The notes under the pieces: model-generated
The model's database searches: none
The model's input: only the letters and a program-made list of their open reading frames with translations
Told to the model about the DNA's origin: nothing
Assembly: GCA_947625655.1 (NCBI GenBank)
Contig: CANQPD010000005.1
Coordinates: 62,001 to 126,000 of the forward strand
Direction of reading: 5' to 3'
DNA length: 64,000 nt
Origin: an uncultured Dysosmobacter sp.
Lineage (GTDB): Bacteria > Bacillota > Clostridia > Oscillospirales > Oscillospiraceae
Made by a program: the position numbers and the translations under genes
In this document: positions 1 to 64,000 of the stretch, piece after piece
How positions within the stretch are numbered: position 1 is the first letter of the stretch
Layout: each line of letters begins with the position of its first letter

Positions 1-306
1 GCTGCGCAGGCGCTTGGCCAGGCGGGTCTTGTTCTTCAGGATCTGGCGCTCGATATAGCCCACCGCGGCGTCGATGGCGCCGCGCATATCCCCATCCGGC
101 GCCTGGGTCTGGGCGCGAAGCAGCGTGCCGCCGCCCCGGATGGTGATTTCCACCGTGCACAGGTGGTCCTTCTCCACAGAGAACGTCACAAAGGCGGTGG
201 TGTCCTCCTCCCGGAAATACCGCTCCAGCTTGGAGATCTTCTTCTCGGCATATTCCTTGATCGAGTCGTTCAGGGAGACCTTCTTGCAGGCATAGGTATA
301 CTTCAT
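1..306 (-). CDS. hpf: Ribosome hibernation promoting factor, HPF/RaiA family (3' end outside window)
   Basis: The 102 visible codons begin MKYTYACKKVSLNDSIKEY and continue with KKISKLERYF, then VEITIRGGGTLLRAQ and DMRGAIDAAVGYIERQI. This is the N-terminal beta-alpha-beta-beta-beta-alpha domain of HPF/YfiA, which binds the decoding region of the 30S subunit and silences ribosomes in stationary phase. In Firmicutes the long form also has a C-terminal dimerisation domain that builds 100S particles; that part would lie beyond base 1, so long versus short form cannot be decided. The ATG at 306-304 is preceded by AAAGGAG at good spacing. A TATACT box lies at 361-356, but its -35 partner is poor. 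The gene is separated by about 320 bases from the S1-domain gene. Confidence 0.93.
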   Translation of the reverse strand, partial: MKYTYACKKVSLNDSIKEYAEKKISKLERYFREEDTTAFVTFSVEKDHLCTVEITIRGGGTLLRAQTQAPDGDMRGAIDAAVGYIERQILKNKTRLAKRLRS

Positions 307-626
307 CGAGATCGCTCCTTTCGTGTGGGAGAGAGGCGTTTCCTCTCTTTTGTACAGTATAGCACATAAATTTGGGTTTGCATAGAGATTCCTGTGCGGA
401 TTTTACAATTTGTTCAAGGGTGACATCTTTCGCCAAAAGAAGTCCCCGGGCGACAAAAGCTCCCATTTACAAATCCATGGGAAACGTGCTACTATGATCT
501 AGGAAGCTTTCCAATATCCCACCCGCTTGGGCCGCACGGCGCGCGTCGCCGGGCGGCTCCTTTTTATCTGTCCGGGCGCCGGATCAAAAGGGGAGGCCGT
601 CCCCGCGGACGGCCTCCCGGTCACCT
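307..626. other. Intergenic region upstream of hpf
   Basis: No convincing ORF. It holds the hpf ribosome-binding site and a possible minus-strand -10 box (TATACT at 361-356), the terminator of the S1-domain gene (588-620), and a plus-strand hairpin with a T run (about 522-560) that has no gene in front of it. A box TATGAT at 493-498 could be the -10 of a short plus-strand transcript, but no well-placed -35 was found. Confidence 0.5.
588..620 (-). terminator. Intrinsic terminator after the S1-domain gene
   Basis: The stem GGGAGGCCGTCC / GGACGGCCTCCC lies just beyond the stop codon of the minus-strand S1-domain gene and is followed in that direction by CCTTTTG. It closes the yabP-yabQ-divIC-S1 transcription unit. 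Confidence 0.75.
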
Positions 627-1097
627 TTATCTTCTTCTGCGGCCGCCGCCCCGCTTGCCGTCGATGCTGCGGTTCAGGTCGGCCATCTTGCCCTCGGAGG
701 AGCTGAGGAACTGCTTGAGCTTGTCCTCAAAGGACTGATCCCCGGAGGGGGGCAGCGGCTGCTGGGGCGCCCGGGCAAAGGACCGGGGCTGCGCGGGTCT
801 GGACTGCGCGGGCCGGGGCGCGCCGCCGGCGGGGCGGGCGGGCCGGGGAGCGGGGCGCTCCTCCCGGGGCAGGGCCTTTTTGATGGAGAGATTGATCTTC
901 CCATTTTCCGCGGACAGGACCAGGACCTTGACGGTCTGCCCCTCCTGCAGGAAATCATGTACGTCGTTGACGAAGGTGTTGGCGATCTCCGAGATATGCA
1001 CCAGTCCGGACCGGCCGCCCTCCAGGGCGACAAACGCGCCAAATTTGGTGATCCCGGTCACCCTGCCTTCCAAAATGCTCCCAACCTGAGGCTCCAT
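627..1097 (-). CDS. S1 RNA-binding domain protein, YabR-like
   Basis: This 156 aa protein has one S1 (OB-fold) domain at residues 4-75 (GSILEGRVTGITKFGAFVAL ... GLVHISEIANTFVNDVHDFL), the typical S1 signature. A long Pro/Ala/Arg-rich disordered linker and a basic end (GKRGGGRRRR) follow. It matches B. subtilis YabR/general stress protein 13 in domain content and in position, directly after divIC. S1 proteins of this type bind RNA and often the ribosome; the precise role is not established. The low-complexity, Arg-rich C-terminus is longer than in YabR and would suit nonspecific RNA contact. It is the last gene of the unit and is followed by a terminator. Confidence 0.88.
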   Translation of the reverse strand: MEPQVGSILEGRVTGITKFGAFVALEGGRSGLVHISEIANTFVNDVHDFLQEGQTVKVLVLSAENGKINLSIKKALPREERPAPRPARPAGGAPRPAQSRPAQPRSFARAPQQPLPPSGDQSFEDKLKQFLSSSEGKMADLNRSIDGKRGGGRRRR

Positions 1098-1228
1098 ACC
1101 CTAATTTGTTTCTCCTTCCGATGATTTGGGCCGCAGCCGCCGGCGGGGCGGCGCGGCTTTTTGCAAAATAAGAGCGGTGCGGGCTCCGGCAGGGGAGACG
1201 GATGTCCCCCCTCGCCACCCGGCACCGT

Positions 1229-1534
1229 TCAGTTGCTCGTATCGTAAAACACATACTCGCCGGGGGTGACATAGCCCAGCTCATCCCGGGCGATCTCCTC
1301 GATCTTCTCCGGGGTGACGCCCTCGGCGATGTCCTCTTTCAGCGCGTCGTTCTCCTGCTGCAGCTCCGCCACCTGGTCGGCGTAACTGTCCCGCTGGGCC
1401 CGGGCGCTTTCCACCTGGCCCTGGAGCCCGTGCAGCTGCCAGCCGATGGCCCCCAGCAGCGCCAGGATCACCAGCTTGGTCAGAAGGCTGGTGCGGTGGC
1501 GGGGCCTTTTTCCCGCGGGCGCCTTTTTTGCCAT
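1229..1534 (-). CDS. divIC: Septum formation initiator DivIC/FtsB family
   Basis: A 101 aa bitopic membrane protein. A basic cytoplasmic head (MAKKAPAGKRPRHR) leads into one membrane segment at about residues 18-34 (LLTKLVILALLGAIGWQ). An extracellular coiled coil follows (QVESARAQRDSYADQVAELQ ... NDALKEDI), then the conserved tail IEEIARDELGYVTPGEYVFY. DivIC/FtsB works with FtsL and DivIB in the divisome to activate septal peptidoglycan synthesis. AAAGGAGG stands just before the ATG. The gene lies in the yabP-yabQ-divIC-S1 order known from B. subtilis. The reading frame of the upstream yabQ stays open through most of it, an unusual overlap discussed under yabQ. Confidence 0.92.
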   Translation of the reverse strand: MAKKAPAGKRPRHRTSLLTKLVILALLGAIGWQLHGLQGQVESARAQRDSYADQVAELQQENDALKEDIAEGVTPEKIEEIARDELGYVTPGEYVFYDTSN

Positions 1535-1994
1535 CTCTGCCGCCTCCTTTGTAAGCTGTCCGATGCCCAGTTTTTCTTATTGTATAGCATTTTCCCGCAA
1601 AATAAAAGAGATTTTTTCCGTGCCGGGCCATTTTTTTGCAAAAATTTTTCAGCCGCAGCAGGGGAAAGGACAGCAAATGCACCAAGCAGGCCAGGGTATC
1701 GGCCCAAAAGTCCCACACCGGGCGCAGCGGCTGGGACAGGGCGCAGAAGAACAGCACCGCGCCGCCCAGGGCCCCCAGCACCGCGAAGCCCCGCAGCTCT
1801 CCGCCGCACCGCCGCAGAAGAAAGCGGAAGGCGGCGCCCCCCACGGCCAGGCAGTAGGCCGTGTCCAGCGCGCCGGTAAAGCGGGGAAACCGCAGCCGAA
1901 AGGGCCGCAGCAGGTCGTACAGCACCCCGGCGGACAGCCCCAGCAGGATGGACTGGCAGAACACCAGCATCTGCTGGGAGACCTGGGCCCCCAT
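1281..1994 (-). CDS. yabQ: Spore cortex protein YabQ; 3' end runs on into divIC
   Basis: The first 135 residues are a clear YabQ: several hydrophobic segments (MLVFCQSILLGLSAGVLYDL, LDTAYCLAVGGAAFRFLL, FAVLGALGGAVLFFCAL, FWADTLACLVHLLSFPLL) followed by a basic stretch (RLKNFCKKMARHGKN). YabQ is a membrane protein needed for spore cortex formation, made in the mother cell. The start lies two bases past the yabP stop, so the two are translationally linked. The frame then stays open for 254 bases into divIC, giving a low-complexity Gly/Pro/Arg tail that looks non-native. A one-base shift in the A/T homopolymers near 1630-1650 would instead end the protein at a TAA at 1579-1577 (about 138 aa). 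Either the stop was lost by indel, or the tail is a tolerated overlap. Confidence 0.8.
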   Translation of the reverse strand: MGAQVSQQMLVFCQSILLGLSAGVLYDLLRPFRLRFPRFTGALDTAYCLAVGGAAFRFLLRRCGGELRGFAVLGALGGAVLFFCALSQPLRPVWDFWADTLACLVHLLSFPLLRLKNFCKKMARHGKNLFYFAGKCYTIRKTGHRTAYKGGGRDGKKGARGKKAPPPHQPSDQAGDPGAAGGHRLAAARAPGPGGKRPGPAGQLRRPGGGAAAGERRAERGHRRGRHPGEDRGDRPG

Positions 1995-1996
1995 CC

Positions 1997-2278
1997 CTAT
2001 CCGAACAGGCGGCTGAAAAAGCCGCCCCGGCCCTGTCCCCCGTCCTCATAGGTCACGGAGTCGATCCGCCCGTCCACATGCAGCTCCCCGCCGTCCAGGG
2101 ACAGCTTTCCGATGTGCAGATCCTCTCCGGTGATGACCAGCGTCCCGGCGGAGGTGGACATGACAATGCCGGTCTCGTCAAAGCGGTCCACGTCCTCCAC
2201 GCCGGAGACCGTCAGCCGCTCCCGTCCGATCAGCTCCAGCCGGTGGGCCGCCTGGGGCATGGTGTTGTAATCGTTCAT
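1997..2278 (-). CDS. yabP: Sporulation protein YabP
   Basis: A 93 aa protein with the YabP signature: HRLELIGRERLTVSGVEDVD, then FDETGIVMSTSAGTLVITGE and LHIGKLSLDGGELHVDGRID. YabP-family proteins are made under SigE control; YabP and YabQ are needed for normal cortex in B. subtilis, and the related YqfC binds the forespore surface. GGGAGGGA precedes the ATG. In other Firmicutes yabO (rqcP) lies directly upstream. Here about 600 bases containing repeat A separate the two, so yabP may depend on a promoter inside or beside the repeat. Confidence 0.92.
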   Translation of the reverse strand: MNDYNTMPQAAHRLELIGRERLTVSGVEDVDRFDETGIVMSTSAGTLVITGEDLHIGKLSLDGGELHVDGRIDSVTYEDGGQGRGGFFSRLFG

Positions 2279-2881
2279 TCTCTCGTCCCTCCCCTGTCCA
2301 CAGGATATGGGGCGGGGGCGGGAAATATGACTGGATCAAATGCCTGCCTTTCTCCCGAGGGCGGTTCCTCCTGTCAGGGTGTGAACCCCCCCTTGGGGGA
2401 GGCGGCCCGCCAGGGCGGATGAGAGGACGGGAGTTTTTCCTTTGGTCAAGGAGGGAGAGCCGCCCTGGCGGGCGGGGGTGGGAGGTTTGCGCCGTGTTGC
2501 GGCGCTGGAATGCACCCCCCATTTTCTTTTTGAAGCATCAAAAAGAAAATGCGCCGTGCACGGTGGAAAAGAAAAAATGCTCTGATCCAAACCTGCATCC
2601 CATGTGCCATGGGATGCAGGTTTGGGGATGCGAGCCTCGTGACGATGCGTTTGGCAGAACCTTGCCGGGCTTCATCCGGCTGCGCTATATGCCGGCGTTC
2701 GGTAGGGTGTCTATGCCGCATTTGGAACACTGGGTGCAGACTTGTGGGTGCTTGTCGGAAGGGCTTCATCAACAGCCCCGCTGACGCTGCGCCGGCTTTT
2801 AAACATCCGCAGGGGCCGCGCCCCCGGACAAACAAAAGCAGACATGGATTTCCATGCCTGCTTCTCCGTCAGATCGGGCCC
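2279..2881. other. Intergenic region carrying repeat A
   Basis: There are 603 bases between rqcP and yabP on the minus strand. 2279-2454 shows no coding potential but has an imperfect repetition of a Gly-rich motif (cccttgggggaggcggcccgc and its complement near 2455-2475). 2455-2822 is repeat A. 2823-2881 has no clear feature. Confidence 0.7.
2455..2822 (+). repeat. Repeat A: single-ended copy of the structured intergenic repeat family
   Basis: One end-unit in plus orientation, made of three parts. Hairpin 1 has stem ATTTTCTTTTTGA at 2521-2533 pairing perfectly with 2538-2550, loop AGCA. The invariant palindrome CCGTGCACGG lies at 2554-2563. Hairpin 2 is an 18-bp perfect stem, 2587-2604 with 2608-2625, loop TGC, capped by CATG-N3-CATG. 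A conserved tail follows (gcctcgtgacg, cttcatccggctgcgc, gccgcatttgg, gcagacttgtgggtgctt), then ccccgctgacgct and cgcaggggcc. It is preceded by the module ccgccctggcgggcggg that also begins repeat B. No second, inverted end is present. It sits inside the rqcP-yabP junction of a conserved operon. Confidence 0.85.
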
Positions 2882-3127
2882 TTACCGTCCGATCTCTTTA
2901 TAAAGGCTCACGGCGTCGGCCTGCTTCACCGTCTCCTGGACGGACAGCACCTCCACCGTCACCGTGCGGACGCCGAAGCGCAGGGAGATCTGATCTCCCA
3001 CCTTCACATCGCAGGACGCCCGGGCGGGCCTGCCGTTGACCGTCACCAGCCCGTTGTCGCAGGCCTCGTTGGCCACCGTCCGCCGCTTGATCAGCCGCGA
3101 GACCTTCAAATACTTGTCCAAACGCAT
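2882..3127 (-). CDS. rqcP: S4-domain RNA-binding protein RqcP (YabO)
   Basis: An 81 aa protein that is almost entirely one S4 domain: MRLDKYLKVSRLIKRRTVAN, then GLVTVNGRPARASCDVKVGD and ISLRFGVRTVTVEVL. RqcP binds the stalled 60S-type large subunit together with RqcH and tRNA-Ala and drives the alanine-tailing cycle of bacterial ribosome quality control. The family's basic face (KRR, R at 4, 11 and 16) is present. It follows HU and mazG as in the B. subtilis yabN-yabO order, with hupA inserted. GGAGCG before the ATG serves as ribosome-binding site. Confidence 0.9.
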   Translation of the reverse strand: MRLDKYLKVSRLIKRRTVANEACDNGLVTVNGRPARASCDVKVGDQISLRFGVRTVTVEVLSVQETVKQADAVSLYKEIGR

Positions 3128-3248
3128 GGAACGCTCCTCCAGGCAAGGACTGCCGGCACAGACGTGCCGGCAGCCGTTTTCAAACGCTCCGCCCCGGGCC
3201 CGCGGGCGCCGGGGAAAGAGGCGGGGAAAGCCAAGGCTCCCCCTTGAG

Positions 3249-3524
3249 TTACTTCGCGACAGCGTCCTTCAGGGCCTTGCCGGCCTTGAACACGGGCACG
3301 ACAGAGGCGGGGATCTCGATGGACTCCTTGGTCTTGGGGTTGCGGCCCAGGCGGGCGGCGCGCTTCTTCACCTCGAAGGAGCCGAAGCCCACCAGCTGCA
3401 CCTTCTCGCCTTCCTTCAGGGCGCCGGTAATGGTCTCCAGAGCGGCGGTCACAACAGCCTCGGCGTCCTTTTTGGAAACGTCCGCGGCAGCGGCGACAGC
3501 GCTGATCAGTTCTGCCTTGTTCAT
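3249..3524 (-). CDS. hup: HU family histone-like DNA-binding protein
   Basis: A 91 aa protein, the normal HU length: [20 protein letters not shown] (helical dimer base), [18 protein letters not shown] (hinge to beta arm), [15 protein letters not shown] (arm tip with the intercalating Pro) and [14 protein letters not shown] at the end. It binds and bends DNA as a dimer and organises the nucleoid. The start was set at the ATG at 3524-3522 because AGGAGG lies seven to eight bases before it and HU proteins begin MNK; nine more codons are open upstream but lack such a site. HU between mazG and rqcP is a common clostridial arrangement. Confidence 0.95.
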
Positions 3525-3584
3525 GGGTATTGTCCTCCTAATCAAATTCATTTGTTCATAATATCTCTTAAACGCGGCTGCGTG

Positions 3585-4391
3585 TTAAGACAATTCCTGC
3601 TTGGCCCTTTTCCACAGGGCCTCCAGTTCCGCCTCGGTGTACTCCGCCAGGGGCTTGTCCGCGCTCTCCTCCACCCGGCGGAAGCGCGTGTCAAACTTGT
3701 CGCAGGCACAGTGGAGGGCATCCTCCGGATCCACGCCGGACATCTGGGCGATCTTGGCGGCGGCGAACAGCGTGTCGCCCACTTCCTCCCGCACGCCGTG
3801 GGACACCTCCGCGGCCCGTTCGGCCTCCACGGCCGCCCGCAGCTCCCGGACCTCCTCTTCCAGCTTGTCCAGGGCGCCGGAGATGCTGTCCCAGTTGAAG
3901 CCCGCCTTCGCGGTCTTGGAGATGATCTTCTCGGCCCGCCACAGGGCGGGCAGGGTGTGGGGCACGGCCTCGATGGCGTCAGCGGTGGAGCGCTGGCCCT
4001 TTTCCTTCCGCTTCAGGGCCTCCCAGTTCACCAGGACCTCTTCGCTGGTGTCGGCCTGCATGGTGCCGCCGAACACATGGGGGTGGCGGTACACCAGCTT
4101 CTGGGCCACGCCGTCCACCACGTCGTCCATGGTGAAGCGGCCCCGCTCCGCCTCGATCTGGGCATGAAAGGCCACCTGCATCAAAATATCCCCCAGCTCC
4201 TCGCACATGGCGTGGGGATCGTCGTGGTCGATGGCGTCCAGGGCCTCATAGGTCTCCTCCAGAAAATTCCGGCGGATGGAGCCGTGGGTCTGCTCCGCGT
4301 CCCAGGGGCAGCCCCCCGGCGCCCGCAGAAGCCGCATGATCTCCAGGAAATCCTCCCACCCATAACGGGGCTTACATTGAAAATCTACCAT
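3585..4391 (-). CDS. mazG: Nucleoside triphosphate pyrophosphohydrolase MazG
   Basis: 268 aa with two tandem MazG domains. The first has the hallmark LRAPGGCPWDAEQTHGSIRR, then EETYEALDAI and EELGDILMQVAFHA, carrying the metal-binding EExxE and ExxD motifs. The second runs LDKLEEEVRELRAAVEAE ... REEVGDTLFAAAKIA with the same motifs. MazG hydrolyses (d)NTPs to NMP and pyrophosphate, a house-cleaning reaction that removes aberrant nucleotides and lowers ppGpp indirectly. B. subtilis YabN also has a tetrapyrrole methylase domain in front; that domain is absent here. Confidence 0.93.
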   Translation of the reverse strand: MVDFQCKPRYGWEDFLEIMRLLRAPGGCPWDAEQTHGSIRRNFLEETYEALDAIDHDDPHAMCEELGDILMQVAFHAQIEAERGRFTMDDVVDGVAQKLVYRHPHVFGGTMQADTSEEVLVNWEALKRKEKGQRSTADAIEAVPHTLPALWRAEKIISKTAKAGFNWDSISGALDKLEEEVRELRAAVEAERAAEVSHGVREEVGDTLFAAAKIAQMSGVDPEDALHCACDKFDTRFRRVEESADKPLAEYTEAELEALWKRAKQELS

Positions 4392-4481
4392 ACATTATCC
4401 GCCTTTGCAAGAAATTTCGTTGGAAAACCCTTGATTTTCAAGGATTTCTTCCGGAGCCGGGGCCAGGCGGCCCCCCGCCCC

Positions 4482-6092
4482 TCATTTTAAGCGCAGAAGT
4501 TTGACGATCTTTTCGCCGTGGGGGACGGACCGCACGTCCTCCGCCCGCAGAATGCGCAGGGCGACGACCAAAACGGCATACACCGCCACGCCGGCCAGGA
4601 TGCCGCACAGCGTGGCTGCGGCGTTGGCCATATAGACGGAATGGCCGCCAAGGGCCCGGTCCGCGAAGCCGTACACCGCCCAGGCCGCGCCGCCCATGAG
4701 CACGGAGGCGACGACGGGCTTTGCGAACAGCTGGAGATACCGGGGCTTCTCCGGCGAGTATTCCCACACGAAGAACAGATTCAGCCCCACGATGACCAGA
4801 TAACAGCACAGGGTGGAAACCGGCGCGCCGTGGATGTTGATGTCAGGATTCCCCACCAGCACATAGTTCATCACCACCTTGGTGACGCCGCCGGCCCCCA
4901 CGGTGAAAATGGGCAGTTTCTCCTTGCCGTAGGTCTGGAGGATGGCGTTGGTCAGGATCATCAGGCAGATGAAGATTAAGGCAATGCCCAAAATCCGCAG
5001 ATGGGGCCCCGCCGCCAGCGCGTCCTCATACTGGGCGGGCAGCACCAGCACCATGATGGGGGTGGACAGCACGGAGAGCCCGATGCCCGCCGGCAGCGCC
5101 AGGATGGCGATGAGCCGGAAGGCGGAGGAGACGATGCGGTCGGCCCCCCTGTGGTCGCCCCTGGCCAGGGCCGCCGCCGCGAAGGGGATCAGGCTCATGG
5201 TGACGGGATAGACGAAGGACGCCACCATGTTGGGCATATCCATGGCCATACCGTACTGGCCGTTCAGCGCCGCCGCCTCTTTTTCCGACAGCAGCAGGGC
5301 GTTTTGCAGCTGGCCCATGACGATCTTGGTGTCGATGAGGTTGATGATGCTCATGGCGGAGTTGCTGAGGGTGATGGGGATGCCGATGACCAGGATCTGG
5401 CGCAGCAGCGCCCCGCTGCCGGAGGGGACGTCCAGAGAGGGGGTCCGGTTCCGGTGGGTCAGGAGATAGCCGATCAAAAACGCCATGGACAGCACGGTGC
5501 CGATGGTCACGCCGAAGATGGCGCCCGCCGCGCCCATCTCCAGGCTCTTGCCCGCCCGCAGCAGATACCAGGCCAAAGGCAGGCCGATGCCCAGCTTGCA
5601 CAGCGCCTCCAGCACCTGGCTGACGGCGGTGGGCGTCATGTTGCCCTGGCCCTGGGTGTAGCCCCGCATGCAGGCCAGCAGGCACACGCAGAACACGGCA
5701 GGGGCCAGGGCCCGGACCGCCTGGTGGGCCAGGCTGTTCTCCAAAAACTCTGCCAGCCCCTCCGCCCGGAAGAACATGAACAGGGAGCCCACCGTTCCCA
5801 GGCAGAAAAACAGCACGATGGCCGTGCGGAAGATCTTCCGCTTCTCATTTTCCCGCCCCTGGGCGTGGGCCTGGCTGGTGAGCTTGGAGATGGCCAGGGG
5901 CAGCCCGGCGGTGGAGACGGTCAGCAGCACGTTGTAAATGTAATAGGCCGTGTTGAAATAGGCCTTCCCCTCGCCGCCCAGGATATTGTTCAGCGGGAAC
6001 TTGTAAAACGCGCCGATGACCTTGACGATGGCCACAGCCGCCGCCAAAATGGCGGCGCCGCCCAGGAAGGATTGCTTTTTTTGATTCGACAT
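4482..6092 (-). CDS. Polysaccharide/lipid II flippase, SpoVB/MurJ (MVF) family
   Basis: 536 aa with about 14 hydrophobic segments. The N-terminus SFLGGAAILAAAVAIVKVIGAFYKFPLNNILGG matches the SpoVB/YabM group (A-x2-V-K-x-I-G-x2-Y-x-I-P). Inner repeats such as QILVIGIPITLSNSAMSIIN, with conserved polar residues, fit the MOP superfamily. Members flip undecaprenyl-linked sugars across the membrane; SpoVB acts in spore cortex formation. In B. subtilis yabM sits directly before yabN (mazG), as here. The ATG at 6092 is preferred over 6110 because GAGG lies before it. SpoVB versus a vegetative MurJ role cannot be separated from sequence alone. Confidence 0.88.
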   Translation of the reverse strand: MSNQKKQSFLGGAAILAAAVAIVKVIGAFYKFPLNNILGGEGKAYFNTAYYIYNVLLTVSTAGLPLAISKLTSQAHAQGRENEKRKIFRTAIVLFFCLGTVGSLFMFFRAEGLAEFLENSLAHQAVRALAPAVFCVCLLACMRGYTQGQGNMTPTAVSQVLEALCKLGIGLPLAWYLLRAGKSLEMGAAGAIFGVTIGTVLSMAFLIGYLLTHRNRTPSLDVPSGSGALLRQILVIGIPITLSNSAMSIINLIDTKIVMGQLQNALLLSEKEAAALNGQYGMAMDMPNMVASFVYPVTMSLIPFAAAALARGDHRGADRIVSSAFRLIAILALPAGIGLSVLSTPIMVLVLPAQYEDALAAGPHLRILGIALIFICLMILTNAILQTYGKEKLPIFTVGAGGVTKVVMNYVLVGNPDINIHGAPVSTLCCYLVIVGLNLFFVWEYSPEKPRYLQLFAKPVVASVLMGGAAWAVYGFADRALGGHSVYMANAAATLCGILAGVAVYAVLVVALRILRAEDVRSVPHGEKIVKLLRLK

Positions 6093-6164
6093 GGGGCGAT
6101 TACCTCGCATTTATCAAAGGATGCGCAAAGTGTTTTGCTTCAATGTATTGCCGGAAGCGGCGGT

Positions 6165-6992
6165 TTATACCCGCTTCAGGCACGCCTTCACCAGCGCGGT
6201 GAACTTCGGCCCCGCCTCCACGCCGGCGGCGATGACCTCCTCGCCGGAAAGGGGCCGGTCCAGCACTCCCGCCGCCATGTTGGTGCAAAGGGTAAAACCC
6301 AGCACATTCATGCCGCAGTGGGCGGCCACGATGGCCTCCGGCACGGTGGACATGCCCACGGCGTCGGCGCCCAGGATCCGGGCCGCCCGGACCTCGGCGG
6401 GGGTCTCATACTGGGGGCCGGGGAAGTACATATACACGCCCTGGCGCAGGGGGATGCCCAGTTCCCCGGCGGCCTGCCGGGCCGCGTCCTGCAGCGCCGG
6501 CGTGTAGACATGGCTCATGTCCGGGAACCGGGGGCCGAATTCGTCCATATTGGCCCCGCACAGGGGGCTTTCGCCAAAGAGCTTGATGTGGTCGGTGATG
6601 AGCATGATATCCCCGGCGGAAAAGGCGGTGTTCACCGCCCCGGCGGCATTGGTGACGATCAGCGTCTCCGCCCCCAGCAGCCGCAGCACCCGGACGGGGT
6701 AGCTCACGTCCGCGAAGCTCCACCCCTCGTAGGTGTGGAGCCGTCCCTGCATCACCGCCGCGTCCTGTCCGGCCAGACGGCCGAAGACGAACCGTCCCCT
6801 GTGGTCCGGGGCGGTGGAGCGCTTCATGTGGGGCACGTTCTCATAGGGCACCGCGATGGGGTCCTCCACCTGGTCCCCCAGGGCCCCCAGGCCGGAGCCC
6901 AGGATCAGCAAAACCCGGGGGCGGAAGCTCCCCAGCCGTTCCCGCAGCGCCTGGGCGCTCTCCCGGCACTGCGCATAGGTATACCGCTCCAT
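6165..6992 (-). CDS. punA: Purine nucleoside phosphorylase, trimeric type
   Basis: 275 aa. It has the class I signature RVLLILGSGLGALGDQVEDP, the phosphate-binding DHRGRFVFGRL and MQGRLHTYEGWS, the conserved VTNAAGAVN, and near the end DAVGMSTVPEAIVAAHCGM. The enzyme cleaves inosine, guanosine and deoxy forms with phosphate to free base and (deoxy)ribose-1-phosphate in purine salvage. The start was set at the ATG 6992-6990, which overlaps the TGA of the upstream zinc-ribbon gene by one base (TGATG), a typical coupled junction; a six-codon extension upstream is possible but less likely. Confidence 0.93.
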   Translation of the reverse strand: MERYTYAQCRESAQALRERLGSFRPRVLLILGSGLGALGDQVEDPIAVPYENVPHMKRSTAPDHRGRFVFGRLAGQDAAVMQGRLHTYEGWSFADVSYPVRVLRLLGAETLIVTNAAGAVNTAFSAGDIMLITDHIKLFGESPLCGANMDEFGPRFPDMSHVYTPALQDAARQAAGELGIPLRQGVYMYFPGPQYETPAEVRAARILGADAVGMSTVPEAIVAAHCGMNVLGFTLCTNMAAGVLDRPLSGEEVIAAGVEAGPKFTALVKACLKRV

Positions 6993-7384
6993 CACAGTTT
7001 CCCGCCGCATTCCCGGCAGAACGCGTCGCCCTCCCGCACGGCGGCGCCGCAGGTGGCACAGGTCCCGGCCTCCTGTTCCCGGCCGATCCCCTCGTTCACC
7101 TCCCGGAGCTCCGCCTTCAGGCCGTCGATCTCCTGGAGCTTGGCCAGCAGCACCTCCGAGTCGGTGGGGTCGCCGGTATGGGTGGCGTACAGCATGGCGC
7201 CCAGCTCCCGCAGTCCCTCGTCCACCGCGCTCTCCAGCGTGGCGGCGCGGATGCGCAGCTTGGCCACAGACAGCAGCTCCCCGGCCTTTTTCCCCACGCC
7301 GTAAGCGGCATCGGCGGCCGCGTCGCCCACCTGGAGCGCGGTGCGCTGGACGCTGTCCAGCAGTTCCTGCATTTTTTCGTTCAT
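6992..7384 (-). CDS. Small zinc-ribbon protein with helical N-terminus
   Basis: A 130 aa protein. Residues 1-105 are predicted helical and amphipathic (MNEKMQELLDSVQRTALQVG, KAGELLSVAKLRIRAATLES, LLAKLQEIDGLKAELREVNE). Residues 107-130 form a zinc ribbon, CATCGAAVREGDAFCRECGG, with CxxC-x10-CxxC. The layout resembles small clostridial proteins annotated only as zinc-ribbon or YtxH-like; function unknown. GGAGG precedes the ATG at 7384. It lies 13 bases after the uridine-kinase-like gene and is coupled to punA, so it is co-transcribed with nucleoside metabolism genes. That does not prove a shared function. Confidence 0.8.
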   Translation of the reverse strand: MNEKMQELLDSVQRTALQVGDAAADAAYGVGKKAGELLSVAKLRIRAATLESAVDEGLRELGAMLYATHTGDPTDSEVLLAKLQEIDGLKAELREVNEGIGREQEAGTCATCGAAVREGDAFCRECGGKL

Positions 7385-7397
7385 CACAGATCCTCCC

Positions 7398-8333
7398 TCA
7401 ATGATTGTCGTAGGTGCTCCCCCCGATGAATTCCCGGGCCAGGGACTCCGGCGCCACATACTTCTCGTCCATGGCCTCAATCCGCTCAAAGCCCCGCAGC
7501 ATGTCGTCCACCACGTCGTATTTCCCCGCGGGGATGGCCTCCAGCAGGGGCACCACAAAGGGCTTCAGCACGGCGAACTCAAAGGCCAGGGAGGAGTCGA
7601 ACATGATGTGGGCGTTCTCCTTATAGGGGGAGATGTACAGCTTCTCGCCCCGGCGGACATTGGCCCACATCTTCAGGGTGAAGCCGGCGTCGCTGCCCCG
7701 GAACTTGTAGTCCCGGACGATGCGGCGGCAAAGCCGCAGCCAGGGGTGCTGAAAGACGATCTTGCCGTCGCCGTCCACCAGGTTGCTGCGGGCGGCGATA
7801 TACAGCTTGAAGGCGTGGGGGTTCTTGCCCACGATGATGTCGTTCAGGGCGTGGATGCCCTCGAAGATGGCCAGCTCGTCCGGCCCCAGGCGCAGGGGCT
7901 GGGACAGGATGTCAGAGCGCATCTGGCGGGCAAACTCGTACTTGGGCACATGGATGGTCTCGCCCCGGTCCAGCATGGCAAAGTGCCGGTTCAGCAAATC
8001 CACGTCCAGGCAGAAGGGGGACTCGAAATCAATGGCGCCCTCCCGGTTCCGGGGGGCCGTCTCCGGGTCCACGGTGTTGAAATAGTTGTCCATGGAGATG
8101 GTGTGGGTCTCGATGCCCATTTTCTCCAGCTGCTCCTCGATCTTCAGCGCCGTGGTGGTCTTGCCGGAGCCGGAGGGGCCGGAGAGCAGGATGACATGGG
8201 ATTCGCCCCGGTGGTCGGCAATCTTTTTCGCCGCGTTCTCCACCTTTTTGGCAAAGGCGGCGTCGCACTCGGCGGCAAAGGCGCCGGGGTCGCTGCGGAT
8301 GGCTTCATTGATCTGCGTCAGTGAATACGGCAT
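7398..8333 (-). CDS. Uridine kinase-like P-loop nucleoside kinase
   Basis: 311 aa. It has a Walker A motif GPSGSGKTTTALKIEEQLEK at about residues 51-70, MDNYFNTVDPETAPRNREG matching the substrate loop of the uridine kinase/phosphoribulokinase fold, and the Walker B-like ELAIFEGIHALND. About 35 extra residues precede the kinase domain. The family phosphorylates uridine or cytidine with ATP or GTP; the exact substrate is uncertain. It starts one base after the hemZ stop and leads to the zinc-ribbon and punA genes, which supports a nucleoside salvage role. Confidence 0.85.
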   Translation of the reverse strand: MPYSLTQINEAIRSDPGAFAAECDAAFAKKVENAAKKIADHRGESHVILLSGPSGSGKTTTALKIEEQLEKMGIETHTISMDNYFNTVDPETAPRNREGAIDFESPFCLDVDLLNRHFAMLDRGETIHVPKYEFARQMRSDILSQPLRLGPDELAIFEGIHALNDIIVGKNPHAFKLYIAARSNLVDGDGKIVFQHPWLRLCRRIVRDYKFRGSDAGFTLKMWANVRRGEKLYISPYKENAHIMFDSSLAFEFAVLKPFVVPLLEAIPAGKYDVVDDMLRGFERIEAMDEKYVAPESLAREFIGGSTYDNH

Positions 8334-8334
8334 A

Positions 8335-9849
8335 TCAGTTGGCTCCTTTCAAAGTTTCGTAAAACGCGGCGAAGGCCGCCTGGTTGGCAAGGCATTTTTC
8401 GGGGCGCTCCGTGTACTCCTTGGGGTATTTCAGGTTGAACACCCGCTCAATGTGGTTGGTTCCCGGCTCCACCATCTTGGTGGAGCCCCCTGCCCCAAAG
8501 GACAAAATGGAGCACAGCTCCGACATGATATAGATGTTGTACCAGCACGCCGCTCCGGGGCGGCACCAGCCAATGTTCTCAAAGCTGCCGGACATATACT
8601 TCTGCCGGTACAGGTAATAGGGGCCGTATCCGGCGGCGCGCAGGGCGGGGGCGGCGTAGTCCAGCATCTCTCCCACCGCCTCCGGGCCGGGAATGGCCAG
8701 CCCCTCCAGCAGGATGCGGCTGCCCTTTTTCAGCGCCAGGGTGTGGACGGTCACATTGTCCGTGCCGAAGGCCAGACAGCGGTCCAGGGACCGGCGGAAG
8801 CCCTCGGGGGTGTCCTCCGGCAGCCCCGCGATAAGGTCCATGTTCACATGGGGGAAGCCGTATTTCGCCGCCAGCTCCATGGCATCGTCGATGTCCCCGG
8901 CGGTGTGGCGGCGGCCGATGGCCCGCAGCACATGGTCCTCCATGGTCTGGGGGTTGACGGAGAGGCGGCTCACGCCGTGGGCGCGCAATACCGCCAGCTT
9001 TTCCGCCGTGATGGTGTCCGGCCGGCCGGCCTCCACGGTGATCTCCTCACAGGGGGCGGTGTCAAAGGCCTCCTCAAAGGCCGTCAGCACCCGGTCCAAC
9101 TGCTCCGCCGTCAATGTGGTGGGCGTGCCGCCGCCCATGTAGAAGGCCCGGACCCGCAGGCCCTGCTCCCGCACCATTTTGCCGCCGGACCGGATCTCCT
9201 CCACCAGGGCGTCCACATAGGGCGGCACCAGGGAAAAGCTCCGCTCCACCGACTGGCTGACAAAGGAGCAGTAGGCGCACCGGGTGGGGCAGAAGGGGAT
9301 ACCCACATAGACGGCGATATCCCTCGGCCCCAGCTTTTTCTGGGCCGTCAGGGCCGCCGCGCCGGTCTCCAGGGCCAGGGCCGCCCGCTCCGGGGTGACG
9401 AAATATTCCTGTTCCAGCATGGCCCGGGCCTCGTCCGGCGTCTTTCCCGCCGCCAGGGCCCAGGTTACCGGCTTGTCGGGCCGGACGCCGGTGAGCATGC
9501 CCCAGGGGGGTATTTTGACCACGGGGGAGCCAGTGCCCCCGGAGGGTATCTGCTCCGCCACCTTTTCAAATGCCAGGAAAAAGCATCGGGCGATGGCGTG
9601 GCGCCGCTGTCCCTCCCGGTCGAAATCGGAGCCGGAGAGGGCGCAGTCCAGCTCGTGTGACGCCGCCGCGCCGTGACAGCGCAGCTCCACGGCGACACGG
9701 CAGCGGTCCGTCTCCTTCAGAGAGATGACGGCCCAGGCATCGTCCCCGGGCTGGACCGGCTCATAGACCGGCAGTTCGCCGGGAAACAGGTTCATCAGGC
9801 TCTGTTCCACCACGTACCGCTCGTCGTGGCCGTTCAAAACAAGTTTCAT
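8335..9849 (-). CDS. hemZ: Oxygen-independent coproporphyrinogen dehydrogenase-like radical SAM protein HemZ
   Basis: 504 aa. After about 170 residues of HemZ-specific N-terminal region, the radical SAM core holds the cluster motif CPTRCAYCSF (CxxxCxxC) at about residue 190, the GGGTPTTL motif, then EAGRPDTITAEKL and LSVNPQTMEDHVL. HemZ/HemN-like enzymes oxidatively decarboxylate coproporphyrinogen III using SAM and a [4Fe-4S] cluster. Some HemN relatives are heme chaperones, so the enzymatic role is inferred from family and gene order (dtd-MBL-hemZ), which is conserved in clostridia. Ten bases separate it from the MBL gene. Confidence 0.92.
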   Translation of the reverse strand: MKLVLNGHDERYVVEQSLMNLFPGELPVYEPVQPGDDAWAVISLKETDRCRVAVELRCHGAAASHELDCALSGSDFDREGQRRHAIARCFFLAFEKVAEQIPSGGTGSPVVKIPPWGMLTGVRPDKPVTWALAAGKTPDEARAMLEQEYFVTPERAALALETGAAALTAQKKLGPRDIAVYVGIPFCPTRCAYCSFVSQSVERSFSLVPPYVDALVEEIRSGGKMVREQGLRVRAFYMGGGTPTTLTAEQLDRVLTAFEEAFDTAPCEEITVEAGRPDTITAEKLAVLRAHGVSRLSVNPQTMEDHVLRAIGRRHTAGDIDDAMELAAKYGFPHVNMDLIAGLPEDTPEGFRRSLDRCLAFGTDNVTVHTLALKKGSRILLEGLAIPGPEAVGEMLDYAAPALRAAGYGPYYLYRQKYMSGSFENIGWCRPGAACWYNIYIMSELCSILSFGAGGSTKMVEPGTNHIERVFNLKYPKEYTERPEKCLANQAAFAAFYETLKGAN

Positions 9850-9858
9850 ACCGTGTCC

Positions 9859-10476
9859 TTACTCATTTCCCATGGCCTGGATCAGGTAGGGATTGCTTCG
9901 CCGCTCCCGGTCCAGGGTGCTGGGCTCCATATGGCCGGGATACACCTGATAGTCTCCGGGCAGTTCGCCCAGACGCTTCAGGGAGGCCATGATCTTTTTC
10001 ACGCTGCCGCCTGGGAAGTCCGTCCGGCCGCAGGAGCCGGCAAACAGGGTGTCGCCGCACAGAAGCGCGTCGCCGCAGCGCAGCGTCACGCTGCCCTCGG
10101 AATGGCCGGGGGTGGCCAGGACCTCCACCGTCAGGCCGCCCACGGCGAGGGCATCCCCCTCGTCATAGTCCTTCGCGCCGGGGACCGGGGGGAAGAGCTG
10201 CCGCAGATAGGCGTCGCCCTCGTAGACGTCCCGGCGGTTCAGATAAACGGGGATGTCCGGCCACCGGGCCGCAAGGTCCGCCGCGCCGCCGGTGTGGTCG
10301 TAGTGGCCGTGGGTCAGCAGGATGGCACAGGGGGCGCAGCCGGTGGCCTGCACCGCGGCGGCTACCCGGGGCGCGTCTCCGCCGGGGTCAATGACGGCGC
10401 AGATTTTTTCCGTTTCATCGCAGAGGATATAGCAGTTGGTCCCGATGGGGCCGACCTGCAGGGTTTTGATCTCCAT
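9859..10476 (-). CDS. MBL-fold metallo-hydrolase, glyoxalase II-like
   Basis: 205 aa with the metal-binding motif THGHYDHTGG (HxHxDH), then TPGHSEGS and LCGDTLF, and a late GH pair (YPGHMEPST), which together bind a di-metal centre. The N-terminus MEIKTLQVGPIGTNCYIL is typical of the YqgX/hydroxyacylglutathione hydrolase-like branch. The physiological substrate is unknown; a thioester such as S-lactoyl-thiol is possible. The start is the ATG at 10476, seven bases after AAGGAGG; a GTG nine bases upstream lies within that site. It sits between dtd and hemZ, the usual clostridial order. Confidence 0.9.
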   Translation of the reverse strand: MEIKTLQVGPIGTNCYILCDETEKICAVIDPGGDAPRVAAAVQATGCAPCAILLTHGHYDHTGGAADLAARWPDIPVYLNRRDVYEGDAYLRQLFPPVPGAKDYDEGDALAVGGLTVEVLATPGHSEGSVTLRCGDALLCGDTLFAGSCGRTDFPGGSVKKIMASLKRLGELPGDYQVYPGHMEPSTLDRERRSNPYLIQAMGNE

Positions 10477-10521
10477 GGGGCGCACCTCCTTGGCACGAAA
10501 TGATGGGCCGAACAGCCCCGT

Positions 10522-10965
10522 TCAGGACTGGTCGGTATCGAAGAGGATCGTCACAGGGCCGTGGTTCAGGGACTCCACCTCCATTTTGGCGCCGAATTCG
10601 CCGTGCTCCACGGTGAAGCCCCGCTCCCGGCAGCGGGCCATGAACCGCTCGTACAGCGGGATGGCCAGATCCGGCTTGGCCGCCCTGGAGAAGCCGGGTC
10701 GGCGGGAGGAGGTGTCGGCGTACAGGGTGAACTGGGAGACCACCAGGAGGCTGCCGCCCACCTGCTCCAGGTTCAGGTTCATTTTATCGTTTTCATCTTC
10801 AAAAATGCGGAGATTGCAGATCTTATCCGCCAGTTTGTCGGCGGTTTCCCCGGTATCGTTGGGGCCGACGCCCAGGAGGACGAGATAGCCCTCGCCGATC
10901 TGGCCGTTGATCTTACCGTCGATGGCGACGGAGGCGTGGGAGACACGGGTGACGACTGCGCGCAT
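10522..10965 (-). CDS. dtd: D-aminoacyl-tRNA deacylase
   Basis: 147 aa, the normal length. It carries the two family motifs: SQFTLYADTSSRRPGF (SQFTL, substrate Thr region) and the late LNHGPVTILFDTD, which corresponds to the NxGPVT motif with its cross-subunit Gly-cis-Pro. The enzyme hydrolyses D-amino acids and glycine mischarged on tRNAs. AAAGGAG is placed properly before the ATG at 10965. In relatives dtd follows relA closely; here repeat B (1.2 kb) lies between relA and dtd. Confidence 0.95.
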   Translation of the reverse strand: MRAVVTRVSHASVAIDGKINGQIGEGYLVLLGVGPNDTGETADKLADKICNLRIFEDENDKMNLNLEQVGGSLLVVSQFTLYADTSSRRPGFSRAAKPDLAIPLYERFMARCRERGFTVEHGEFGAKMEVESLNHGPVTILFDTDQS

Positions 10966-11000
10966 GGGAAGACTCCTTTCGGGAAGAGGTTGGGGAGGGG

Positions 11001-12155
11001 AGGGCCGCCCTGGCGGGCGGGGCGGGGGAGATTGTGCCGTGTTGCGGCGTGGGGAATGTGCTCCACCGTCGCGGCAATACGATTCCCGGCCCCTGTCGGG
11101 GCCGCCAATCGTGCCGCTTCCTCGAAACAGGCTCGCTTTTTCCGCCACTGGCGGCGCTTCGCCTGTTTCCCCCCCATTTTCTTTGGTCTTGCCAAAGAAA
11201 ACGGGCCGTGCACGGTCATCTCCGCGCTAAGAGCCGCCGCTTTGCGGCGGTTGCGCTCCGAAACGCTCCGCTGCGGCTCCGTGAAAAGAAAAACGCCTTT
11301 CGTCCCAACTTTCCCCATGTCTCATGGGGAAAGTTGGGGGCTGCGGGCCTCGTAACGGTGCGACCGGATGGTACTTGCTAGGTCTCATCCGAGTGCGCTA
11401 CAGGCCGGTGACTGGTGGGGCGTTTAAGCCGCAATTTGAGACGTTGGGTGCAGAGTTGGGGGTAGTTGTCGGAAGGGCTTCTGCCCCTGGCCCCGCTGAC
11501 GCTACGGGGGCTGTTATCCTGCATTGGCGTGGCCTGCGGGGAATGCCCCGCCCGTAGGGGCCGATGCCCACATCGGCCCTTGCGTTTGCCGCAATTGGGG
11601 ACATTGGATGCGGATTTGCGGGAGGTCGACGCAAGGGCCGGAGCAGCCCACCCGTGCATTCCGCTTCGCTATGAATTCCGTGGGAGATATGATGCAGAGA
11701 TGTTGTAGGGGCGGATAGTATCCGCCCGAGACGCGGGTGCTTGCGGGAACCGGGCGGCTGATAGCCGCCCCTACGGAGGTTTTTGTAAGCAAGAAAGTTG
11801 GCGGAGAATTTGACGTTCGGCGGGCCGGGGTCGTCCCGCCCTACGGGGCTTCGGCCCCTGCGGATGTTCAAGAGCCAGCGCAGCGGCAGCGGGGCCAGAG
11901 GCAAAAGCCCTTCCAACAAGCACCTACAAGTCTGCACCCAGTGTTCCAAGTGCGGCATAAACGCCCTACCGAACGCCGGCGTATAGCGCAGCTGGGTGAG
12001 ACTTTCCAAGTTTTATCCGGCCGCACCGTGACGAGGCCCGCATCCCCCAACTTTCCCCATGTTCCATGGGGAAAGTTGGGACGAAACATTTTTTCTTTTC
12101 CACCGTGCACGGCGCATTTTCTTTTTGATGTCTCAAAAAGAAAATGGGGGGTGCA
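11001..12155. repeat. Repeat B: two-ended copy of the structured repeat family
   Basis: The left end-unit has hairpin 1 (TTTTCTTTGG at 11177-11186 with 11192-11201, loop TCTTG), CCGTGCACGG at 11206-11215 and hairpin 2 (16 bp, 11304-11319 with 11323-11338). The right end-unit is inverted: hairpin 2 at 12046-12061 with 12065-12080, CCGTGCACGG at 12103-12112, and hairpin 1 (14 bp, 12115-12128 with 12133-12146, loop TGTC). Similar flanks (ctgacgctacgggggctgttat on the left; its relative near 11870-11900 on the right) extend the inversion to roughly 300 bases per side. The centre holds gtaggggccgatgcccacatcggccc (about 11552-11577) and a palindromic block at 11705-11846. A 60 bp palindromic module is nested in the left end (11217-11282). 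Confidence 0.85.
11217..11282 (+). repeat. Nested palindromic module inside repeat B
   Basis: Between CCGTGCACGG and the gaaaagaaaaacgc segment, which are adjacent in repeat A, this copy has about 66 extra bases. They begin tccgcgctaagagccgcc and contain GCCGCC/GGCGG and GAAACGCTCC-type dyads. A related stretch is nested at a different place in repeat D (61604-61665), which suggests an independently moving small element. Confidence 0.6.
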
Positions 12156-12164
12156 AAATCCCCG

Positions 12165-14378
12165 TCAGCCAGCTGGGCGGGTGACCTTCAGCACGCCGGA
12201 GACCTGGTTCAGCTTGTTCATCAGGGCCGTCAGCTGGCTGCCGTCCCGGACGCGGACTTCCAGGCGGCAGATGGCGAAGCCGTCCTCCGTGCTGCGGGTG
12301 TTGACGCCCAGGACGAAGGTGTTGGTGGTGGACAGGGCCGCCGAGATGTCCAGCAGCAGATTGACCCGGTCCTTGCACACCGCCTCCAGAATAGTGGGGT
12401 AGCTCTCGTTGGTGTCCGTGCCCCAGGTGACCTTCAACCAGCGCCCAGACTGATCCGGGGCCATGCGCTTTTCCAAAGATGCGTTGGGGCAGTCCGCCCG
12501 GTGGACGGACACGCCGTAGCCCCGGGTGATAAAGCCCACGATGTCGTCCCCCGGCACGGGGGTGCAGCACTTGGAGAACTTCACCAGGCAGTTGTCCAGC
12601 CCCTCCACAATGATGCCCTGCTCGCTCTTGACATGCTTGGGGGCGGCGGCATGGGGCTCTTCCTTGGGCTTGGGCTCCGCCGCGGCCTCCAGGGCCTGCT
12701 GCTCCGCCTGGCGCTGCCTGGCCGCCCGCTGCAGTTCGCCCTGCATGCGGCTGACCGCCTTCTGGGCGGAGAAGCCGCCGTAGCCGATGGCGGCGTACAT
12801 CTCCTCCAGAGAGGCGAAGGAGACTTTTTTCAAAAGCGTCGGCAGGACCTCCGGGTCCGTGACCTCCCGCATGGTGATGCCGCAGTGCTTCAGCTCCGCC
12901 TCGAAGGAGGACCGGCCGTTGACGATGTTCTCGTCCCGCCGCTCCTTTTTGAACCACTGGCGGATCTTGCTGCGGGCCTCGCTGGACTTGGCAATCTTCA
13001 TCCAGTCCCGGCTGGGGCCCTTGGCGTTTTTGGAGGTCATGATCTCCACAATGTCGCCGTTTTTCAGCACATGGTCCAGCGTGACGATGCGGTTGTTGAC
13101 TTTCGCGCCCACCATCCGGTTGCCCACGGCGGAGTGGATGGCGTAGGCGAAGTCGATGGGGGTGGCGCCGGCGGGCAGATTCTGCACGTCGCCGTTGGGG
13201 GTGAACACGAACACCTCGTCGGAGAACATATCCACCTTCAGGGAGTGGATATAGTCCTCGGCGTCGGCGCCCTCCTGGTTTTCCAGCAGGCGGCGGACCC
13301 ACTCGTATTTCCCCTCGGTGCCGGCGCCCTGGCCGTTCTGCTTGTACTTCCAGTGGGCGGCCACGCCGTATTCGGCGATCTCGTGCATCTCCCGGGTGCG
13401 GATCTGGACCTCGAAGGGGATGCCGTCGCTGCCCATGACGGTGGTGTGGAGGGACTGGTAGCCATTGGGCTTGGGGGTGCCGATATAATCCTTGAAGCGG
13501 CCCAGGATGGGCTTGTAGATATCGTGGATGACGCCCAGGACGTTATAGCAGTCGCCCACGTTTTCCACCACCACCCGGAAGGCGAAGAGGTCGAAGATCT
13601 CCCCCAGGTTCTTGTTCTGGTTGAACATCTTGCGGTAGATGGAGTAGGGGTGCTTCACCCGGCCATAGACGATGTGCTGGATGCCCATGTCGTTCAGGCG
13701 GCTGTCGATCTGCTCCTGAGTGCGCTGCATGAAGGCGTCGTGCTCCTTCTGCTTGACGCTCAGCTTGGAGACGATCTCTTCATAGCCCACGGGATCCAAA
13801 TATTTCAGGGACAGGTCCTCCAGCTCCCACTTCATGCGCTGCATGCCCAGACGGTGGGCGATGGGGGCATAGATCTCCATGGTCTCCAGGGATTTCTGCT
13901 TCTGCTTGGCGGGGGACTGGTACTCCATGGTCCGCATGTTGTGAAGCCGGTCGGAAATTTTAATGAGGATCACCCGGATGTCCTTGCTCATGGCGATGAG
14001 CATTTTCCGCAGGTTCTCCATCTGCTCGTCTTCCTTGGTGGCGTACTGGATGCGGGTCAGCTTGCTGACGCCCTCCACCAGGTCGGCGATGGTGGGGGAG
14101 AAGAGCCTGGCCACCTCCTCATGGGTGGCGGGGGTGTCCTCAATGACATCGTGGAGAAGGGCGGCCTCGATGGACTCGGAGTCCAGCTTCAGCTCCTCCG
14201 CCACGATCTGGGCCACCGCCAGGGGGTGGATGATATAGGGCTCGCCGCTTTTGCGCTTCTGGCCGTCGTGGGCCTTGTCCGCGAACTCGAAAGCGGCGCG
14301 GATCTGCGCAAAGTCCGCTGCGGGATTATATCCCCGTACGGTTTTTTCCAGCAGTTCGTACTGCTCCTGAATGGTCAT
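12165..14378 (-). CDS. relA: Bifunctional (p)ppGpp synthetase/hydrolase Rel
   Basis: 737 aa with the full long-Rel layout. The HD hydrolase domain spans about residues 30-180 (ALLHDVIEDTPATHEEVARL, RLHNMRTMEY). The synthetase domain is at about 240-350 (DLFAFRVVVENVGDCYNVLG, PKPNGYQSLHTTVMGSDG). The TGS domain follows at about 400-460 (VFVFTPNGDVQNLPAGATPI) and the ACT domain at about 660-735. The intact HD motif predicts ppGpp hydrolysis as well as synthesis, so it controls the stringent response in both directions. The ATG overlaps the recJ TGA (ATGA), so the two are translationally coupled. Repeat B begins about 10 bases past the stop. Confidence 0.96.
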   Translation of the reverse strand: MTIQEQYELLEKTVRGYNPAADFAQIRAAFEFADKAHDGQKRKSGEPYIIHPLAVAQIVAEELKLDSESIEAALLHDVIEDTPATHEEVARLFSPTIADLVEGVSKLTRIQYATKEDEQMENLRKMLIAMSKDIRVILIKISDRLHNMRTMEYQSPAKQKQKSLETMEIYAPIAHRLGMQRMKWELEDLSLKYLDPVGYEEIVSKLSVKQKEHDAFMQRTQEQIDSRLNDMGIQHIVYGRVKHPYSIYRKMFNQNKNLGEIFDLFAFRVVVENVGDCYNVLGVIHDIYKPILGRFKDYIGTPKPNGYQSLHTTVMGSDGIPFEVQIRTREMHEIAEYGVAAHWKYKQNGQGAGTEGKYEWVRRLLENQEGADAEDYIHSLKVDMFSDEVFVFTPNGDVQNLPAGATPIDFAYAIHSAVGNRMVGAKVNNRIVTLDHVLKNGDIVEIMTSKNAKGPSRDWMKIAKSSEARSKIRQWFKKERRDENIVNGRSSFEAELKHCGITMREVTDPEVLPTLLKKVSFASLEEMYAAIGYGGFSAQKAVSRMQGELQRAARQRQAEQQALEAAAEPKPKEEPHAAAPKHVKSEQGIIVEGLDNCLVKFSKCCTPVPGDDIVGFITRGYGVSVHRADCPNASLEKRMAPDQSGRWLKVTWGTDTNESYPTILEAVCKDRVNLLLDISAALSTTNTFVLGVNTRSTEDGFAICRLEVRVRDGSQLTALMNKLNQVSGVLKVTRPAG

Positions 14379-16471
14379 GTCAGATCACCTCTGTTCCGAT
14401 TGGCCGCATCCTGCAGCCGGACAAGATAGGGGCAGGCGAACAGGTCCACCTTGCCCTGGATCTGGTTCAGGCACAGCGTCAGCCGGTCGCCCTGGCGGGT
14501 CATGGCGATCAGGCCCCGTTCCCGGAAGACCTCCAGCGCCAGGGCGGCCCGGAGAAAGCTCTCCTTTCCGCCGCACTGGGCCGCCAGCCGCCGCAGGCAG
14601 GGCAGGGCGTCCTCCTCCGTCTTGCCCTGGCGGAGGCGGCGCTCCAGCGCCACCCAATAAGCGCCGAACTGCTCCCGGGAGGCGGCCAGATGGTCCACCT
14701 CCTGGGCCGTCAGCGCGCCGCCGTCCATCAGGCGGCGCAGCAGCTCCAGGTCCGCCGCCTCGTGGCGGCTGGGGGTCAGGGAGGGCCGGATATCGATGAG
14801 CTGCAGCTGCAGCGTGGTGTTTCCCCGGAAGGTGTTGGCCTGGAGATAGAAGGCGGCGTCCACCCGCATGCCGGCGGCGACGCCGCATTCCTGCTCCGTC
14901 ACGGAGAAAAAGATGGCGTCGAACCGGCAGGTGCCCTTGGAAAGGCGCAGCTTCAGGTGCTTGCCCTGGCCCACGGACTGGATGGCGTCCACCGTGGCGC
15001 CAAGCAGGGCAAAAACGGGCCGGGGATTTCCGGCGCCGTAGGGCTCCAGATTGCTCAGATGCTCCACTTCCGCCAGATCCACGTCGCCGGGGCAGGTGAT
15101 GGGAGCGTCGATCTCCAGGGAGGAGACCGGCAGTTCGCCGCCGGAGGCGGAGCGGACATAGCGGTTGATGCGGGTGCGGAAGGCGTCGATGTTCTCCTCC
15201 GGGATGGTGAAGCCCGCGGCCAGCTCATGGCCGCCGAAGCCGTCCAGCAGGTCGGCGCAGGACTCCAGGGCCGCAAAGAGGTTGAAGCCGCCGTAGGACC
15301 GGCAGGAGCCCTTGCCCGTGCCGTCCTTCAGGTGGATCATGAAGCTGGGACAGGAGTATTTTTCACTGAGGCGGGAGGCCACGATGCCCACCACGCCCTG
15401 GTGCCACGCCTCGCTGGACAGCACCAGCGCGCTGCGGTCCTCGCTGCGGAGCTTTTCGATCTGACAAATGGCGTCGGCGCAGATGGCCTGCTCCACCGCC
15501 TGGCGCTCCCGGTTCAGGTCGCACAGGGCCCGGGCCAGCTCCTCGGCACGGGCGGGATCGCTGGTCTCCAGCAGGTCGGCGGCCAGATCCGCCGCGCCCA
15601 TGCGGCCCGCCGCGTTGATGCGGGGGGACAGCACAAAGCCGATCTGGATGGAGGTGATAGGCTTGCCCAGCAGCCCCGCCTCCTTCAGCAGGGCGTGGAC
15701 GCCCACAAAATCCGTGTGGGGCAGGGCCTCCAGCCCGCAGGAGACGATGGTGCGGTTCTCCCCCTCCATCCGCATGACGTCGGCCACGGTGCCGATGGCG
15801 GCCAGGGTGCAGTAGCGGGCGAACAGGGCGTCCTCCCGGTTCTCGCCGCCCAGGGCCAGCACCAGCTTCAGCGCCACGCCGCAGCCCGCCAGGTGCTTGA
15901 AGGGATACGGGCAGTCGGGGCGGTGGGGGTCCACCACCGCCACGGCGTTGGGCAGGGTCTCCTTGCACTCGTGGTGGTCGGTGACCACCACGTCCATGCC
16001 CAGGGAGGCGGCGAAGTCCACCTCCTCGTTGCCGGTGATGCCGCAGTCCACGGTGATCATCAGCGTGGCGCCCTGGGCCCGGAGGCCCTGGATGGCATCT
16101 TTGGAGAGACCGTAGCCGTCCTCGATGCGGCGGGGAATGTAGCGCAGGCACTTCGCGCCGCAGCTTTTCAGATAATCCATCAGCAGCACCGTGGAGGTGA
16201 TGCCGTCCACATCGTAGTCGCCGAAGACGGCGATGGTCTCGCCGCCGGCGATGGCCCGCTGGATGCGGGCCACGGCCTTGTCCATGTCCCGCATCAGCAT
16301 GGGGGAGAGGGTCAGCTTCCGCTCCCGGTCCAGGAATTCGGCGGCAGCCTCCGGATCCCGGACGCCCCGGGCAGCCAGCACGGTGGACAGGAGATAGGGG
16401 TAGCCCGCGCTGCGCAGAAGAGCCACGTCTCCCTCCGCCGGTGCGCCGATATTCCATTTTTTGAATTTCAA
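14375..16471 (-). CDS. recJ: Single-stranded-DNA-specific exonuclease RecJ
   Basis: About 698 aa. It carries the DHH-family motifs: GDYDVDGITSTVLLMDYLKS (motif I), VDCGITGNEEVDFAASLGMD (motif II) and VVTDHHECKETLPNA (motif III). The DHHA1 region is FGGHELAAGFTIPEENIDAF, followed by an OB fold. Past the usual domains is a C-terminal extension of about 130 residues (GALTAQEVDHLAASREQFGA ...), as seen in long Firmicutes RecJ. RecJ degrades ssDNA 5' to 3' with Mn2+ in recombination and mismatch repair. The TTG at 16471 (TTG-AAA-TTC) is chosen because GAGGAGG lies about eight bases before it; 11 further codons are open upstream. Confidence 0.93.
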   Translation of the reverse strand: MKFKKWNIGAPAEGDVALLRSAGYPYLLSTVLAARGVRDPEAAAEFLDRERKLTLSPMLMRDMDKAVARIQRAIAGGETIAVFGDYDVDGITSTVLLMDYLKSCGAKCLRYIPRRIEDGYGLSKDAIQGLRAQGATLMITVDCGITGNEEVDFAASLGMDVVVTDHHECKETLPNAVAVVDPHRPDCPYPFKHLAGCGVALKLVLALGGENREDALFARYCTLAAIGTVADVMRMEGENRTIVSCGLEALPHTDFVGVHALLKEAGLLGKPITSIQIGFVLSPRINAAGRMGAADLAADLLETSDPARAEELARALCDLNRERQAVEQAICADAICQIEKLRSEDRSALVLSSEAWHQGVVGIVASRLSEKYSCPSFMIHLKDGTGKGSCRSYGGFNLFAALESCADLLDGFGGHELAAGFTIPEENIDAFRTRINRYVRSASGGELPVSSLEIDAPITCPGDVDLAEVEHLSNLEPYGAGNPRPVFALLGATVDAIQSVGQGKHLKLRLSKGTCRFDAIFFSVTEQECGVAAGMRVDAAFYLQANTFRGNTTLQLQLIDIRPSLTPSRHEAADLELLRRLMDGGALTAQEVDHLAASREQFGAYWVALERRLRQGKTEEDALPCLRRLAAQCGGKESFLRAALALEVFRERGLIAMTRQGDRLTLCLNQIQGKVDLFACPYLVRLQDAANRNRGDLT

Positions 16472-16730
16472 GGGTGAGGCCTCCTCTCCGCCGTCACGGC
16501 ACATGAATCTATAATAACCATCCTATTATAGCAGAAAAGGTACGGCAGGTAAAGAAAAATTCTTTCCGGCGGAACGGGAGGGGCCGGGGCGGGGAGCGGA
16601 CGCCAAAAAACGGGGCGGATGGCATCCGCCCCGAGCCGCTTTCTCCGTCCCGCCCGGGACGGCGGAAAGCCTCCTGCCTGTTGGGCAGGGGGCTTTCCAT
16701 AGAGGGGAGAGTGATGAAAGGACAGGGATA
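16472..16730. other. Intergenic region between recJ and the SNF transporter
   Basis: No ORF supported. It contains the recJ leader (a TATAAT-like cctattatagc near 16522-16532) and the terminator region of the upstream transporter gene. Confidence 0.5.
16604..16633 (-). terminator. Intrinsic terminator after the SNF transporter
   Basis: In the minus direction the stem CGGGGCGGATG / CATCCGCCCCG is followed by TTTTTTGG. A second large hairpin (16665-16699) lies between it and the stop codon. Confidence 0.8.
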
Positions 16731-18152
16731 TCAGCCGATGCTGCTGCCGGTGATCAGGAAGTAGGCGGCACCGCCGATCAGGGCCACCAGGGCCAGGAAG
16801 CAGTAGCCGTACTTGCCCAGGGGATAGAACCAGCTGGCAATATCCTTCTTGCCCGCGGCGCGGCCTTCGTTGACAGCGTCCATGGCGGTCTCCTTCTTGA
16901 GGATCCAGAAGAACATGACGCCCGCCAGCACAGCGCCCAGGGGGCAGATGAACACGGACACCAGATCCATCCACTGAGAGGTCCAGGGCTGGATCATGAC
17001 AGAGACAATGGCGCCGATCACGCCGATCACGGCGACAGCGGGGATACGGCCCATGTGCAGCTTCTCCTGCAGGAAGGCCACGGGAGCCTCATACAGGTTG
17101 ACGATGGAGCTGAGGCCGGCAAACAGGACGGCGACAAAGAAGATGATGCCGACGATGCGGCCGCCAGCCATGCCGTTGAGCACGTTGGGCAGATACACGA
17201 ACATCAGGCCCGGGCCGGAGGTGGAGGGCTCCATGCCGCCGGCGGCCATGGCGGGCAGAATGACGATCATGGCCAGCAGGGCGGCCAGAGTGTCAAACAG
17301 CGCCACATTGCGGGCGGAGGAGGGGATGTCCTCGTTCTTGGGCAGATAGGAGCCGTAGATCACGGAGCCGTTGCCGGCGACGGACAGGGAGAAGAACGCC
17401 TGGCCGAAGGCAAACAGCCAAACTTCCCAGTTCAGCAGGCCGGCGGGGTTCAGGGTGAAGATGTACTTGTAGCCATCGGAAGCGCCGGGCAGGGTGGCGA
17501 TGTAGATGGCCAGGGCCACGAACAGGAAGAACAGCACGGGCATCATGATCTTGTTGGCCTTCTCAATGCCGCCGGCAACGCCCATGGCCATGATGACCAG
17601 GGAGATGACCAGGCCGATGATCTGCCAAACGCCGTTGCCGATGCCGAAGACGCCGTTGCTGGCCATCATGCCGATGGCCTCGCCCAGGGAAGCGGCCTCG
17701 GGAGCGGCGGCGCCGAAGGTGCCGCCGATGACGTTCATGTCCTGGCCCATGGCGTACAGGCCGCCGGAAATGCTCATCCAGGTGTACTTGAAGATCCAGC
17801 CCAGCACCACGGTATAGCCGATGGCCAGCATCATGGCGCCGATGATGGGGATGGCGCCGATCAGCTCGCCGGACTTCTTATTGCCGGTGCGCTCCTCGGT
17901 GCACATGCCGAAGGCGCCCACGGGGCCGGCCCCGGCCCGGCGGCCGAGGGCGAACTCCTCAATCACGCCGGAGGCGCCGATCAGGACGACGAAGATGAAG
18001 TAGGGGATCAGGAAGGTCAGGCCGCCGTAGCGGGAGACCATGATGGGGAAGCGCCAAATGTTGCCCATGCCGACGGCGGAGCCGATGCAGGCCAGGATAA
18101 AGCCCCATTTGCTCTTAAAGCCGTCGCGGGTCTGCAGGGTGTTGTCTGCCAT
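16731..18152 (-). CDS. Sodium-dependent amino-acid transporter, SNF (NSS) family
   Basis: 473 aa with about 12 membrane segments. The N-terminus is diagnostic: GFILACIGSAVGMGNIWRFP is the Na+/substrate site of LeuT-fold neurotransmitter:sodium symporters, followed by GGLTFLIPYFIFVVLIG. FFSLSVAGNGSVIYGSYLPK corresponds to TM6. The symporter imports an amino acid with sodium. It lies directly after a tryptophanase-family gene, as TnaB-type or TnaT-type permeases often do, so tryptophan or a related amino acid is the likely substrate (inference; TnaT of Symbiobacterium is the family precedent). The ATG at 18152 has GGAGGG before it. A hairpin in the 195-base gap after the lyase gene may reduce its expression. 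Confidence 0.9.
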   Translation of the reverse strand: MADNTLQTRDGFKSKWGFILACIGSAVGMGNIWRFPIMVSRYGGLTFLIPYFIFVVLIGASGVIEEFALGRRAGAGPVGAFGMCTEERTGNKKSGELIGAIPIIGAMMLAIGYTVVLGWIFKYTWMSISGGLYAMGQDMNVIGGTFGAAAPEAASLGEAIGMMASNGVFGIGNGVWQIIGLVISLVIMAMGVAGGIEKANKIMMPVLFFLFVALAIYIATLPGASDGYKYIFTLNPAGLLNWEVWLFAFGQAFFSLSVAGNGSVIYGSYLPKNEDIPSSARNVALFDTLAALLAMIVILPAMAAGGMEPSTSGPGLMFVYLPNVLNGMAGGRIVGIIFFVAVLFAGLSSIVNLYEAPVAFLQEKLHMGRIPAVAVIGVIGAIVSVMIQPWTSQWMDLVSVFICPLGAVLAGVMFFWILKKETAMDAVNEGRAAGKKDIASWFYPLGKYGYCFLALVALIGGAAYFLITGSSIG

Positions 18153-18237
18153 AGTTTTCCCTCCAATTTTAAATTTCTCTATTCCGCGGCACGCCGGAGG
18201 CGGGCCGCCGGTCACACGTTTGCAGAGATGAAAAGAA

Positions 18238-18278
18238 GGACGCCCGCGGAAGCCTATTTAGTTTCCGCGGGCGTTTTG
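18238..18278 (-). terminator. Hairpin between the lyase and transporter genes
   Basis: A GC-rich stem, ACGCCCGCGGAA with TTCCGCGGGCGT, loop about 14 bases, followed in the minus direction by CCTTCTTTTC. The weak T run suggests partial termination, which would set transporter level below lyase level. Confidence 0.55.
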
Positions 18279-18346
18279 TCCTTTTCTCCTGCGCTCTTTC
18301 CACGCGGCGCAGGTTACGCAAGATTATAGGGTCTCAGAGGGGAGGA

Positions 18347-19993
18347 TTACTTCTCCTCGTTGGGGTAGGGTTCCAGGAAGGCGTGGAAGTGACGCATGGG
18401 CAGGTTGTGGCCCCAGACGATGCGCATGTTGGGGATGCTCTCCCGGTCCTCATACAGGGCCTTGACAGCGGCGATGACATAGTCCAGGTGCTCCTGGGTC
18501 AGGCGGCTGCGGTCAATGGCAAAGCGGACCACGTTGGCCAGCTCTGCCTGCTGCTCGGGGGTCTTCAGGTCATACTCCATGGAGTAGTCACCCAGCTCGG
18601 ACACACGGATGCCGTAGCGGCGGATCAGCTCCAGGGAGAAGCCCTCGCCGGCGAAGGTGTCATGGCCCCGCTTGCCGTCGAAGAACTCGTCCATGTTGAT
18701 GTACACGGCATGGCCGCCGGCGGGCAGCACCACGCCCTTGACGCCGGCCTTGTAGAAGCCCTCGGCCAGGTAGTTGCACTGGGCCACGCGCTCGTTCATG
18801 TAGTTGAAGTCGCAGGACTCATACAGGCCCACGGCCAGCGCCATGATGTCGCGGCCGCTCATACCGCCGTAGGAGTCGTTGCCGTAGCAGGAGATCTGCT
18901 TCACCTTCAGCAGGACGCCCACGTCGGTCTTGACGGAGCCGTCCTCGTTGAAGTCGGAGAACTTCTGCCAGAACAGGCCCTTGTCCCGGAAGGCCAGCAT
19001 GCCGCCCATGTTGGCGTGGCCGTCCTTCTTGGCGGACATGGTGAAGCCGTCGCAGTAGGAGAACATCTCGGTGGCGATCTCGGCGATGGACTTGTCGGCA
19101 TAGCCCTCTTCATTCATCTTGATGAAGTAGCAGTTCTCCGCCCAGCGGGCCACGTCGAAGATCAGGGGGATGTCATACTTGTGGGCCACGCGGTTGATCT
19201 CCCGGATGTTGGCCATGGAGACGGCCTGGCCGCAGATGGGGTTGTTGGTGATGCAGGTGAAGATCAGGGGCACGTTCTCGGGACCGACGGTCTGGATCAG
19301 CTGCTCCAGCTTCTCAATGTCCATGTTGCCCTTGAACGGGTTCTTCTCGTACCTGCCGCCCTCGGGTACCTGGTACAGGATCTCCTTGTGGTACAGGTTG
19401 CGGGGCACGGAGCCCATCTGCTTGATGTTGCCCTCGGTGGTGTCGAAGTGGCCGTTGGAGGGGATGGTGAAGACCTTGCCGGGATGGCGCTGGGCCAGGA
19501 TCTTCTTCACGATCTCCATCAGGACGGACTCAGCGGCACGGCCCTGCTGGATGATGAAGCTGTTGGGACGCTCCATCTGCGCGGCGCCGCCGTTGAACAG
19601 GCCGCCCTCATACTCGCAGAGGTAGACCTCGTCCATCATCTTCTCCACATCGCGGCAGTCGGTGCGGACCAGGTCGATGATCTTCTTCCAGTTCTTCTCG
19701 CCGCCGCGCTCAAAGATGTCGCGGAAGGTGTCCAGCAGGACATAGTAGCCGGTGTTGCGGCCATAGGCCTCGTCGCCCAGGAACAGGGACGCCCACTGCT
19801 GGTTGGTCATGGCGGTGGTGCCGGAGTCGGACAGCATGTCCACGGTCAGCATGCCGGAGGGGAAGGCGAACTCGTTGTAGTGGGTGGCCTTCAGGGCGCG
19901 CTCGCGCTGCTCGACGGTGACATTGGGAATGTCACGGACGGCAAAGGTGAAGTGATGGGGGGCGGGAACGTTCAGGGGATACTCTTTAGACAT
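18347..19993 (-). CDS. Tryptophanase/tyrosine phenol-lyase family beta-eliminating lyase
   Basis: 548 aa PLP enzyme. Family landmarks are HYNEFAFPSGMLTVDMLSDSG, TAMTNQQWASLFLGDEAYGR, FTIPSNGHFDTTEGNIKQMG, TCITNNPICGQAVSMANIRE, the Asp of FDVARWAENCYFIK, and the PLP lysine region SAKKDGHANMGG (Lys 322/323). Such enzymes split Trp to indole, or Tyr to phenol, plus pyruvate and ammonia. It is about 80 residues longer than E. coli TnaA (471 aa), with extra sequence around LCEYEGGLFNGGAAQMER and near the C-terminus. PICGQ replaces the usual AGGQP, and GHAN the usual residues after KKD, so the substrate is uncertain. ridA upstream (which removes reactive iminoacids released by PLP lyases) and the downstream transporter support amino-acid catabolism. 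GGAGG precedes the ATG. Confidence 0.88.
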   Translation of the reverse strand: MSKEYPLNVPAPHHFTFAVRDIPNVTVEQRERALKATHYNEFAFPSGMLTVDMLSDSGTTAMTNQQWASLFLGDEAYGRNTGYYVLLDTFRDIFERGGEKNWKKIIDLVRTDCRDVEKMMDEVYLCEYEGGLFNGGAAQMERPNSFIIQQGRAAESVLMEIVKKILAQRHPGKVFTIPSNGHFDTTEGNIKQMGSVPRNLYHKEILYQVPEGGRYEKNPFKGNMDIEKLEQLIQTVGPENVPLIFTCITNNPICGQAVSMANIREINRVAHKYDIPLIFDVARWAENCYFIKMNEEGYADKSIAEIATEMFSYCDGFTMSAKKDGHANMGGMLAFRDKGLFWQKFSDFNEDGSVKTDVGVLLKVKQISCYGNDSYGGMSGRDIMALAVGLYESCDFNYMNERVAQCNYLAEGFYKAGVKGVVLPAGGHAVYINMDEFFDGKRGHDTFAGEGFSLELIRRYGIRVSELGDYSMEYDLKTPEQQAELANVVRFAIDRSRLTQEHLDYVIAAVKALYEDRESIPNMRIVWGHNLPMRHFHAFLEPYPNEEK

Positions 19994-20145
19994 AATACTT
20001 TACCTCCATATATTGGCGTTTGTCGCCTTGATTTTTTGGAGATACCCCGGTCGTCGAAAGCAGGGTTCCCAGGCCCCGCCTTGCGCCTAGCGGACAGTAT
20101 CAGTGCGCGGATCAAAGAGAATGTGCCGGGTCCATGGGGCCTTGC

Positions 20146-20523
20146 TTACAGCGCGGCGATGACCTCGATTTCCACCAGGGCGTCCTTGGGCAGGCGGGCG
20201 ACCTCCACGGCGGAACGGGCGGGGAAGCTGCCCTCGGTGAAGAAGGTGGCGTACACCTCGTTCATGGCGCCGAAGTTGTTCATGTCGCTGAGGAACACCG
20301 TGGTCTTGATCACGCTGTCCATGGTGAGGCCGGCCTCTTCCAGGATGGCCTTCACGTTGGTCAGGGACTGGCGGGTCTGGGCCTGGATCCCCTCCGGGAA
20401 AGCGCCGGTGGCGGGATCGATGGGCAGCTGCCCGGAGGTGATCACAAGGCCCTCGGTCTTGACGGCCTGGGCATACGGCCCGATGGCCGCAGGGGCCTTG
20501 GCCGTGTTCACAATGCTTTTCAT
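20146..20523 (-). CDS. ridA: RidA family enamine/imine deaminase
   Basis: 125 aa, the usual length. Markers are AKAPAAIGPYAQAVKTEGLV, SGQLPIDPATG, TRQSLTNVKAILEEAGL, FFTEGSFPARSAVEVARLPK with the catalytic-site Arg, and the closing EIEVIAA. RidA hydrolyses 2-aminoacrylate and similar intermediates that PLP-dependent lyases release, protecting other PLP enzymes. It is the first gene of a unit with the tryptophanase-family lyase, which makes 2-aminoacrylate as an intermediate, so the pairing is chemically logical. AAAAGGAGG precedes the ATG, and a strong promoter lies 33 bases upstream. Confidence 0.95.
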   Translation of the reverse strand: MKSIVNTAKAPAAIGPYAQAVKTEGLVITSGQLPIDPATGAFPEGIQAQTRQSLTNVKAILEEAGLTMDSVIKTTVFLSDMNNFGAMNEVYATFFTEGSFPARSAVEVARLPKDALVEIEVIAAL

Positions 20524-20555
20524 TGGCTGCGCCTCCTTTTCGTTTTTGCGAGACG

Positions 20556-20584
20556 ATTTTATCAGAATTATAAAAATTTGTCAA
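20556..20584 (-). promoter_or_regulatory. Sigma-A promoter for ridA-lyase-transporter
   Basis: On the minus strand TTGACA (20584-20579) and TAAAAT (20561-20556) are separated by 17 bases, close to the sigma-A consensus and 33 bases before the ridA start. Confidence 0.85.
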
Positions 20585-20671
20585 GGCAATATCCGGCCTA
20601 AATTATTCGATTTGTACGAATTCACATTTTTTAATTGAAAAATTGTGTCAATTATATATAAATACCTTTGA

Positions 20672-20695
20672 GAAAAAGTGAGAAACTTTTCTCTT
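20672..20695. promoter_or_regulatory. Candidate operator between divergent promoters
   Basis: The inverted repeat GAGAAAAAG-tgagaaa-CTTTTCTC lies between the ridA promoter and the regulator promoter, in a strongly AT-rich stretch. It is a plausible binding site for the divergently encoded YheO/DauR-like regulator. This is inference from position and symmetry only. Confidence 0.5.
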
Positions 20696-20714
20696 CAAAA
20701 TGAGAATTTTTTCT

Positions 20715-20744
20715 TTGACAAAGAAAGAACCTGTATTATATAAT
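20715..20744 (+). promoter_or_regulatory. Sigma-A promoter for the YheO-like regulator
   Basis: TTGACA (20715-20720) and TATAAT (20739-20744) with an 18-base spacer; both boxes are perfect consensus. It lies 68 bases upstream of the regulator's ATG. Confidence 0.9.
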
Positions 20745-20811
20745 GGTATCAGTCCCCCTGGGCACAAGAAATCGCGTCCCCCCACTTTATATATGAAAAT
20801 GAGGTGAGCCT

Positions 20812-21522
20812 ATGCCCAGTGTTCCCAACGCTTTGCTGCAGCAGTATGTGAAACTGACGGAATTTCTCGGGCAGGTCCTGGGGCCGTCCTACGAAGTCGC
20901 ACTGCACGACCTGACCAACAAGGAGCGCTCCATCATCGCCATCGCCAACAACCACATCAGCGGGCGGGAGATCGGCGCGCCCCTGACCAATATGGCCCTG
21001 AGCATTTTGAAGGACAAGAGCTACGAGACCTCGGACTACCGGCTGCACTATTACGGCGTGGCCGTCAACGGCAAGGATCTCCAGTCCAGCACCTTTTTCA
21101 TCAAGGACCGCGGGCGGCTTGTGGGCATGCTGTGCATCAATTTTGACGACAGCCGCTACCGGGAGATCAGCAACCAGATCATGGGGCTGTGCCATCCCGA
21201 TATTTTCTGGGAGGGCATTCTCTCCCGCGCCAGCGAAAGCGCGGGCAGCGCCAACCCCGCCGTCCCCCTTAAGCCGGAGCGGTTCGGAAACTCCACGGAG
21301 GCCGTGGCGGCGGACGCCATCAACCGGGAGCTGGAGCATCTTGGCGTGACGGCGGACCGGCTGACCTCCGAGGAGCGCCTGCGGATCATCTCGGTTCTGG
21401 ACGCCGACGGCATTTTCCTGCTCAAGGGCGCGGTGAAGGACGTGGCCGCGGGGCTCCACTGCTCCCAGGCCAGCGTTTACCGCTATCTCTCCCAGCTGAA
21501 AAACGACGACGAGACACCGTGA
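20812..21522 (+). CDS. PAS-like/HTH transcriptional regulator, YheO/DauR family
   Basis: 236 aa. The N-terminal YheO PAS-like sensor spans about residues 10-120 (LGQVLGPSYEVALHDLTN, SIIAIANNHISGREIGAPLT, STFFIKDRGRLVGMLCINFD). A C-terminal HTH at about 185-230 reads ERLRIISVLDADGIFLLKGA and VAAGLHCSQASVYRYLSQLK. DauR, a member, represses D-arginine catabolism and senses its ligand through the PAS-like domain. The gene is divergent from ridA-lyase-transporter and shares a 288-base regulatory region with it, so it most likely controls that unit in response to an amino acid or its imine. GAGGTG lies before the ATG. Confidence 0.88.
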   Translation: MPSVPNALLQQYVKLTEFLGQVLGPSYEVALHDLTNKERSIIAIANNHISGREIGAPLTNMALSILKDKSYETSDYRLHYYGVAVNGKDLQSSTFFIKDRGRLVGMLCINFDDSRYREISNQIMGLCHPDIFWEGILSRASESAGSANPAVPLKPERFGNSTEAVAADAINRELEHLGVTADRLTSEERLRIISVLDADGIFLLKGAVKDVAAGLHCSQASVYRYLSQLKNDDETP

Positions 21523-21713
21523 CCGTCTGCCGCATATAGCGGAAAGCGGGCGGCAGCCGCCCGCTTTTCCCTTGAACGGGGGGAGGACGCCATGTTGATC
21601 CGGCCGGCAGCTCCGGCCCGGGCGGCAGCCGCGTCCGGCCCCTTCTCTGCATCCAGGACGACCCGCCCGCCGGGGCGGGCTGTATTTATTCATATAAAAG
21701 GAGGAAGAGTCCC

Positions 21714-22364
21714 TTGATCCGGGAATATCTGCGCCGTCTGCTGATCCTTTTGGGCGGGCTGGCGGTCAGCGCCGTGGGCATCACCATGATGCTGCAGGCC
21801 AACGTGGGGCTGGAGCCCTGGAGCGTTTTGCAGCAGGGCATGTCCAAGACCTTCGGCATCACCTACGGCACCGCCGCCATGATCGTGGGCGCGGCGGTCA
21901 TCGCCATCGCCTTCCTCTGCGGGGAGAGCTTTGGCCTGGGCACCCTGGCCAACATTTTCATCTGTCCCATGTTTATCGACATCCTGCTGTATCTGGACCG
22001 CATCCCCCTGATGGAGGCCCTGCCCTCCGGCGTGGCCATGCTGCTGGCGGGCATGGAGCTGCTGGCCCTGGGCACCTGGCTGTACATGAAAAGCGCCCTG
22101 GGCTCCGGCCCCCGGGACGCCCTGATGGTGGTCCTGGCCCGGAAGACCCGCCGGTCCGTGGGCTTCTGCCGCTCCTCCGTGGAGCTGCTGGCCATTTTCA
22201 TCGGCTGGCGGCTGGGGGGACAGGTGGGCGTGGGCACCGTCATCTCCGCCGTGGGCATCGGGACGCTGTTCAACCTGAACTTCGCCCTGCTCCGCTTCCG
22301 GGCGGCGGACGTCCACCAGGAAAATCTGGCGGAGACGCTGCAGCGGCTCCGCGGCAAGGTGTAA
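21714..22364 (+). CDS. YczE/YitT-like integral membrane protein
   Basis: 216 aa with five to six membrane segments: LLILLGGLAVSAVGITMMLQ, GTAAMIVGAAVIAIAFLCGE, LANIFICPMFIDILLYL, GVAMLLAGMELLALGTWLYM and GTVISAVGIGTLFNLNF. Motifs NVGLEPWSVLQQGMSKTFGI and ALGSGPRDALMVVL are typical of the YczE/YyaS branch. Function in the family is unknown. The start is a TTG at 21714, nine bases after AAAAGGAGG. It is followed by a terminator, so it is a single-gene unit. The 190 bases before it contain no other feature apart from short GC-rich repeats. Confidence 0.82.
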   Translation: MIREYLRRLLILLGGLAVSAVGITMMLQANVGLEPWSVLQQGMSKTFGITYGTAAMIVGAAVIAIAFLCGESFGLGTLANIFICPMFIDILLYLDRIPLMEALPSGVAMLLAGMELLALGTWLYMKSALGSGPRDALMVVLARKTRRSVGFCRSSVELLAIFIGWRLGGQVGVGTVISAVGIGTLFNLNFALLRFRAADVHQENLAETLQRLRGKV

Positions 22365-22368
22365 AACC

Positions 22369-22407
22369 TCCCCGCCGGACCTTTCGGTCCGGCGGGGTTC
22401 TCTTTTT
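22369..22407 (+). terminator. Intrinsic terminator after the YczE-like gene
   Basis: The stem CCCCGCCGGACC-tttc-GGTCCGGCGGGG is followed by TTCTCTTTTT. Confidence 0.9.
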
Positions 22408-22478
22408 ATCCCCCACCGCCTGTCATGAATGTCCGCTTTCCCTCATAAAATCTGACAACGCTGCAAAGGGGGATCACC

Positions 22479-23600
22479 ATGAAAAAACTGATCGCACTGC
22501 TGTGCGCCATCCTGGCGCTGGGGACCAGCGCCCGCGCCGTGGAGGTGGCCGCGCCGTCGGCCCTGCTGATGGAGAAGGAGACGGGGACCGTCCTCTTCGC
22601 CAAAAACGAGCACGAAAAGCTGGAGCCCGCCAGCGTCACCAAGGTCATGACGCTGCTTTTGACCATGGAGGCCATCGACAGCGGCCAGCTGAGCTATGAC
22701 ACCGTGGTCATCGCCTCCGCCCACGCCTGCTCTATGGGCGGCAGCCAGATCTGGCTGAAGGAGAACGAGCAGATGACGGTGGACGACATGCTGAAGGCCG
22801 TCTGCGTGGTCTCCGCCAACGACTGCGCCGTGGCTCTGGCGGAGCAGATCGCCGGCAGCGAGGACGCCTTTGTGGAGCGAATGAACCAGCGGGCCAGGGA
22901 GCTGGGCATGAACGACACCACTTTCAAAAACGCCTGCGGCCTGCCGGCGGCGGGCCATGTCACCTCCGCCCACGACATCGCCCTGATGAGCCGGGAGCTG
23001 ATTTTGAACCACCCGGACATCCGCCGGTACACCACCATCTGGATGGACACCCTGCGGGACGGCCAGTCCTCTCTGGTGAACACCAACAAGCTGGTGCGGT
23101 TTTACGAGGGCACTACCGGGCTGAAGACCGGCTCCACCGACGCCGCCGGGTACTGCATCTCCGCCACGGCGGAGCGGGAGGGGATGGAGCTGATCTCCGT
23201 GATCATGAAGGGCACTACCTCCGCCCAGCGCTTTGAGGACGCCAAGGCCCTGCTGAGCTACGGCTTTTCCGCCTACGCCCTGAAGACCGTCACGCCGGAG
23301 ACGCCCTTGAAGCCGGTCATCGTGAACCTGGGCACCCAGGCCACGGTGCAGCCGGTGCTGGGGGAGGGCGGCGCCCTGCTGCTGGAAAAATCCAAGGCCG
23401 GCGATCTGCGGCAGTCCGTCACCCTGCCGGAGGCCGTAGACGCGCCGGTGGCCAGGGGCGATGTGCTGGGCGCCCTGACAGTCACCTCCGGCGAGGAAGT
23501 GGTGGCGGAGATCCCCCTCGTCGCCGGGGAGGAGGTCCCCCGGATCACCTATGGCCAGATGCTGCTGCGGCTGCTGCAGACCGCTTTTTTGTCGGATTGA
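22479..23600 (+). CDS. dacF: D-alanyl-D-alanine carboxypeptidase, S11 family (DacF-like)
   Basis: 373 aa exported penicillin-binding protein. The signal peptide is MKKLIALLCAILALGTSARA. Catalytic motifs are SVTK (PASVTKVMTLLLTMEAI), SAND (VVSANDCAVALAEQ) and KTGST. The C-terminal domain (about 255-360) is the usual beta-rich PBP5_C fold with a membrane-proximal end. The enzyme trims the terminal D-Ala from peptidoglycan pentapeptide and so limits cross-linking; DacF in B. subtilis acts in forespore cortex. The forespore role is inferred from the family and from the many spore genes nearby. AAAGGGGGA precedes the ATG. Confidence 0.92.
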   Translation: MKKLIALLCAILALGTSARAVEVAAPSALLMEKETGTVLFAKNEHEKLEPASVTKVMTLLLTMEAIDSGQLSYDTVVIASAHACSMGGSQIWLKENEQMTVDDMLKAVCVVSANDCAVALAEQIAGSEDAFVERMNQRARELGMNDTTFKNACGLPAAGHVTSAHDIALMSRELILNHPDIRRYTTIWMDTLRDGQSSLVNTNKLVRFYEGTTGLKTGSTDAAGYCISATAEREGMELISVIMKGTTSAQRFEDAKALLSYGFSAYALKTVTPETPLKPVIVNLGTQATVQPVLGEGGALLLEKSKAGDLRQSVTLPEAVDAPVARGDVLGALTVTSGEEVVAEIPLVAGEEVPRITYGQMLLRLLQTAFLSD

Positions 23601-23645
23601 CCCAAAGTCCCGGGTGTTTTTCCACGGATCCCCGACGGTTTTCTC

Positions 23646-23674
23646 TTGCCGGGGCCTGCTGGAAATGATATACT
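23646..23674 (+). promoter_or_regulatory. Sigma-A promoter for pgi
   Basis: TTGCCG (23646-23651) and TATACT (23669-23674), 17-base spacer, 57 bases before the pgi ATG. Confidence 0.75.
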
Positions 23675-23730
23675 CTCCTCAATAGAGGATGGGCCCCAGG
23701 CCCATCGCAAAGGAAAGGACGATACATAAG

Positions 23731-25065
23731 ATGTTGGATGTCAAGCTGTTTGAGATGCGGAGCTTTCTGCCCCTGCCCTATGAGGAGGCCCTCGCCCCCC
23801 GCCTGAAGCGGGCCCAGGAGAAGCTGCAGACCGGTTCCGGCGCCGGCGGCGAGTTCACCGGCTGGGTCCACCTGCCCCGGGATTACGACAAGGAGGAGTT
23901 CAGCCGCATCCAGGCCGCCGCCCGGAAGATCCAGGGCGATTCCCAGGCGCTGGTGGTCATCGGCATCGGCGGCAGCTATCTGGGCGCCCGGGGCGTCATC
24001 GACTGCCTGTGCTCCCCCAACTACAACCTGAAAAAGAAGAACACCCCCAACGTCTATTTCATCGGCAACGGCCTGTCCGCCGACGCCCTGCAGGAGACGC
24101 TGGATCTGGTGGCGGACGTGGACTTCTCCGTCAACGTCATCTCCAAATCCGGCACCACCACCGAGCCCGCCGTGGCCTTCCGCTTCTTCCGGGAGGCACT
24201 GGAGAAGAAGTACGGCAAGGAGAACGCCGGAGAGCGCATCTACGCCACCACCGACAAGGCCCGGGGCGCGCTGAAGTCCCTGGCGGACGCTGAGGGCTGG
24301 GAGACCTTCGTGGTGCCCGACGAGATCGGCGGCCGTTACTCCGTGCTGACCGCCGTGGGCCTGCTGCCCATTGCCGTGGCCGGCGTGGATATCGAGGCCC
24401 TGATGGGGGGCGCGGCTCAGATGATGGACGTATGCGCCAACGGCTCCTACGACTGCCCCGCCTGGAAGTACGCCGCCACCCGCTATGAGCTGTACCGCTC
24501 CGGCCGGCCCATCGAGCTGCTGGCCTGCTACGACCCCGCCTTCCGCTTTATGAGCGAGTGGTGGAAGCAGCTCTACGGCGAGAGCGAGGGCAAGGACGGC
24601 AAGGGCCTGTTCCCCGCCAGCGTGGACTTTACCGCCGACCTGCACTCCATGGGCCAGTACATCCAGGAGGGCAAGCGGCTGATGTTTGAGACCGTGGTGC
24701 GCCTGGGCGCCTCCAACGGCCAGCTGTACGTCCCCCGGGACGAGGCCGACGGCGACGGGCTGAACTTCCTGGCCGGGAAGCCCATGGACTTCATCCGGGA
24801 CCGGGCCATGGAGGGCACCCTGCTGGCCCACACCGAGGGCGGCGTGCCCAACATCATCGTGGAGGCCGACGGCAAGACCCCGGAGGCCCTGGGCCAGCTG
24901 ATCTACTTCTTCGAGTACGCCTGCGGCCTGTCCGGCTACCTGCTGGACGTGAACCCCTTCGACCAGCCCGGCGTGGAGGCCTATAAGAAGAACATGTTCG
25001 CCCTCCTGGGCAAGCCTGGGTATGAAGACCGGAAGGCCGAGCTGGAGGCAAAGCTGAACAAGTAA
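23731..25065 (+). CDS. pgi: Glucose-6-phosphate isomerase
   Basis: 444 aa. It has [16 protein letters not shown], the phosphate-binding [34 protein letters not shown], and a late [19 protein letters not shown] with the catalytic His region. The enzyme interconverts glucose-6-phosphate and fructose-6-phosphate in glycolysis. The ATG at 23731 is chosen because AAAGGA precedes it and family members begin near MLDVKLFE; 14 codons are open upstream. The last 55 bases (25011-25065, encoding [17 protein letters not shown]) recur at 25221-25275 behind a hairpin-rich insert. Confidence 0.95.
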
Positions 25066-25275
25066 TATCTGCGTCCTTCAGGGCAGGGCTTGCCCAGGAG
25101 ACGCCGCTTGTGCGGCGTACGAGCGTTTTGCCGCAGGCAAAACCTCGAACCTGCCGGAATTCATTTCCGGCAGGTTGGTAAAATCAGAGGGGCCCCCATG
25201 CGGCCCGCCGCATGGGGAGGCAAGCCTGGGTACGAGGCCCGGAAGGCCGAGCTGGAGGCAAAGCTGAACAAGTGA
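25011..25275 (+). repeat. Duplicated pgi 3' end flanking a hairpin-rich insert
   Basis: 25011-25065 (the pgi tail) and 25221-25275 match over 55 bases with about four differences, including TAA versus TGA as stop. The 155 bases between them carry four near-perfect hairpins: ACGCCGC/GCGGCGT (25101-25118), GTTTTGCC/GGCAAAAC (25125-25143), AACCTGCCGGAA/TTCCGGCAGGTT (25148-25176) and CCCCATGCGG/CCGCATGGGG (25194-25217). The downstream copy lies at the end of an open frame from 25090, but that frame has no ribosome-binding site and is not called as a gene. The structure looks like an insertion that regenerated the gene end. Confidence 0.85.
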
Positions 25276-25446
25276 CGCAGAACGCGGCGCCTTTCGGCGC
25301 CGCGTTCCCCACCGCTTGTCAACCGCGCAATGTAAACAAATTTGAAATTTGCTTTTTTGCATTGTTTTTTGCCCCGGCTTATGATATCCTATGGACAGTG
25401 AAATACCCCGCGCCAAGCAATATTGAAATGACAGGAGTGATTGACT
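25276..25446. promoter_or_regulatory. Leader of the P-loop gene
   Basis: The short hairpin ggcgcctttcggcgcc at 25287-25302 may end transcription from pgi. TTGCAT (25357-25362) and TATGAT (25380-25385), 17-base spacer, form a good promoter 62 bases upstream of the next ATG. Confidence 0.65.
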
Positions 25447-25857
25447 ATGGTCAGACTGATTATGGGCATGAAAGGTTCCGGCAAGACCAAGCAGCTCATC
25501 GAACTGATCAACAACGCGGCGAAGGACGAGCCCGGCAACGTGGTTTGCATCGAGGCCAACCGCAACATGACTTATGATATCCACTATCATATCCGTCTTA
25601 TCGACGCCCAGGAATATAAGCTGAACAACTACGACCTGTTCCGCGGCTTTATCAGCGGCCTGTATTCCGGCAACTACGACATCTCCCACGTGTTCATCGA
25701 CAACCTGTGCAAGACCGTCGGCCAGGATGTCGGCCCCGACACCGAGACGTTTTTGAACTGGCTGGACGCGTTCGGCGAGAAGAACAACATCAAGTTCACC
25801 GTCACCATCAGCGCCGACCCCAGCGCCGCCACCGAGGGCATGCAGCGCTACCTGTAA
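25447..25857 (+). CDS. Small P-loop ATPase-like protein of unknown function
   Basis: 136 aa. It opens with a Walker A motif, MVRLIMGMKGSGKTKQLIEL (GMKGSGKT at residues 7-14), and has a Walker B-like strand DISHVFIDNLC at about residue 78. It then ends without the usual helicase or kinase domains. The size and a lone motor core resemble small ATP-binding proteins seen in many gut clostridia without assigned function. It has its own promoter and terminator. Codon use matches highly expressed genes nearby. Thymidine-kinase-like or conjugation roles were considered but lack supporting motifs. Confidence 0.85.
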   Translation: MVRLIMGMKGSGKTKQLIELINNAAKDEPGNVVCIEANRNMTYDIHYHIRLIDAQEYKLNNYDLFRGFISGLYSGNYDISHVFIDNLCKTVGQDVGPDTETFLNWLDAFGEKNNIKFTVTISADPSAATEGMQRYL

Positions 25858-25870
25858 ATCTGCCGTGAAA

Positions 25871-25906
25871 AAAGCACCCCCATCCGTTGGATGGGGGTGC
25901 TTTTTG
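25871..25906. terminator. Bidirectional terminator
   Basis: The stem AAAAAGCACCCCCATCC with GGATGGGGGTGCTTTTT works for the P-loop gene on plus and the SLH protein on minus. Confidence 0.92.
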
Positions 25907-25929
25907 CCGTTTCATTCCCAGGCAGTCCC

Positions 25930-27438
25930 TCACTGGAGGCCCGCCAGCAGGTCCGGCGACAGGTCTTCCAGCTCCGACAGGCACACCTGGTCCACGCCGA
26001 AGCAGGCGGCCATCTGGCGCCGCTCCGCCGCGGCGCGCCGGTCCAGATACCAGACCACCAGGGGTTTGCCGTCCTCCGACGCGGCGCTGAGATAGGCGCA
26101 GGCGTAGCGGTCGGAGTAATAGGCGGCGGTATCCTCCCGGGCCAGCAGGGCCTCGATCTCCCCGCCGGAGGGCGTGCCGCTCTTTCTGCCGCCGGTCCAG
26201 GCGGAGCCGTCGGCGGTGATCAGCAGGGACAGCTTGCCGCTGTCCACCAGGCCCCGCAGGCTGTCCAGGGCGTAATAGACCTCCTCCAGCGGGTCCACCG
26301 GCGCGGTGGGGAAGTCCCCGGCGGCGCTTTCATAGGCCGCCACCCGCACCACCAGCCGGTCGGCGCAGGCCCCCAGGGCGGCGTAGTCATACCCCTTGTA
26401 GGCCGTGCCCTGCCAAACGGGGGCCTCCACCATCAGGTAAAGGAGCTTATCCCCCATGGCGGGGCGCAGGGCCTTCATCAGTTTGACCAGTGCGTACTGC
26501 CTGTCGTTTTTCAGCTTGGGGATATCCAGGAACACCCCATCATAGCCGCCGCTCTCCACGGCCGCCGCCAGGACCGACGCGGTCTCGGCGGCGCTGCCGC
26601 CCAGGGCCGTGGTGCCGCCGGTGACATACAGCAGCGTTTTGGCCCCGGCCTGTTTGGCGGCGGCGCGGATGGCCCCGGCGGCCTCTTCGTCCATGGTGGG
26701 GGTGACCCTGGGCTTGCCGGCGCTGATGAGCTTGCCGGCGGAGACGGCCACCGCGTCAAAGCCCGTCAGATCCGCCAGCGCTTCGGCGGAGGAGGCAATG
26801 CCCACTTTGCCGGGGGCGGCGCTGTGGAGCTTGTCGTAAAGCCGCGTCAGGATCACGGCCACCTGCTCCCGGGGGGCCGTCTTTTCCGGGGAAAAGGCGG
26901 TGGCGGAGGTGCCGTCCATCAGCCCCAGGTCGCAGGCCATGGCGATATAGCCGCTGTTGGTGGTCACGTCCTCAAAGGGCGTGGGCAGGTCCTGGGCCAG
27001 GCCCGCGATGGAGCCATAGCCCAGGGCGCGGACCAGCATCACCGCCAGCTCCTCCCGGGTGATGGGGTCGCCGGGGCGGAAGTCCTCCCGCTGGCTGGTC
27101 AGGGCGCCGTGGTCATAGGCGGCCTGGACGGCGCCGGCGTACCACGCGGTGACGGGCACGTCCTGATACACCGCCTGGGCGGGGGCGGGGGTCTCCCAGC
27201 CGAAGACGCGGCACAGCACCACCGCGAAGGCCGAGCGGGTCATCTCATGGCCCACGCCGAAGCTGGCGGCGGACTCGCCGTTGAAGATGCCCAGCTCCAC
27301 GCAGCGCCGGATGGAGTCCGCCGCCCAGTGGCCGGCGGGCACGTCCCGAAAGGCGGCGGAGGCGGGGGAGGCCAGACCGCCTGCCAGCAGGGCGCAGAGC
27401 GCAAGGCAGGCCAGGGCCCGCCGCAGTTGTCGTTTCAT
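25930..27438 (-). CDS. SLH-domain surface protein with GH18-like C-terminal domain
   Basis: 502 aa exported protein. The signal peptide is MKRQLRRALACLALCALLAG ... ASA. Three SLH domains follow at about residues 29-205 (FRDVPAGHWAADSIRRCVEL, YQDVPVTAWYAGAVQAAYDH, FEDVTTNSGYIAMACDLGLM). They bind pyruvylated secondary cell-wall polymer. The remaining 300 residues look like a (beta/alpha)8 barrel related to spore-coat YaaH/GH18 proteins: KTLLYVTGGTTALG, GGYDGVFLDIPKLKNDRQ, DKLLYLMVEAPVW, YDYAALGACADRLVVRVAAY. The GH18 DxxDxDxE signature is replaced by DGVFLDIPK, so glycosidase activity is doubtful and a binding role is possible. It follows the main S-layer gene on the same strand with a terminator hairpin between. 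Confidence 0.82.
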   Translation of the reverse strand: MKRQLRRALACLALCALLAGGLASPASAAFRDVPAGHWAADSIRRCVELGIFNGESAASFGVGHEMTRSAFAVVLCRVFGWETPAPAQAVYQDVPVTAWYAGAVQAAYDHGALTSQREDFRPGDPITREELAVMLVRALGYGSIAGLAQDLPTPFEDVTTNSGYIAMACDLGLMDGTSATAFSPEKTAPREQVAVILTRLYDKLHSAAPGKVGIASSAEALADLTGFDAVAVSAGKLISAGKPRVTPTMDEEAAGAIRAAAKQAGAKTLLYVTGGTTALGGSAAETASVLAAAVESGGYDGVFLDIPKLKNDRQYALVKLMKALRPAMGDKLLYLMVEAPVWQGTAYKGYDYAALGACADRLVVRVAAYESAAGDFPTAPVDPLEEVYYALDSLRGLVDSGKLSLLITADGSAWTGGRKSGTPSGGEIEALLAREDTAAYYSDRYACAYLSAASEDGKPLVVWYLDRRAAAERRQMAACFGVDQVCLSELEDLSPDLLAGLQ

Positions 27439-27545
27439 CCTTTGATCGCTCCTTTACAGGTTTCAGTCCGTCAAATCCTGTATAGTATATCAAATTCTGC
27501 CATTGCAGTCAAATGAAGGGCGTCGAAGGGGGGCGGGGGAGCGGG

Positions 27546-27579
27546 AAGAAGCCCCCGGACGGATGTCCGGGGGCTTCCT
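27546..27579 (-). terminator. Terminator hairpin after the S-layer gene
   Basis: The stem GAAGCCCCCGGAC with GTCCGGGGGCTTC lies 70 bases past the S-layer stop. The T run in the minus direction is short (CTTCTTCC), so it may be Rho-dependent or mainly protect the mRNA 3' end. Confidence 0.65.
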
Positions 27580-27650
27580 GGGGTGCTGTTTGGGAAGGTA
27601 TTTCGATCACAGCCTGCCGGCTGTTTTCAAAATGCTTCGCGCAGCGGAAC

Positions 27651-30600
27651 TTAGGCGTTCTCGTCCTTAGCGGGGGGATCCTCCTTGGGCAGGTTCACCG
27701 TGAAGGTGTACTCAATGGAGTTCTTGGTAGCGACAGCGCCGTCGACCTTGCCACCTCTGACCTGAACAGCAACGTCCTCATAGCCCCGAGCGTTCAGCTC
27801 GCGAACGATTTCGGCGGCGATGGCATCGGTGCCTTCCTTGTCGGGATCCTGAACATCGATCACGCCATCCCCAATCTTGAGCACGACCTTGGTGTCGTAG
27901 TTGTCATCGGGAACGATGGTGTCGCCGGTATCAATGTCGGTGGCGGTCTTGTCGTAGATCACAACGCTGGTAGCCAGGCCGTCCTCGAACACGGCGCCGA
28001 TGTAGCCCACGAACGCAGAGTTGTCGTTCAGGTCCTTCACGGCCTTCTCCAGGCCCTTGACACCGTTGTCATAGTCGAAGATGTCCTCGTAAAGCTTGGT
28101 CTTGCCATCGACAACGGTATCCTGAACCAGAATGACCTTGGCGCTGGCGGAGACGGCGAAGCCGTACTTGTCGCCGGTAGCGGTATCGACCTGCAGGGTG
28201 TTGCCCTTAACGCTGATCTCATTCTCAGTCTTGGTCATGTCGGTCCACAGAACCACGGTGTCGTTGTCGTCCACAGAGTCCTCGACCAGGGTGATCTTGT
28301 CGATATACTTGCCGATGACGCCTGCGAAGGGCAGCTCATTCACGCTGCGGACGGTGCCGTCAGCGTAGTACTTCACCTCGTACCACTCGCCCTGCTTCAT
28401 GCCTCTGATCTCGGGATTGCTGTCGCCGGTCTCGGTCAGGGTCACGACCTCGCCGTTAACGACGGCCTCGCGGGTCCAGGTGTACTCGTCCTCGGTGGAG
28501 TCATAAGCCTCGCGGTTCATGCTCTTGCTGGTGACGAAGGCGAAGTTGGAGGTGGTGCCGTCATCCTCGCCGACCACAACAGCGGCGATGACATAGCCGT
28601 TGTCCTTGAACAGCGTGTAGACACCGTGAGAGGTGTACTTCGCGTCAATGTCGGCATAGTCCTTATCGCTGGCAATCACAGCTTTGGCGTTGAACGCCTT
28701 CAGGCTGGTGCTCTGGACGCCGGTGCTGATGGAATCCACATCGCTGATGATGATGGCGTTCACGTCATCGAAACCGGCAGCAACGTCGGCGGCAATGTTG
28801 TCGGTCTCAACGTTGATGTAGACGGAGGAGTCGTTGCCGTAGACCTTCTTGAAGGCACTGTTATCAATGCCGTCCAGGGTGACGTGCTTCTTGTCGATGG
28901 TAACGAATTCCTTGTCCGCATTCTCGACGGGATCATTCATCCAAGCCTGGCCGACCTTGTCGGTGTCACCGGCCTTGTCATAGGCATCGCCGTCCTCGTC
29001 CCTGGTGAACCACTTATTCGTCTTGGCGACCTCGGTCAGGGTGTAGACGCCGTTCTTATCCACGGTGTAGGTGCACCAGGTGTTCATCAGGGAGTCGGGA
29101 GTGAGCTTGTTGCCCGCCTCATCCTCGCTCTTGCTCATGTTCACCTTCACGGTGTCCATGGTGCCGTCCAGCAGGATGACGTTGGCGTCAACGTTCTTGT
29201 TGGTCAGGTTGCTGCTGCTGCCGTCCATGCCGGTCAGGAACAGGTACTCGCTGGCCTCGTCCACGATCTCAACGCCGATCAGGAAGCCGTTGGCATCCAG
29301 GAACACGTTGTAGCTGGTGTCCTTCAGGTTCTTGTCGTCGTAGTCGTCCAGAACCTCGTCGTCGTACTGGACGGAGTCGTTGTAGGTGATCTTCTCGCCG
29401 TCAACGGTGATGTTGGAGCCTTCCTTGAAGGCGGTGATGGTGGCCTTCTCCAGAACCTCGGGCTCGGCGATGGTCTGGATCTCGCCCTCAGCCACGGTGA
29501 CGATGACAATGTCATCCTCTTCGATGGTGGTGACGTCGAAATTGTCGATGTCGTCCTCAGAGACCTTCAGGGTCTCCTTCGCGTCGGTGTCCTTGACCAG
29601 GTTGCCCTTATTGGTCACGTCATCAACGCTCCAAACCTCGAAGGAAACCTCGTCCTTCTTCTCGTTGTAATCGCCCTCGGCCTTGGCCAGATAGGTGTTG
29701 ATGATAGCAATGGTGACTTCCTTGGCGTCAACATCCACATAGACCTCGGTGGTGACACCGTCGCCGGTGGCACCGACCTTCTCGGTGTTGGTCTTCACGA
29801 TGTTGCCGACGGTGAAGTAGCCGGCGTCCTTCAGGACGGACTGCTGCGTCTCGCCGTCGATGTAGATGTCGAAGTCGTAATCCTCAACAGTGTTCTTGCC
29901 CAGCAGATCATAGAGCATCTTGCCGGTGACCTTCTCGGTGTAGGTCTCCACCAGCAGGTCGTGGTTGACATAGGCGCCGATGTCCTTGCCCTTGTACTCC
30001 CACTCGCGGTCGGGACGGCCAAAGACGTCGTTGCCCTCGGTCAGATACAGCTTGGTGAAGTACTGCTCAGCGAACTGGATGTACTTGTCGTCCTTGATGT
30101 TTCTCTGGCGAGAGGCGGAGTTCAGCCACTCCATGGCCTTGGCCTTGGAATTGCCGACGGTCACGGTCTGGCCGTTGATGGTGGTGTTGATGGTGGTGTC
30201 ATACTCCACCAGGTCGGCCTTCAGGGTGTTGAAAGCGTACAGAGCAGCCTCTTCACGGTTGACGGCCTTGACGCCGTTGAACTCGCCCTCGAGGCTCTTG
30301 TTCAGGCCCACGTTGATGGCCTGCTTGGCCACGTTGATGGACCAGTTGGCGCCGGTGTAGCCCTCGATGGCGGCGTCATAGCCCAGAGCGCCCAGCAGCA
30401 TCTTCATGAAGGCGTAGCCGGTCAGGGTGCCGGCGGGACGGAAGGTGCCGTCAGCGTAGCCGCTGATGATGCCCTCCTTCGCGCAGTAGGCGATGTAGCC
30501 GGCGAAGGTGTGGTTGGTGGGCACGTCCTTATAAGGAGCGGTGTCCGCGTGGAGCTCGGCGGCGGTGGTGGGGCCCAGGATCATGTTGCAGATGATCTTG

Positions 30601-30803
30601 GCAGCCGCGCCACGGGTCAGAGAGCCCTGGGGGTTGAAGGAGCCGTCGGCATAGCCGTCGACGACGCCGATGGTGGAGATCACGTTGACGGCTTCTTCGT
30701 AGGTGATCTTGTCGTCATCCGTGAAGTCCTTGGCGCCAGCGCTGATAGTGACCAGGGACATGGTCATCACCAGGGCCAGCACCAGAGAAAGGAACTTCTT
30801 CAT
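27651..30803 (-). CDS. Major SLH-domain S-layer protein
   Basis: 1050 aa secreted protein. The signal peptide is MKKFLSLVLALVMTMSLVTI ... AGA. Two to three SLH domains at about residues 25-210 have VDGYADGSFNPQGSLTRGAA and ISGYADGTFRPAGTLTGYAF. The long remainder is rich in Asp, Val, Thr and Lys, with repeated beta-type segments and no enzymatic motif, as in S-layer subunits. Its codon use is more biased, and less GC-rich at third positions, than its neighbours, consistent with very high expression. The ATG at 30803 is preferred since AAAAGGAGG lies before it and the signal peptide begins there. SLH anchoring needs CsaB-type pyruvylation, not seen in this window. Confidence 0.92.
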   Translation of the reverse strand: MKKFLSLVLALVMTMSLVTISAGAKDFTDDDKITYEEAVNVISTIGVVDGYADGSFNPQGSLTRGAAAKIICNMILGPTTAAELHADTAPYKDVPTNHTFAGYIAYCAKEGIISGYADGTFRPAGTLTGYAFMKMLLGALGYDAAIEGYTGANWSINVAKQAINVGLNKSLEGEFNGVKAVNREEAALYAFNTLKADLVEYDTTINTTINGQTVTVGNSKAKAMEWLNSASRQRNIKDDKYIQFAEQYFTKLYLTEGNDVFGRPDREWEYKGKDIGAYVNHDLLVETYTEKVTGKMLYDLLGKNTVEDYDFDIYIDGETQQSVLKDAGYFTVGNIVKTNTEKVGATGDGVTTEVYVDVDAKEVTIAIINTYLAKAEGDYNEKKDEVSFEVWSVDDVTNKGNLVKDTDAKETLKVSEDDIDNFDVTTIEEDDIVIVTVAEGEIQTIAEPEVLEKATITAFKEGSNITVDGEKITYNDSVQYDDEVLDDYDDKNLKDTSYNVFLDANGFLIGVEIVDEASEYLFLTGMDGSSSNLTNKNVDANVILLDGTMDTVKVNMSKSEDEAGNKLTPDSLMNTWCTYTVDKNGVYTLTEVAKTNKWFTRDEDGDAYDKAGDTDKVGQAWMNDPVENADKEFVTIDKKHVTLDGIDNSAFKKVYGNDSSVYINVETDNIAADVAAGFDDVNAIIISDVDSISTGVQSTSLKAFNAKAVIASDKDYADIDAKYTSHGVYTLFKDNGYVIAAVVVGEDDGTTSNFAFVTSKSMNREAYDSTEDEYTWTREAVVNGEVVTLTETGDSNPEIRGMKQGEWYEVKYYADGTVRSVNELPFAGVIGKYIDKITLVEDSVDDNDTVVLWTDMTKTENEISVKGNTLQVDTATGDKYGFAVSASAKVILVQDTVVDGKTKLYEDIFDYDNGVKGLEKAVKDLNDNSAFVGYIGAVFEDGLATSVVIYDKTATDIDTGDTIVPDDNYDTKVVLKIGDGVIDVQDPDKEGTDAIAAEIVRELNARGYEDVAVQVRGGKVDGAVATKNSIEYTFTVNLPKEDPPAKDENA

Positions 30804-31141
30804 GGTTTTTCCTCCTTTTAGATTTGGCGGTGAAGAGCCGCCGTATTCCGCGGAAACCATCCGGCGGGCCGTCCGGCGCACATACAGTGGCTAGCCGGAA
30901 TCCGTATCTATGCCGGAACCGGCACCCGTTTGGCCTCCGCAACGTCAATCTACGATAAAAACCATTGGGCCGCAAGGGTTTCGGCGGTCTTTTAACCGAA
31001 GTGAAAAGCGGCGTATCATGGGTTGGCGCGGATTGTCAGGAAAGGATAACCAATGGAAAATTTGGGGATATATAAAGGTAACATCTGGAAGGGCGGCCCC
31101 TTCCGGAAAAAACAGGCACGCCGATGGGCGTGCCTGTGGGC
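30804..31141 (-). promoter_or_regulatory. Long leader region of the S-layer gene
   Basis: 338 bases with no gene. It holds the S-layer ribosome-binding site and presumably its promoter and a long untranslated leader, as is usual for S-layer mRNAs. I could not find a clear -35/-10 pair. The terminator of the upstream gene (31108-31137) marks the far boundary. Confidence 0.5.
31108..31137 (-). terminator. Intrinsic terminator after the recombinase-like gene
   Basis: In the minus direction CACAGGCACGCC-cat-CGGCGTGCCTG (one offset) is followed by TTTTTTCCGG, four bases past the stop codon. Confidence 0.88.
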
Positions 31142-32443
31142 TCAGTCGGCGGCGGTGGCCGCTTTTTCGGGACGCCCGGGGGCCTGACCCGGGAGATAGT
31201 ACCGCTGGCCGGACTGGGCCAGCTCTCCGGCGGCCACCAGGCGGCGCAGGACCAGGGTGCACTGCTTGCGCTGGATGTGGAGCAGTTCGGCGATGTCCTG
31301 GCGGTAGGCAAAGCCCGCCCGCTCCAGATAGGCGCGGATGACGGCCAGGTGGCGCTCCGGCGGCACCACGGAGCCGGGGAGGTAATACTTGCCGCCAATG
31401 CGGATCAGCTTTTTCCGCTCCGTCAGGCGGCGCAGCCGGGCGTGGGCGGCGGTCTTGGAAATGCCCAGCAGGGCCATCACGTCCCCCCGGGACAGGGCGC
31501 CCACTTCCGCGGTCCTTTCCAGGATCCGGGTGTCCTCGCTCTCCCGGTTCTCGTCCCGGCGCAGATCCCGCAGCAACACGTGCTCCATGCCGCCCCGGAT
31601 CAGCGCCGCCCGGGTCATCCGGGACAGGCGGGGCAGGTCCACAGGCCTGCGGGAGCGCTCGGTCAGCAAAACGTGGGGCTCCTCCGCCGGGGCGCGGCGA
31701 TGGGCGTCCTCCAGCAGGCGGCGGACGGCGTTGGTCAGCGGTACCTCCCGGTCCGGCAGGCGGATCAGGTCCCGGTCAAAGTCCACCTGGTCCCAGGTCA
31801 GGGCCGCGATCTCCTGGGCCTGCAGGCCCAGCTGCCACGCCAGCCACAGCGCCAGGCCCGCGGGGGTGTCCCGCTCGGCCTGGAGGATCTTCCACAGCTT
31901 GAATTCGTCTACCTGGGGCGTGGGCTCCCGGCCGGCCCAGGCGGTGTTTTTCCTCTCCGGCACCCAGGCGGCGAAGCGGGCCTGGAGGGCGGGGACCTCC
32001 ACGCCGCTGATACGGGCCACCGTGGGCCAGTCCTTGTCCGCCAGCTGGCGGATGATCCAGTCGTGGCGCAGGTCCATCAGCCGGACGGCGGTCTGGCCCT
32101 CCCGGTCCAGGGCCAGCCGGGCCAGGCGGGAGATGGACTCCGGCTTCAGGGGCGTTTTGCCCCGGGAGGAGAGGACCACATAGGGCGAAAGCTCCGCGTG
32201 GGCCTCGTGGAGCCGCCAGAGGTAGATCCGCAGCTCCGGGTCCAGCGGCACCATGCGGTCCGGCAGCTCCAGGCGGTCATCCAGAAAGGACACCTGGTCC
32301 CAGGTCAGGGCGGCGATCTCCTCCCGGGAGAGGCCCTCCAGCCAGGCAAGGCGGAGAACGGCCCCCTCCGGGCCTGTCCGCTCCCGCTCCAAAATTCGGC
32401 GCATGGCGTTTTCATCCGGTCGGTTGACAATATATTCCCGCAT
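31142..32443 (-). CDS. Tandem degenerate tyrosine-recombinase-like protein with winged-helix tail
   Basis: 433 aa. Two integrase-like domains are in series. Domain 1 (about 15-155) has GLSREEIAALTWDQVSFLDD and LMDLRHDWIIRQLADKDWPT. Domain 2 (about 165-300) has GLQAQEIAALTWDQVDFDRD, LIRLPDREVPL and LLRDLRRDENR. In active enzymes the first catalytic Arg sits in G-L-R-x-x-E; here it is Ser and Gln. The H of HxLRH is Met or Leu, and the nucleophilic Tyr is Phe (LQARFAAW) in domain 1 and not recognisable in domain 2. Two winged-helix-like repeats follow, each closing with GGKYYLPG or GQRYYLPG. A non-catalytic DNA-binding regulator is the likely reading. AGGAG precedes the ATG. It lies between a 108 aa orphan and the S-layer gene. 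Confidence 0.8.
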   Translation of the reverse strand: MREYIVNRPDENAMRRILERERTGPEGAVLRLAWLEGLSREEIAALTWDQVSFLDDRLELPDRMVPLDPELRIYLWRLHEAHAELSPYVVLSSRGKTPLKPESISRLARLALDREGQTAVRLMDLRHDWIIRQLADKDWPTVARISGVEVPALQARFAAWVPERKNTAWAGREPTPQVDEFKLWKILQAERDTPAGLALWLAWQLGLQAQEIAALTWDQVDFDRDLIRLPDREVPLTNAVRRLLEDAHRRAPAEEPHVLLTERSRRPVDLPRLSRMTRAALIRGGMEHVLLRDLRRDENRESEDTRILERTAEVGALSRGDVMALLGISKTAAHARLRRLTERKKLIRIGGKYYLPGSVVPPERHLAVIRAYLERAGFAYRQDIAELLHIQRKQCTLVLRRLVAAGELAQSGQRYYLPGQAPGRPEKAATAAD

Positions 32444-32542
32444 GGCAAGCTCCTGTTCCTGCCCGGGGCGCCGGATGTTACGATCTCACGGCAAGCAAAA
32501 CGGACTTTTGGTAAAATACGCCTGCCCATCACACGCGCCCGG

Positions 32543-32869
32543 TCAACATTCAGTGTCCAGGTTTGATGCGGTGGGAACGGCCCGGACGCCTGTCAGGTCC
32601 CAGCAGCCGTGGCGGGTGATGAGGCCGCCGGTCAGGCGGCCGTCCCGCACGGTAAGAATGGCGTCGTAGGGTTCCTTGTCCACCTGGGAGCGCAGCGCTC
32701 CTGATATCAGGTATTTTCCGCTTTGCAGCACGCTGCCGGTAAAGCGGTTGCGGCAGCCCAGCAAACTGAGATAGCCGGACACCACCTGGGCGTCCTCCTG
32801 CAGCACCAGTTCCCCGCTCCGGGGGCCCAGCTGGCTTTGCAGCATCACTGCATAGCAAATCTTTTTCAC
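32543..32869 (-). CDS. Conserved-looking small protein of unknown function
   Basis: A 108 aa soluble protein starting at GTG seven bases after AGGAG (KKICYAVMLQSQLGPRSGEL). It is predicted mostly beta: VLQEDAQVVSGYLSLLGC, FTGSVLQSGKYLISGALRSQ and ILTVRDGRLTGGLITRHGCW. No known family was recognised. Amino-acid and codon composition are those of a real gene, and it lies 99 bases upstream of the recombinase-like gene on the same strand, so they may be co-transcribed. The repeated G-x-L-x-x-G turns suggest a small beta barrel or lipocalin-like sheet; this is speculative. Confidence 0.68.
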   Translation of the reverse strand: MKKICYAVMLQSQLGPRSGELVLQEDAQVVSGYLSLLGCRNRFTGSVLQSGKYLISGALRSQVDKEPYDAILTVRDGRLTGGLITRHGCWDLTGVRAVPTASNLDTEC

Positions 32870-33001
32870 AACATCACTCCTGTAGGGCGCATTATAGCGG
32901 CGTCATATTTTCTCAAAAACGGTCATTTGTTGTTAAAACGTCGAATTTTGGACAGATTTGGCGGAATTGTCCCAACACAAATGCAGTTGTTGGCAGAACG
33001 C

Positions 33002-33036
33002 AAAAAAGCAAGGACAGGGATATCCCTGTCCTTGCC
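33002..33036 (-). terminator. Intrinsic terminator after the TetR gene
   Basis: The stem GCAAGGACAGGGAT with ATCCCTGTCCTTGC, with TTTTTTG next on the minus strand. Confidence 0.92.
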
Positions 33037-33058
33037 CGGTGTTCCTGATGCCATTTTT

Positions 33059-33652
33059 TCAAGCCTGCGCCTCCCATTGCGGGACGCTCTGCCAGGCCGC
33101 GCCGATCCGCTCCCGCTGCGCCATGCTTTCCATGAGACCCACCACCTCTTCCGGCGAATGGTCCAGATCGCCGCAGAGCCAGCCCTCCAGCAGGGCCAGC
33201 AGGATCGTCTCCCAGCAGGCCAGCCGCAGCTGCTCCGCCGCCGGGTCCCTCGGTTCGCCGCAGCGCTGGCGGTAATAGGCCAGTGTCTTTTCCAGCGGCT
33301 GCCGGACGGCGTCTCCCATGACCTCCCGCAGGCCCGTCCGGCCCCGGCTGTCCAGCAGGGCCAGATAATAGCCCCGCTGACCGGCGGTATAGGCCAGCAG
33401 ATCCAGAAGTGCCTGCTGCCAGGTCAGGCAGTTTTCCTGCCGCAGGCACAGCCGCGCCCGCTCCTGCTGAAGCGACCAGTCAAACAGGGCGGGAACATCC
33501 GGGAAATGATAATAAAACGACTGCCGCCGGATGGCGCACCGGTCCGTCAGCTCCCGGACCCGGATCTGGTCCAGGGGCTTATGCGTCAGCAGCTCCCGCA
33601 GGGCGTTGTCCAGGCTGTGCTTTGTCCGGTTCCCAAACACTTCCTCGGGCAT
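33059..33652 (-). CDS. TetR/AcrR family transcriptional regulator
   Basis: 197 aa. The N-terminal HTH at about residues 10-55 reads HSLDNALRELLTHKPLDQIR, VRELTDRCAIRRQSFYYHFP and DVPALFDWSLQQERAR, the TetR helix pattern with the FYYHF signature. The C-terminal all-helical ligand domain has no obvious relative and resembles the DhaS/YxbF branch with a TetR_C_8-like domain. Its target is unknown. No clear efflux gene lies beside it; the adjacent ECF S-component on the same strand has its own terminator. CGGAGGAA precedes the ATG. Confidence 0.88.
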   Translation of the reverse strand: MPEEVFGNRTKHSLDNALRELLTHKPLDQIRVRELTDRCAIRRQSFYYHFPDVPALFDWSLQQERARLCLRQENCLTWQQALLDLLAYTAGQRGYYLALLDSRGRTGLREVMGDAVRQPLEKTLAYYRQRCGEPRDPAAEQLRLACWETILLALLEGWLCGDLDHSPEEVVGLMESMAQRERIGAAWQSVPQWEAQA

Positions 33653-33772
33653 AGGGTTTCCTCCGTTTCGTGCAGCGTTCCGCGGCGCCCGCCGCGGTCA
33701 TGTTCCCTTTAAGAATACCCGTCCGGCCGCGTTTCGTCAAGATGCGACAGGTTTTGCAGGCTGAAAATTCGA

Positions 33773-33803
33773 AAAAAAGACAGCCTTTCGGCTGTCTTTT
33801 GCA
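33773..33803 (-). terminator. Intrinsic terminator after the ECF S-component
   Basis: The stem AAAAGACAGCC-gaaa-GGCTGTCTTTT is followed by TTTCG on the minus strand. Confidence 0.92.
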
Positions 33804-33849
33804 GGCGCGGATCGTATGTGCGGCGCCTCCGCCGCCGGGGGCGGCAGAG

Positions 33850-34380
33850 TCAGTCCGCCAGCTTTGCCTTGCGCAGAGCCATAACGATGACGGGGATCAG
33901 CAGGATGTGGACGATGATGCCGGGGATGGCGTTGACAAATGCGCCGGCCATAAAGGCCGCCCAGGTGAAGGCGGAGCCGGTGACGCCGGAGATGACCACC
34001 ATGGCAACGCCCCAGACCACCCGGCCCAGCAGCATGGCGGCGATCAGGGACACATAGATGCTGGAGGTCTTTTTCGGCAGCCTGGCGTACAGCAGGCCCG
34101 AAAACAGGCCATAGGCCGCCAGCTCGAAGCACATGGCAGCGCCGGTGGGGAAAATGGGCGGCATGCCGAACAGGGCAAAGCGCAGCAGGGGGGCGACGGC
34201 GCCCACCGCCAAAGCCCACCAGGGGCCGCAGAGGAAGCCCGCCAGCAGGACGGGGATGTGCATAGGGCTGAGGGCGCTGCCGATCTGGGGGATCTGCCCC
34301 GTCAGGAAGGGCAGGACCATGCACAGGGCAAGGCACGCGGCGGCAAAGACGGGATGGCGGATGAGGATACGGTCTTTCAT
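33850..34380 (-). CDS. ECF transporter S component, vitamin uptake
   Basis: 176 aa with six membrane segments: PVFAAACLALCMVLPFL, SALSPMHIPVLLAGFLCG, WWALAVGAVAPLLRFALF, AAMCFELAAYGLFSGLLYAR, LLGRVVWGVAMVVISGV and FVNAIPGIIVHILLIPVIVM. This is the small substrate-binding subunit of an energy-coupling factor importer, which shares an EcfT-EcfA-EcfA' module encoded elsewhere. The substrate cannot be read from sequence. LSPMHIPVLLAGFLCGP resembles S-components for pantothenate-like or other small vitamins. It is downstream of DUF3842 and kinase genes on the same strand, so a phosphorylated cofactor precursor is conceivable. Confidence 0.85.
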   Translation of the reverse strand: MKDRILIRHPVFAAACLALCMVLPFLTGQIPQIGSALSPMHIPVLLAGFLCGPWWALAVGAVAPLLRFALFGMPPIFPTGAAMCFELAAYGLFSGLLYARLPKKTSSIYVSLIAAMLLGRVVWGVAMVVISGVTGSAFTWAAFMAGAFVNAIPGIIVHILLIPVIVMALRKAKLAD

Positions 34381-34487
34381 GGTTTCAAAGTCTCCCTTTC
34401 AAATTGGTCTGCCGTCTTGAACGGGAGCCGCGCCTTGGGGCGCGATTAAGGGGTCGCTTGGGAAAGGCCTCCAGCTTGGCCGGAGCG

Positions 34488-34895
34488 TTATGAACACATG
34501 GCGCGGAGCAGGTCCACCGCTTCGTCCATGAGTTTTGACAGTGTGAGGGACTGGGTGCCCGCCACGATGTTGCTGCACTGGTTCACCGGCAGCAGCAGCT
34601 TTTTCGCGGCGCTCTGCCCCACGGCCACAGCGATGGCGGGAGTGATCTCCCCCATCAGGGAGTCGGCGGACAGGATGCCAATGGGGCCCACGATGACGTC
34701 CGCCGTGCGGCAGGCCACCAGCACCGGATTTTCCCCGGTGGCGCCGGCGGAGGCCCCGGCCTTCAGCATGGCGGAGGTGGCGATGGCGTTGGTGCCCACG
34801 GCCACGATCTCACAGGGCAGGGACGCGGCCCTGGCCCGCTCGATAAACAGCTGGCCCATGCGGCCGCTCTGGCCGTCGATGACAACGACTTTCAT
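34488..34895 (-). CDS. DUF3842 family protein
   Basis: 135 aa. MKVVVIDGQSGRMGQLFIER opens a Rossmann-like strand-loop-helix with a Gly-rich turn. VAVGTNAIATSAMLKAGASA and GATGENPVLVACRTADVIVG match the DUF3842 family as I recall it, and a Cys near the end (NQCSNIV) recurs in members. The biochemical function is unknown; the fold suggests nucleotide or cofactor binding. Its ATG lies within the end of the kinase gene (34892-34895, ATGA-type overlap), so the two proteins are translationally coupled. GGAGGTGG is the ribosome-binding site. Confidence 0.8.
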   Translation of the reverse strand: MKVVVIDGQSGRMGQLFIERARAASLPCEIVAVGTNAIATSAMLKAGASAGATGENPVLVACRTADVIVGPIGILSADSLMGEITPAIAVAVGQSAAKKLLLPVNQCSNIVAGTQSLTLSKLMDEAVDLLRAMCS

Positions 34896-35959
34896 GGTTC
34901 CACCTCCAAAATCATGTCACAGCGGCCCGCCGGGTCCAGAGCGGCGAAATACCGCTCCTCCAGGGGGATCCACTGTGTGAAAAAGCACTGGCCCGCCTCC
35001 GGCCCGTTCCGGGCCAGGATCCGGGCTCTTTGCAGATCCGGCGGGACGCGCAGGAAAACCGACAGGTCATAGCTTCCCGCCAGGGCGGGGTGCATGCTGT
35101 AGGCCCCCTCCACAATGTTCAGGGGCCTGGGGGCGGTCTCCACGGCCATGCCCAGAGTCTGGGCATGGCAGTCGTACCGGCGGTATGCCACCGGCCTGCC
35201 CCGGGTCAGGGGGCGCAGCACCTCTTCATAAAACCGCTCCCGGTCCACGTTGCCGCCGGGCTCCGCCAGCCGCTCCGCCGTCCGCTGCTCCGGGCGGAGG
35301 AAAAAATCGTCCATGTGGAACACATTGCAGCCGTAAATACGCCCCAGCAGGGCCGCCAGGGTGGTCTTGCCGCTGGCGCTGCCGCCCTCGACGGCCACAA
35401 GCGCCCGCCCCTGTTCCGCCATTTTGCGGTCAATGGCCGCCAGCAGGGGCAGGATCCAGACGTACTCCCGCCGGATGACCCGGTAGGCCGGGGCATAGGC
35501 GGCCCGGAACCGGCCGGAGTGATGGCAGGCAGGGAAGCCGCCGGCCCGCCAGCGCTCCACGGCAGGGGCAAGCATTTCATAAGAGAAGGGGAGACGGCCG
35601 CTTTTTGCCAGGGACAGCAAAACCGCCAGCTTTTCCTCCATTTCCGTCCCACCGCCGCCTGGCCTCTCCGCCGACAGGGCAAAGAGTCGGCACAGCGTCT
35701 CCGGCGCCAGGCCGGTTCGGGCCGGATACCCCAGGTGCAGGCGGCAGAAAGGGCCGTCCAGGGGTTCGATCTCCGCCGGGGCGTCCGGCGGCAGGGCCGC
35801 CAGCTCCTCCCGGAGGCGGCGGAGCGCCGCCGCTTCCTCCGTGACAAAGTGGCCGCAGCCGAATACGCTCTGGTGCAGGGCCTTCAGCAGATCTTCAGGC
35901 CGAAGGGCCGGATAGCGGGCGCACTGGCCCAGCAGATACGCGGCGGTCTGCCGTTCCAT
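34892..35959 (-). CDS. Uridine kinase-like protein with long helical N-terminal domain
   Basis: 355 aa. The kinase core lies at about residues 190-355. It has Walker A VEGGSASGKTTLAALLGRIY, then CNVFHMDDFFLRPEQRTAE (uridine-kinase substrate loop), DRERFYEEVLRPLTRGRPV, and PLNIVEGAYSMHPALAGSYD (Walker B-like). The first 190 residues are helical, with FGCGHFVTEEAAALRRLREE and HHSGRFRAAYAPAYRVIRRE, a module known from clostridial uridine-kinase homologues of unknown role. Substrate unknown. AAAGGAGG precedes the ATG. It heads a unit with DUF3842 and possibly the ECF S-component. Confidence 0.82.
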   Translation of the reverse strand: MERQTAAYLLGQCARYPALRPEDLLKALHQSVFGCGHFVTEEAAALRRLREELAALPPDAPAEIEPLDGPFCRLHLGYPARTGLAPETLCRLFALSAERPGGGGTEMEEKLAVLLSLAKSGRLPFSYEMLAPAVERWRAGGFPACHHSGRFRAAYAPAYRVIRREYVWILPLLAAIDRKMAEQGRALVAVEGGSASGKTTLAALLGRIYGCNVFHMDDFFLRPEQRTAERLAEPGGNVDRERFYEEVLRPLTRGRPVAYRRYDCHAQTLGMAVETAPRPLNIVEGAYSMHPALAGSYDLSVFLRVPPDLQRARILARNGPEAGQCFFTQWIPLEERYFAALDPAGRCDMILEVEP

Positions 35960-36204
35960 GGCGCGCCCTCCTTTCGTTTCCCGCCTATCATATCACCGAT
36001 GGGGCGGCGGGGGCAAGACCTCCGGCGAAAAAAGCCAAAAAGTCCTGGAAATCCGAGACTTTTCGCCGCCGCTCCTCCCCTTTTTTCAATTCTTTTCAAT
36101 TTTCCGGAGTCCTCGACAAATTCAGACAGGATGTGCCGCAGGGTTTGTGTATGATAAGGCTGTTCCTCCCCATATTTTGTGGCTGATAGAAAGGAAAATG
36201 CCAT

Positions 36205-36363
36205 ATGAAGCCCATTCCAAAGGAATACCTTGTGTTGTTCAACGCCATCACCCAGGCGGAAGAGACTTTAAGTCAATTGCGCGCCGACCTGATCGCCGCC
36301 CAGCAGCGGGCCGAGGAGCTGTTTCTGGACGAGGGGAGCGGCACTCCCCGGGAGCCCGATTGA
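36205..36363 (+). CDS. Small coiled-coil protein, 52 aa
   Basis: It begins MKPIPKEYLVLFNAITQAEE and continues as a strongly amphipathic helix with Leu/Ile/Ala spacing (LSQLRADLIAAQQRAEELFL) and an acidic end. An AAAGGA motif lies 12 bases before the ATG. It is too short for standard gene calling, but its codon usage is GC3-rich like its neighbours and the frame is clean. A role is unknown; similar small helical proteins are common in clostridia. Confidence 0.62.
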   Translation: MKPIPKEYLVLFNAITQAEETLSQLRADLIAAQQRAEELFLDEGSGTPREPD

Positions 36364-36440
36364 TCCGCGCGGCCCCGCCCTGCCAGACGGAGCCGTCATC
36401 CTTGTTGCATTTCCCCGGGACAGGCGGCATTCTTTTGTGG

Positions 36441-36446
36441 TATGAT
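36441..36446 (+). promoter_or_regulatory. -10 box of the nfo promoter
   Basis: TATGAT lies 32 bases before the ATG, with GGGACA 18 bases further upstream as a moderate -35. The extended context TGGTATGAT supports it. Confidence 0.6.
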
Positions 36447-36477
36447 AGGATCAATCGATCTACAGGAGGAGATGCCC

Positions 36478-37308
36478 ATGCTGCACATCGGCTGTCACCT
36501 GTCCTCCTCCAAGGGTTTTGCCGCCATGGGACGGCAGGCCCTGGAGCTGGGGGCGGACACCTTTCAGTTTTTCACACGCAATCCCCGGGGGAGCCGGGCC
36601 AAGGACCTGGACCCCGCCGACGCGGCGGAGCTGGCGGAGCTGCTGCGCTGGCATCAGTTCGCGCCCATCATCGCCCACGCGCCCTATACCCTGAACCTCT
36701 GCGGAAAAGAAGAGGCCAACCGCGCCTTTGCCCGGGAGACCATGGCGGATGACCTCCGCCGGCTGGAGCACGTGCCGGGGCAGCTCTACAACTTCCACCC
36801 CGGCAGCCATGTGGGCCAGGGGTTGGAGACGGGCATCGCCCGCATCGCTGAGGGTTTGAACGCCATCCTGCGCCCGGAGCAGTCCACCACCGTCCTGCTG
36901 GAGACCATGGCCGGCAAGGGCAGCGAGGTGGGAGGCCGCTTTGAGGAGCTGCGGGAGATCCTGGACCGGGTGGTCCTCTCCGATAAAATGGGCGTATGCC
37001 TGGACACCTGCCACGTCTCCGACGGGGGCTACGACATCATCCATGATCTGGACGGGGTGCTGACGGAGTTTGACAGGGTCATCGGCCTGGAGCGGCTGAA
37101 GGCCGTTCATCTCAATGACAGCAAAAACCCCGCCGGCGCCCGGAAGGACCGCCACGAGCGCATCGGCGAGGGCTGCATCGGCCTGGAGGCCCTGACGCGG
37201 GTGGTGCGGCACCCCGCGCTGCGGGACCTGCCCTTCTGCCTGGAGACGCCCAACGAGCTGCCGGGGTACGCCCGGGAGATCGCCATGATGCGGGCGGCGG
37301 CGGAATAG
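36478..37308 (+). CDS. nfo: Endonuclease IV, AP endonuclease
   Basis: 276 aa TIM-barrel enzyme. [20 protein letters not shown] is followed by [104 protein letters not shown] and FCLETPNE. These hold the His, Glu and Asp ligands of the tri-zinc centre. It cleaves 5' of abasic sites and removes 3' blocking groups in base-excision repair. AGGAGGAG precedes the ATG at 36478. exoIII, the other AP endonuclease type, is also in this window (43181). Confidence 0.95.
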
Positions 37309-37352
37309 CAAAAACGGCACGGAGAAAATTCCGCGGCGGTTTTTCGGCAGAA

Positions 37353-37386
37353 TGAAAGAGAGACGCCCGAGGCGTCTCTCTTTGCC
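37353..37386. terminator. Bidirectional terminator
   Basis: The stem AAAGAGAGACGCC-cgag-GCGTCTCTCTTT serves nfo on plus and the GlsB-like gene on minus. Confidence 0.88.
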
Positions 37387-37398
37387 TATGGATTCAGT

Positions 37399-37629
37399 TC
37401 AGCGGAACAGCTTCCGGCCGAGCCAGATAAACAGGCAGGCGCCCGCCACGCCCACCACCAGGTCGGCGAACCAGCCGTAGGCGTAAAAGCCCAGCAGACC
37501 GAACACCGCGCTGCCCACAAAGGAGCCGATGACGCCGATGACGATGTTCCGCAGCAATCCGCCCTCCACGTTCATCAGCTTCCCGGCGATCCAGCCCACC
37601 AGGGCGCCCATGACCAATGCTCCCAGCAT
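37399..37629 (-). CDS. GlsB/YeaQ/YmgE family small membrane protein
   Basis: 76 aa with three membrane segments rich in Gly: MLGALVMGALVGWIAGKLMN, IVIGVIGSFVGSAVFGLLGF and DLVVGVAGACLFIWLGRK. It matches the transglycosylase-associated/GlsB family, a stress-induced small membrane protein of unclear mechanism. It is last in a minus-strand row behind the TatD-associated radical SAM gene, with 38 bases between. Confidence 0.92.
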   Translation of the reverse strand: MLGALVMGALVGWIAGKLMNVEGGLLRNIVIGVIGSFVGSAVFGLLGFYAYGWFADLVVGVAGACLFIWLGRKLFR

Positions 37630-37667
37630 GTCTGTTTTCCTCTCTTTCCCGGCGATGCCGGTTTTCT

Positions 37668-38288
37668 TCAGTCCTCAATATATTCCCGCACCCGGTAGAC
37701 GGCGCCGATCTCCTCTTCGCAGATCCTGCGGCAGTTCTCGATCTCCTCCGGGGGGATGGTGTCCACCACGGTCATCATGACGGTAGGGACATATTTCCGC
37801 ACCTCTTTGGCAAAGTCCTTCATGGCCTGATAGGCCCCCTGCTGCACCGGGTGGCAAAGGGCGTCGTACTTCTCCGCCGTGTCGGTGTTCAGGGAGATGG
37901 ACACCATGTCGAACCGGCCCGCGAAATCCGGGCAGATGTCCCGGCCATGGATGAGGCTGCCGGTGCCGTTAGTGTCCATGCGGGTGTAAATTTTCGTGCC
38001 ATGCTCCTTCATCCGGTCGATGACCCAGCAGATGTCCTCGATGCGGTAGCTGGGCTCGCCGAAGCCCACGAAGACCAGCTGCTGATATTTGGAGAGGTCC
38101 CAGCTCTCGATGGAATCCAGCATTTCCTCTTTTGTCGGCTCCCGCTCCAGCCAGAGGTTGTGGGTGTAGATGCTGCCGTCGTGGCCGTTGTGCCGCAGGC
38201 AGAACTCGCAGTTGAAGTTGCAGCGGTTGGTGGGGTTCACATACAGGTTGCCGCCGTATTCATAGGTGATGGTGAAGCCTTTTTTCAT
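37668..38288 (-). CDS. TatD-associated radical SAM protein
   Basis: 206 aa. The radical SAM cluster motif CNFNCEFCLRHNG (CxxxCxxC) is at about residue 23, with VNPTNRCNFNCEFC and the binding motif FVGFGEPSYRIEDICWVID. The size and content match a family that occurs beside or fused to TatD in clostridia, as here two genes downstream of tatD. The reaction is unknown. AAGGAGCG precedes the ATG. A lipoprotein gene separates it from tatD. Confidence 0.92.
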   Translation of the reverse strand: MKKGFTITYEYGGNLYVNPTNRCNFNCEFCLRHNGHDGSIYTHNLWLEREPTKEEMLDSIESWDLSKYQQLVFVGFGEPSYRIEDICWVIDRMKEHGTKIYTRMDTNGTGSLIHGRDICPDFAGRFDMVSISLNTDTAEKYDALCHPVQQGAYQAMKDFAKEVRKYVPTVMMTVVDTIPPEEIENCRRICEEEIGAVYRVREYIED

Positions 38289-38300
38289 AGCTGTCGCTCC

Positions 38301-39185
38301 TTAATTAATACTGTCCAAATGGAAATTTGACAGGGTGAATGTGCCGTCGGCGTAGGAAACAGAGGCGGAGATATCCGCCACATAGACATTGCCGCCGATT
38401 TCCTCCGCATCAATTCCCACCGAGCCGCCAAAATCAATATCCACGCTGTCAGGGTATTCTGCGTCAAACCGGCAAATCAAGCCGGTATTCAGCCCATTCA
38501 GCTCTTCCGGTGCGACAGGCAGCTGAGGGGTAATGTCCACCAGCTCTTCGCCCAAAATGGCATAGGCCGTGCCGCTGATCACCGTAAAATCCAGCAATTC
38601 GGAAAGCTGATCCTGCCACAGTTCGGCAGGAAAGGTATAGTCCGTCAGGTCGCCGTCCTCGTTTTTCTCCACGATATGCAGAATATCGATAGAGACCCCG
38701 GCGCCGGTGCCGCCGCAGGTGACGGCCACCACTTCCTCCTGACCGTCGCTGTCCGCGTCAAAGCACCAGAGGGCCGGCCTCACCATGCCGGGCCCGCCAA
38801 AGGTCCAGTCGAATTCCGCCAGGGCATCGCCCCAGCGGAGCCAGGCCACGCTTCCGCCCGCCGGGTACACCCCCACGCCGTACAGGGCCACCTCTTTCTC
38901 CGGCAGCTCGATCAGCTTGCCCACCGGCATATCGTCCCGCCGGAAGGAGCGTTCGGCCCATTCGCGGATGTCCACGACTTCCGCCGGAAGGTCAAACGTC
39001 TCCGTGGGCTCCCGCCCCTCCGTCACCACCGCCGGGGCGGAGATGGGCTGGGCGGGGGAGGTCACGGGGGCATCGTCCCCCGTCGGCACTCTGATCGTGG
39101 TCTTCAGGGTGTAGCGGTCCCCGCCGCACCCGGTCAGCAGGGCCAGGGCCAGCAGGGCGGGAAACAGCTTTTTCAGATGTTTCAT
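38301..39185 (-). CDS. Putative lipoprotein
   Basis: 294 aa. MKHLKKLFPALLALALLTGCGGD is a lipoprotein signal with lipobox LTGC. The mature part has acidic Thr/Pro-rich stretches, then a globular region (VALYGVGVYPAGGSVAWLRW, QEEVVAVTCGGTGAGVSIDI) that may bind calcium or sugar. No family recognised. The ATG at 39185 overlaps the tatD stop (ATGA), so it is coupled. Neighbours suggest a role at the membrane, but no link to TatD is known. Confidence 0.8.
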   Translation of the reverse strand: MKHLKKLFPALLALALLTGCGGDRYTLKTTIRVPTGDDAPVTSPAQPISAPAVVTEGREPTETFDLPAEVVDIREWAERSFRRDDMPVGKLIELPEKEVALYGVGVYPAGGSVAWLRWGDALAEFDWTFGGPGMVRPALWCFDADSDGQEEVVAVTCGGTGAGVSIDILHIVEKNEDGDLTDYTFPAELWQDQLSELLDFTVISGTAYAILGEELVDITPQLPVAPEELNGLNTGLICRFDAEYPDSVDIDFGGSVGIDAEEIGGNVYVADISASVSYADGTFTLSNFHLDSIN

Positions 39186-39958
39186 GCCTTTCCCTCCAAT
39201 CCAAACAGCCGCAGGCCGTTTTTCCAGGTGATGTCCGTCATCTCCTCCGGGGAAATACCTTTCCACACCGCCAATTTTTCGATGACGTAGGGCAGATACC
39301 GGCTGTCGTTCCGCTTGCCCCGGAAGGGGACCGGGGTCAGATAGGGGGCGTCCGTCTCCACCACCATGCGCTCCAGGGGGGTGATGGCCGCCACCTCCGG
39401 GGCGCGTCTGGCGTTTTTGTAGGTGATGGGCCCGTCAAAGCCCAGATACCAGCCCCGCTTCAAAAGCTCGGCGGCCATCTCCGGGCTGCCGGAAAAGCAG
39501 TGGAACACGCCCCGGACTTTCGGGTACTCCAGCACGATGGCCAGGGAGTCCCCATGGGCCTCCCGGTCGTGGACGATGACGGGCAGGTCCAATTCAACGG
39601 CCATTTCCAGCTGGCGGCGGAACACGGCCTGCTGGAACTCCTTCGGCGGATTTTCCGCCCAGTAATAGTCCAGGCCGATCTCCCCGATGGCCACCACCTT
39701 TTCATGCCGGCACAGTTCCCGGATGGCGTCGAAGTCCGCGTCGATGCAGCCGCCGCAGTCCTCCGGGTGAAGGCCCACGGCGGCGTAGACATGGGCGTAT
39801 TTCTCCGCCAGGCTGACAGCGGCCCGGGAGCTTTCCACATCGCAGCCAGGGTCCACCACCAGGCCGACGCCGGCGGCGGGAAGGGCGGAGAGCACCGCGT
39901 CCCGATCGGCGTTGAAGCCGCCAGAGTCATAGTGGGCATGGGTATCGAAAATGGGCAT
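39182..39958 (-). CDS. tatD: TatD family metal-dependent deoxyribonuclease
   Basis: 258 aa. It starts MPIFDTHAHYDSGGFNADRD (HxH), then AVGLHPEDCG, AIGEIGLDYYWAENPPKEFQ (catalytic Glu), LPVIVHDREAHGDSL, VFHCFSGSPEMA and VETDAPYLTPVPFRGKRN. These are the metal ligands of the TatD amidohydrolase fold. The family has Mg-dependent 3'-5' exonuclease activity on DNA and RNA. It is first of a unit with a lipoprotein and a TatD-associated radical SAM gene. Confidence 0.95.
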   Translation of the reverse strand: MPIFDTHAHYDSGGFNADRDAVLSALPAAGVGLVVDPGCDVESSRAAVSLAEKYAHVYAAVGLHPEDCGGCIDADFDAIRELCRHEKVVAIGEIGLDYYWAENPPKEFQQAVFRRQLEMAVELDLPVIVHDREAHGDSLAIVLEYPKVRGVFHCFSGSPEMAAELLKRGWYLGFDGPITYKNARRAPEVAAITPLERMVVETDAPYLTPVPFRGKRNDSRYLPYVIEKLAVWKGISPEEMTDITWKNGLRLFGLEGKA

Positions 39959-40107
39959 AGGGTCACCTCATGGTTTCTGATATGGTTATTCTATCACAGT
40001 TTCCTCTGATAAAAAGGGCCAGAGTGTGAATTTTCCATGGCCCCAGCCATAAAAAGCTGAACGCAAACCGGGAATCCAAAGGAGGGCTTGATCCCCCTTT
40101 AAGAAGC

Positions 40108-40138
40108 AAAAAAAGGACATCCTGCCGGATGTCCTCTC
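40108..40138 (-). terminator. Intrinsic terminator after rpsT
   Basis: The stem AGGACATCC-ggca-GGATGTCCT is followed by TTTTTTTGC on the minus strand. Confidence 0.92.
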
Positions 40139-40156
40139 TTTACCGTATCAGCACGA

Positions 40157-40420
40157 TCAGCCGATCTTGTTCAGCTTCAGGGTCATGGCGCTCTTTCTGT
40201 GAGCGGCCGTGTTCTTGTGCAGAACGCCCTTGGCAACAGCCTGATCGACTTTCTTCACTGCAACCTTGTAAGCGCCATCGGCCTCGGTGCGATTGCCTTC
40301 TGCGGCAGCAACCTCGAACTTCTTGATGGCGGTCTTCAGCTCGGATTTCGCGGCCTTGTTGCGTGCGTTTCTCGCCTCACCGATCAGAACGCGCTTCTTG
40401 GCAGACTTGATATTCGGCAA
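40157..40420 (-). CDS. rpsT: 30S ribosomal protein S20
   Basis: 87 aa, basic and helical: PNIKSAKKRVLIGEARNARN, KAAKSELKTAIKKFEVAAAE and KKVDQAVAKGVLHKNTAAHR, ending with KLNKIG. S20 binds 16S rRNA early in assembly. The start is a TTG at 40420, seven bases after AAGGAGG, giving Met-Pro-Asn-Ile as in homologues. Some Firmicutes S20 genes do use TTG, which is linked to autoregulation. Own promoter at 40483-40511. Confidence 0.95.
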   Translation of the reverse strand: MPNIKSAKKRVLIGEARNARNKAAKSELKTAIKKFEVAAAEGNRTEADGAYKVAVKKVDQAVAKGVLHKNTAAHRKSAMTLKLNKIG

Positions 40421-40482
40421 ACCAAACACCTCCTTAGGCAAATTCGCCCGGCGGAACAGGATTTTCCACCGTGCAGAATGAT

Positions 40483-40511
40483 ATTTTAGCAGGGAACTTC
40501 CCAAAAAGCAA
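40483..40511 (-). promoter_or_regulatory. Promoter of rpsT
   Basis: TTGCTT (40511-40506) and TAAAAT (40488-40483) on the minus strand, 17-base spacer, 63 bases before the TTG. Confidence 0.75.
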
Positions 40512-40610
40512 GAGTTTTTTTGCAATTTTCGTTCTTTTTTTGTATATTGTATCCCTCCATGCAAAACCTAGGGAAAACACCACAAGATTTTGTGTTGGGA
40601 GGGACGCATT

Positions 40611-41507
40611 TTGTTTGCAAAACGCACCGATCTGGCCCTGGAAGCCCGGGAGCTCTGGCAGGAGTCCGCGGAGAAAACCACCCGCTTGTCCGGGGTCAAG
40701 GCCGCCAAACAGAAGCTGGAGGGCTATCCCGCCACCCGGGTGGATATCCTGGACCGGCGGGGCGAGGAGGCCCTGGGGAAGCCCCGGGGCAGCTATCTCA
40801 CCATCGACCTGTCCACCTTCTGGCAGCGGAAGGCGGACTTTTTCGAGCGGGCCGTTCGGGCGGTGGGCGGACAGCTGAAGGAGCTGCTGCCTGCCGAGGG
40901 TCCGGCGCTGGTCATCGGCCTGGGCAACAGGGCCATGACCCCCGACGCGGTGGGGCCGCTGGCGGCGGACAGCGTTCTGGTCACCCGGCACCTGATCGCC
41001 GCCATGCCCAGGCAGTTCGCCGGCTTCCGGCCAGTGGCGGTGCAGCGCACCGGCGTGCTGGGCACCACCGGCGTGGAGTCCGCCGAGGCGGTGCGGGGGC
41101 TGGTGGCGGAGGTAAAGCCCGCCCTGGTCATCGCCATCGACGCCCTGGCCTCCCGCCGGGTGGGGCGGGTGTGCAGCACGGTGCAGCTTTCCGACACGGG
41201 CATCATTCCCGGGTCCGGCGTGGGGAACCACCGCTCGGCGCTGAACCGGGAGACCCTGGGGGTGCCGGTGTTTGCCGTGGGCGTCCCCACGGTGGTGGAT
41301 GCCGCCACGCTGGCGGCGGATCTGCTGGAGGAGCGCGGCATCGCGGAATTTGATGAAAAGCGGCTGCGGCACGGGAAAGGGGAGCTGATGGTGACCACCC
41401 GGGATATCGACGCGCAGGTGCGGGATCTTGCCAAGGTGGTTGGATATGGCATCAACTGGGCCCTGCAGGATCTGGAGATCGAGGAGATGAACGCGCTGCT
41501 GTCGTGA
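40611..41507 (+). CDS. gpr: Germination protease GPR
   Basis: 298 aa. It begins LFAKRTDLALEARELWQES and contains LGKPRGSYLTIDLSTFWQRK, VIGLGNRAMTPDAVGPLAAD, RTGVLGTTGVESAEAVRGLV, PALVIAIDALASRRVGRVCS, DTGIIPGSGVGNHRSALNRE and VPVFAVGVPTVVDAATLAAD. This is the aspartic-type A25 protease that degrades small acid-soluble spore proteins at germination. The TTG at 40611 lies seven bases after GGGAGGG and follows rpsT in the opposite direction, a conserved clostridial neighbourhood. The family is made as a zymogen, and the short N-terminal propeptide is present. Repeat C begins about 80 bases past the stop. Confidence 0.93.
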   Translation: MFAKRTDLALEARELWQESAEKTTRLSGVKAAKQKLEGYPATRVDILDRRGEEALGKPRGSYLTIDLSTFWQRKADFFERAVRAVGGQLKELLPAEGPALVIGLGNRAMTPDAVGPLAADSVLVTRHLIAAMPRQFAGFRPVAVQRTGVLGTTGVESAEAVRGLVAEVKPALVIAIDALASRRVGRVCSTVQLSDTGIIPGSGVGNHRSALNRETLGVPVFAVGVPTVVDAATLAADLLEERGIAEFDEKRLRHGKGELMVTTRDIDAQVRDLAKVVGYGINWALQDLEIEEMNALLS

Positions 41508-42630
41508 TGTTTCGCCCCATTGGGGCGGGACGGAGGTTTTTCCCTGCGGGTGAGACGGAGGATGTCTGCCCGCGGGCGGGGAGCGAAGGATCACGCAGAC
41601 TTGCGTGGGAGATGCACCCCCCATTGTCGTCGAAAGAAACTGCGCTACACTCGTTCCGCCCTGTCGGGCAGAACTCGCACCGCTCCGTTTCTTTCTCCTC
41701 TCCCCACCGGACCCGCTCCGCTGGGCTCCGGCGGGGGCCCCGTTGGTCTTGCCAAAGAAAACGGGCCGTGCACGGTCCAAAAGAAAAACGCTTTTTGTCC
41801 CAACATTCCCCATGGGACATGGGGAATGTTGGGGGATGCGGGCCTCGTCACGGCGCGTCTGGCAGAAACTTGCCGGACTTCATCCGGGTGCGCTGGACGT
41901 TGGTGGGTATCCAACGTTTAAGCCGCATTTGGCCCGTGGGTACAGACTTGAGGGTGCTCATCGCAAGGGCTCTTGCCTCTGGCCCCGCTGACGCTACGGG
42001 GGCTGTTATCCTGCGTTGGCGTGGCCTGCGGGGAATGCAGCCGCCCGTAGGGGCCGATGCCCACATCGGCCCGCCGCCGCAATTGGGGCGTGGATTTGCG
42101 GGATATCAGCGCAAGGGCTGGAGCAGCCCACCTGTGCATTCCACTTTGCTATGCACTCCGTGGGTGTAGATGTCGACTTTTGTAGGGGCGGATATTATCC
42201 GCCCGAGATGTGGACGTTTGCGGAAACCGGGCGGCTATTAGCCGCCCCTACGAAGGTTTTTGTAAGCAAGAAAGTTGGTGGAGAATTTGACGTTTGGCGG
42301 ACCGGGTCGTCGCACCCTACGGCAGTAGCGTGAGATAACAGCCGCGCAGCGTCAGCGGGGCTGTTGCGGAAACCCTTCCGACAAGCACCCTCAAGTCTGT
42401 ACCCACGGGACAAATGCGGCATAAACGCCGGAAAATCTCCAACGTCCGGCACAGCCGGATGAGACTTTGCAGGTTTTATCCGGTTCCACCGTCACGCGGC
42501 CCGCATCCCCAAACTGTCCCCATGTTCCATGGGGACGGTTTGGACGAAACATTTTTTCTTTTCCACCGTGCACGGCGCATTTTCTTTTTGATGTCTCAAA
42601 AAGAAAATGGGGGGTGCAAATACCCAGCCA
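41508..42630. other. Intergenic region carrying repeat C
   Basis: 1.1 kb without a supported gene between gpr and the Cys-rich miniprotein gene. It is nearly all repeat C. The first 80 bases hold gpr-proximal GC-rich hairpins. Confidence 0.75.
41590..42615. repeat. Repeat C: two-ended copy of the structured repeat family
   Basis: The left end-unit has a shortened hairpin 1 (TTGG-tcttg-CCAA at 41743-41755), CCGTGCACGG at 41766-41775 and hairpin 2 (16 bp, 41799-41814 with 41818-41833, loop GGA). The right end is inverted: hairpin 2 at 42509-42524 with 42528-42543 (loop TTC, one G-T pair), CCGTGCACGG at 42566-42575, and hairpin 1 (14 bp, 42578-42591 with 42596-42609, loop TGTC). The centre has gtaggggccgatgcccacatcggcc (about 42046-42070) and a palindromic block at 42182-42322 that matches repeat B's 11705-11846. 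The layout is the same as B, with sequence divergence but conserved pairing. Confidence 0.85.
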
Positions 42631-42831
42631 TCATAATGGCTGCTCCGCATCCTGACAGGATGCCGCCTCACGCTCCTCATAATTTTTACAAATGCGTCCA
42701 AGCATTGATCGGGTTGTTGGCTTGCTATAAATGCAGTGTCCGCAATTGACCCAGCGATAAGTCTCCCCAATCCGAATATAATGTTGGTAAAAATGGCAGC
42801 AGTCTCCGCAGGTTTTCTTAATCGTTATCAT
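42631..42831 (-). CDS. Cys-rich miniprotein, putative zinc finger
   Basis: 66 aa (MITIKKTCGDCCHFYQHYIR ... WVNCGHCIYSKPTTR ... ICKNYEER). Cysteines in CxxCC, CxxC and a single late Cys suggest a metal site. The ATG at 42831 lies seven bases after AGAGGTG. No family recognised. It is AT-richer than the surroundings and divergent from an XRE regulator across a perfect inverted repeat, so it is probably controlled by it. Its 3' end touches the end of repeat C, which suggests acquisition together with or beside the repeat. Confidence 0.7.
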   Translation of the reverse strand: MITIKKTCGDCCHFYQHYIRIGETYRWVNCGHCIYSKPTTRSMLGRICKNYEEREAASCQDAEQPL

Positions 42832-42849
42832 CCGAATCACCTCTGTTTA

Positions 42850-42878
42850 ATATTAAGGGTATTTCCCTTAAAAGTCAA
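42850..42878 (-). promoter_or_regulatory. Promoter of the Cys-rich miniprotein
   Basis: TTGACT (42878-42873) and TAATAT (42855-42850) on the minus strand, 17-base spacer, overlapping the left arm of the 18-bp inverted repeat. Confidence 0.8.
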
Positions 42879-42897
42879 TAAGGGAAATACCCTTAAT
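42852..42897. promoter_or_regulatory. 18-bp perfect inverted repeat, likely XRE operator
   Basis: ATTAAGGGTATTTCCCTT at 42852-42869 is the exact reverse complement of AAGGGAAATACCCTTAAT at 42880-42897, with a 10-base spacer. Each arm is itself a dyad (AAGGG-N5-CCCTT). The arms cover the miniprotein promoter and lie just before a TATATT box (42899-42904) for the XRE gene. Two dimer sites for the regulator are implied. Confidence 0.8.
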
Positions 42898-42922
42898 GTA
42901 TATTAAACATGGAGGTGGAGTC

Positions 42923-43141
42923 ATGTTTTCTCATATGCGCGCGCTTCGTGAAGATAAGGACCTTTCACAAGCACAAGTGGCAGATTTTTTAGGAATTCAT
43001 CAAACCACTTATTCGGACTACGAGCTGGGAAATATCAATATTCCAATTGAAACGCTCAAGCAGTTGGCGGATTTTTACCATACCAGCATCGATTATCTGG
43101 TAGACTATACAAATGATCCCACGCCTTATATAAGGCCTTGA
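42923..43141 (+). CDS. XRE-family HTH regulator
   Basis: 72 aa, a bare HTH: MFSHMRALREDKDLSQAQVA, DFLGIHQTTYSDYELGNINI and IETLKQLADFYHTSIDYLVD, the Cro/CI pattern. GGAGGTGG precedes the ATG. It probably represses itself and the divergent Cys-rich gene through the 18-bp inverted repeat. A toxin-antitoxin or phage-remnant origin is possible, but no partner toxin was recognised. Confidence 0.9.
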   Translation: MFSHMRALREDKDLSQAQVADFLGIHQTTYSDYELGNINIPIETLKQLADFYHTSIDYLVDYTNDPTPYIRP

Positions 43142-43149
43142 TAGCAGGC

Positions 43150-43182
43150 ATGAAAAAGGCCGCCCGATGGGCGGCCTTTTTC
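43150..43182. terminator. Bidirectional terminator
   Basis: The stem GAAAAAGGCCGCCC-gat-GGGCGGCCTTTTTC serves the XRE gene on plus and exoIII on minus. Confidence 0.93.
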
Positions 43183-43936
43183 ATACATCCAGTTCCAGCA
43201 CCACAGGGCAGTGGTCGCTGCCAAAAACCTCGCTCCAGATGTCGGCGCTTTTGATCTTCTCCTTCAGCCGCTCCGACACGATGAAGTAGTCGATCCGCCA
43301 GCCCGCGTTGTTCTTCCGGGCGTTGAAGCGGTAGCTCCACCAGGAATAGGCCCCGGTCTTATCGGGGTATAAATACCGGAAGGTATCCACAAACCCGCTG
43401 GAGAGCAGCTGTGTCATCTTGGCCCGCTCCTCGTCGGAGAAGCCGGGATTCATCCGGTTGGTCTTGGGGTTTTTAATGTCGATCTCCTCATGGGCCACAT
43501 TGAGATCGCCGCAGTAAACAACGGGTTTTCGGGCGTCCAGCTCCAGGAGATAGTCCCGGATGTCGTCCTCCCAGGCCATGCGGTAATCCAGCCGCGCCAG
43601 CTGATCCTTGGAATTGGGGGTGTAGCAGCAGACCAGGTAAAACTCCGGGTACTCCGCCGTGATGACCCGGCCTTCGTGGCGGTGCTCGTCGATGCCGAAG
43701 TCATAGGTGACGTTCAGCGGCTCTTTGCGGGTGAAGATGGCGGTGCCGGAATAGCCCGCCTTGTCGGCGCTGTTCCAGAAGCGGGTATACCCCGGCAGGT
43801 CGAATTCCGCCTGCTCCGGGCGCATCTTCGTCTCCTGCAGGCAGATGACGTCCGCGTCGGCAAAGGCGCAGAAGTCCAGAAAGCCCTTATTCAGGCAGGC
43901 CCGCAGGCCGTTGACGTTCCAGGATACCAGTTTCAT
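43181..43936 (-). CDS. xth: Exodeoxyribonuclease III
   Basis: 251 aa. MKLVSWNVNGLRACLNKGFL, CLQETKMRPEQAEF, YSGTAIFTRKEPL, VCCYTPNSKDQLARLDYRMA, PVVYCGDLNVAHEEIDIKNP, GFSDEERAKM, AYSWWSYRFNARKNNAGWRI and FGSDHCPVVLELDV. These hold the Asp, Glu, His and Asn residues of the exonuclease III/APE1 fold. It acts as a 3'-5' exonuclease and AP endonuclease in base-excision repair. The ATG at 43936 is chosen because homologues begin MKLVSWNVNG; 24 codons are open upstream. Confidence 0.96.
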   Translation of the reverse strand: MKLVSWNVNGLRACLNKGFLDFCAFADADVICLQETKMRPEQAEFDLPGYTRFWNSADKAGYSGTAIFTRKEPLNVTYDFGIDEHRHEGRVITAEYPEFYLVCCYTPNSKDQLARLDYRMAWEDDIRDYLLELDARKPVVYCGDLNVAHEEIDIKNPKTNRMNPGFSDEERAKMTQLLSSGFVDTFRYLYPDKTGAYSWWSYRFNARKNNAGWRIDYFIVSERLKEKIKSADIWSEVFGSDHCPVVLELDV

Positions 43937-44059
43937 GGCAGATTTCCTCCGGTGATTCTCGTATTTTCCACATTGTATCCGATTCTGGCGCAAAAAACAA
44001 TTGCCCAACCTGTATAAAAAGTGTAAAGTATTCTTAAATCGTCAAAAAGGGTGTTTTTT

Positions 44060-45427
44060 ATGAACCGAGAACCTTCCCGGGGCGGCATGCGGAACATGAC
44101 CGAGGGCAGCCCCGCCGGACATATCTTCTATTTCGCCCTGCCGCTGCTGGCGGGCAGCTTCCTCCAGCAGCTTTACAACATGGTGGACAGCTGGGTGGTG
44201 GGTCAGTACGTGGGCGACGGGGCCCTGGCCGCCGTGGGCGTGGGGTTCCCCGTCATCTTCATGTTCACGTCCCTCTTTATGGGCCTTTCCAACGGCGGCA
44301 CGGTGGTCATCGCCCAGTTTTACGGCGCGGGGCGGATGGACCGGGTGCGGGACGCGGTGGACACCATCTACACCGCCTTCGTCTTCTCCGCCGTTCCCAT
44401 CACCGCGCTGGCGGTGGCGCTGGTGCGCCCCATCCTGCTTTTGATGCGGATGGAGGAGAGCGCCTATCACGAGGCGTGGCTCTATCTCATCGTGGTGTGC
44501 GCGGGGCTGATCGGCACCATCGGCTACAATCTGAACGCGGGCATCCTGGGCGGCCTCGGCAACAGCCGGACCACGCTGCTGTTTCTGGCCATCGCGGCAG
44601 GCATGAACATCTTCCTGGACCTGCTGCTGGTGCTGGCCTGCGGCATGGGCGTGCTGGGCGTGGCCCTGGGCACCGTCATCTCCCAGGCCTTTTCCTGGCT
44701 GTTCGGCCTGACCTATATCAACCGCAAGTACCCGGACATCGCCATCCGGCCCTTCTGCCGCCGGTTCGACAGGCATCTGTTCCGCCAGATCATGGGCATC
44801 GGCCTGCCGGCGGGGATCCAGATGTCCCTGGTGGCCATCGGGGCCATGGCGGTGATGAGCAAGATCAACTCCTACGGCAAGGAGTTCACCGCCGCGTATA
44901 ACGTGGGATCCAAGCTGGACCAGCTTGCGTTTCTGCCGGTGCAGAGCCTTTCCAACGCCGTCACGGCCTTTGTGGGGCAGAACATCGGCGCCAAACGGCT
45001 GGACCGGGCCCGGCGGGGCATCCGGGTGACGGTGGCCGCCTCGGTGGTCTGGTCGGCGGTGATGCTGGTGCTGATCCCCCTGGGGCCGGCGCTGGTGGGC
45101 TGCTTTTCCGACACCCCTGCGGTCATCCAGGCCGGGGCGGTGTATTTGCGGTGCATCATGCCCTTTTACGTCCTGTTCTCCGTCATGTTCTGCCTGAACA
45201 ACGCCATGCGGGGCGCGGGGGACAGCCTGTTCCCCATGCTGGACGTCATCTTCTCCCTGATTTTGGTGCGGGTCCCGGCGGTATACTGGTTCGCGGGCCG
45301 CTATGGGCCGGACTATATGTACTACGGCGTGGGCGTGGGCTGGATCGTGGGCTTCACGCTGTCGGTGGCCTACTACCTCTCCGGCCGGTGGAAGCGGAAG
45401 GGCAGCCTGGCGGAAGAAAACCAGTAA
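44060..45427 (+). CDS. MATE family multidrug efflux transporter
   Basis: 455 aa with 12 membrane segments. NMTEGSPAGHIFYFALPLLA, VGVGFPVIFMFTSLFMGLSN, GTVVIAQFYGAGRMDRVRDA and the mirrored GSKLDQLAFLPVQSLSNAVT ... FVGQNIGAKRLDRARRG are typical of the DinF/NorM-like branch found in clostridia. It exports cationic drugs or unknown metabolites against Na+ or H+. The start is the ATG at 44060. The upstream region has a weak TATAAA but only a poor GGG ribosome-binding site. Confidence 0.9.
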   Translation: MNREPSRGGMRNMTEGSPAGHIFYFALPLLAGSFLQQLYNMVDSWVVGQYVGDGALAAVGVGFPVIFMFTSLFMGLSNGGTVVIAQFYGAGRMDRVRDAVDTIYTAFVFSAVPITALAVALVRPILLLMRMEESAYHEAWLYLIVVCAGLIGTIGYNLNAGILGGLGNSRTTLLFLAIAAGMNIFLDLLLVLACGMGVLGVALGTVISQAFSWLFGLTYINRKYPDIAIRPFCRRFDRHLFRQIMGIGLPAGIQMSLVAIGAMAVMSKINSYGKEFTAAYNVGSKLDQLAFLPVQSLSNAVTAFVGQNIGAKRLDRARRGIRVTVAASVVWSAVMLVLIPLGPALVGCFSDTPAVIQAGAVYLRCIMPFYVLFSVMFCLNNAMRGAGDSLFPMLDVIFSLILVRVPAVYWFAGRYGPDYMYYGVGVGWIVGFTLSVAYYLSGRWKRKGSLAEENQ

Positions 45428-45428
45428 A

Positions 45429-45558
45429 CAATTGATAATTGACAATGGACAATTGACAATAAAGGAATTCGCCTTCGGCGAATCAATTTCAATTGCCGCC
45501 GAAGGCGGCCTCTCCATTCTCCCGTAATTGTCAATTGTCAATTATCAATTGTCAATTC
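45429..45558. repeat. AT-rich inverted-repeat element, MITE-like
   Basis: The left arm 45429-45460 (caattgataattgacaatgg ...) and right arm 45525-45558 (taattgtcaattgtcaatta ...) are imperfect inverted repeats made of ATTGACAATTG-type units. The core contains two palindromes: GGAATTCGCCTTCGGCGAATC and GCCGCCGAAGGCGGC. About 130 bases in total, no ORF. Similar short elements between genes are common in Firmicutes and cyanobacteria. It fills the whole MATE-to-Vat gap. Confidence 0.8.
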
Positions 45559-45580
45559 CAAACTGAAAGGACGTGTTCTC

Positions 45581-46216
45581 ATGTTCGGTCCCGATCCCAA
45601 CGCCATTCACCCCAACCCCAGCATCCCCAGCGTCTGCTACATCAAAAACACCGTCACCCGCCCCAACATCCTGGTGGGGGACTACACCTATTACGACGAC
45701 CCCGTGGACTCAGAGCACTTTGAGGACCATGTGACCCACCACTACGAATTCCTCGGGGACCGGCTCATCATCGGGAAGTTCTGCGCCATCGCCAAGGGCG
45801 TGGAGTTCATCATGAACGGCGCCAACCACCGGATGCGCAGCGTCACCACCTATCCCTTCAACATCATGGGCGGGGGCTGGGAGAAGTGCACCCCGTCCCT
45901 GGAGGACCTGCCCCTGAAGGGGGACACCGTGGTGGGGAACGACGTCTGGATCGGCCAGAACGTCACGGTCATGCCCGGCGTCCATATCGGCGACGGGGCC
46001 ATCATCGCGGCAAATTCCGTGGTGGCGTCGGACATCCCGGCCTACTGCATCGCCGGGGGCGATCCCTGTCGGGTTATCAAGGCGCGGTTCGACCAGGAGC
46101 TGACCGGCTATCTGCTGGAGCTGCGGTGGTGGGACTGGCCGCCGGAGACCATCTTCGCCAATCTGGAGGCCCTGTGCAGCGGGGATCTATCCAAAATCCG
46201 GGAAATCCGCTTCTGA
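45581..46216 (+). CDS. Vat-family xenobiotic O-acetyltransferase
   Basis: 211 aa, left-handed beta-helix hexapeptide-repeat acetyltransferase. GPDPNAIHPNPSIPSVCYIK, ENxxxG-like NILVGDYTYYDDPVDSEHFE, FCAIAKGVEFIMNGANHRMR, SVTTYPFNIMGGGWEKCTPS, DLPLKGDTVVGNDVWIGQNV and TVMPGVHIGDGAIIAANSVV align well with Vat(A)-type streptogramin A acetyltransferases, including the catalytic His in GANHRM. Whether it confers resistance is uncertain, since many chromosomal Vat homologues are not resistance genes. AAAGGA precedes the ATG. Confidence 0.9.
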   Translation: MFGPDPNAIHPNPSIPSVCYIKNTVTRPNILVGDYTYYDDPVDSEHFEDHVTHHYEFLGDRLIIGKFCAIAKGVEFIMNGANHRMRSVTTYPFNIMGGGWEKCTPSLEDLPLKGDTVVGNDVWIGQNVTVMPGVHIGDGAIIAANSVVASDIPAYCIAGGDPCRVIKARFDQELTGYLLELRWWDWPPETIFANLEALCSGDLSKIREIRF

Positions 46217-46313
46217 AATGTTGTAATTTCCGTCAAATACCGCTATAATAAATAGTTGCGAGTAAATACCGGCGCTCTTTCATTCGGACGCGCCGTGATA
46301 AAGGAGAAAACCC

Positions 46314-48293
46314 ATGGAGAAAAAGAAGTTTTATATCACCACCCCCATCTACTACCCCTCGGACAAGCTGCACATCGGCCACACCTACTGCACCGTGGCC
46401 ACCGACGCCATGGCCCGCTACAAGCGGCTGGCCGGATATGACGTGATGTTCCTGACCGGCACCGACGAGCACGGCCAGAAGATCGAGGACAAGGCCAAAG
46501 AGGCCGGCGTCACCCCCCAGCAGTTCGTGGACAGGATCGTGGACGGCCCGCAGGGCGTGCGGGACCTGTGGAAGCTGATGAACATTTCCAACGACCGCTT
46601 CATCCGCACCACCGACGATTATCACGTCTCCGCCATCCAGAAGATCTTCAGGAAGATGCACGACAACGGCGACATCTACAAGGGCACCTACAAGGGCAAG
46701 TACTGCAAGCCCTGCGAGTCCTTCTGGACCGAGAGCCAGCTGGTGGACGGCAAATGCCCCGACTGCGGCCGGGAGGTTCAGGACGCGGAGGAGGAGGCCT
46801 ACTTCTTCCGCCTGAGCAAGTATGCCGACCGGGTCCGGGACCTGCTGGAAAACACCGACTTCCTCCAGCCCCGCAGCCGCGTCAACGAGATGGTGAAGAA
46901 CTTCATCGACCCCGGTCTGGAGGACCTGTGCGTCTCCCGCACCAGCTTCACCTGGGGCATCCCCGTGGACTTTGACCCGGGCCATGTGGTCTACGTGTGG
47001 GTGGACGCCCTGTTCAACTACACCACCGCCCTGGGCTTTTTGAACGACAAATACGACGATTACGACCACTACTGGCCCGCGGACTACCACTTCGTGGGCA
47101 AGGAGATCGTCCGCTTCCACTCCATCATCTGGCCCGCCATGCTGATGAGCATGGGCATGCCTTTGCCCAAGCACGTCTTCGGCCACGGCTGGCTGCTGCT
47201 GGACGGCGGCAAGATGTCCAAGTCCAAGGGCAATGTGGTGGACCCCTATATCCTGGCGGAAAAGTTCGGCGTGGACGCCCTGCGGTTCTTCCTGATGCGG
47301 ACGTTCCCCTTCGGCTCCGACGGCAATTTCTCCAACGAGCTGCTGATCCAGACCATCAACACCGACCTTGCCAACGACCTGGGCAACCTGGTCAGCCGCA
47401 CCACCGCCATGGCGGGCAAGTATTTCGGCGGCACGCTGCCGGAGGGCTGCAAGACCTGGACCGCCCCCGAGGACTGCGACCAGAGCCTGATCGCCATGGC
47501 ATCCGGCCTGCGGGACGCCTATGAGGCCCAGATGGAATCCTGCGCCCCCCACAACGCCCTGGCGGAGGTGTTCAAGGTCATCCAGCGGGCCAACAAGTAT
47601 ATCGACGAGACCGCGCCCTGGAGCTTGGCCCGCGACATGGAGGCCAACGGAGCCCGCCTGGCCCACGTCCTCTACAACCTGCTGGAGGCCACCCGCATCT
47701 GCGGCATTTTGCTGAGCCCCTTCATGCCGGAGAGCATGGACAAGCTCTTCGCCCAGATCGGCGCTCCCGCCGACGCGCGGACCTGGGAGTCCGCCGCCCT
47801 CTGGGGCGCCCTGCCGGAGACGGTCACCGTCACCAAGGGCGAGAACCTGTTCCCCCGCATCGACATGGACAAGGCCATCGAAGAGCTGGAGGCCGCCGCC
47901 GAGAGTGCCAGGAAGGCCGCCCTGCCGGACATTGAGGTGGAGCCCCAGCTCACCGAGAAGGTGGACTTCGACACCTTCTGCAAGTCCGATTTCCGGGCCG
48001 TGAAGGTCAAGGCCTGCGAGGCCGTGAAAAAGAGCGCCAAGCTGCTGAAGTTCACCCTGGACGACGGCACCGGCGTGGACCGTCAGATTTTGTCCGGCAT
48101 CCACGCCTGGTACGAGCCGGAGGACCTGATCGGCAAGACCCTCATCGCCATCGTAAACCTGCCGCCCCGGAAGATGATGGGCCTGGAGAGCAACGGTATG
48201 CTCATATCCGCCGTCCACACCGAAAAGGGTGAAGAGGCCCTGCACCTCATCATGGTGGACGACGCCATCCCGGCGGGGGCGAAATTGTGCTGA
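46314..48293 (+). CDS. metG: Methionyl-tRNA synthetase
   Basis: 659 aa. Class I core: FYITTPIYYPSDKLHIGHTY (HIGH motif), TGTDEHGQKIEDKAKEAG, a zinc knuckle (CKPCESFWTESQ ... CPDCGRE), GWLLLDGGKMSKSKGNVVDP (KMSKS) at about residue 295. The C-terminal tRNA-binding OB domain is at about 550-659 (DFDTFCKSDFRAVKVKACEA). It charges tRNA-Met. AAAGGAG precedes the ATG. It is followed by a region of dense hairpins. Confidence 0.96.
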   Translation: MEKKKFYITTPIYYPSDKLHIGHTYCTVATDAMARYKRLAGYDVMFLTGTDEHGQKIEDKAKEAGVTPQQFVDRIVDGPQGVRDLWKLMNISNDRFIRTTDDYHVSAIQKIFRKMHDNGDIYKGTYKGKYCKPCESFWTESQLVDGKCPDCGREVQDAEEEAYFFRLSKYADRVRDLLENTDFLQPRSRVNEMVKNFIDPGLEDLCVSRTSFTWGIPVDFDPGHVVYVWVDALFNYTTALGFLNDKYDDYDHYWPADYHFVGKEIVRFHSIIWPAMLMSMGMPLPKHVFGHGWLLLDGGKMSKSKGNVVDPYILAEKFGVDALRFFLMRTFPFGSDGNFSNELLIQTINTDLANDLGNLVSRTTAMAGKYFGGTLPEGCKTWTAPEDCDQSLIAMASGLRDAYEAQMESCAPHNALAEVFKVIQRANKYIDETAPWSLARDMEANGARLAHVLYNLLEATRICGILLSPFMPESMDKLFAQIGAPADARTWESAALWGALPETVTVTKGENLFPRIDMDKAIEELEAAAESARKAALPDIEVEPQLTEKVDFDTFCKSDFRAVKVKACEAVKKSAKLLKFTLDDGTGVDRQILSGIHAWYEPEDLIGKTLIAIVNLPPRKMMGLESNGMLISAVHTEKGEEALHLIMVDDAIPAGAKLC

Positions 48294-48685
48294 CGGGGGC
48301 TTAAAGGGGGGACCAGTCCCCCCTTTAGATTCCCCCTCACCAGTGACATCGGTCACTGGTGAACGCCGCCCAAGGCGGCTGGGTCGAGGAATTTTCGCCA
48401 CGCACATGTCGCGGCGAAAATGATTTGAATTTCTTCTTTCGCCGCTGGCGAAAGAACTGGGGAAACCGTGGGTTTCCCCAGGCCCCTTTCCTTTGCGCCT
48501 GCGGGCGCGGGGATCGGGGGAAATTGCGGGTTTCCCCTGGCCCCTTTCCGTAGGGTGGGGCACCTTGGGGTGCGCCCCGCCGCACGGGGAAGGCCGCCGG
48601 CCCAAAGTGAAGGATATCTTTTATCTCTTCTCTCTTATCTTTTATCTTCACTCTCCACTCTTCACTCTAATGATCTGAGGTTTTT
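48294..48685. repeat. Cluster of perfect hairpins after metG
   Basis: Within 48303-48480 there are at least five strong hairpins: AAAGGGGGGAC/GTCCCCCCTTT (48303-48326), TCACCAGTGAC/GTCACTGGTGA (48337-48362), ATTTTCGCC/GGCGAAAAT (about 48391-48421), CTTTCGCC/GGCGAAAG (48436-48454) and TGGGGAAACC/GGTTTCCCCA (48458-48480). Then comes a GC block with gcaccttggggtgc, and finally a polypyrimidine tract (48617-48668, cttttatctcttctctctta). No ORF. The first hairpin may terminate metG. The set differs in sequence from repeats A-D. Confidence 0.75.
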
Positions 48686-49345
48686 ATGCGGTTGCAAAGC
48701 GCGATTTTTGATATGGACGGCACGCTGCTGGACTCCATGCATGTCTGGAACGACCTGGGGCCCAACCTCCTGCGCGCCAGCGGCATCGAGCCGGAGCCGG
48801 AGCTGCGGGACAAGCTGCGGACCGTCACTGTGCGGGAGGGTGCCGCCTATTGTAAGGAGACCTACGGCCTGCCCCAGACGGTGGACGAGATCGTGGCCGC
48901 CATTGAGGGCCAGGTGGAGGATTTCTACTTTCACCAGGTACAGGCCAAGCCCGGCGTTCAAAAATTTTTGTCCCTGCTGAAAATGGAGGGTGTGTGGATG
49001 TATGTGGCCACCGCCACGGACCGCCGTCTGGCGGAGGCCGCGTTGAAGCACGCGGGCATTGACCAGTACTTTCGGGGGATGCTGACCTGCCCGGAAGTGG
49101 GGGTGGGGAAGAACCAGAGCCCGGAGATCTACGAGCGGGCCATGCGGCGGCTCCGCTCCACCAAGCGGGACACCGTAGTGTTTGAGGACGCCCTCCACGC
49201 CATCCAGACCGCCAAGAATGCCGGGTTCCGGGTGGCGGCGGTGTACGACCCGTCGGCGGAGGCCGACCAGGAGGAGATCCGGCGCATTGCCGACTATTAC
49301 ATCCGTTCCTTCGACGAGATGTTTGAATCTCAAATGCTGGAATAA
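48686..49345 (+). CDS. HAD family hydrolase, phosphoglycolate-phosphatase-like
   Basis: 219 aa. The nucleophile motif is FDMDGTLLDSMHVWND, motif II is MYVATATDRR, and the late Lys and acidic pair are GVGKNQSPEIYERAM and VVFEDALHAIQTAKNAGFRV. It has an alpha-helical cap of the beta-PGM/GPH type. Substrate unknown; sugar phosphates are usual for this class. TGAGGTTT lies just before the ATG. Confidence 0.9.
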   Translation: MRLQSAIFDMDGTLLDSMHVWNDLGPNLLRASGIEPEPELRDKLRTVTVREGAAYCKETYGLPQTVDEIVAAIEGQVEDFYFHQVQAKPGVQKFLSLLKMEGVWMYVATATDRRLAEAALKHAGIDQYFRGMLTCPEVGVGKNQSPEIYERAMRRLRSTKRDTVVFEDALHAIQTAKNAGFRVAAVYDPSAEADQEEIRRIADYYIRSFDEMFESQMLE

Positions 49346-49349
49346 CAAA

Positions 49350-49381
49350 AATCTGACGGCCCCGCCGTCAGATTTTTTTCA
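49350..49381 (+). terminator. Intrinsic terminator after the HAD gene
   Basis: The stem AAAATCTGACGGC-ccc-GCCGTCAGATTTTT with a T run. Confidence 0.92.
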
Positions 49382-49387
49382 GCGCTC

Positions 49388-49416
49388 TGTAACGAATCCC
49401 TTCCCAAAGGGATATA
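49388..49416 (+). promoter_or_regulatory. Candidate ECF-type promoter of the first sigma gene
   Basis: TGTAACGAA (49388-49396) resembles ECF -35 elements (AAC core). GATATA at 49411-49416 lies about where a -10 would be. Autoregulation is inferred. Confidence 0.5.
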
Positions 49417-49439
49417 TGAGGTGAAAGGAGGGGAGCGCC

Positions 49440-49928
49440 ATGGACGATATGAATGAAATTTACCGCCAGCACGCCCGGACCGTCTATAAGTTCCTCCTCT
49501 CCCAATGCCGCGACCCGGATCTGGCGGAGGAGCTGACCCAGGAGACCTTCTATCAGGCCGTCCGGTCGGTTGACCGCTTCGACGGCGGGTGCAGGGTGTC
49601 CGTCTGGCTGTGCCAGATTGCCAAGCACCTGTGGTACCAGCATTTGCGGAAGCACCGGCGGGAGGCCCCCATGCCCGAGGAGCCGCCGGAGATCCCCGCG
49701 CCCTCGGCGGAGGAGGGGCTTTTGGAGCAGGAGGGCCGGATGGCGCTGCTGCGGCAGGTCCACGGCCTGGGCCCCGACGCCCGGGAGGTGGTGTACCTCC
49801 GGGCCTTCGGGGGACTGAGCTTCCGGGAGATCGGCGACGTGATGGGCCGGACGGAGACCTGGGCCCGGGTGACGTTTTACCGGAGCAAGGAAAAACTGCG
49901 GAACGGAGGAAGCGATGATGAAGAATGA
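49440..49928 (+). CDS. ECF sigma factor 1
   Basis: 162 aa RNA polymerase sigma-70 family. Region 2: MNEIYRQHARTVYKFLLSQC and DPDLAEELTQETFYQAVRSV. Region 4: ALLRQVHGLGPDAREVVYLR and AFGGLSFREIGDVMGRTETW. It directs RNA polymerase to ECF promoters. AAAGGAGG before the ATG. The gene ends inside the following anti-sigma gene (ATG at 49915), so the pair is coupled. Confidence 0.92.
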   Translation: MDDMNEIYRQHARTVYKFLLSQCRDPDLAEELTQETFYQAVRSVDRFDGGCRVSVWLCQIAKHLWYQHLRKHRREAPMPEEPPEIPAPSAEEGLLEQEGRMALLRQVHGLGPDAREVVYLRAFGGLSFREIGDVMGRTETWARVTFYRSKEKLRNGGSDDEE

Positions 49929-50979
49929 TCTGACCTGCGCGGTGGTGCGGGATCTGCTGCCAAGCTATGTGGAGGGCCTGACCTCGGAGGAGACCAACGA
50001 GGCCGTGGACGCCCATCTGGCCCAGTGCCCGGACTGCACGGCGCAAAAGGACGCCATGACGGCCCCGGAGGCGGCGGAACAGGCGGAGACCGCCAAGGAA
50101 GTGGACTATCTGAAAACCGTGAAGCGGCGGCGGTGGAAATGGGTGATCGGTGCCATTTTCTGCACGCTGGCGCTGGTGGCGGCGGGGCTGGCCGCAAATA
50201 CTTTCGCCGTCGGCCGGGAGGCCACTATGGAGAACGTATACAACTTCTCCCGTGTGGACGAGGACACACAGACTTTCTACCTGAACATCGACACGCTCTC
50301 CTCCGGCATTGCCTATTGGAGCTGGAAAACGGAGGAGGCGGACGGCGTGGTAACCGTTACCGCCCGGCAGGGTCCGGTGTCATTCCTCCACAAGGAGGGC
50401 TGGGGCCGGCTGCAGATCCCCCTGGACGGCGTTCATGAGATCTACCTTTTCGGCCAGCTGGTCTATCAGGACGGAATGGTCATTCAACAGAACGCGGTCG
50501 CCCTGTATAACGCCCGGACGCCTTATCTGGGCAACGCTCCCGCTCTATCAGGCATCACGGCAAATCTCTGGCTTCTTCAGCACCAGAAATATACGATCAG
50601 CTTACAGACCTCCGAACGGCCTTACGGCTGGACGATAGCGTTCTCCACAGACCTTGAAGAAGGCCTTCGCTGGAATTACGACCAATATATGCTCCCCTGC
50701 GCGCCTTTGATGCTGGCCTTGGTGGACAATCTGGATCAGGTCTCCTGGACCTATATGTATGGTGATGAATTCCGTACACAAACTGTAACGCTGGAGGAAG
50801 TCAACACCCTTCTTCCGAAACTGACGGATCTGTATAACAGCAAGTACGACACCAACTGGACAGCCAGAGACAGTGTCAAAGACTATGCGGATTCTATTGC
50901 CGGTATTCAGCAGCTGGCAGACCTCTGTGATCTGATGAATTCCAAATTGTATATCCTATTCCCCGATATATTCTGGTAA
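49915..50979 (+). CDS. Anti-sigma factor with zinc-finger N-terminus
   Basis: 354 aa. A cytoplasmic zinc-binding anti-sigma domain has LTCAVVRDLLPSYVEGLTSE and VDAHLAQCPDCTAQKD (HxxxCxxC with an upstream Cys). One membrane segment at about residue 75 (WVIGAIFCTLALVAAGLAAN) and a 250-residue extracytoplasmic sensor follow (YNFSRVDEDTQTFYLNIDTL ...), of unknown fold. It likely holds ECF sigma 1 at the membrane until a surface signal triggers proteolysis. The gene overlaps the sigma gene and is followed by a terminator. Confidence 0.85.
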   Translation: MMKNDLTCAVVRDLLPSYVEGLTSEETNEAVDAHLAQCPDCTAQKDAMTAPEAAEQAETAKEVDYLKTVKRRRWKWVIGAIFCTLALVAAGLAANTFAVGREATMENVYNFSRVDEDTQTFYLNIDTLSSGIAYWSWKTEEADGVVTVTARQGPVSFLHKEGWGRLQIPLDGVHEIYLFGQLVYQDGMVIQQNAVALYNARTPYLGNAPALSGITANLWLLQHQKYTISLQTSERPYGWTIAFSTDLEEGLRWNYDQYMLPCAPLMLALVDNLDQVSWTYMYGDEFRTQTVTLEEVNTLLPKLTDLYNSKYDTNWTARDSVKDYADSIAGIQQLADLCDLMNSKLYILFPDIFW

Positions 50980-51023
50980 TAGGCAGGCGGGGCGCCTGAT
51001 CCCCCGCGCTCCTGTCATAAAAC

Positions 51024-51066
51024 GCAGGTCCCCGGCTTTCGCCGGGGGCCTGCGTTGCTTTTTTCA
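51024..51066 (+). terminator. Intrinsic terminator after the anti-sigma gene
   Basis: The stem CGCAGGTCCCCGGC-tttc-GCCGGGGGCCTGCG is followed by TTGCTTTTTT. Confidence 0.9.
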
Positions 51067-51108
51067 ATCGTTTCTCCTATAATCAGGAAATGGCCATGGG
51101 ACAGTTTT

Positions 51109-51158
51109 TTTCAAAATTTTCCGAAATTCCTGCGACGAAATCCCTCTCCCACCCGTTT
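51109..51158 (+). promoter_or_regulatory. Candidate ECF promoter of the second sigma gene
   Basis: TTTCAAAATTTTCCGAAATT leads into GCGACGA (51132-51138) and CGTTT (51154-51158), 15 bases apart, which would suit an ECF -35/-10 pair. An almost identical array, with the same spacing, lies inside the sigma gene at 51371-51421. Confidence 0.55.
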
Positions 51159-51195
51159 TTATAGAAGCAGGGAGATATCAACAGGAGGGTGTTTT

Positions 51196-51705
51196 ATGCT
51201 GGTATTCTATTTGGCGGCGCTGGAGAACGAGGGGGAGCGCCGCCAATTTTCGGAGCTGTATACCCGGTATTACTGCCAGATGGCCGCCGTGGCCGCCCGG
51301 TATTTCCCCGGCGATCCAGCCTCGGCGGAGGACGCCGTCCACAACGCTTTCCTGCAAGTTATCAAGCATTTTTCAAAAATTTCTGAAATTTCCCGCGACG
51401 AAATCCCCTTCTGGCTCGTTTCCATTGTGAAGAACGAATCCATCACCCTCCGCCGCAAGCACCGGAGGCTGGTCCCCCTGATGGACCGGGCGGAGCCTGC
51501 CGCCCCGGGCGGCGAGGACTACATGCTGACGGTGGAGCTGATCCGGCAGATGCCGGAGGCCTACCGGGCGGCGCTGGAGATGCGGTTTGTGGAGGAGCGG
51601 AGCTATCAGGAGATCGCCCAGGCCCTGGGGCTCAGCGAGACGGCGGTGAAGAGCCGGGTCAGCCGGGGCAGGACGCTGCTGCTGCGGCAGTTGGAGGAGG
51701 GATGA
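51196..51705 (+). CDS. ECF sigma factor 2
   Basis: 169 aa. Region 2: FSELYTRYYCQMAAVAARYF and DPASAEDAVHNAFLQVIKHF. Region 4: YRAALEMRFVEERSYQEIAQ and ALGLSETAVKSRVSRGRTLL. It is of the SigV/YlaC-like class. The ATG at 51196 is chosen because AGGAGGG lies before it and region 2 would otherwise be preceded by an unrelated segment. The gene leads a unit with a DUF4367-like protein and a zinc-ribbon membrane protein. Confidence 0.92.
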   Translation: MLVFYLAALENEGERRQFSELYTRYYCQMAAVAARYFPGDPASAEDAVHNAFLQVIKHFSKISEISRDEIPFWLVSIVKNESITLRRKHRRLVPLMDRAEPAAPGGEDYMLTVELIRQMPEAYRAALEMRFVEERSYQEIAQALGLSETAVKSRVSRGRTLLLRQLEEG

Positions 51706-51708
51706 GCC

Positions 51709-52494
51709 ATGACCGAACAGGAACAGGACGCGCTGGTGCGCCAGTGTCTGCTGGACGCGCTGCGGGCGGACTGGGCCGAGGTCCTGGCTCAGGCGCCGGA
51801 GGCGGTCCCCTCGCCCCGCCAGCGGCGGCGGATGAACGCCATGCTGGCCGATCCCGTGGGCTACGCCCGCCGGAGATCCCGGTTCGGCTGGCGGCGGGTC
51901 CTCCACACGGCGGCCTGCGCCGCGCTGGTGTGCCTGGTCTCCCTGGGGACGCTGCTGGCGGTCAGCCCTACCATCCGGGCGGAGTTCCCCAACTGGGTCC
52001 GGGAGATCACCCATTTTTACTTCTCCTACCAGGCGGACGGCCTGCCCGCGGACCACAGCGGCGACGTGTATACCATCGCCGACCTGCCGGAGGGGTATGC
52101 TTTGGCGCGGGACTATCCGCCCACGGAAAAGCGTCACGAACACACCTGGCTGTATCGGAATGGAGCCGGGGAACAGGACGTCATCGAGCTGGCCTGCGTC
52201 TGGGAAGGCTCCCGGGAGATCGAGCGGGACTACTATGACGAAGAGCCGGCGGAGGTCCACGGAAACGACGCCCTGTTCTACCGTTTCGCCGGCTTTCATC
52301 CTCACCGGAACCTGCCCGGCTATGAGCTGTTTTACGACCAGGAGGATGACGCATGGATGGAGGAGCTGGACCCCTGGGGCAACATCCTGGTTTGGACCGA
52401 TCCCAACACCGGCATGCTGTTTACACTGTACGCCTATTTTGACAAAGATGACATGGTCCGCATGGCGGAGAGCGTGACGCTGGTCACGGAATAA
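51709..52494 (+). CDS. Probable anti-sigma/sensor protein, DUF4367-like
   Basis: 261 aa. A cytoplasmic helical head (MTEQEQDALVRQCLLDALRA) is followed by a membrane segment at about residues 68-87 (AACAALVCLVSLGTLLAVSP). An extracellular C-terminal domain (IADLPEGYALARDYPPTEKR ... LTLVTE) recalls DUF4367 domains that occur downstream of clostridial ECF factors. It probably regulates ECF sigma 2. It begins four bases after the sigma stop. Confidence 0.8.
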   Translation: MTEQEQDALVRQCLLDALRADWAEVLAQAPEAVPSPRQRRRMNAMLADPVGYARRRSRFGWRRVLHTAACAALVCLVSLGTLLAVSPTIRAEFPNWVREITHFYFSYQADGLPADHSGDVYTIADLPEGYALARDYPPTEKRHEHTWLYRNGAGEQDVIELACVWEGSREIERDYYDEEPAEVHGNDALFYRFAGFHPHRNLPGYELFYDQEDDAWMEELDPWGNILVWTDPNTGMLFTLYAYFDKDDMVRMAESVTLVTE

Positions 52495-52508
52495 AGGAGG
52501 AACGAGCG

Positions 52509-53129
52509 ATGAAAACACCGTCGGGATACGATCAAGAGACCAAACGGCGCAAAGCCCGGAGCTTCCGCGTCCGGGTGCTGCTGGCCTATCTTTTGATGCT
52601 TGGCCCCGTGATAACGTTTATTTTGGCTTATCAGGGAATTCTGCCGGTGGGGGACCCCCTGGTATTTATCGGGGCGGAGATCGCGGCGCTGCTGGCGGGG
52701 CTGGTCCTGTACCTCTCGGTGCTGCGCTGCCCGCTGTGCGGCCATTTCATCCCGGTGAAGAACCTCTTCCTGCTGCTCTTTTACCAATGTCCAGCGTGTG
52801 ATTTCCGGGCCAGCGGCGAACCAGCCCTGGCCATGGAGAACGTCCCGGAGGTAAGCGCGGCGGCGGAGCGCCGCTTCCGCCGGAAGGTCCGGGTCTTCTG
52901 CGCGGGCTTTCCGGTGTGGCTGGCCGTGATGCTGCTGTTCGCGGCGGATATTCTGCCCCGAAGCGCCCTGGCCCTGGGGGTCATGGCAGCGCTGGCCCTC
53001 CCGCTGCTGGCGCTGGTGTGGACGCTGCGGTGTCCCGCCTGCGGCGCCTGGGTGCCTGTCCAGCGGGCGGTCTGGGAGCTTTGGCGCTTCCGCTGCGGCC
53101 GCTGCGGATACACGCTGAAGGAGAAATAA
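52509..53129 (+). CDS. Membrane protein with zinc-ribbon motifs
   Basis: 206 aa. Four membrane segments (VLLAYLLMLGPVITFILAY, PLVFIGAEIAALLAGLVLYL, FPVWLAVMLLFAADIL, GVMAALALPLLALVWTL) alternate with two zinc ribbons: CPLCGHFIPVKNLFLLLFYQ...CPAC and CPACGAWVPVQRAVWELWRF...CGRC. Internal duplication (segment pair plus ribbon, twice) is evident. Function unknown. Last gene of the ECF sigma 2 unit; a terminator follows. Confidence 0.78.
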   Translation: MKTPSGYDQETKRRKARSFRVRVLLAYLLMLGPVITFILAYQGILPVGDPLVFIGAEIAALLAGLVLYLSVLRCPLCGHFIPVKNLFLLLFYQCPACDFRASGEPALAMENVPEVSAAAERRFRRKVRVFCAGFPVWLAVMLLFAADILPRSALALGVMAALALPLLALVWTLRCPACGAWVPVQRAVWELWRFRCGRCGYTLKEK

Positions 53130-53133
53130 ACAA

Positions 53134-53160
53134 CAGGCCCCCGGCTTTCGCCGGGGGCCT
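53134..53160 (+). terminator. Intrinsic terminator after the ECF sigma 2 unit
   Basis: GGCCCCCGGC-tttc-GCCGGGGGCC followed by TTACTGCTTTT. Confidence 0.85.
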
Positions 53161-53178
53161 TACTGCTTTTATGGTTTT

Positions 53179-54693
53179 TTACTCCACGATCTCGTCCAGA
53201 CGGGGCAGGAAGGGGCTGGTGGTGCAGCTCTGCTCCGGGGCCGCCTCCTTGAACTTCTGGACGTTCATGGCGCTCTGCTTCACGGGCTGGATGGTGCCGG
53301 CACCGGCCACGCAGCCGCCGGGGCAGGCCATGCCCTCCAGCAGGTAGCCGTTGCGCTTGCCGGCCTTGGCCATCTGCAGCATCTTCTTGCACTCCCGCAG
53401 GCCGTCGCCGTACTCAATCTGGATCTCCCGGTCCGGGTCGATGTGCTTGATGGCCTCCACCACGGCGGCGGCCACGCCGCCGCCCACGGCGAAGCCCCGG
53501 CCCATGCCGGTGCCCTCGCTCATGTCGTCGTCAGGATCGGCCTCGATCTTGGCAAAGTCGATGTCCTTGGCGTCAAACATGCCCTGGAGCTCCTCAAAGG
53601 TCAGCACGAAGTCCACGTCGGAGCGGACGGTGCGGCGGTTGGCCTCCAGCTTTTTGGCGGCGCAGGGCCCGATGAACACGATGCGGGCGTTGGGGTGGTC
53701 CTTCTTCACCATGCGGGCGGTGATGACCATGGGGGTCAGGGCCATGGAGATGTTGTCCTTGAATTCCGGGAACTGGGTCTTGGCCATCATGGACCAGGCG
53801 GGGCAGCAGGAGGTGCCCATCCAGGGCAGCTTCTCCGGGACCTCTCTCAAAAAGTCGTTGGCCTCCTGCACGGTGCAAAGATCTGCGCCGATGGCGACTT
53901 CCACCACATCGGCAAAGCCCAGGGTGCGCATGGCGGAGCGCAGCCGGGCGGGGGTGGCGTCCTTGCCGAACTGGCCCACGAAGGCGGGGGCCACGCAGGC
54001 GATGACCTCCTCGCCCCGGCGGATGGCGGTGATGAGCTGGAAGATCTGGCTCTTGTCGGCGATGGCGCCGAAGGGGCAGTTTACCAGGCACATGCCGCAG
54101 GAGACGCACTTGTCATAGTTGATCTTGGCCCGGCCCTGCTCATCGGACTCGATGGCGTTCATGCCGCAGGCGGCGGCGCAGGGCCGCTCGATATAGCTGA
54201 TGGCCCGGTAGGGGCACTGGTTGAAGCACTTGCCGCACTTAATGCACTTGCTCTGGTCGATGTGGCAGTACTTGTCCTTGTCAAGGTAAATGGCGTCCTT
54301 GGGGCATACGTTCTGGCAGGGGTGGGAAAGGCAGCCCTGGCAGCTGTCGGTAATGCGGATCTGCTTGGGGGGGCAGGCATTGCAGGCAGAGTGGATCACG
54401 TTGACCAGGGGGTTTTCAAAATACTTCTGGTCGGTGACAGCCTCGTTGATATGGGTGCTCAGATGGCCGCCGATGTCGATGTTCATGCCCAGGGCCAGCC
54501 GCACCCGGGCAATGATGACCGCCCGCTCCAGATACACGTCGTGGCGGTACTTCGCCACATCGCCGGGGACCAGCTTATAGGGGATCAGGTCCACCTGGTC
54601 CCGGTCGTTCTCGTCATACGTATAGGCCAGCCGTGCCACCTCGGTGAATACGCTGCGGCGGATATCGTCTACCGCGCTATGTACGCCTCTCAT
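53179..54693 (-). CDS. [FeFe] hydrogenase, monomeric group B type
   Basis: 504 aa. H-cluster motifs: L1 TSCCPAW (about residue 305), L2 FIGPCAAKK and L3 EGMACPGGCVAGAG. The N-terminal part has ferredoxin-like clusters: CQGCLSHPCQNVCPKDAIY, CIKCGKCFNQCPYRAISY and CVSCGMCLVNCPFGAIAD. L1 reads TSCCPxW, the form of group B, rather than the TSCSPGW of group A. It may reduce protons or oxidise H2 with ferredoxin; group B enzymes are less characterised. The ATG at 54693 is chosen because GGAGGAG precedes it. It has its own promoter with palindromic sites between promoter and start. Confidence 0.92.
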   Translation of the reverse strand: MRGVHSAVDDIRRSVFTEVARLAYTYDENDRDQVDLIPYKLVPGDVAKYRHDVYLERAVIIARVRLALGMNIDIGGHLSTHINEAVTDQKYFENPLVNVIHSACNACPPKQIRITDSCQGCLSHPCQNVCPKDAIYLDKDKYCHIDQSKCIKCGKCFNQCPYRAISYIERPCAAACGMNAIESDEQGRAKINYDKCVSCGMCLVNCPFGAIADKSQIFQLITAIRRGEEVIACVAPAFVGQFGKDATPARLRSAMRTLGFADVVEVAIGADLCTVQEANDFLREVPEKLPWMGTSCCPAWSMMAKTQFPEFKDNISMALTPMVITARMVKKDHPNARIVFIGPCAAKKLEANRRTVRSDVDFVLTFEELQGMFDAKDIDFAKIEADPDDDMSEGTGMGRGFAVGGGVAAAVVEAIKHIDPDREIQIEYGDGLRECKKMLQMAKAGKRNGYLLEGMACPGGCVAGAGTIQPVKQSAMNVQKFKEAAPEQSCTTSPFLPRLDEIVE

Positions 54694-54723
54694 ACGTCTC
54701 TCTCCTCCATACATTCGCCGGAC

Positions 54724-54762
54724 GGTCGCATACCGACCCAGCTTGTGATTTGGTCGCGACCA
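54724..54762 (-). promoter_or_regulatory. Two candidate operator dyads in the hydrogenase leader
   Basis: TGGTCGCGACCA (54751-54762) is a perfect 12-base palindrome at the expected transcription start. GGTCG-catac-CGACC (54724-54738) is a second dyad of the same half-sites. A repressor may bind both. The half-site does not resemble the Rex or FNR consensus. Confidence 0.6.
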
Positions 54763-54763
54763 T

Positions 54764-54792
54764 ATTATATTAAATCGTCCGCGCTTTTGCAA
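54764..54792 (-). promoter_or_regulatory. Sigma-A promoter of the hydrogenase gene
   Basis: TTGCAA (54792-54787) and TATAAT (54769-54764) on the minus strand, 17-base spacer. Confidence 0.82.
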
Positions 54793-54905
54793 GGATATGT
54801 TCCAGGAAATCCAAGGAAAATCCGCTTTTTGGCGGGCTCTTTGCGCCGGCCCTTTCAGGTGAGTTTCAGTTTCCCCGGATATCCTCTGTAATACCGGCGG
54901 AAAAA

Positions 54906-54934
54906 TTGATTTTTCGTATCATTTGCGGTATAAT
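54906..54934 (+). promoter_or_regulatory. Promoter of the DUF4340 gene
   Basis: TTGATT (54906-54911) and TATAAT (54929-54934), 17-base spacer; long leader (about 115 bases) before the ATG. Confidence 0.8.
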
Positions 54935-55059
54935 GCGGTATTACCCGCAGTGCGCAGGAACCGGCGCGGTTTTCCGGGACATCCCGGCCGCCGGCAGGCG
55001 TACCGCCCTCTGCCCGCCGCGGGGTCCAAACACGACCGAGCCGACAGGAGGATTTTCCC

Positions 55060-56073
55060 ATGACCTGGCAAGAAAGACGAACCGTTACCATTCTCTGCGC
55101 GATCCTGGCGGTGCTGAGCGCCGCGCTGCTGATCGTGCTGGGGCTCCGATACCAGCAGAACCGGGATCTCCCCGCCCAGGAGGAGGGCGCGGTGCCCGGC
55201 ACTGTCACGGACCCGTCCGCCATCATCACCCTGGCCTATGAAAACGGCAGCACCTCGCTGTCCTTCTCCCTCAACGAGGCGGGGAAGTGGATCTGGGACG
55301 CGGACGCCGATTTCCCGCTGGACGATGCCACCGTCGCCTCCATTCTGGAGCTGCTGACCACCTGGAAGCCCCAGCAGACCATCACCGACAGTGAGACCCT
55401 GGAAGACTGCGGCATGGACGATCCCACGGCCACGCTCACCGCCGGCACCGCCCAGGGCGGGACCGTGACCATGGTCCTGGGCAGGGCCACCACCGACGGA
55501 AACAGCTATTACATGCGTCTCAACGGCGATGAATCCACGGCCTACATCATCGACGGCGCCCTGTACCGGCTGCTGTGCGTGCCCATTTACGACATGTGCG
55601 CCCTGCCGCAGCTGCCGCAGCTGCCGGAGAGCGCCCTCCAGTCCGTCACCATCCGGGGCGCCGCCCCGGCGGAGGGGGAGAGCGGCGCCGTCACCGTTTT
55701 GGCCGCCCGGCGGGCCGAGGGCGAGGACAGCGTCACCACCTGGCGATCCGGCGGCGCCAACGTCACCGACGACGAGACGGTCCGGGCGCTGCTGGAGGAT
55801 CTGGAGTCCCTGTCCTTTGAAAAATGCGTGGACTACCGCCCCTCTGACGAGGCGGCGGAAATCTGCGGCTTTGACAATCCCGCGGCGGAGGTAACGGTGG
55901 AATACGTCGCCGACAGCGGCACGGAACAGACGCTGGAGCTGGCCATCGGCGTCCGGCTGCCCGACGGATCCGGCCGCTATGCCCGGCTGGGGGACGACTC
56001 CACCATCTATCTGCTGGCCACCGACGCCCTGGATCCGCTGATGCGGGTGGCCGCCAACGGGCTGGAGGGCTGA
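55060..56073 (+). CDS. DUF4340 domain-containing membrane-anchored protein
   Basis: 337 aa. The N-terminal membrane anchor is TVTILCAILAVLSAALLIVL. The rest is an extracytoplasmic beta-rich domain typical of DUF4340: WDADADFPLDDATVASILEL, ESLEDCGMDDPTATLTAG-like TITDSETLEDCGMDDPTATL, and GNSYYMRLNGDESTAYIIDG. Such proteins often sit beside gliding/ABC (GldG-like) genes; here they are beside a two-component system instead. It leads directly into the response regulator (36-base gap), suggesting a surface-sensing role. Confidence 0.85.
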   Translation: MTWQERRTVTILCAILAVLSAALLIVLGLRYQQNRDLPAQEEGAVPGTVTDPSAIITLAYENGSTSLSFSLNEAGKWIWDADADFPLDDATVASILELLTTWKPQQTITDSETLEDCGMDDPTATLTAGTAQGGTVTMVLGRATTDGNSYYMRLNGDESTAYIIDGALYRLLCVPIYDMCALPQLPQLPESALQSVTIRGAAPAEGESGAVTVLAARRAEGEDSVTTWRSGGANVTDDETVRALLEDLESLSFEKCVDYRPSDEAAEICGFDNPAAEVTVEYVADSGTEQTLELAIGVRLPDGSGRYARLGDDSTIYLLATDALDPLMRVAANGLEG

Positions 56074-56109
56074 CCGGCTTTTCCGTGATCTTGAAAGGAG
56101 GGCTTTTTC

Positions 56110-56790
56110 ATGCGCGTGCTGGTGGTCGAGGACGAGGTGCGGCTGGCCTCCACCCTGCAGGACCTGCTGGAATTGAACGGCTACACCACCGATATCTGCC
56201 ACGACGGCGAGGCGGGGCTGGACAACGCCCTGTCCGCCATTTACGACGTGGTGGTGCTGGACGTGATGCTGCCCAGGATGGACGGCTTCACCGTGGTGCA
56301 GCGGCTGCGGGCCGCGGGAAACAGCACGCCGGTGCTGATGCTCACCGCCCGGTCAGAGGTAAGCGACCGGGTGACGGGGCTGGACCGGGGGGCGGACTAC
56401 TATCTGACCAAGCCCTTCGAGCCCCGGGAGCTGCTGGCCTGCATCCGGGCTCTGTCCCGGCGGCAGCCGGAGCTGCGGAACACCGACGCCCTGGAATACG
56501 GCGATCTGAAGCTGGACAAGAACTCCTTTACCCTTCTCTGCGGGGAGCGGTCCGTCCGCCTGAGCCGCAAGGAATTCGACATGATGGAGCTGCTGATGCT
56601 GAATCAGGAGATCGTCATTACCAAGGAAAATCTGCTTTTGAAGATCTGGGGCTATGAGTCCGACGCGGAGGACAACAATGTGGAGGTCTATATCTCCTTC
56701 CTCCGCCGGAAGCTGGCCCATCTGCGCTCCACCGTGAAGATCAAGACCATCCGCATGGTGGGATACTGCCTGGAGCGCTCTTCGGATTGA
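56110..56790 (+). CDS. OmpR-family response regulator 1
   Basis: 226 aa. Receiver domain MRVLVVEDEVRLASTLQDLL with phospho-acceptor Asp51 (VVVLDVMLPRMDG) and LTKPFEPRELLACI. The C-terminal winged helix is LDKNSFTLLCGERSVRLSRK ... FLRRKLAHLRSTVKIKTIRM. AAAGGAGG before the ATG. Pairs with the histidine kinase 69 bases downstream. Confidence 0.93.
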   Translation: MRVLVVEDEVRLASTLQDLLELNGYTTDICHDGEAGLDNALSAIYDVVVLDVMLPRMDGFTVVQRLRAAGNSTPVLMLTARSEVSDRVTGLDRGADYYLTKPFEPRELLACIRALSRRQPELRNTDALEYGDLKLDKNSFTLLCGERSVRLSRKEFDMMELLMLNQEIVITKENLLLKIWGYESDAEDNNVEVYISFLRRKLAHLRSTVKIKTIRMVGYCLERSSD

Positions 56791-56859
56791 CGGTTTCCAC
56801 GATTTCCACCGTGTTTTCCACATTTTCCACAGACTTTTCGACAAGGGGGAACGCTTGTC
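56791..56859 (+). repeat. TTTCCAC direct repeats before histidine kinase 1
   Basis: TTTCCAC occurs four times, at 56794, 56803, 56815 and 56824, spaced 9, 12 and 9 bases. This is between the regulator stop and the kinase start. Two copies read TTTTCCACA, one mismatch from a DnaA box. It may be a short sequence repeat or an RNA-binding or processing site. Confidence 0.7.
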
Positions 56860-58098
56860 ATGATCCGAAAACTGCGGCTGAAGCTGGTGGCCATCTGCAT
56901 GGCCATGGTCACCGCCGTGCTGGCGGCGGTGTTCCTGTCCGTCTTTTTCGCCATGCGGCGGAATGTGCAGGAGCTGAGCCGCCAGCTCCTCTTCCGGGTG
57001 GCCCAGGAGAGCGGCTATTCCCTGGGCGGGCAGCCCAGCGCGGGCATCGCCATCGACGGCGACCAGACCATCCTGCTGCCCTATTTCACCGTGAATGTCT
57101 ATTCCGGCAGGGGCACCTATTACGCCGACGTCACCGGGGGCACCTACGCCAATCTGGACGACAGCGAGGAGCTGACCGCCATTTTGCGGGACTGTCTGGC
57201 CCAGGACGCCAGCGAGGGCTTTATCCGGGACTATCACCTGCGGTATCTGCGCCAGGACAAGGGGCTGTACATCCGGCTGGCCTTTGTGGACACCTCCATG
57301 GAGCGGGCGATCCTTCAGGAGATGATGGGCAGCTATCTGGTCATCGGCGCCGCGGCGCTGCTGCTTTTGCTGGGGGTGTCCATCCTCCTCTCCCGATGGG
57401 CCACCCGGCCGGTGGAAAACGCCTGGCGGCAGCAGCGCCAGTTTTTGTCCGACGCCTCCCACGAGCTGAAAACGCCGCTGACCGTCATCCTCTCCAACGC
57501 GGAGCTGCTGGAGACGGCGCAGCTTGCGGACAGGCCCGCCCGCTGGGCGGACAACATCCGCACCGAGGCCCAGCAGATGAAGTCCCTGGTGGAGGAGATG
57601 CTGACCCTGGCCCGGGCGGACAATATGGTCCGCACTGTTGTGCTTGCGGAGGTCTCCCTCTCTGACATCGCCGCCGACTGTGCCCTGGCCTTTGAGCCCG
57701 TGGCCTTCGAGGCGGGAAAACCGCTGGAGTATCAGATCAAGGAGGACGTGACGGTGCCGGGGGACCGGGACAAGCTGCGCCAGCTGGTCTCCGTCCTGCT
57801 GGACAACGCCATCAAATACGGCGCGGAGGGCGGGACCATCACCCTGTCCCTCCAGAAGACGGACCGGGCGGCAAGGCTTACGGTGTCCAACCCCGGCGCG
57901 CCCATCCCCGCGGAGCAGCTGCCCCGGCTGTTCGAGCGGTTTTACCGGGCGGACGCCTCCCGGGGGGAGCAGTCCGGCTTTGGCCTGGGGCTGCCCATCG
58001 CCCGGACCATCGCGGAGGAGCACAAGGGCTCCCTGCGGGCCGAGAGCGACGCATCGTCCACGCGGTTTATCTTCACCATGCCGCTGAAACGGTCATAA
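56860..58098 (+). CDS. Sensor histidine kinase 1
   Basis: 412 aa. Two membrane segments (about residues 11-32 and 160-178) bracket an extracytoplasmic sensor of about 120 residues. A HAMP-like linker leads to the H-box FLSDASHELKTPLTVILSNA with His201. N-box LVSVLLDNAIKYGAEGG and G2 box SGFGLGLPIARTIAEEH follow. It phosphorylates response regulator 1. AAGGGGGA lies before the ATG. Confidence 0.92.
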   Translation: MIRKLRLKLVAICMAMVTAVLAAVFLSVFFAMRRNVQELSRQLLFRVAQESGYSLGGQPSAGIAIDGDQTILLPYFTVNVYSGRGTYYADVTGGTYANLDDSEELTAILRDCLAQDASEGFIRDYHLRYLRQDKGLYIRLAFVDTSMERAILQEMMGSYLVIGAAALLLLLGVSILLSRWATRPVENAWRQQRQFLSDASHELKTPLTVILSNAELLETAQLADRPARWADNIRTEAQQMKSLVEEMLTLARADNMVRTVVLAEVSLSDIAADCALAFEPVAFEAGKPLEYQIKEDVTVPGDRDKLRQLVSVLLDNAIKYGAEGGTITLSLQKTDRAARLTVSNPGAPIPAEQLPRLFERFYRADASRGEQSGFGLGLPIARTIAEEHKGSLRAESDASSTRFIFTMPLKRS

Positions 58099-58103
58099 AA
58101 CTA

Positions 58104-58166
58104 TCGGGCGGCTGATAGACGCCCCTACCGAAAGAAAATCCGTAGGGGCGGCTATCAGCCGCCCCT
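58104..58166. repeat. Solo palindrome related to the centre of repeats B and C
   Basis: GGGCGGCTGATAGACGCCCC and GTAGGGGCGGCTATCAGCC form a dyad with the internal break ctaccgaaagaaaatcc. This is the same palindromic block found in the middle of repeats B (11705-11778) and C (42182-42252), here without end-units. It lies past the kinase 1 stop, where it may also act as a terminator. Confidence 0.8.
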
Positions 58167-58209
58167 TGTCCGCACAATCTCCACAGAGCGGTTTTGCCGC
58201 TCTGCAAAA

Positions 58210-58251
58210 TCGTAAGAAATTCGTAAGATTTTCGTCGGCCGTCCCGTAAGA
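58210..58251 (+). promoter_or_regulatory. TCGTAAGA direct repeats upstream of response regulator 2
   Basis: TCGTAAGA at 58210-58217 and 58221-58228 (11-base spacing, one helical turn), with a third copy CCGTAAGA at 58244-58251. This arrangement is typical of OmpR-family binding sites and suggests autoregulation. Confidence 0.65.
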
Positions 58252-58291
58252 AATTCCCGATATTCTGAAGCTGGCTCAAGGAGGGAAGCAC

Positions 58292-58993
58292 ATGAACGAA
58301 TGCATCCTGGTTGTGGATGACGACCCTGAGATCGTCGGCGCCATCGCCATCACCCTGGAGCGGGAGGGCTACCGCGTCCTGCGGGCCTACTCTGGGCTGG
58401 AGGCCCTGGACCTGGCCCTGGACCCGGCGGTGCGGCTGATCCTCATTGATGTGATGATGCCGAAGCTGGACGGCCTGTCCGCCCTGATCCGCATTCGGGA
58501 GAAGCGGAACCTGCCCGTCATCGTCCTCTCCGCCAAGAGCGAGGACACGGACAAGATCCTGGGCCTCTCCATGGGGGCGGACGACTATATCACCAAGCCC
58601 TACAATCCCCAGGAGCTGGCTGCCCGGGTGCGGAGCCAGCTGCGGCGGTACACGTCTTTGGGGGACATCCACGCAGAGGGGCGGGGGAACGTCATCGTCA
58701 ACGGGCGGCTCCGGTACGACCCGGACAAGTCCCTTCTGCTGGCGGACGGCGATCCGGTGCGGCTGACCCCCACGGAGACCAGGATCGTGGATCTGCTGAT
58801 GCGCAATCCCGGCCGGGTGTTCCCGGCGGAGGAGATCTACCGCCGGGTGTGGAACGAGGACGCCTACGCCTGCGAGAACACGGTGATGGTCCACATCCGC
58901 CGCATTCGGGAGAAGATCGAGCTGAATCCCAAGGAGCCAGATTACATTAAGGTGGTGTGGGGCATTGGATACAAAATGGAACAGCACGGATAA
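58292..58993 (+). CDS. OmpR-family response regulator 2 (VanR-like)
   Basis: 233 aa. Receiver ILVVDDDPEIVGAIAITLER with phospho-acceptor Asp53 (LIDVMMPKLDG), ADDYITKPYNPQELAARVRS, and a winged helix ending ENTVMVHIRRIREKIELNPK ... VVWGIGYKME, as in VanR-type regulators. AAGGAGGG before the ATG. The last 29 bases overlap the following kinase gene. Confidence 0.93.
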   Translation: MNECILVVDDDPEIVGAIAITLEREGYRVLRAYSGLEALDLALDPAVRLILIDVMMPKLDGLSALIRIREKRNLPVIVLSAKSEDTDKILGLSMGADDYITKPYNPQELAARVRSQLRRYTSLGDIHAEGRGNVIVNGRLRYDPDKSLLLADGDPVRLTPTETRIVDLLMRNPGRVFPAEEIYRRVWNEDAYACENTVMVHIRRIREKIELNPKEPDYIKVVWGIGYKMEQHG

Positions 58994-61274
58994 GGGGCCG
59001 GAGGAGGCCCCGGAGCTGGTTACAGTGAAAACTCTCCCAGAGGCGGCGGGATCCGCCGCCGTGGAACAGCCCTCCCCGGGGAGGGGGCGGCAGGCCAGGG
59101 CCGTGATTGGATTTCTGGCCTTTTTCCTGGGGCTGAGCCTGACCCTGGGCAGCCTGGGGGCCATCGCGGGGCGGCTGGTCTGGCAGCGGGGTGCCAGCCC
59201 GCTGGAGACAGACTGGCAGGAGACGGACGCCTTCCGGGGGCAGGTCTCCGCCTATCTGCGGGACTTTCTGACCCTGGCGGCGGGGGAGGAGCTGACGTGG
59301 TACAACGACTGGTATGGGGGCGCCGCCACCGAGGAGGTGCTGGTCTCTGGCTGGGGCGGCGTTGCTGTTTCGGAGTATGAGACCGCGCTCACCCCTGTTC
59401 CCTCCTACCCCGCCTACCCCGATGACATGGACCCGGACTACTGGTATCAGAACGACAAAAACGTGCTGTACCGCATCCGCAGGCAGGGCAGCGTATACAG
59501 TCCAGGTGAATGGTATTCCAACACCGACGGCGCGGTGCTGAGCCGCAATCTGCCGGAGGGCTATCATTTTCTGCTGACCTTCGCCAACGGCAAGGTCACC
59601 ATTCTCAAGGACGGCGTGGAGCTGGACGTCTACGGCGACGGCGTTTACACCGAAGATTCCGATTGGTTCGTCCCCGGCTACGACAACTTTCCGGCAGGGG
59701 ACAATGTGAGCAGCGCGGTGGTGTACATGGCCGTCCGGGAGACGCCCACCCAGTATTACAGCACTGACTACGGCGTCCGGACCAGCGATATGTACTGGCC
59801 GTACCAGAGCCTGCAGGAGGCCCGCTCCTTTTGGCTGACTCAGGCGGCGGCGCTGGCGGCGGGCCTTGTTCTGCTGGCCGTGTGGTTTGCCCTGCGGCGG
59901 GAGAAGCGGCTGGCGGATGAAAAGCTGGCCTCCTGGACGGTGCATGTGTGGACGGAGCCGCGGTTTCTGGCGGTGGCGGCATGCCTGCTGTGGATGACCG
60001 CCGGGAACTCCTATGTATCGGATATGGCCTGGGCCCTCCGCCATGAGCTTTTTCAGGGCTGGAACTATTGGGCCGGCCTGGCGGGGCGGTATCTGCTGTG
60101 CCTGCCGCTCTCCAACAGCCCCGCGCTGCTGGCGCTGGTGTGGGTGGTGTGGCTGATCCACAACGACCATAGGTACAATCCCAAGGAGAGGCGGCGGAGC
60201 CTGCTCCGTGGGCTGTTCCGCGCCCTGCGGGCGCGGGATCTGAAACGGCCTGTGCAGAAGCGGCTGGCCCGGAACTCCGTAACACGTTTTTTGATTCTTC
60301 TGGCCGTTTTTCTGCCGTCCATGATTTTGGCAATCAGATTTAGCTACGATGGGACTTTTGTACTGTTTTTCGCTGCCGCCGCGCTGATCCTGATTCTTCT
60401 GCTCTACACACTGTGGGGCCGCCGTGACCGCGCTCTGGCCCGGGACATCGGCTTTCTTTCCGACCAGGTGGAGGCCATCCGCTCCGGCGACCTGTCCACG
60501 CCGTTGGAACTGCCGGAAGACGCCGACCTGCGCCAGACGGCGGAGGCCCTGAACGACATCCAGGCGGGGCTGCATCGGGCGCTGGAGGAGCGGACCCGCA
60601 GCGAGCGGATGAAGGTGGAGCTGATCTCCAACGTGTCCCACGATCTGAAAACGCCCCTGACCTCCATCCTGTCCTACGCGGAGCTGCTGCGGCAGGAGGA
60701 GCTTACGGGCGCGGCGGCGGATTACGCCCGCATCATCGACGAGAAGGCCCAGCGTCTCAGCGCCATGGTGCAGGATGTGTTCGAGGTCAGCAAGGCCGCC
60801 GCCAGCCAGCTGCCCGTCCATCTGGAGCGGCTGGATTTGGCCAAGCTGCTGCGGCAGACCCTGGCGGACATGGACGATCCCATCCGGGCCAGCCAGCTGA
60901 CCTTCAAGCTCGACCTGCCGGAGGAGCCGGTGATGATCGTGGCGGACGGCAAGCGGCTGTACCGGGTGTTCCAGAACCTGATCCAGAACGCCCTGCAGTA
61001 CGCCCTGGAGGGCAGCCGGGTGTACCTGAGCCTGAAAACCGGCCAGGGCAGGGCGGAGGCCAGTCTCCGCAACACCTCCCGCAGCGAGCTGCCGGAGGGG
61101 GTGGACTTCACCGCCCGGTTCGTCCGGGGGGACGAGAGCCGCACCGACGGCGGCAGCGGGCTGGGGCTGTCCATTGCCAGCTCCTTCACCGAGGCCTGCG
61201 GCGGGGAGTTCCGGGTGGAGACCGTGGCGGATCTGTTTACCGCCGTGGTGAGTTTTCCGCTGGCGGAGGGATAG
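58965..61274 (+). CDS. Sensor histidine kinase 2, large (VanS-like core)
   Basis: 769 aa, starting at a TTG inside the regulator gene, after AAGGTGG. A first membrane segment is at about residue 50 (VIGFLAFFLGLSLTLGSLGA), followed by an extracellular region to about 290 rich in Trp, Tyr and Asp. Then come several further membrane segments (ALAAGLVLLAVWFALR, FLAVAACLLWMTAGNSYVSD, YLLCLPLSNSPALLALVWVV, FLILLAVFLPSMILA, LFFAAAALILILLLY), HAMP, H-box ISNVSHDLKTPLTSILSYAE (His559), N-box LIQNALQYA and G2 GSGLGLSIAS. The multi-pass sensor is much larger than VanS. Signal unknown. Confidence 0.9.
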   Translation: MDTKWNSTDKGPEEAPELVTVKTLPEAAGSAAVEQPSPGRGRQARAVIGFLAFFLGLSLTLGSLGAIAGRLVWQRGASPLETDWQETDAFRGQVSAYLRDFLTLAAGEELTWYNDWYGGAATEEVLVSGWGGVAVSEYETALTPVPSYPAYPDDMDPDYWYQNDKNVLYRIRRQGSVYSPGEWYSNTDGAVLSRNLPEGYHFLLTFANGKVTILKDGVELDVYGDGVYTEDSDWFVPGYDNFPAGDNVSSAVVYMAVRETPTQYYSTDYGVRTSDMYWPYQSLQEARSFWLTQAAALAAGLVLLAVWFALRREKRLADEKLASWTVHVWTEPRFLAVAACLLWMTAGNSYVSDMAWALRHELFQGWNYWAGLAGRYLLCLPLSNSPALLALVWVVWLIHNDHRYNPKERRRSLLRGLFRALRARDLKRPVQKRLARNSVTRFLILLAVFLPSMILAIRFSYDGTFVLFFAAAALILILLLYTLWGRRDRALARDIGFLSDQVEAIRSGDLSTPLELPEDADLRQTAEALNDIQAGLHRALEERTRSERMKVELISNVSHDLKTPLTSILSYAELLRQEELTGAAADYARIIDEKAQRLSAMVQDVFEVSKAAASQLPVHLERLDLAKLLRQTLADMDDPIRASQLTFKLDLPEEPVMIVADGKRLYRVFQNLIQNALQYALEGSRVYLSLKTGQGRAEASLRNTSRSELPEGVDFTARFVRGDESRTDGGSGLGLSIASSFTEACGGEFRVETVADLFTAVVSFPLAEG

Positions 61275-61289
61275 GGGGCGCCGCAGCGC

Positions 61290-61880
61290 GGCGCGGGAAT
61301 GCACCCCCCATTCTTTTTCGTCTTGCCGAAAAAGAATGCGCCGTGCACGGTGGAAGAAAAAGACGCTCTGTCCAAACTGGCATCCCATGTGCCATGGGAT
61401 GCCAGTTTGGGGATGCGGCGGCTGGAAGCAACGGCCGGATAAAATTTGGATGGCTTCATCCGGCTGCGCTGGATGTTTGCGGTGATCCGGCGTTTATGCC
61501 GCATTTGGCCCGTGGGGGCAGACTTGTGGGCGCTTATCGCAAGGGCTTCTGCCCCTGGCCTCGCTGACGCTACGGGGGCTTTTTAATATCCGTAGGGGCC
61601 GATCTCCGGCCTAAGAGCCGCCCTGCGGGCGGTTGGCCTCCGAAAGGCGGCCTGCGGGCCGCTCTGCCCACATCGGCCCTTGCGTATGCCGCATTTGGGA
61701 CGTGGGGGCTGATTCGGGGTGCTCATCGCAAGGGCTTTTGCCTCCGGCCCGCTGACGCTATGCTGGCTGTTTCTCCGCATTCATGCGGTGTGTCATCCCG
61801 TAGGGCGGGACGACCCGGCCCGCCGCTGCGCGGGCTTTTGTGCCTGCGCCGGTATGTCCTGCGGGGAAGGCGACCCTCCG
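61290..61880 (+). repeat. Repeat D: single-ended, partly duplicated copy of the structured repeat family
   Basis: The end-unit has hairpin 1 (CATTCTTTTTCG at 61309-61320 with 61327-61338), CCGTGCACGG (61341-61350) and hairpin 2 (18 bp, 61372-61389 with 61393-61410, loop TGC). The tail (cttcatccggctgcgctgg, gccgcatttggcccgtggg, cagacttgtgggcgctta, cgctgacgctacgggggct) is present. The later block atcgcaagggctt-t-gcc and gctgacgct recurs (61533-61580 and 61723-61765), a partial tandem duplication. A 60 bp module related to the one in repeat B is inserted at 61604-61665, splitting the gtaggggccgat / cccacatcggccc block. No inverted right end. Confidence 0.82.
61604..61665 (+). repeat. Nested palindromic module inside repeat D
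   Basis: Starts ctccggcctaagagccgcc and ends ggccgctctg, with internal dyads GCCGCCCTGCGGGCGG and AAGGCGGCCTGCGGGCCGC. It interrupts the block that is continuous in repeats B and C. Related in sequence to the module at 11217-11282 in repeat B, but at a different insertion point. Confidence 0.65.
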
Positions 61881-61977
61881 CATGGGACACCCCGCCGCGC
61901 GGCCCATTGCTCTCCGCCGCCGCGATCTTGGCGGATAACGGACGATCACAGGGCAGGCCATTGCACACGGCGCATAT

Positions 61978-62022
61978 AAAACGGCGGCAGACAGGCTGTT
62001 CCTGTCTGCCGCCGCTTTTTTC
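61978..62022. terminator. Bidirectional terminator
   Basis: The stem AAACGGCGGCAGACAGG-ctgtt-CCTGTCTGCCGCCGCTTTTTT, usable on both strands; it ends the minus-strand thioesterase gene. Confidence 0.9.
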
Positions 62023-62023
62023 C

Positions 62024-62455
62024 TCAGCCGTCCTGCCGGACTTTTTCATCCATCAGGCCCTTGTCCACACAGAAGAAGGTAAACTCCCCCGTGGCCAGCA
62101 GCAGCCCGCCGGTGCCGGTGATGTCCACCTCCACCAGGCAGGTGGATTTGCCCCGGTGCCGCACCCGGGCCTCCGCCCGGACAGTGCCCTCCGACTGGTT
62201 GCGCAGGAAGTGCAGAGAGCTGGTCTGGGTGACGTAGTACCGGCCGTCGGTGTGGGCGGCGGAGCCGGTGGCGTTGTCCGCCAGGGTATAGATGGCGCCG
62301 CCGTGGACCATGCCGTAGGGGTTCTTGCTCTCCGGGCGGATCTCCAGCCGGAAGACCGCCCGGTCCGGCTCCACGGATTCGATCTCAATGTGGTTATGGA
62401 TCATAAAGGCGTTGGTCTTGATGCGCTCCCGTGTCCGCATCTCCAGTTCGTTCAT
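62024..62455 (-). CDS. Hotdog-fold thioesterase, PaaI-like
   Basis: 143 aa. NPYGMVHGGAIYTLADNATG is the hotdog signature with the catalytic Asn/His region (HGG, LAD), followed by VTQTSSLHFLRNQSEGTVRA and GKSTCLVEVDITGTGGLLLA. It hydrolyses an acyl-CoA thioester of unknown chain, like PaaI/MenI. The ATG at 62455 is chosen because AAAGGAGA lies before it. It is divergent from the metal-resistance operon with 150 bases between. Confidence 0.88.
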   Translation of the reverse strand: MNELEMRTRERIKTNAFMIHNHIEIESVEPDRAVFRLEIRPESKNPYGMVHGGAIYTLADNATGSAAHTDGRYYVTQTSSLHFLRNQSEGTVRAEARVRHRGKSTCLVEVDITGTGGLLLATGEFTFFCVDKGLMDEKVRQDG

Positions 62456-62531
62456 ATGGCGTCTCCTTTGGTGAAATTGAAACCAGTTTACCACGCCGCC
62501 AAATATTTTTCCACATATTTTGAAAGAGGGC

Positions 62532-62559
62532 TTGACAAACAGGCTCCGCCGCGTATAAT
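62532..62559 (+). promoter_or_regulatory. Promoter of the metal-resistance operon
   Basis: TTGACA (62532-62537) and TATAAT (62554-62559), 16-base spacer, both perfect hexamers. Confidence 0.88.
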
Positions 62560-62566
62560 GAACGCA

Positions 62567-62581
62567 TGAACAGTCGTTCAA
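62567..62581 (+). promoter_or_regulatory. ArsR/SmtB-type operator
   Basis: TGAAC-agtc-GTTCA lies a few bases past the -10 and before the ArsR start, the position and half-site style of CadC/CzrA boxes. A second half-site, TTATTCAT, follows at 62581-62589. Confidence 0.78.
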
Positions 62582-62606
62582 TTATTCATTTGAGAGGAGG
62601 CGGACT

Positions 62607-62969
62607 ATGGAGGACCGCTACAACGTGGAGTGCTGTGATTTTATCCACGCCCATGGGGAGATCGTGGACAAGGTGCGCCGGGAGATGCCGGGGGAGGACA
62701 CCCTCTACGACCTGACGGAGCTGTTCCGCATTTTCGGCGATTCCACCCGCATCCGCATCCTGTATGTCCTGTTTGAAGCGGAGATGTGCGTGTGCGACAT
62801 CGCGGCGCTGCTGGGGATGACCCAGTCCGCCATCTCCCACCAGCTGCGGGCTTTGAAAAACGCCCGCCTGGTGAAATCCCGCCGGGACGGCAAGACGGTA
62901 TTTTACTCCCTGGCGGACGACCATGTGAAGACCATCATCGACCAGGGCCTGGAGCACGTTTCTGAGTGA
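62607..62969 (+). CDS. ArsR/SmtB family metal-sensing repressor
   Basis: 120 aa. ELFRIFGDSTRIRILYVLFE and MCVCDIAALLGMTQSAISHQ and LRALKNARLVKSRRDGKTVF make the winged helix. CVC in the recognition-proximal helix (EAEMCVCDIAAL) gives the ELCVCD metal site of CadC/ArsR. The C-terminal DDHVKTIIDQGLEH may form the alpha5 zinc site of CzrA. So Cd/Zn/Pb sensing is likely. GAGGAGG precedes the ATG. It would repress itself and the genes that follow until metal binds. Confidence 0.92.
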   Translation: MEDRYNVECCDFIHAHGEIVDKVRREMPGEDTLYDLTELFRIFGDSTRIRILYVLFEAEMCVCDIAALLGMTQSAISHQLRALKNARLVKSRRDGKTVFYSLADDHVKTIIDQGLEHVSE

Positions 62970-63009
62970 GCATTCCACATTTTTAAATACATATTGGAGG
63001 ACGATCATC

Positions 63010-63225
63010 ATGAAAAAGCGTTACAAGTTCGTTATCGACTGCGCCAACTGCGCCGCCAAGGTGGAGGCCGCTGTAAAGAAGATCGACGGCGTCAACGACG
63101 CCACCGTCAACTTCATGGCCCAGAAGCTGGTTCTGGACGCCGACGACGCCCGGTTCGATCAGATCCTGGAAGAGGTGATCGCCACCGCCAAAAAGGTGGA
63201 GCCGGACTGTGAGCTGACCGTCTGA
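63010..63225 (+). CDS. HMA-domain metal-binding protein
   Basis: 71 aa, one heavy-metal-associated domain: KFVIDCANCAAKVEAAVKKI (CxxC with DCANC), DGVNDATVNFMAQKLVLDA and ARFDQILEEVIATAKKVEPD. DCxxC is the zinc/cadmium form rather than the MxCxxC copper form. It is a free metallochaperone or an N-terminal domain of the downstream P-type ATPase split off as its own gene, since that ATPase starts without an HMA domain. GGAGGAC precedes the ATG. Confidence 0.92.
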   Translation: MKKRYKFVIDCANCAAKVEAAVKKIDGVNDATVNFMAQKLVLDADDARFDQILEEVIATAKKVEPDCELTV

Positions 63226-63226
63226 T

Positions 63227-63862
63227 ATGGCCCGGACGTTCTGGGACAGGTTCGCGGGACTGTATGACCTGGCGGAATCCGCCAACCGCCGGGCGGTTCG
63301 GGGAATGGCCGGGGCGGCGGCCCGCCTTGTCCCAGCGGGGTCTGATATGCTGGAGTGCGCGGCGGGCACCGGGGAGATCTCCCTGGCCGCCGCGCCTTTT
63401 GCCAAAAGGATCCTGTGTACGGACCTGTCCCTTCCCATGCTGGAACGGGCCCGGCGGAAGGCCGCCCGGCAGGGCCTTTCCAACATCGAATTCGCCCGGC
63501 GGGATCTGCTTCACCTGCCGGACCCGGACGGCGCCTTCGGCGCGGTCTGCGCCGCCAACGTACTGCATCTGCTGGACGCGCCGGAGCGGGCCGTGGCGGA
63601 GCTGTGGCGGGTCACCGCCCCCGGCGGGGCGCTGATCCTGCCCACCTTTCTCATGGGGGAGGCGGGGCCGCTGATGCGGGGGCTGATCGCCCTGTACCGG
63701 CTGCTGGGGTTCCGGCAGAAGCACCTGTTCACCCGGCGGAACTATCAGGCCTTTTTGGACGGCCTGGGGCTGCCGCCCAGCCGGCTGACTGTCATCCCGG
63801 GGCGGCTGCCCGTGGGGCTGGCGGTGATACAAAAACCAACTATCCCGGAGGGATCAATATGA
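63227..63862 (+). CDS. SAM-dependent methyltransferase in a metal operon
   Basis: 211 aa class I Rossmann methyltransferase. Motif I is LECAAGTGEISLAAAPFAKR; the acidic motif II is RILCTDLSLPMLERARRKAA. NIEFARRDLLHLPDPDGAFG and PGGALILPTFLMGEA follow. It begins one base past the HMA stop and overlaps the ATPase start (ATGA), so it is tightly coupled within the operon. The target is unknown; methylation of a metal(loid), a lipid or a quinone-like molecule are possibilities. Confidence 0.88.
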   Translation: MARTFWDRFAGLYDLAESANRRAVRGMAGAAARLVPAGSDMLECAAGTGEISLAAAPFAKRILCTDLSLPMLERARRKAARQGLSNIEFARRDLLHLPDPDGAFGAVCAANVLHLLDAPERAVAELWRVTAPGGALILPTFLMGEAGPLMRGLIALYRLLGFRQKHLFTRRNYQAFLDGLGLPPSRLTVIPGRLPVGLAVIQKPTIPEGSI

Positions 63863-64000
63863 GCAAAAAACAGAAAAAGATGCTGAAGCGCATCGTCATT
63901 GCCGCGGTGCTGCAGGTGATCGTGAAGCTGCTGGCGGCCTTTGCCATCCTGCCGGAGCAGGGCCTGCTGACAGCGGTGTGCTATTTGGCCCCCTACGCCG
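63859..64000 (+). CDS. Heavy-metal translocating P-type ATPase (start only)
   Basis: The 47 visible codons read MSKKQKKMLKRIVIAAVLQV, then IVKLLAAFAILPEQGLLTAV. A short basic head followed by the first membrane helix matches the N-terminus of CadA/ZntA-type ATPases that lack an attached HMA domain. The identity is inferred from this start and from the ArsR-HMA context, as the catalytic DKTGT lies beyond the window. The gene overlaps the methyltransferase by four bases. Confidence 0.72.
   Translation, partial: MSKKQKKMLKRIVIAAVLQVIVKLLAAFAILPEQGLLTAVCYLAPYA

Follow-up and report, generated by a model that had tools for sequence, protein, structure and literature searches.

The end-units of a family of dispersed non-coding repeats, present in Oscillibacter and in some related gut bacteria, contain three strands that change in step. 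The strongest regularity, which was absent from the first-pass annotation of the window (the whole 64-kb stretch of DNA analysed), is a mirror symmetry: the purine tract that follows a palindrome is the purine arm of an A/T-rich hairpin read backwards, in a fixed register. Ordinary base pairing does not require such a mirror order; a triple helix does. We infer that this order marks an intrastrand triple helix, which in these units would be combined with a pseudoknot. The best reading of the repeats is that they are non-autonomous, REPIN-like elements whose ends are recognised as folded DNA.

Copies, range and anatomy of the repeats

The four intergenic regions with six end-units named in the first-pass annotation were all recovered in the window, both by reading and with a covariance model (Table 1). 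The repeats also occur elsewhere in the 3.15 Mb Oscillibacter-like host genome, with a total of 40 end-units found as singles or inverted pairs that are nearly always intergenic; the covariance model search returned 50 rows, 10 of which were counted as reverse-strand echoes. The suggestion that such a family could number hundreds per genome proved too high: among the other family genomes that were searched, the eleven with most units contain 7–25 (with no more than 25 candidates scored per genome). Matches to the model were found in 22 of 200 genomes sampled over the family, belonging to 19 of 106 genera, and class-wide in one of 291 genomes, which is the host itself; both searches used strict filters that miss weak forms. 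A blastn search with unit A matched, apart from the host, 16 of 24 same-genus relatives; 15 genomes from other families gave no match. In a named collection with at least 114 matching stretches, the 80 loci listed are labelled Oscillibacter, Dysosmobacter, Oscillospiraceae bacterium or uncultured Clostridia. Many of the genomes in the comparison are incomplete metagenome assemblies. A search of the open-licence PMC literature found no description of these Oscillospiraceae repeats.

From outside to inside, a unit consists of one or two hairpins of changing sequence (H-1 and H0), an outer strand (TGCAC in the host), a C-run, a pyrimidine arm, a loop, a purine arm, a linker with the palindrome CCGTGCACGG, a second purine tract, a hairpin H3, and a tail that finishes near a centre motif. 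The linker is typically 12–17 nt long in the printed unit sequences, and 78 distinct forms of H3 were counted in the units tested. The centre motif, gctgacgct, is located at positions 2780, 11495, 41987, 61563 and 61751 of the window, with its inverse at 42348. CCGTGCACGG has 40 exact sites in the host genome, compared to two for a reversed control; two of these sites (C7:79831 and C10:33666) are not units and are both absent from the covariance model's list, and three host units contain a variant. The palindrome, initially described as invariant, is locally constant but varies in other species. Similarly, the CATG-N3-CATG cap is present in all six window units but missing from many units elsewhere, and the common tail is shared but imperfect, with unit D lacking the ctcgt-acg piece and B-left containing the variants tccgag and gccgcaatttga.

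The outermost sequences are the least conserved part of a unit, and those at the left and right of a single element need not agree; the two ends may even be of different sequence type. One H0-type pattern has nine exact matches in the host genome, all nine beside units, which speaks against the explanation that H0 represents mere host hairpins. Some outer hairpins beside gene starts do look host-like.

The loci examined contain 62 inverted pairs, with an inner distance of 289–1077 bases in 60 and of 1594 and 5251 bases in the other two; the pair separated by 5251 bases is probably two unrelated solo units. A called gene was found inside only one of 54 pairs, and the interior is non-coding in nearly all of them. 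Reading by eye from sequence, a few elements (L175 and L179) contain small genes resembling XRE-type regulators together with a second conserved small protein, and ORFs similar to this cargo are found in L171, L172 and L226. L175 and L179 occupy the same site in two species, with flanks that are 91–92% identical, and each holds the XRE-like gene and the second small gene; divergence looks far greater in the interiors than in the flanks, which suggests that the cargo may have been exchanged.

Separate repeats are nested within several of the units. The repeat of ~110 bp at 11063–11160 in B-left, a separate small dispersed repeat, has 13 matching places in an 861-kb Vescimonas fastidiosa plasmid and also matches several human-gut phage contigs. 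A second nested hairpin repeat (CTAAGAGCCGCC...GGCGGTTG...CTCCGAAA) at 11217–11283, directly after the B-left palindrome, is also found in five other host units with different H1 sequences, placed as if by site-specific insertion or spread by gene conversion, and a similar piece is located in D at about 61620–61670.

Table 1. Units, elements and their parts in the 64-kb window
Feature	Positions	Strand	Basis or remark
Unit A, outer hairpin H-1	2460–2476	+	read from sequence
Unit A, outer hairpin H0	2489–2505	+	read from sequence
Unit A, core	2511–2577	+	covariance model R1, 83.1 bits; mirror and loop tests
Unit A, outer strand TGCAC	2511–2515	+	
Unit A, C-run	to 2520	+	
Unit A, pyrimidine arm	2521–2532	+	
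Unit A, purine arm	2539–2550	+	
Unit A, palindromic linker	2551–2566	+	loop can pair with outer strand
Unit A, third (mirror) tract	2567–2576	+	
Unit A, hairpin H3	2587–2625	+	CATG-N3-CATG cap; read from sequence
Unit A (solo), tail	2626–2825	+	centre motif GCTGACGCT at 2780–2788; blastn family in host genome
Element B and intergenic surroundings	10967–12164		between RelA/SpoT and D-Tyr-tRNA deacylase genes (Pfam)
B-left unit	11166–11338	+	model match
B-left, core	11166–11218	+	model match
B-left, palindrome	11206–11215	+	
B-left, third tract	11284–11293	+	displaced by insert
B-left, hairpin H3	11304–11338	+	
B-left, nested insert	about 11063–11160		before core
B-left, nested insert	about 11217–11283		between palindrome and third tract
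B-right unit, core	12089–12155	-	about 9 bases from RelA/SpoT stop codon (12165)
C-left unit, core	41613–41789	+	
C-left, palindrome	41766–41775	+	
C-left, third tract	41779–41788	+	
C-left, nested insert	about 41627–41745		in H1
C-right unit, core	42552–42618	-	model match, 83.1 bits
Unit D (solo), core	61300–61364	+	model match, 73.5 bits
Unit D, hairpin H0	about 61278–61294	+	read from sequence
Unit D, third tract	about 61354–61362	+	read from sequence
Unit D, hairpin H3	about 61372–61410	+	read from sequence
D, second partial tail copy without core	61660–61760	+	centre motif at 61751–61759; blastn, G000:C5:123685-123771

The mirror tract and the proposed loop pairing

In the fixed register, the mirror order holds at 1231 of 1269 positions (97.0%) in 122 distinct units, which are related, so that this and the following counts overstate the number of independent events. 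Random dealing of the third tracts, a control that ignores relatedness, gave a mean of 77.6% (sd 1.1, maximum 81.2 in 2000 shuffles). The best direct register, which keeps the relatedness as do the slid-pair controls described below, reached 75.9%. In 109 units at least nine bases were available; the first nine of these agree with the mirror only in 24, with both orders in 76, with the direct order only in one and with neither in eight, the last two groups being exceptions that count against the triplex reading.

A mirror-agnostic parser, which required only a hairpin, a C-run and any purine tract 9–22 bases later, produced 229 distinct cores; same-genus or named Oscillibacter-type loci account for 194 and other genera for 35. 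The 229 include a few G-rich cores that are probably outside the family. A 10-mer of the mirrored arm is present in the tract for 189 of the 192 asymmetric arms and for all 30 from other genera, the latter being best model matches rather than a random sample. A direct-arm 10-mer was found in 70 cores, although never alone (0/192), and together with the poor direct register this led us to reject a direct repeat, the simple alternative pairing, as the reading of the third tract. In a stricter test with 8-mers at a fixed start, the mirror held in every unit for 17 of the 23 distinct arm 9-mers. No hairpin-plus-tract was found in 24 order-1 Markov copies of the window.

Two geometries could accommodate a mirror tract: on the unit strand, a purine third strand antiparallel to the purine arm, or, on the opposite strand, a pyrimidine third strand running parallel to the purine strand there. 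The linker hairpin connects the purine arm to the third tract and is thus a plausible triplex connection. Purine-motif triplexes that are A-rich are regarded as weaker than G-rich ones, which counts against a triplex here. A background scan of the loci examined also showed two G-rich motifs of like layout outside the family, with purine arm GGGAGAGG or GAGGGAGG, hairpin linker TGGCACGGCG(A/G)AGCCGTGAC and a mirror tract; these perhaps constitute a second triplex class.

The inner (linker) loop can pair with the outer strand. In the host, loop and outer strand both read TGCA, and this pairing is therefore hidden in the palindrome; it becomes visible where the sequences change. Among 118 outer/loop combinations, TGCAC/GTGCA occurs in 90, TGCGC/GCGCC in 14 and TGAAC/GTTCA in five; the tabulation retains six rows with odd outer letters (TGGTC, TGTTC, TGCTC, TTTCC), which are probably slips of the parser onto an upstream match. 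Units upstream of uvrA have the loop pairs TGGAC/GTCCA and CCAGC/GCTGG, and other genera contribute TCAAC/GTTGA, TCAGC/GCTG, TCCAC/GTGGA, CCAAA/TTTGG, TGAAAC/GTTTCA and ACGAC/GTCGT. The longest outer/loop complement is 4.67, compared to 4.02 (maximum 4.11) when outer strands were shuffled among units; for the other genera the values are 4.06 and 3.12 (maximum 3.49).

The pairing alignment (A1) contains 31 of the 35 diverse cores, with four left out as apparently misparsed or very short. In these 31 cores, 91.3% of cells are paired versus 81.1% after shuffling, and changes on both sides were observed in 12 of 21 pairs. The covariation score is 0.294, compared to 0.126 for shuffled and at most 0.148 for slid controls. 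The number of further pair types (22 versus 20.4 shuffled) is not distinctive.

The presumed folding molecule and related repeats

The layout might be adopted by DNA, on either strand, or by RNA, on the inside-to-outside strand. The most serious alternative to a mobile DNA is a structured RNA, in which an inside-to-outside transcript folds as a pyrimidine-motif (U.A-U) triplex with a pseudoknot and acts in mRNA stability or processing; we consider it unlikely. The covariation is strong, and a pyrimidine third strand on the opposite strand would satisfy the mirror rule just as well, in a triplex that RNA can form (PMC4666352). The Gs of the tract are isolated (GG in the first nine bases of only 2 of 122), which suits isolated C+.G-C triples. 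The units, however, lie on both strands of each pair, with no preference for gene starts or gene ends. Interior non-Watson-Crick pairs on the unit strand number 7 G.T versus 10 A.C in H3 and 0 versus 3 in H1, which speaks against RNA, and 10 versus 1 in H0. The H0 excess corresponds to the outside-to-inside strand, as does the wobble of one linker-hairpin pair, seen as G.T or T.G; both are a hint in favour of one particular strand, whether as RNA or as DNA.

Folding energy is lower on the unit strand in 99 of 118 units. The difference between strands (-4.96, or -0.93 with DNA parameters) is no larger than in dinucleotide shuffles (-6.52), and since the shuffles show as much asymmetry, an RNA-strand reading of the raw folding energy is not supported. 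The comparison with Rfam proposed in the first-pass annotation gave nothing over the gathering score in the window and no match on a unit in 14 further loci, and a known RNA family was rejected on this basis. The large structured RNA put forward among the initial options is weakened, there being no consistent excess of G.U over A.C on one strand and no strand difference in folding energy beyond that of shuffles. The lack of a consistent strand signature, together with the inverted pairing, makes us lean to DNA. In a different genus, a TPP riboswitch (L316:2030-2144, + strand, 56.0 bits, over the gathering score) was observed ~120 bases outside the right unit of an element.

A U.A-U triple helix combined with a pseudoknot is known from telomerase RNA and ENE elements. 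These RNAs, and SAM-II, resemble the present units in placing a third strand in a helix beside a pseudoknot; unlike them, the present repeats are dispersed inverted pairs that display no consistent signal of selection on an RNA strand.

The closest known systems are the BoxC/TM-ECO triplex repeats and REPINs. As described in PMC4666352, BoxC/PIT/TM-ECO repeats likewise have a pyrimidine arm, a purine arm and a third purine tract on one strand, and are likewise intergenic, without strand bias, sometimes in inverted pairs and patchy among related genomes. In the terms of that text, the core layout corresponds to intrastrand triplex class II, and to class IV on the opposite strand; the mirror-ordered third tract of these classes is present here (189 of 192 asymmetric arms; 97.0% in fixed register), but the linker of 12–17 nt exceeds the loops of 1–6 nt in its ITxF search, which would consequently miss the present motif. 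TM-ECO is there a G/C-rich motif of about 37 nt in proteobacteria, with an almost invariant sequence and a second loop of 3 nt. The present repeats differ in their A-rich tract, in a hairpin linker whose loop can pair outside the motif, in three strands that change together, and in a motif that forms one end of a longer element. The main text of PMC4666352 contains neither Oscillibacter nor any Clostridi- word, and for the BoxC/PIT/TM-ECO repeats it leaves open the role of triple-stranded nucleic acid in living bacteria.

REPINs and REP-BIMEs, as described in PMC3116915, are also inverted, extragenic doublets of structured units around a spacer, with compensatory hairpin changes, and REPIN singlets are read there as remnants. 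The same source gives REPINs as short elements that end in fixed 16-mers (71 bp apart for GI in SBW25) and have a RAYT close by. The present elements share the inverted extragenic doublets (62 pairs in the loci examined; 6 of 151 unit clusters inside called genes); unlike REPINs, they are roughly 0.4–1.2 kb long, with ends that vary between and within elements in place of a fixed 16-mer, and are not clearly associated with RAYT presence (9/22 versus 51/178 family genomes). The hairpin linker, the A-rich arms and the variable sequence set the core apart from the known triplex motifs, and the absence of fixed ends and of a clearly linked RAYT sets the element apart from REPINs.

Genomic sites and proposed mobility

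Dispersed inverted pairs, junctions free of units, patchiness, and a fold conserved over sequence together are best accounted for by a non-autonomous mobile element that is recognised as folded DNA. Of the three options initially proposed, the non-autonomous transposable element is the best fit to the inverted pairs, dispersed copies, unit-free junctions and indifference to gene orientation, but neither a transposase nor a target-site duplication was found for it. Mobility is suggested by site comparison only. The rel-dtd junction of element B was searched over 61 genomes, giving loci from the host and 29 relatives. Both flanks were present in 24 of the 29, with a unit in four (L253, L255, L261 and L257) and without one in 20 (gaps of 18–415 bases). 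L257 is a bare hairpin that looks like a left end joined to a right end, and L244, one of the 20 unit-free junctions, holds tail-like text, so not all of these are pristine. Of the five relatives with one flank, two (L251 and L254) have a unit beside the rel gene. The unit-free comparison sites come from relatives only about 75–90% identical, and inspection by eye of 11 elements from five genomes showed no target-site duplication.

Another explanation is that the units are DNA structures that serve the host at certain junctions, for instance as barriers to replication or transcription, or as protein sites sensitive to supercoiling. Upstream of uvrA (host element G000:C3, locus L079), the junction has a unit in 18 of 29 relatives by reading, with very different sequences in the same architecture, and model matches in the loci of 16 of 29; this occupancy also fits long persistence or a host function. 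In addition, 145 of 151 unit clusters lie outside called genes. Against a host function, occupancy varies by species, as at the rel-dtd junction, and 8 of 24 same-genus relatives, one of them rated 100% complete, have no blastn match to unit A, a search in which diverged units are missed. We regard this explanation as improbable. In L291, upstream of uvrA, short G+C-rich hairpins with GGGACGGGG-like spacers were observed between the gene start and the unit, resembling a REP-like array.

Neither the 54 pairs nor the solo units display a gene-orientation preference, based on genes called by a simple script: pairs lie between tandem genes in 42 of 54 cases, compared to 534 of 759 adjacent gene pairs (Fisher 0.28), and the outer side of solo units faces a gene start in 30 and a gene end in 22 (binomial 0.33).

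No partner transposase was found, and in the pairs within the loci examined no transposase-like ORF is shared between the paired ends. The host contains a RAYT-like Y1 transposase gene (L095:1444-1953, - strand; G000:C3:16208-16714), located directly downstream of a uvrB-like frame as judged from translation, with relatives in 60 of 200 family genomes. Taking both 200-genome family sets as the same draw, a match to this gene occurs in 9 of the 22 genomes with units and in 51 of the remaining 178 (Fisher p 0.32), and the unit-rich genomes G080, G144, G152, G229 and G230 have no match to it. RAYT mobilisation is thus disfavoured as a general mechanism, since the presence of a RAYT shows no clear association with the elements. 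Inside the genus, 8 of 17 genomes with units have some Y1 transposase, compared to 1 of 8 without units; this is a trend in few genomes, some of them incomplete. A phage or plasmid origin is also disfavoured. Matches of element B to phages and plasmids were confined to its nested inserts, and when viral contigs were scanned with a pattern, a single unit turned up, near the end of one contig.

A classical MITE, with ordinary inverted repeats cut by a DDE transposase and secondary structure as a by-product, would account for the inverted ends, the dispersed copies and the interiors that are non-coding in nearly all pairs, but is very improbable given outermost sequences that are the least conserved and can differ between the ends of one element, stems that change by compensation, pairing and mirror covariation that speak against a by-product, and the failure to find a duplication or a partner transposase.

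For the mobile folded DNA, the following mechanism can be envisaged. Selection would keep each end-unit foldable rather than fixed in sequence, its core being laid out like an intrastrand triple helix with a pseudoknot as its cap, and two such modules, inverted, would bound a non-coding element of roughly 0.4–1.2 kb. The ends would fold when single-stranded, during replication, supercoiling or excision; a protein acting in trans would then recognise the fold rather than a fixed sequence and move the element between intergenic sites. Both the moving protein and DNA as the folding molecule are presumed in this scheme. We give about even chances to the proposal that the end-units are triplex/pseudoknot-foldable modules bounding REPIN-like mobile DNA that is moved by a protein recognising the fold. 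The broader proposition, that a DNA triplex and pseudoknot rather than sequence define the ends across the whole mobile family, as three-strand covariation over many genera suggests, is more tentative.

To our knowledge, a triple helix is a structure rarely shown to matter in living cells. BoxC/PIT/TM-ECO repeats are nearly fixed in sequence, and selection on the third strand therefore cannot be read from them. In the present family, 23 different arm 9-mers from several genera show covariation of the third strand with the hairpin; RNA helices were established by evidence of this kind, which here extends to three strands. If the interpretation is correct, it would constitute evolutionary proof of a selected intrastrand triplex and of the recognition of a mobile element by structure only. 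The repeats also provide a natural set of test molecules, for which the prediction is that scrambling the mirror tract would do harm and that a matching change in the hairpin would rescue it.
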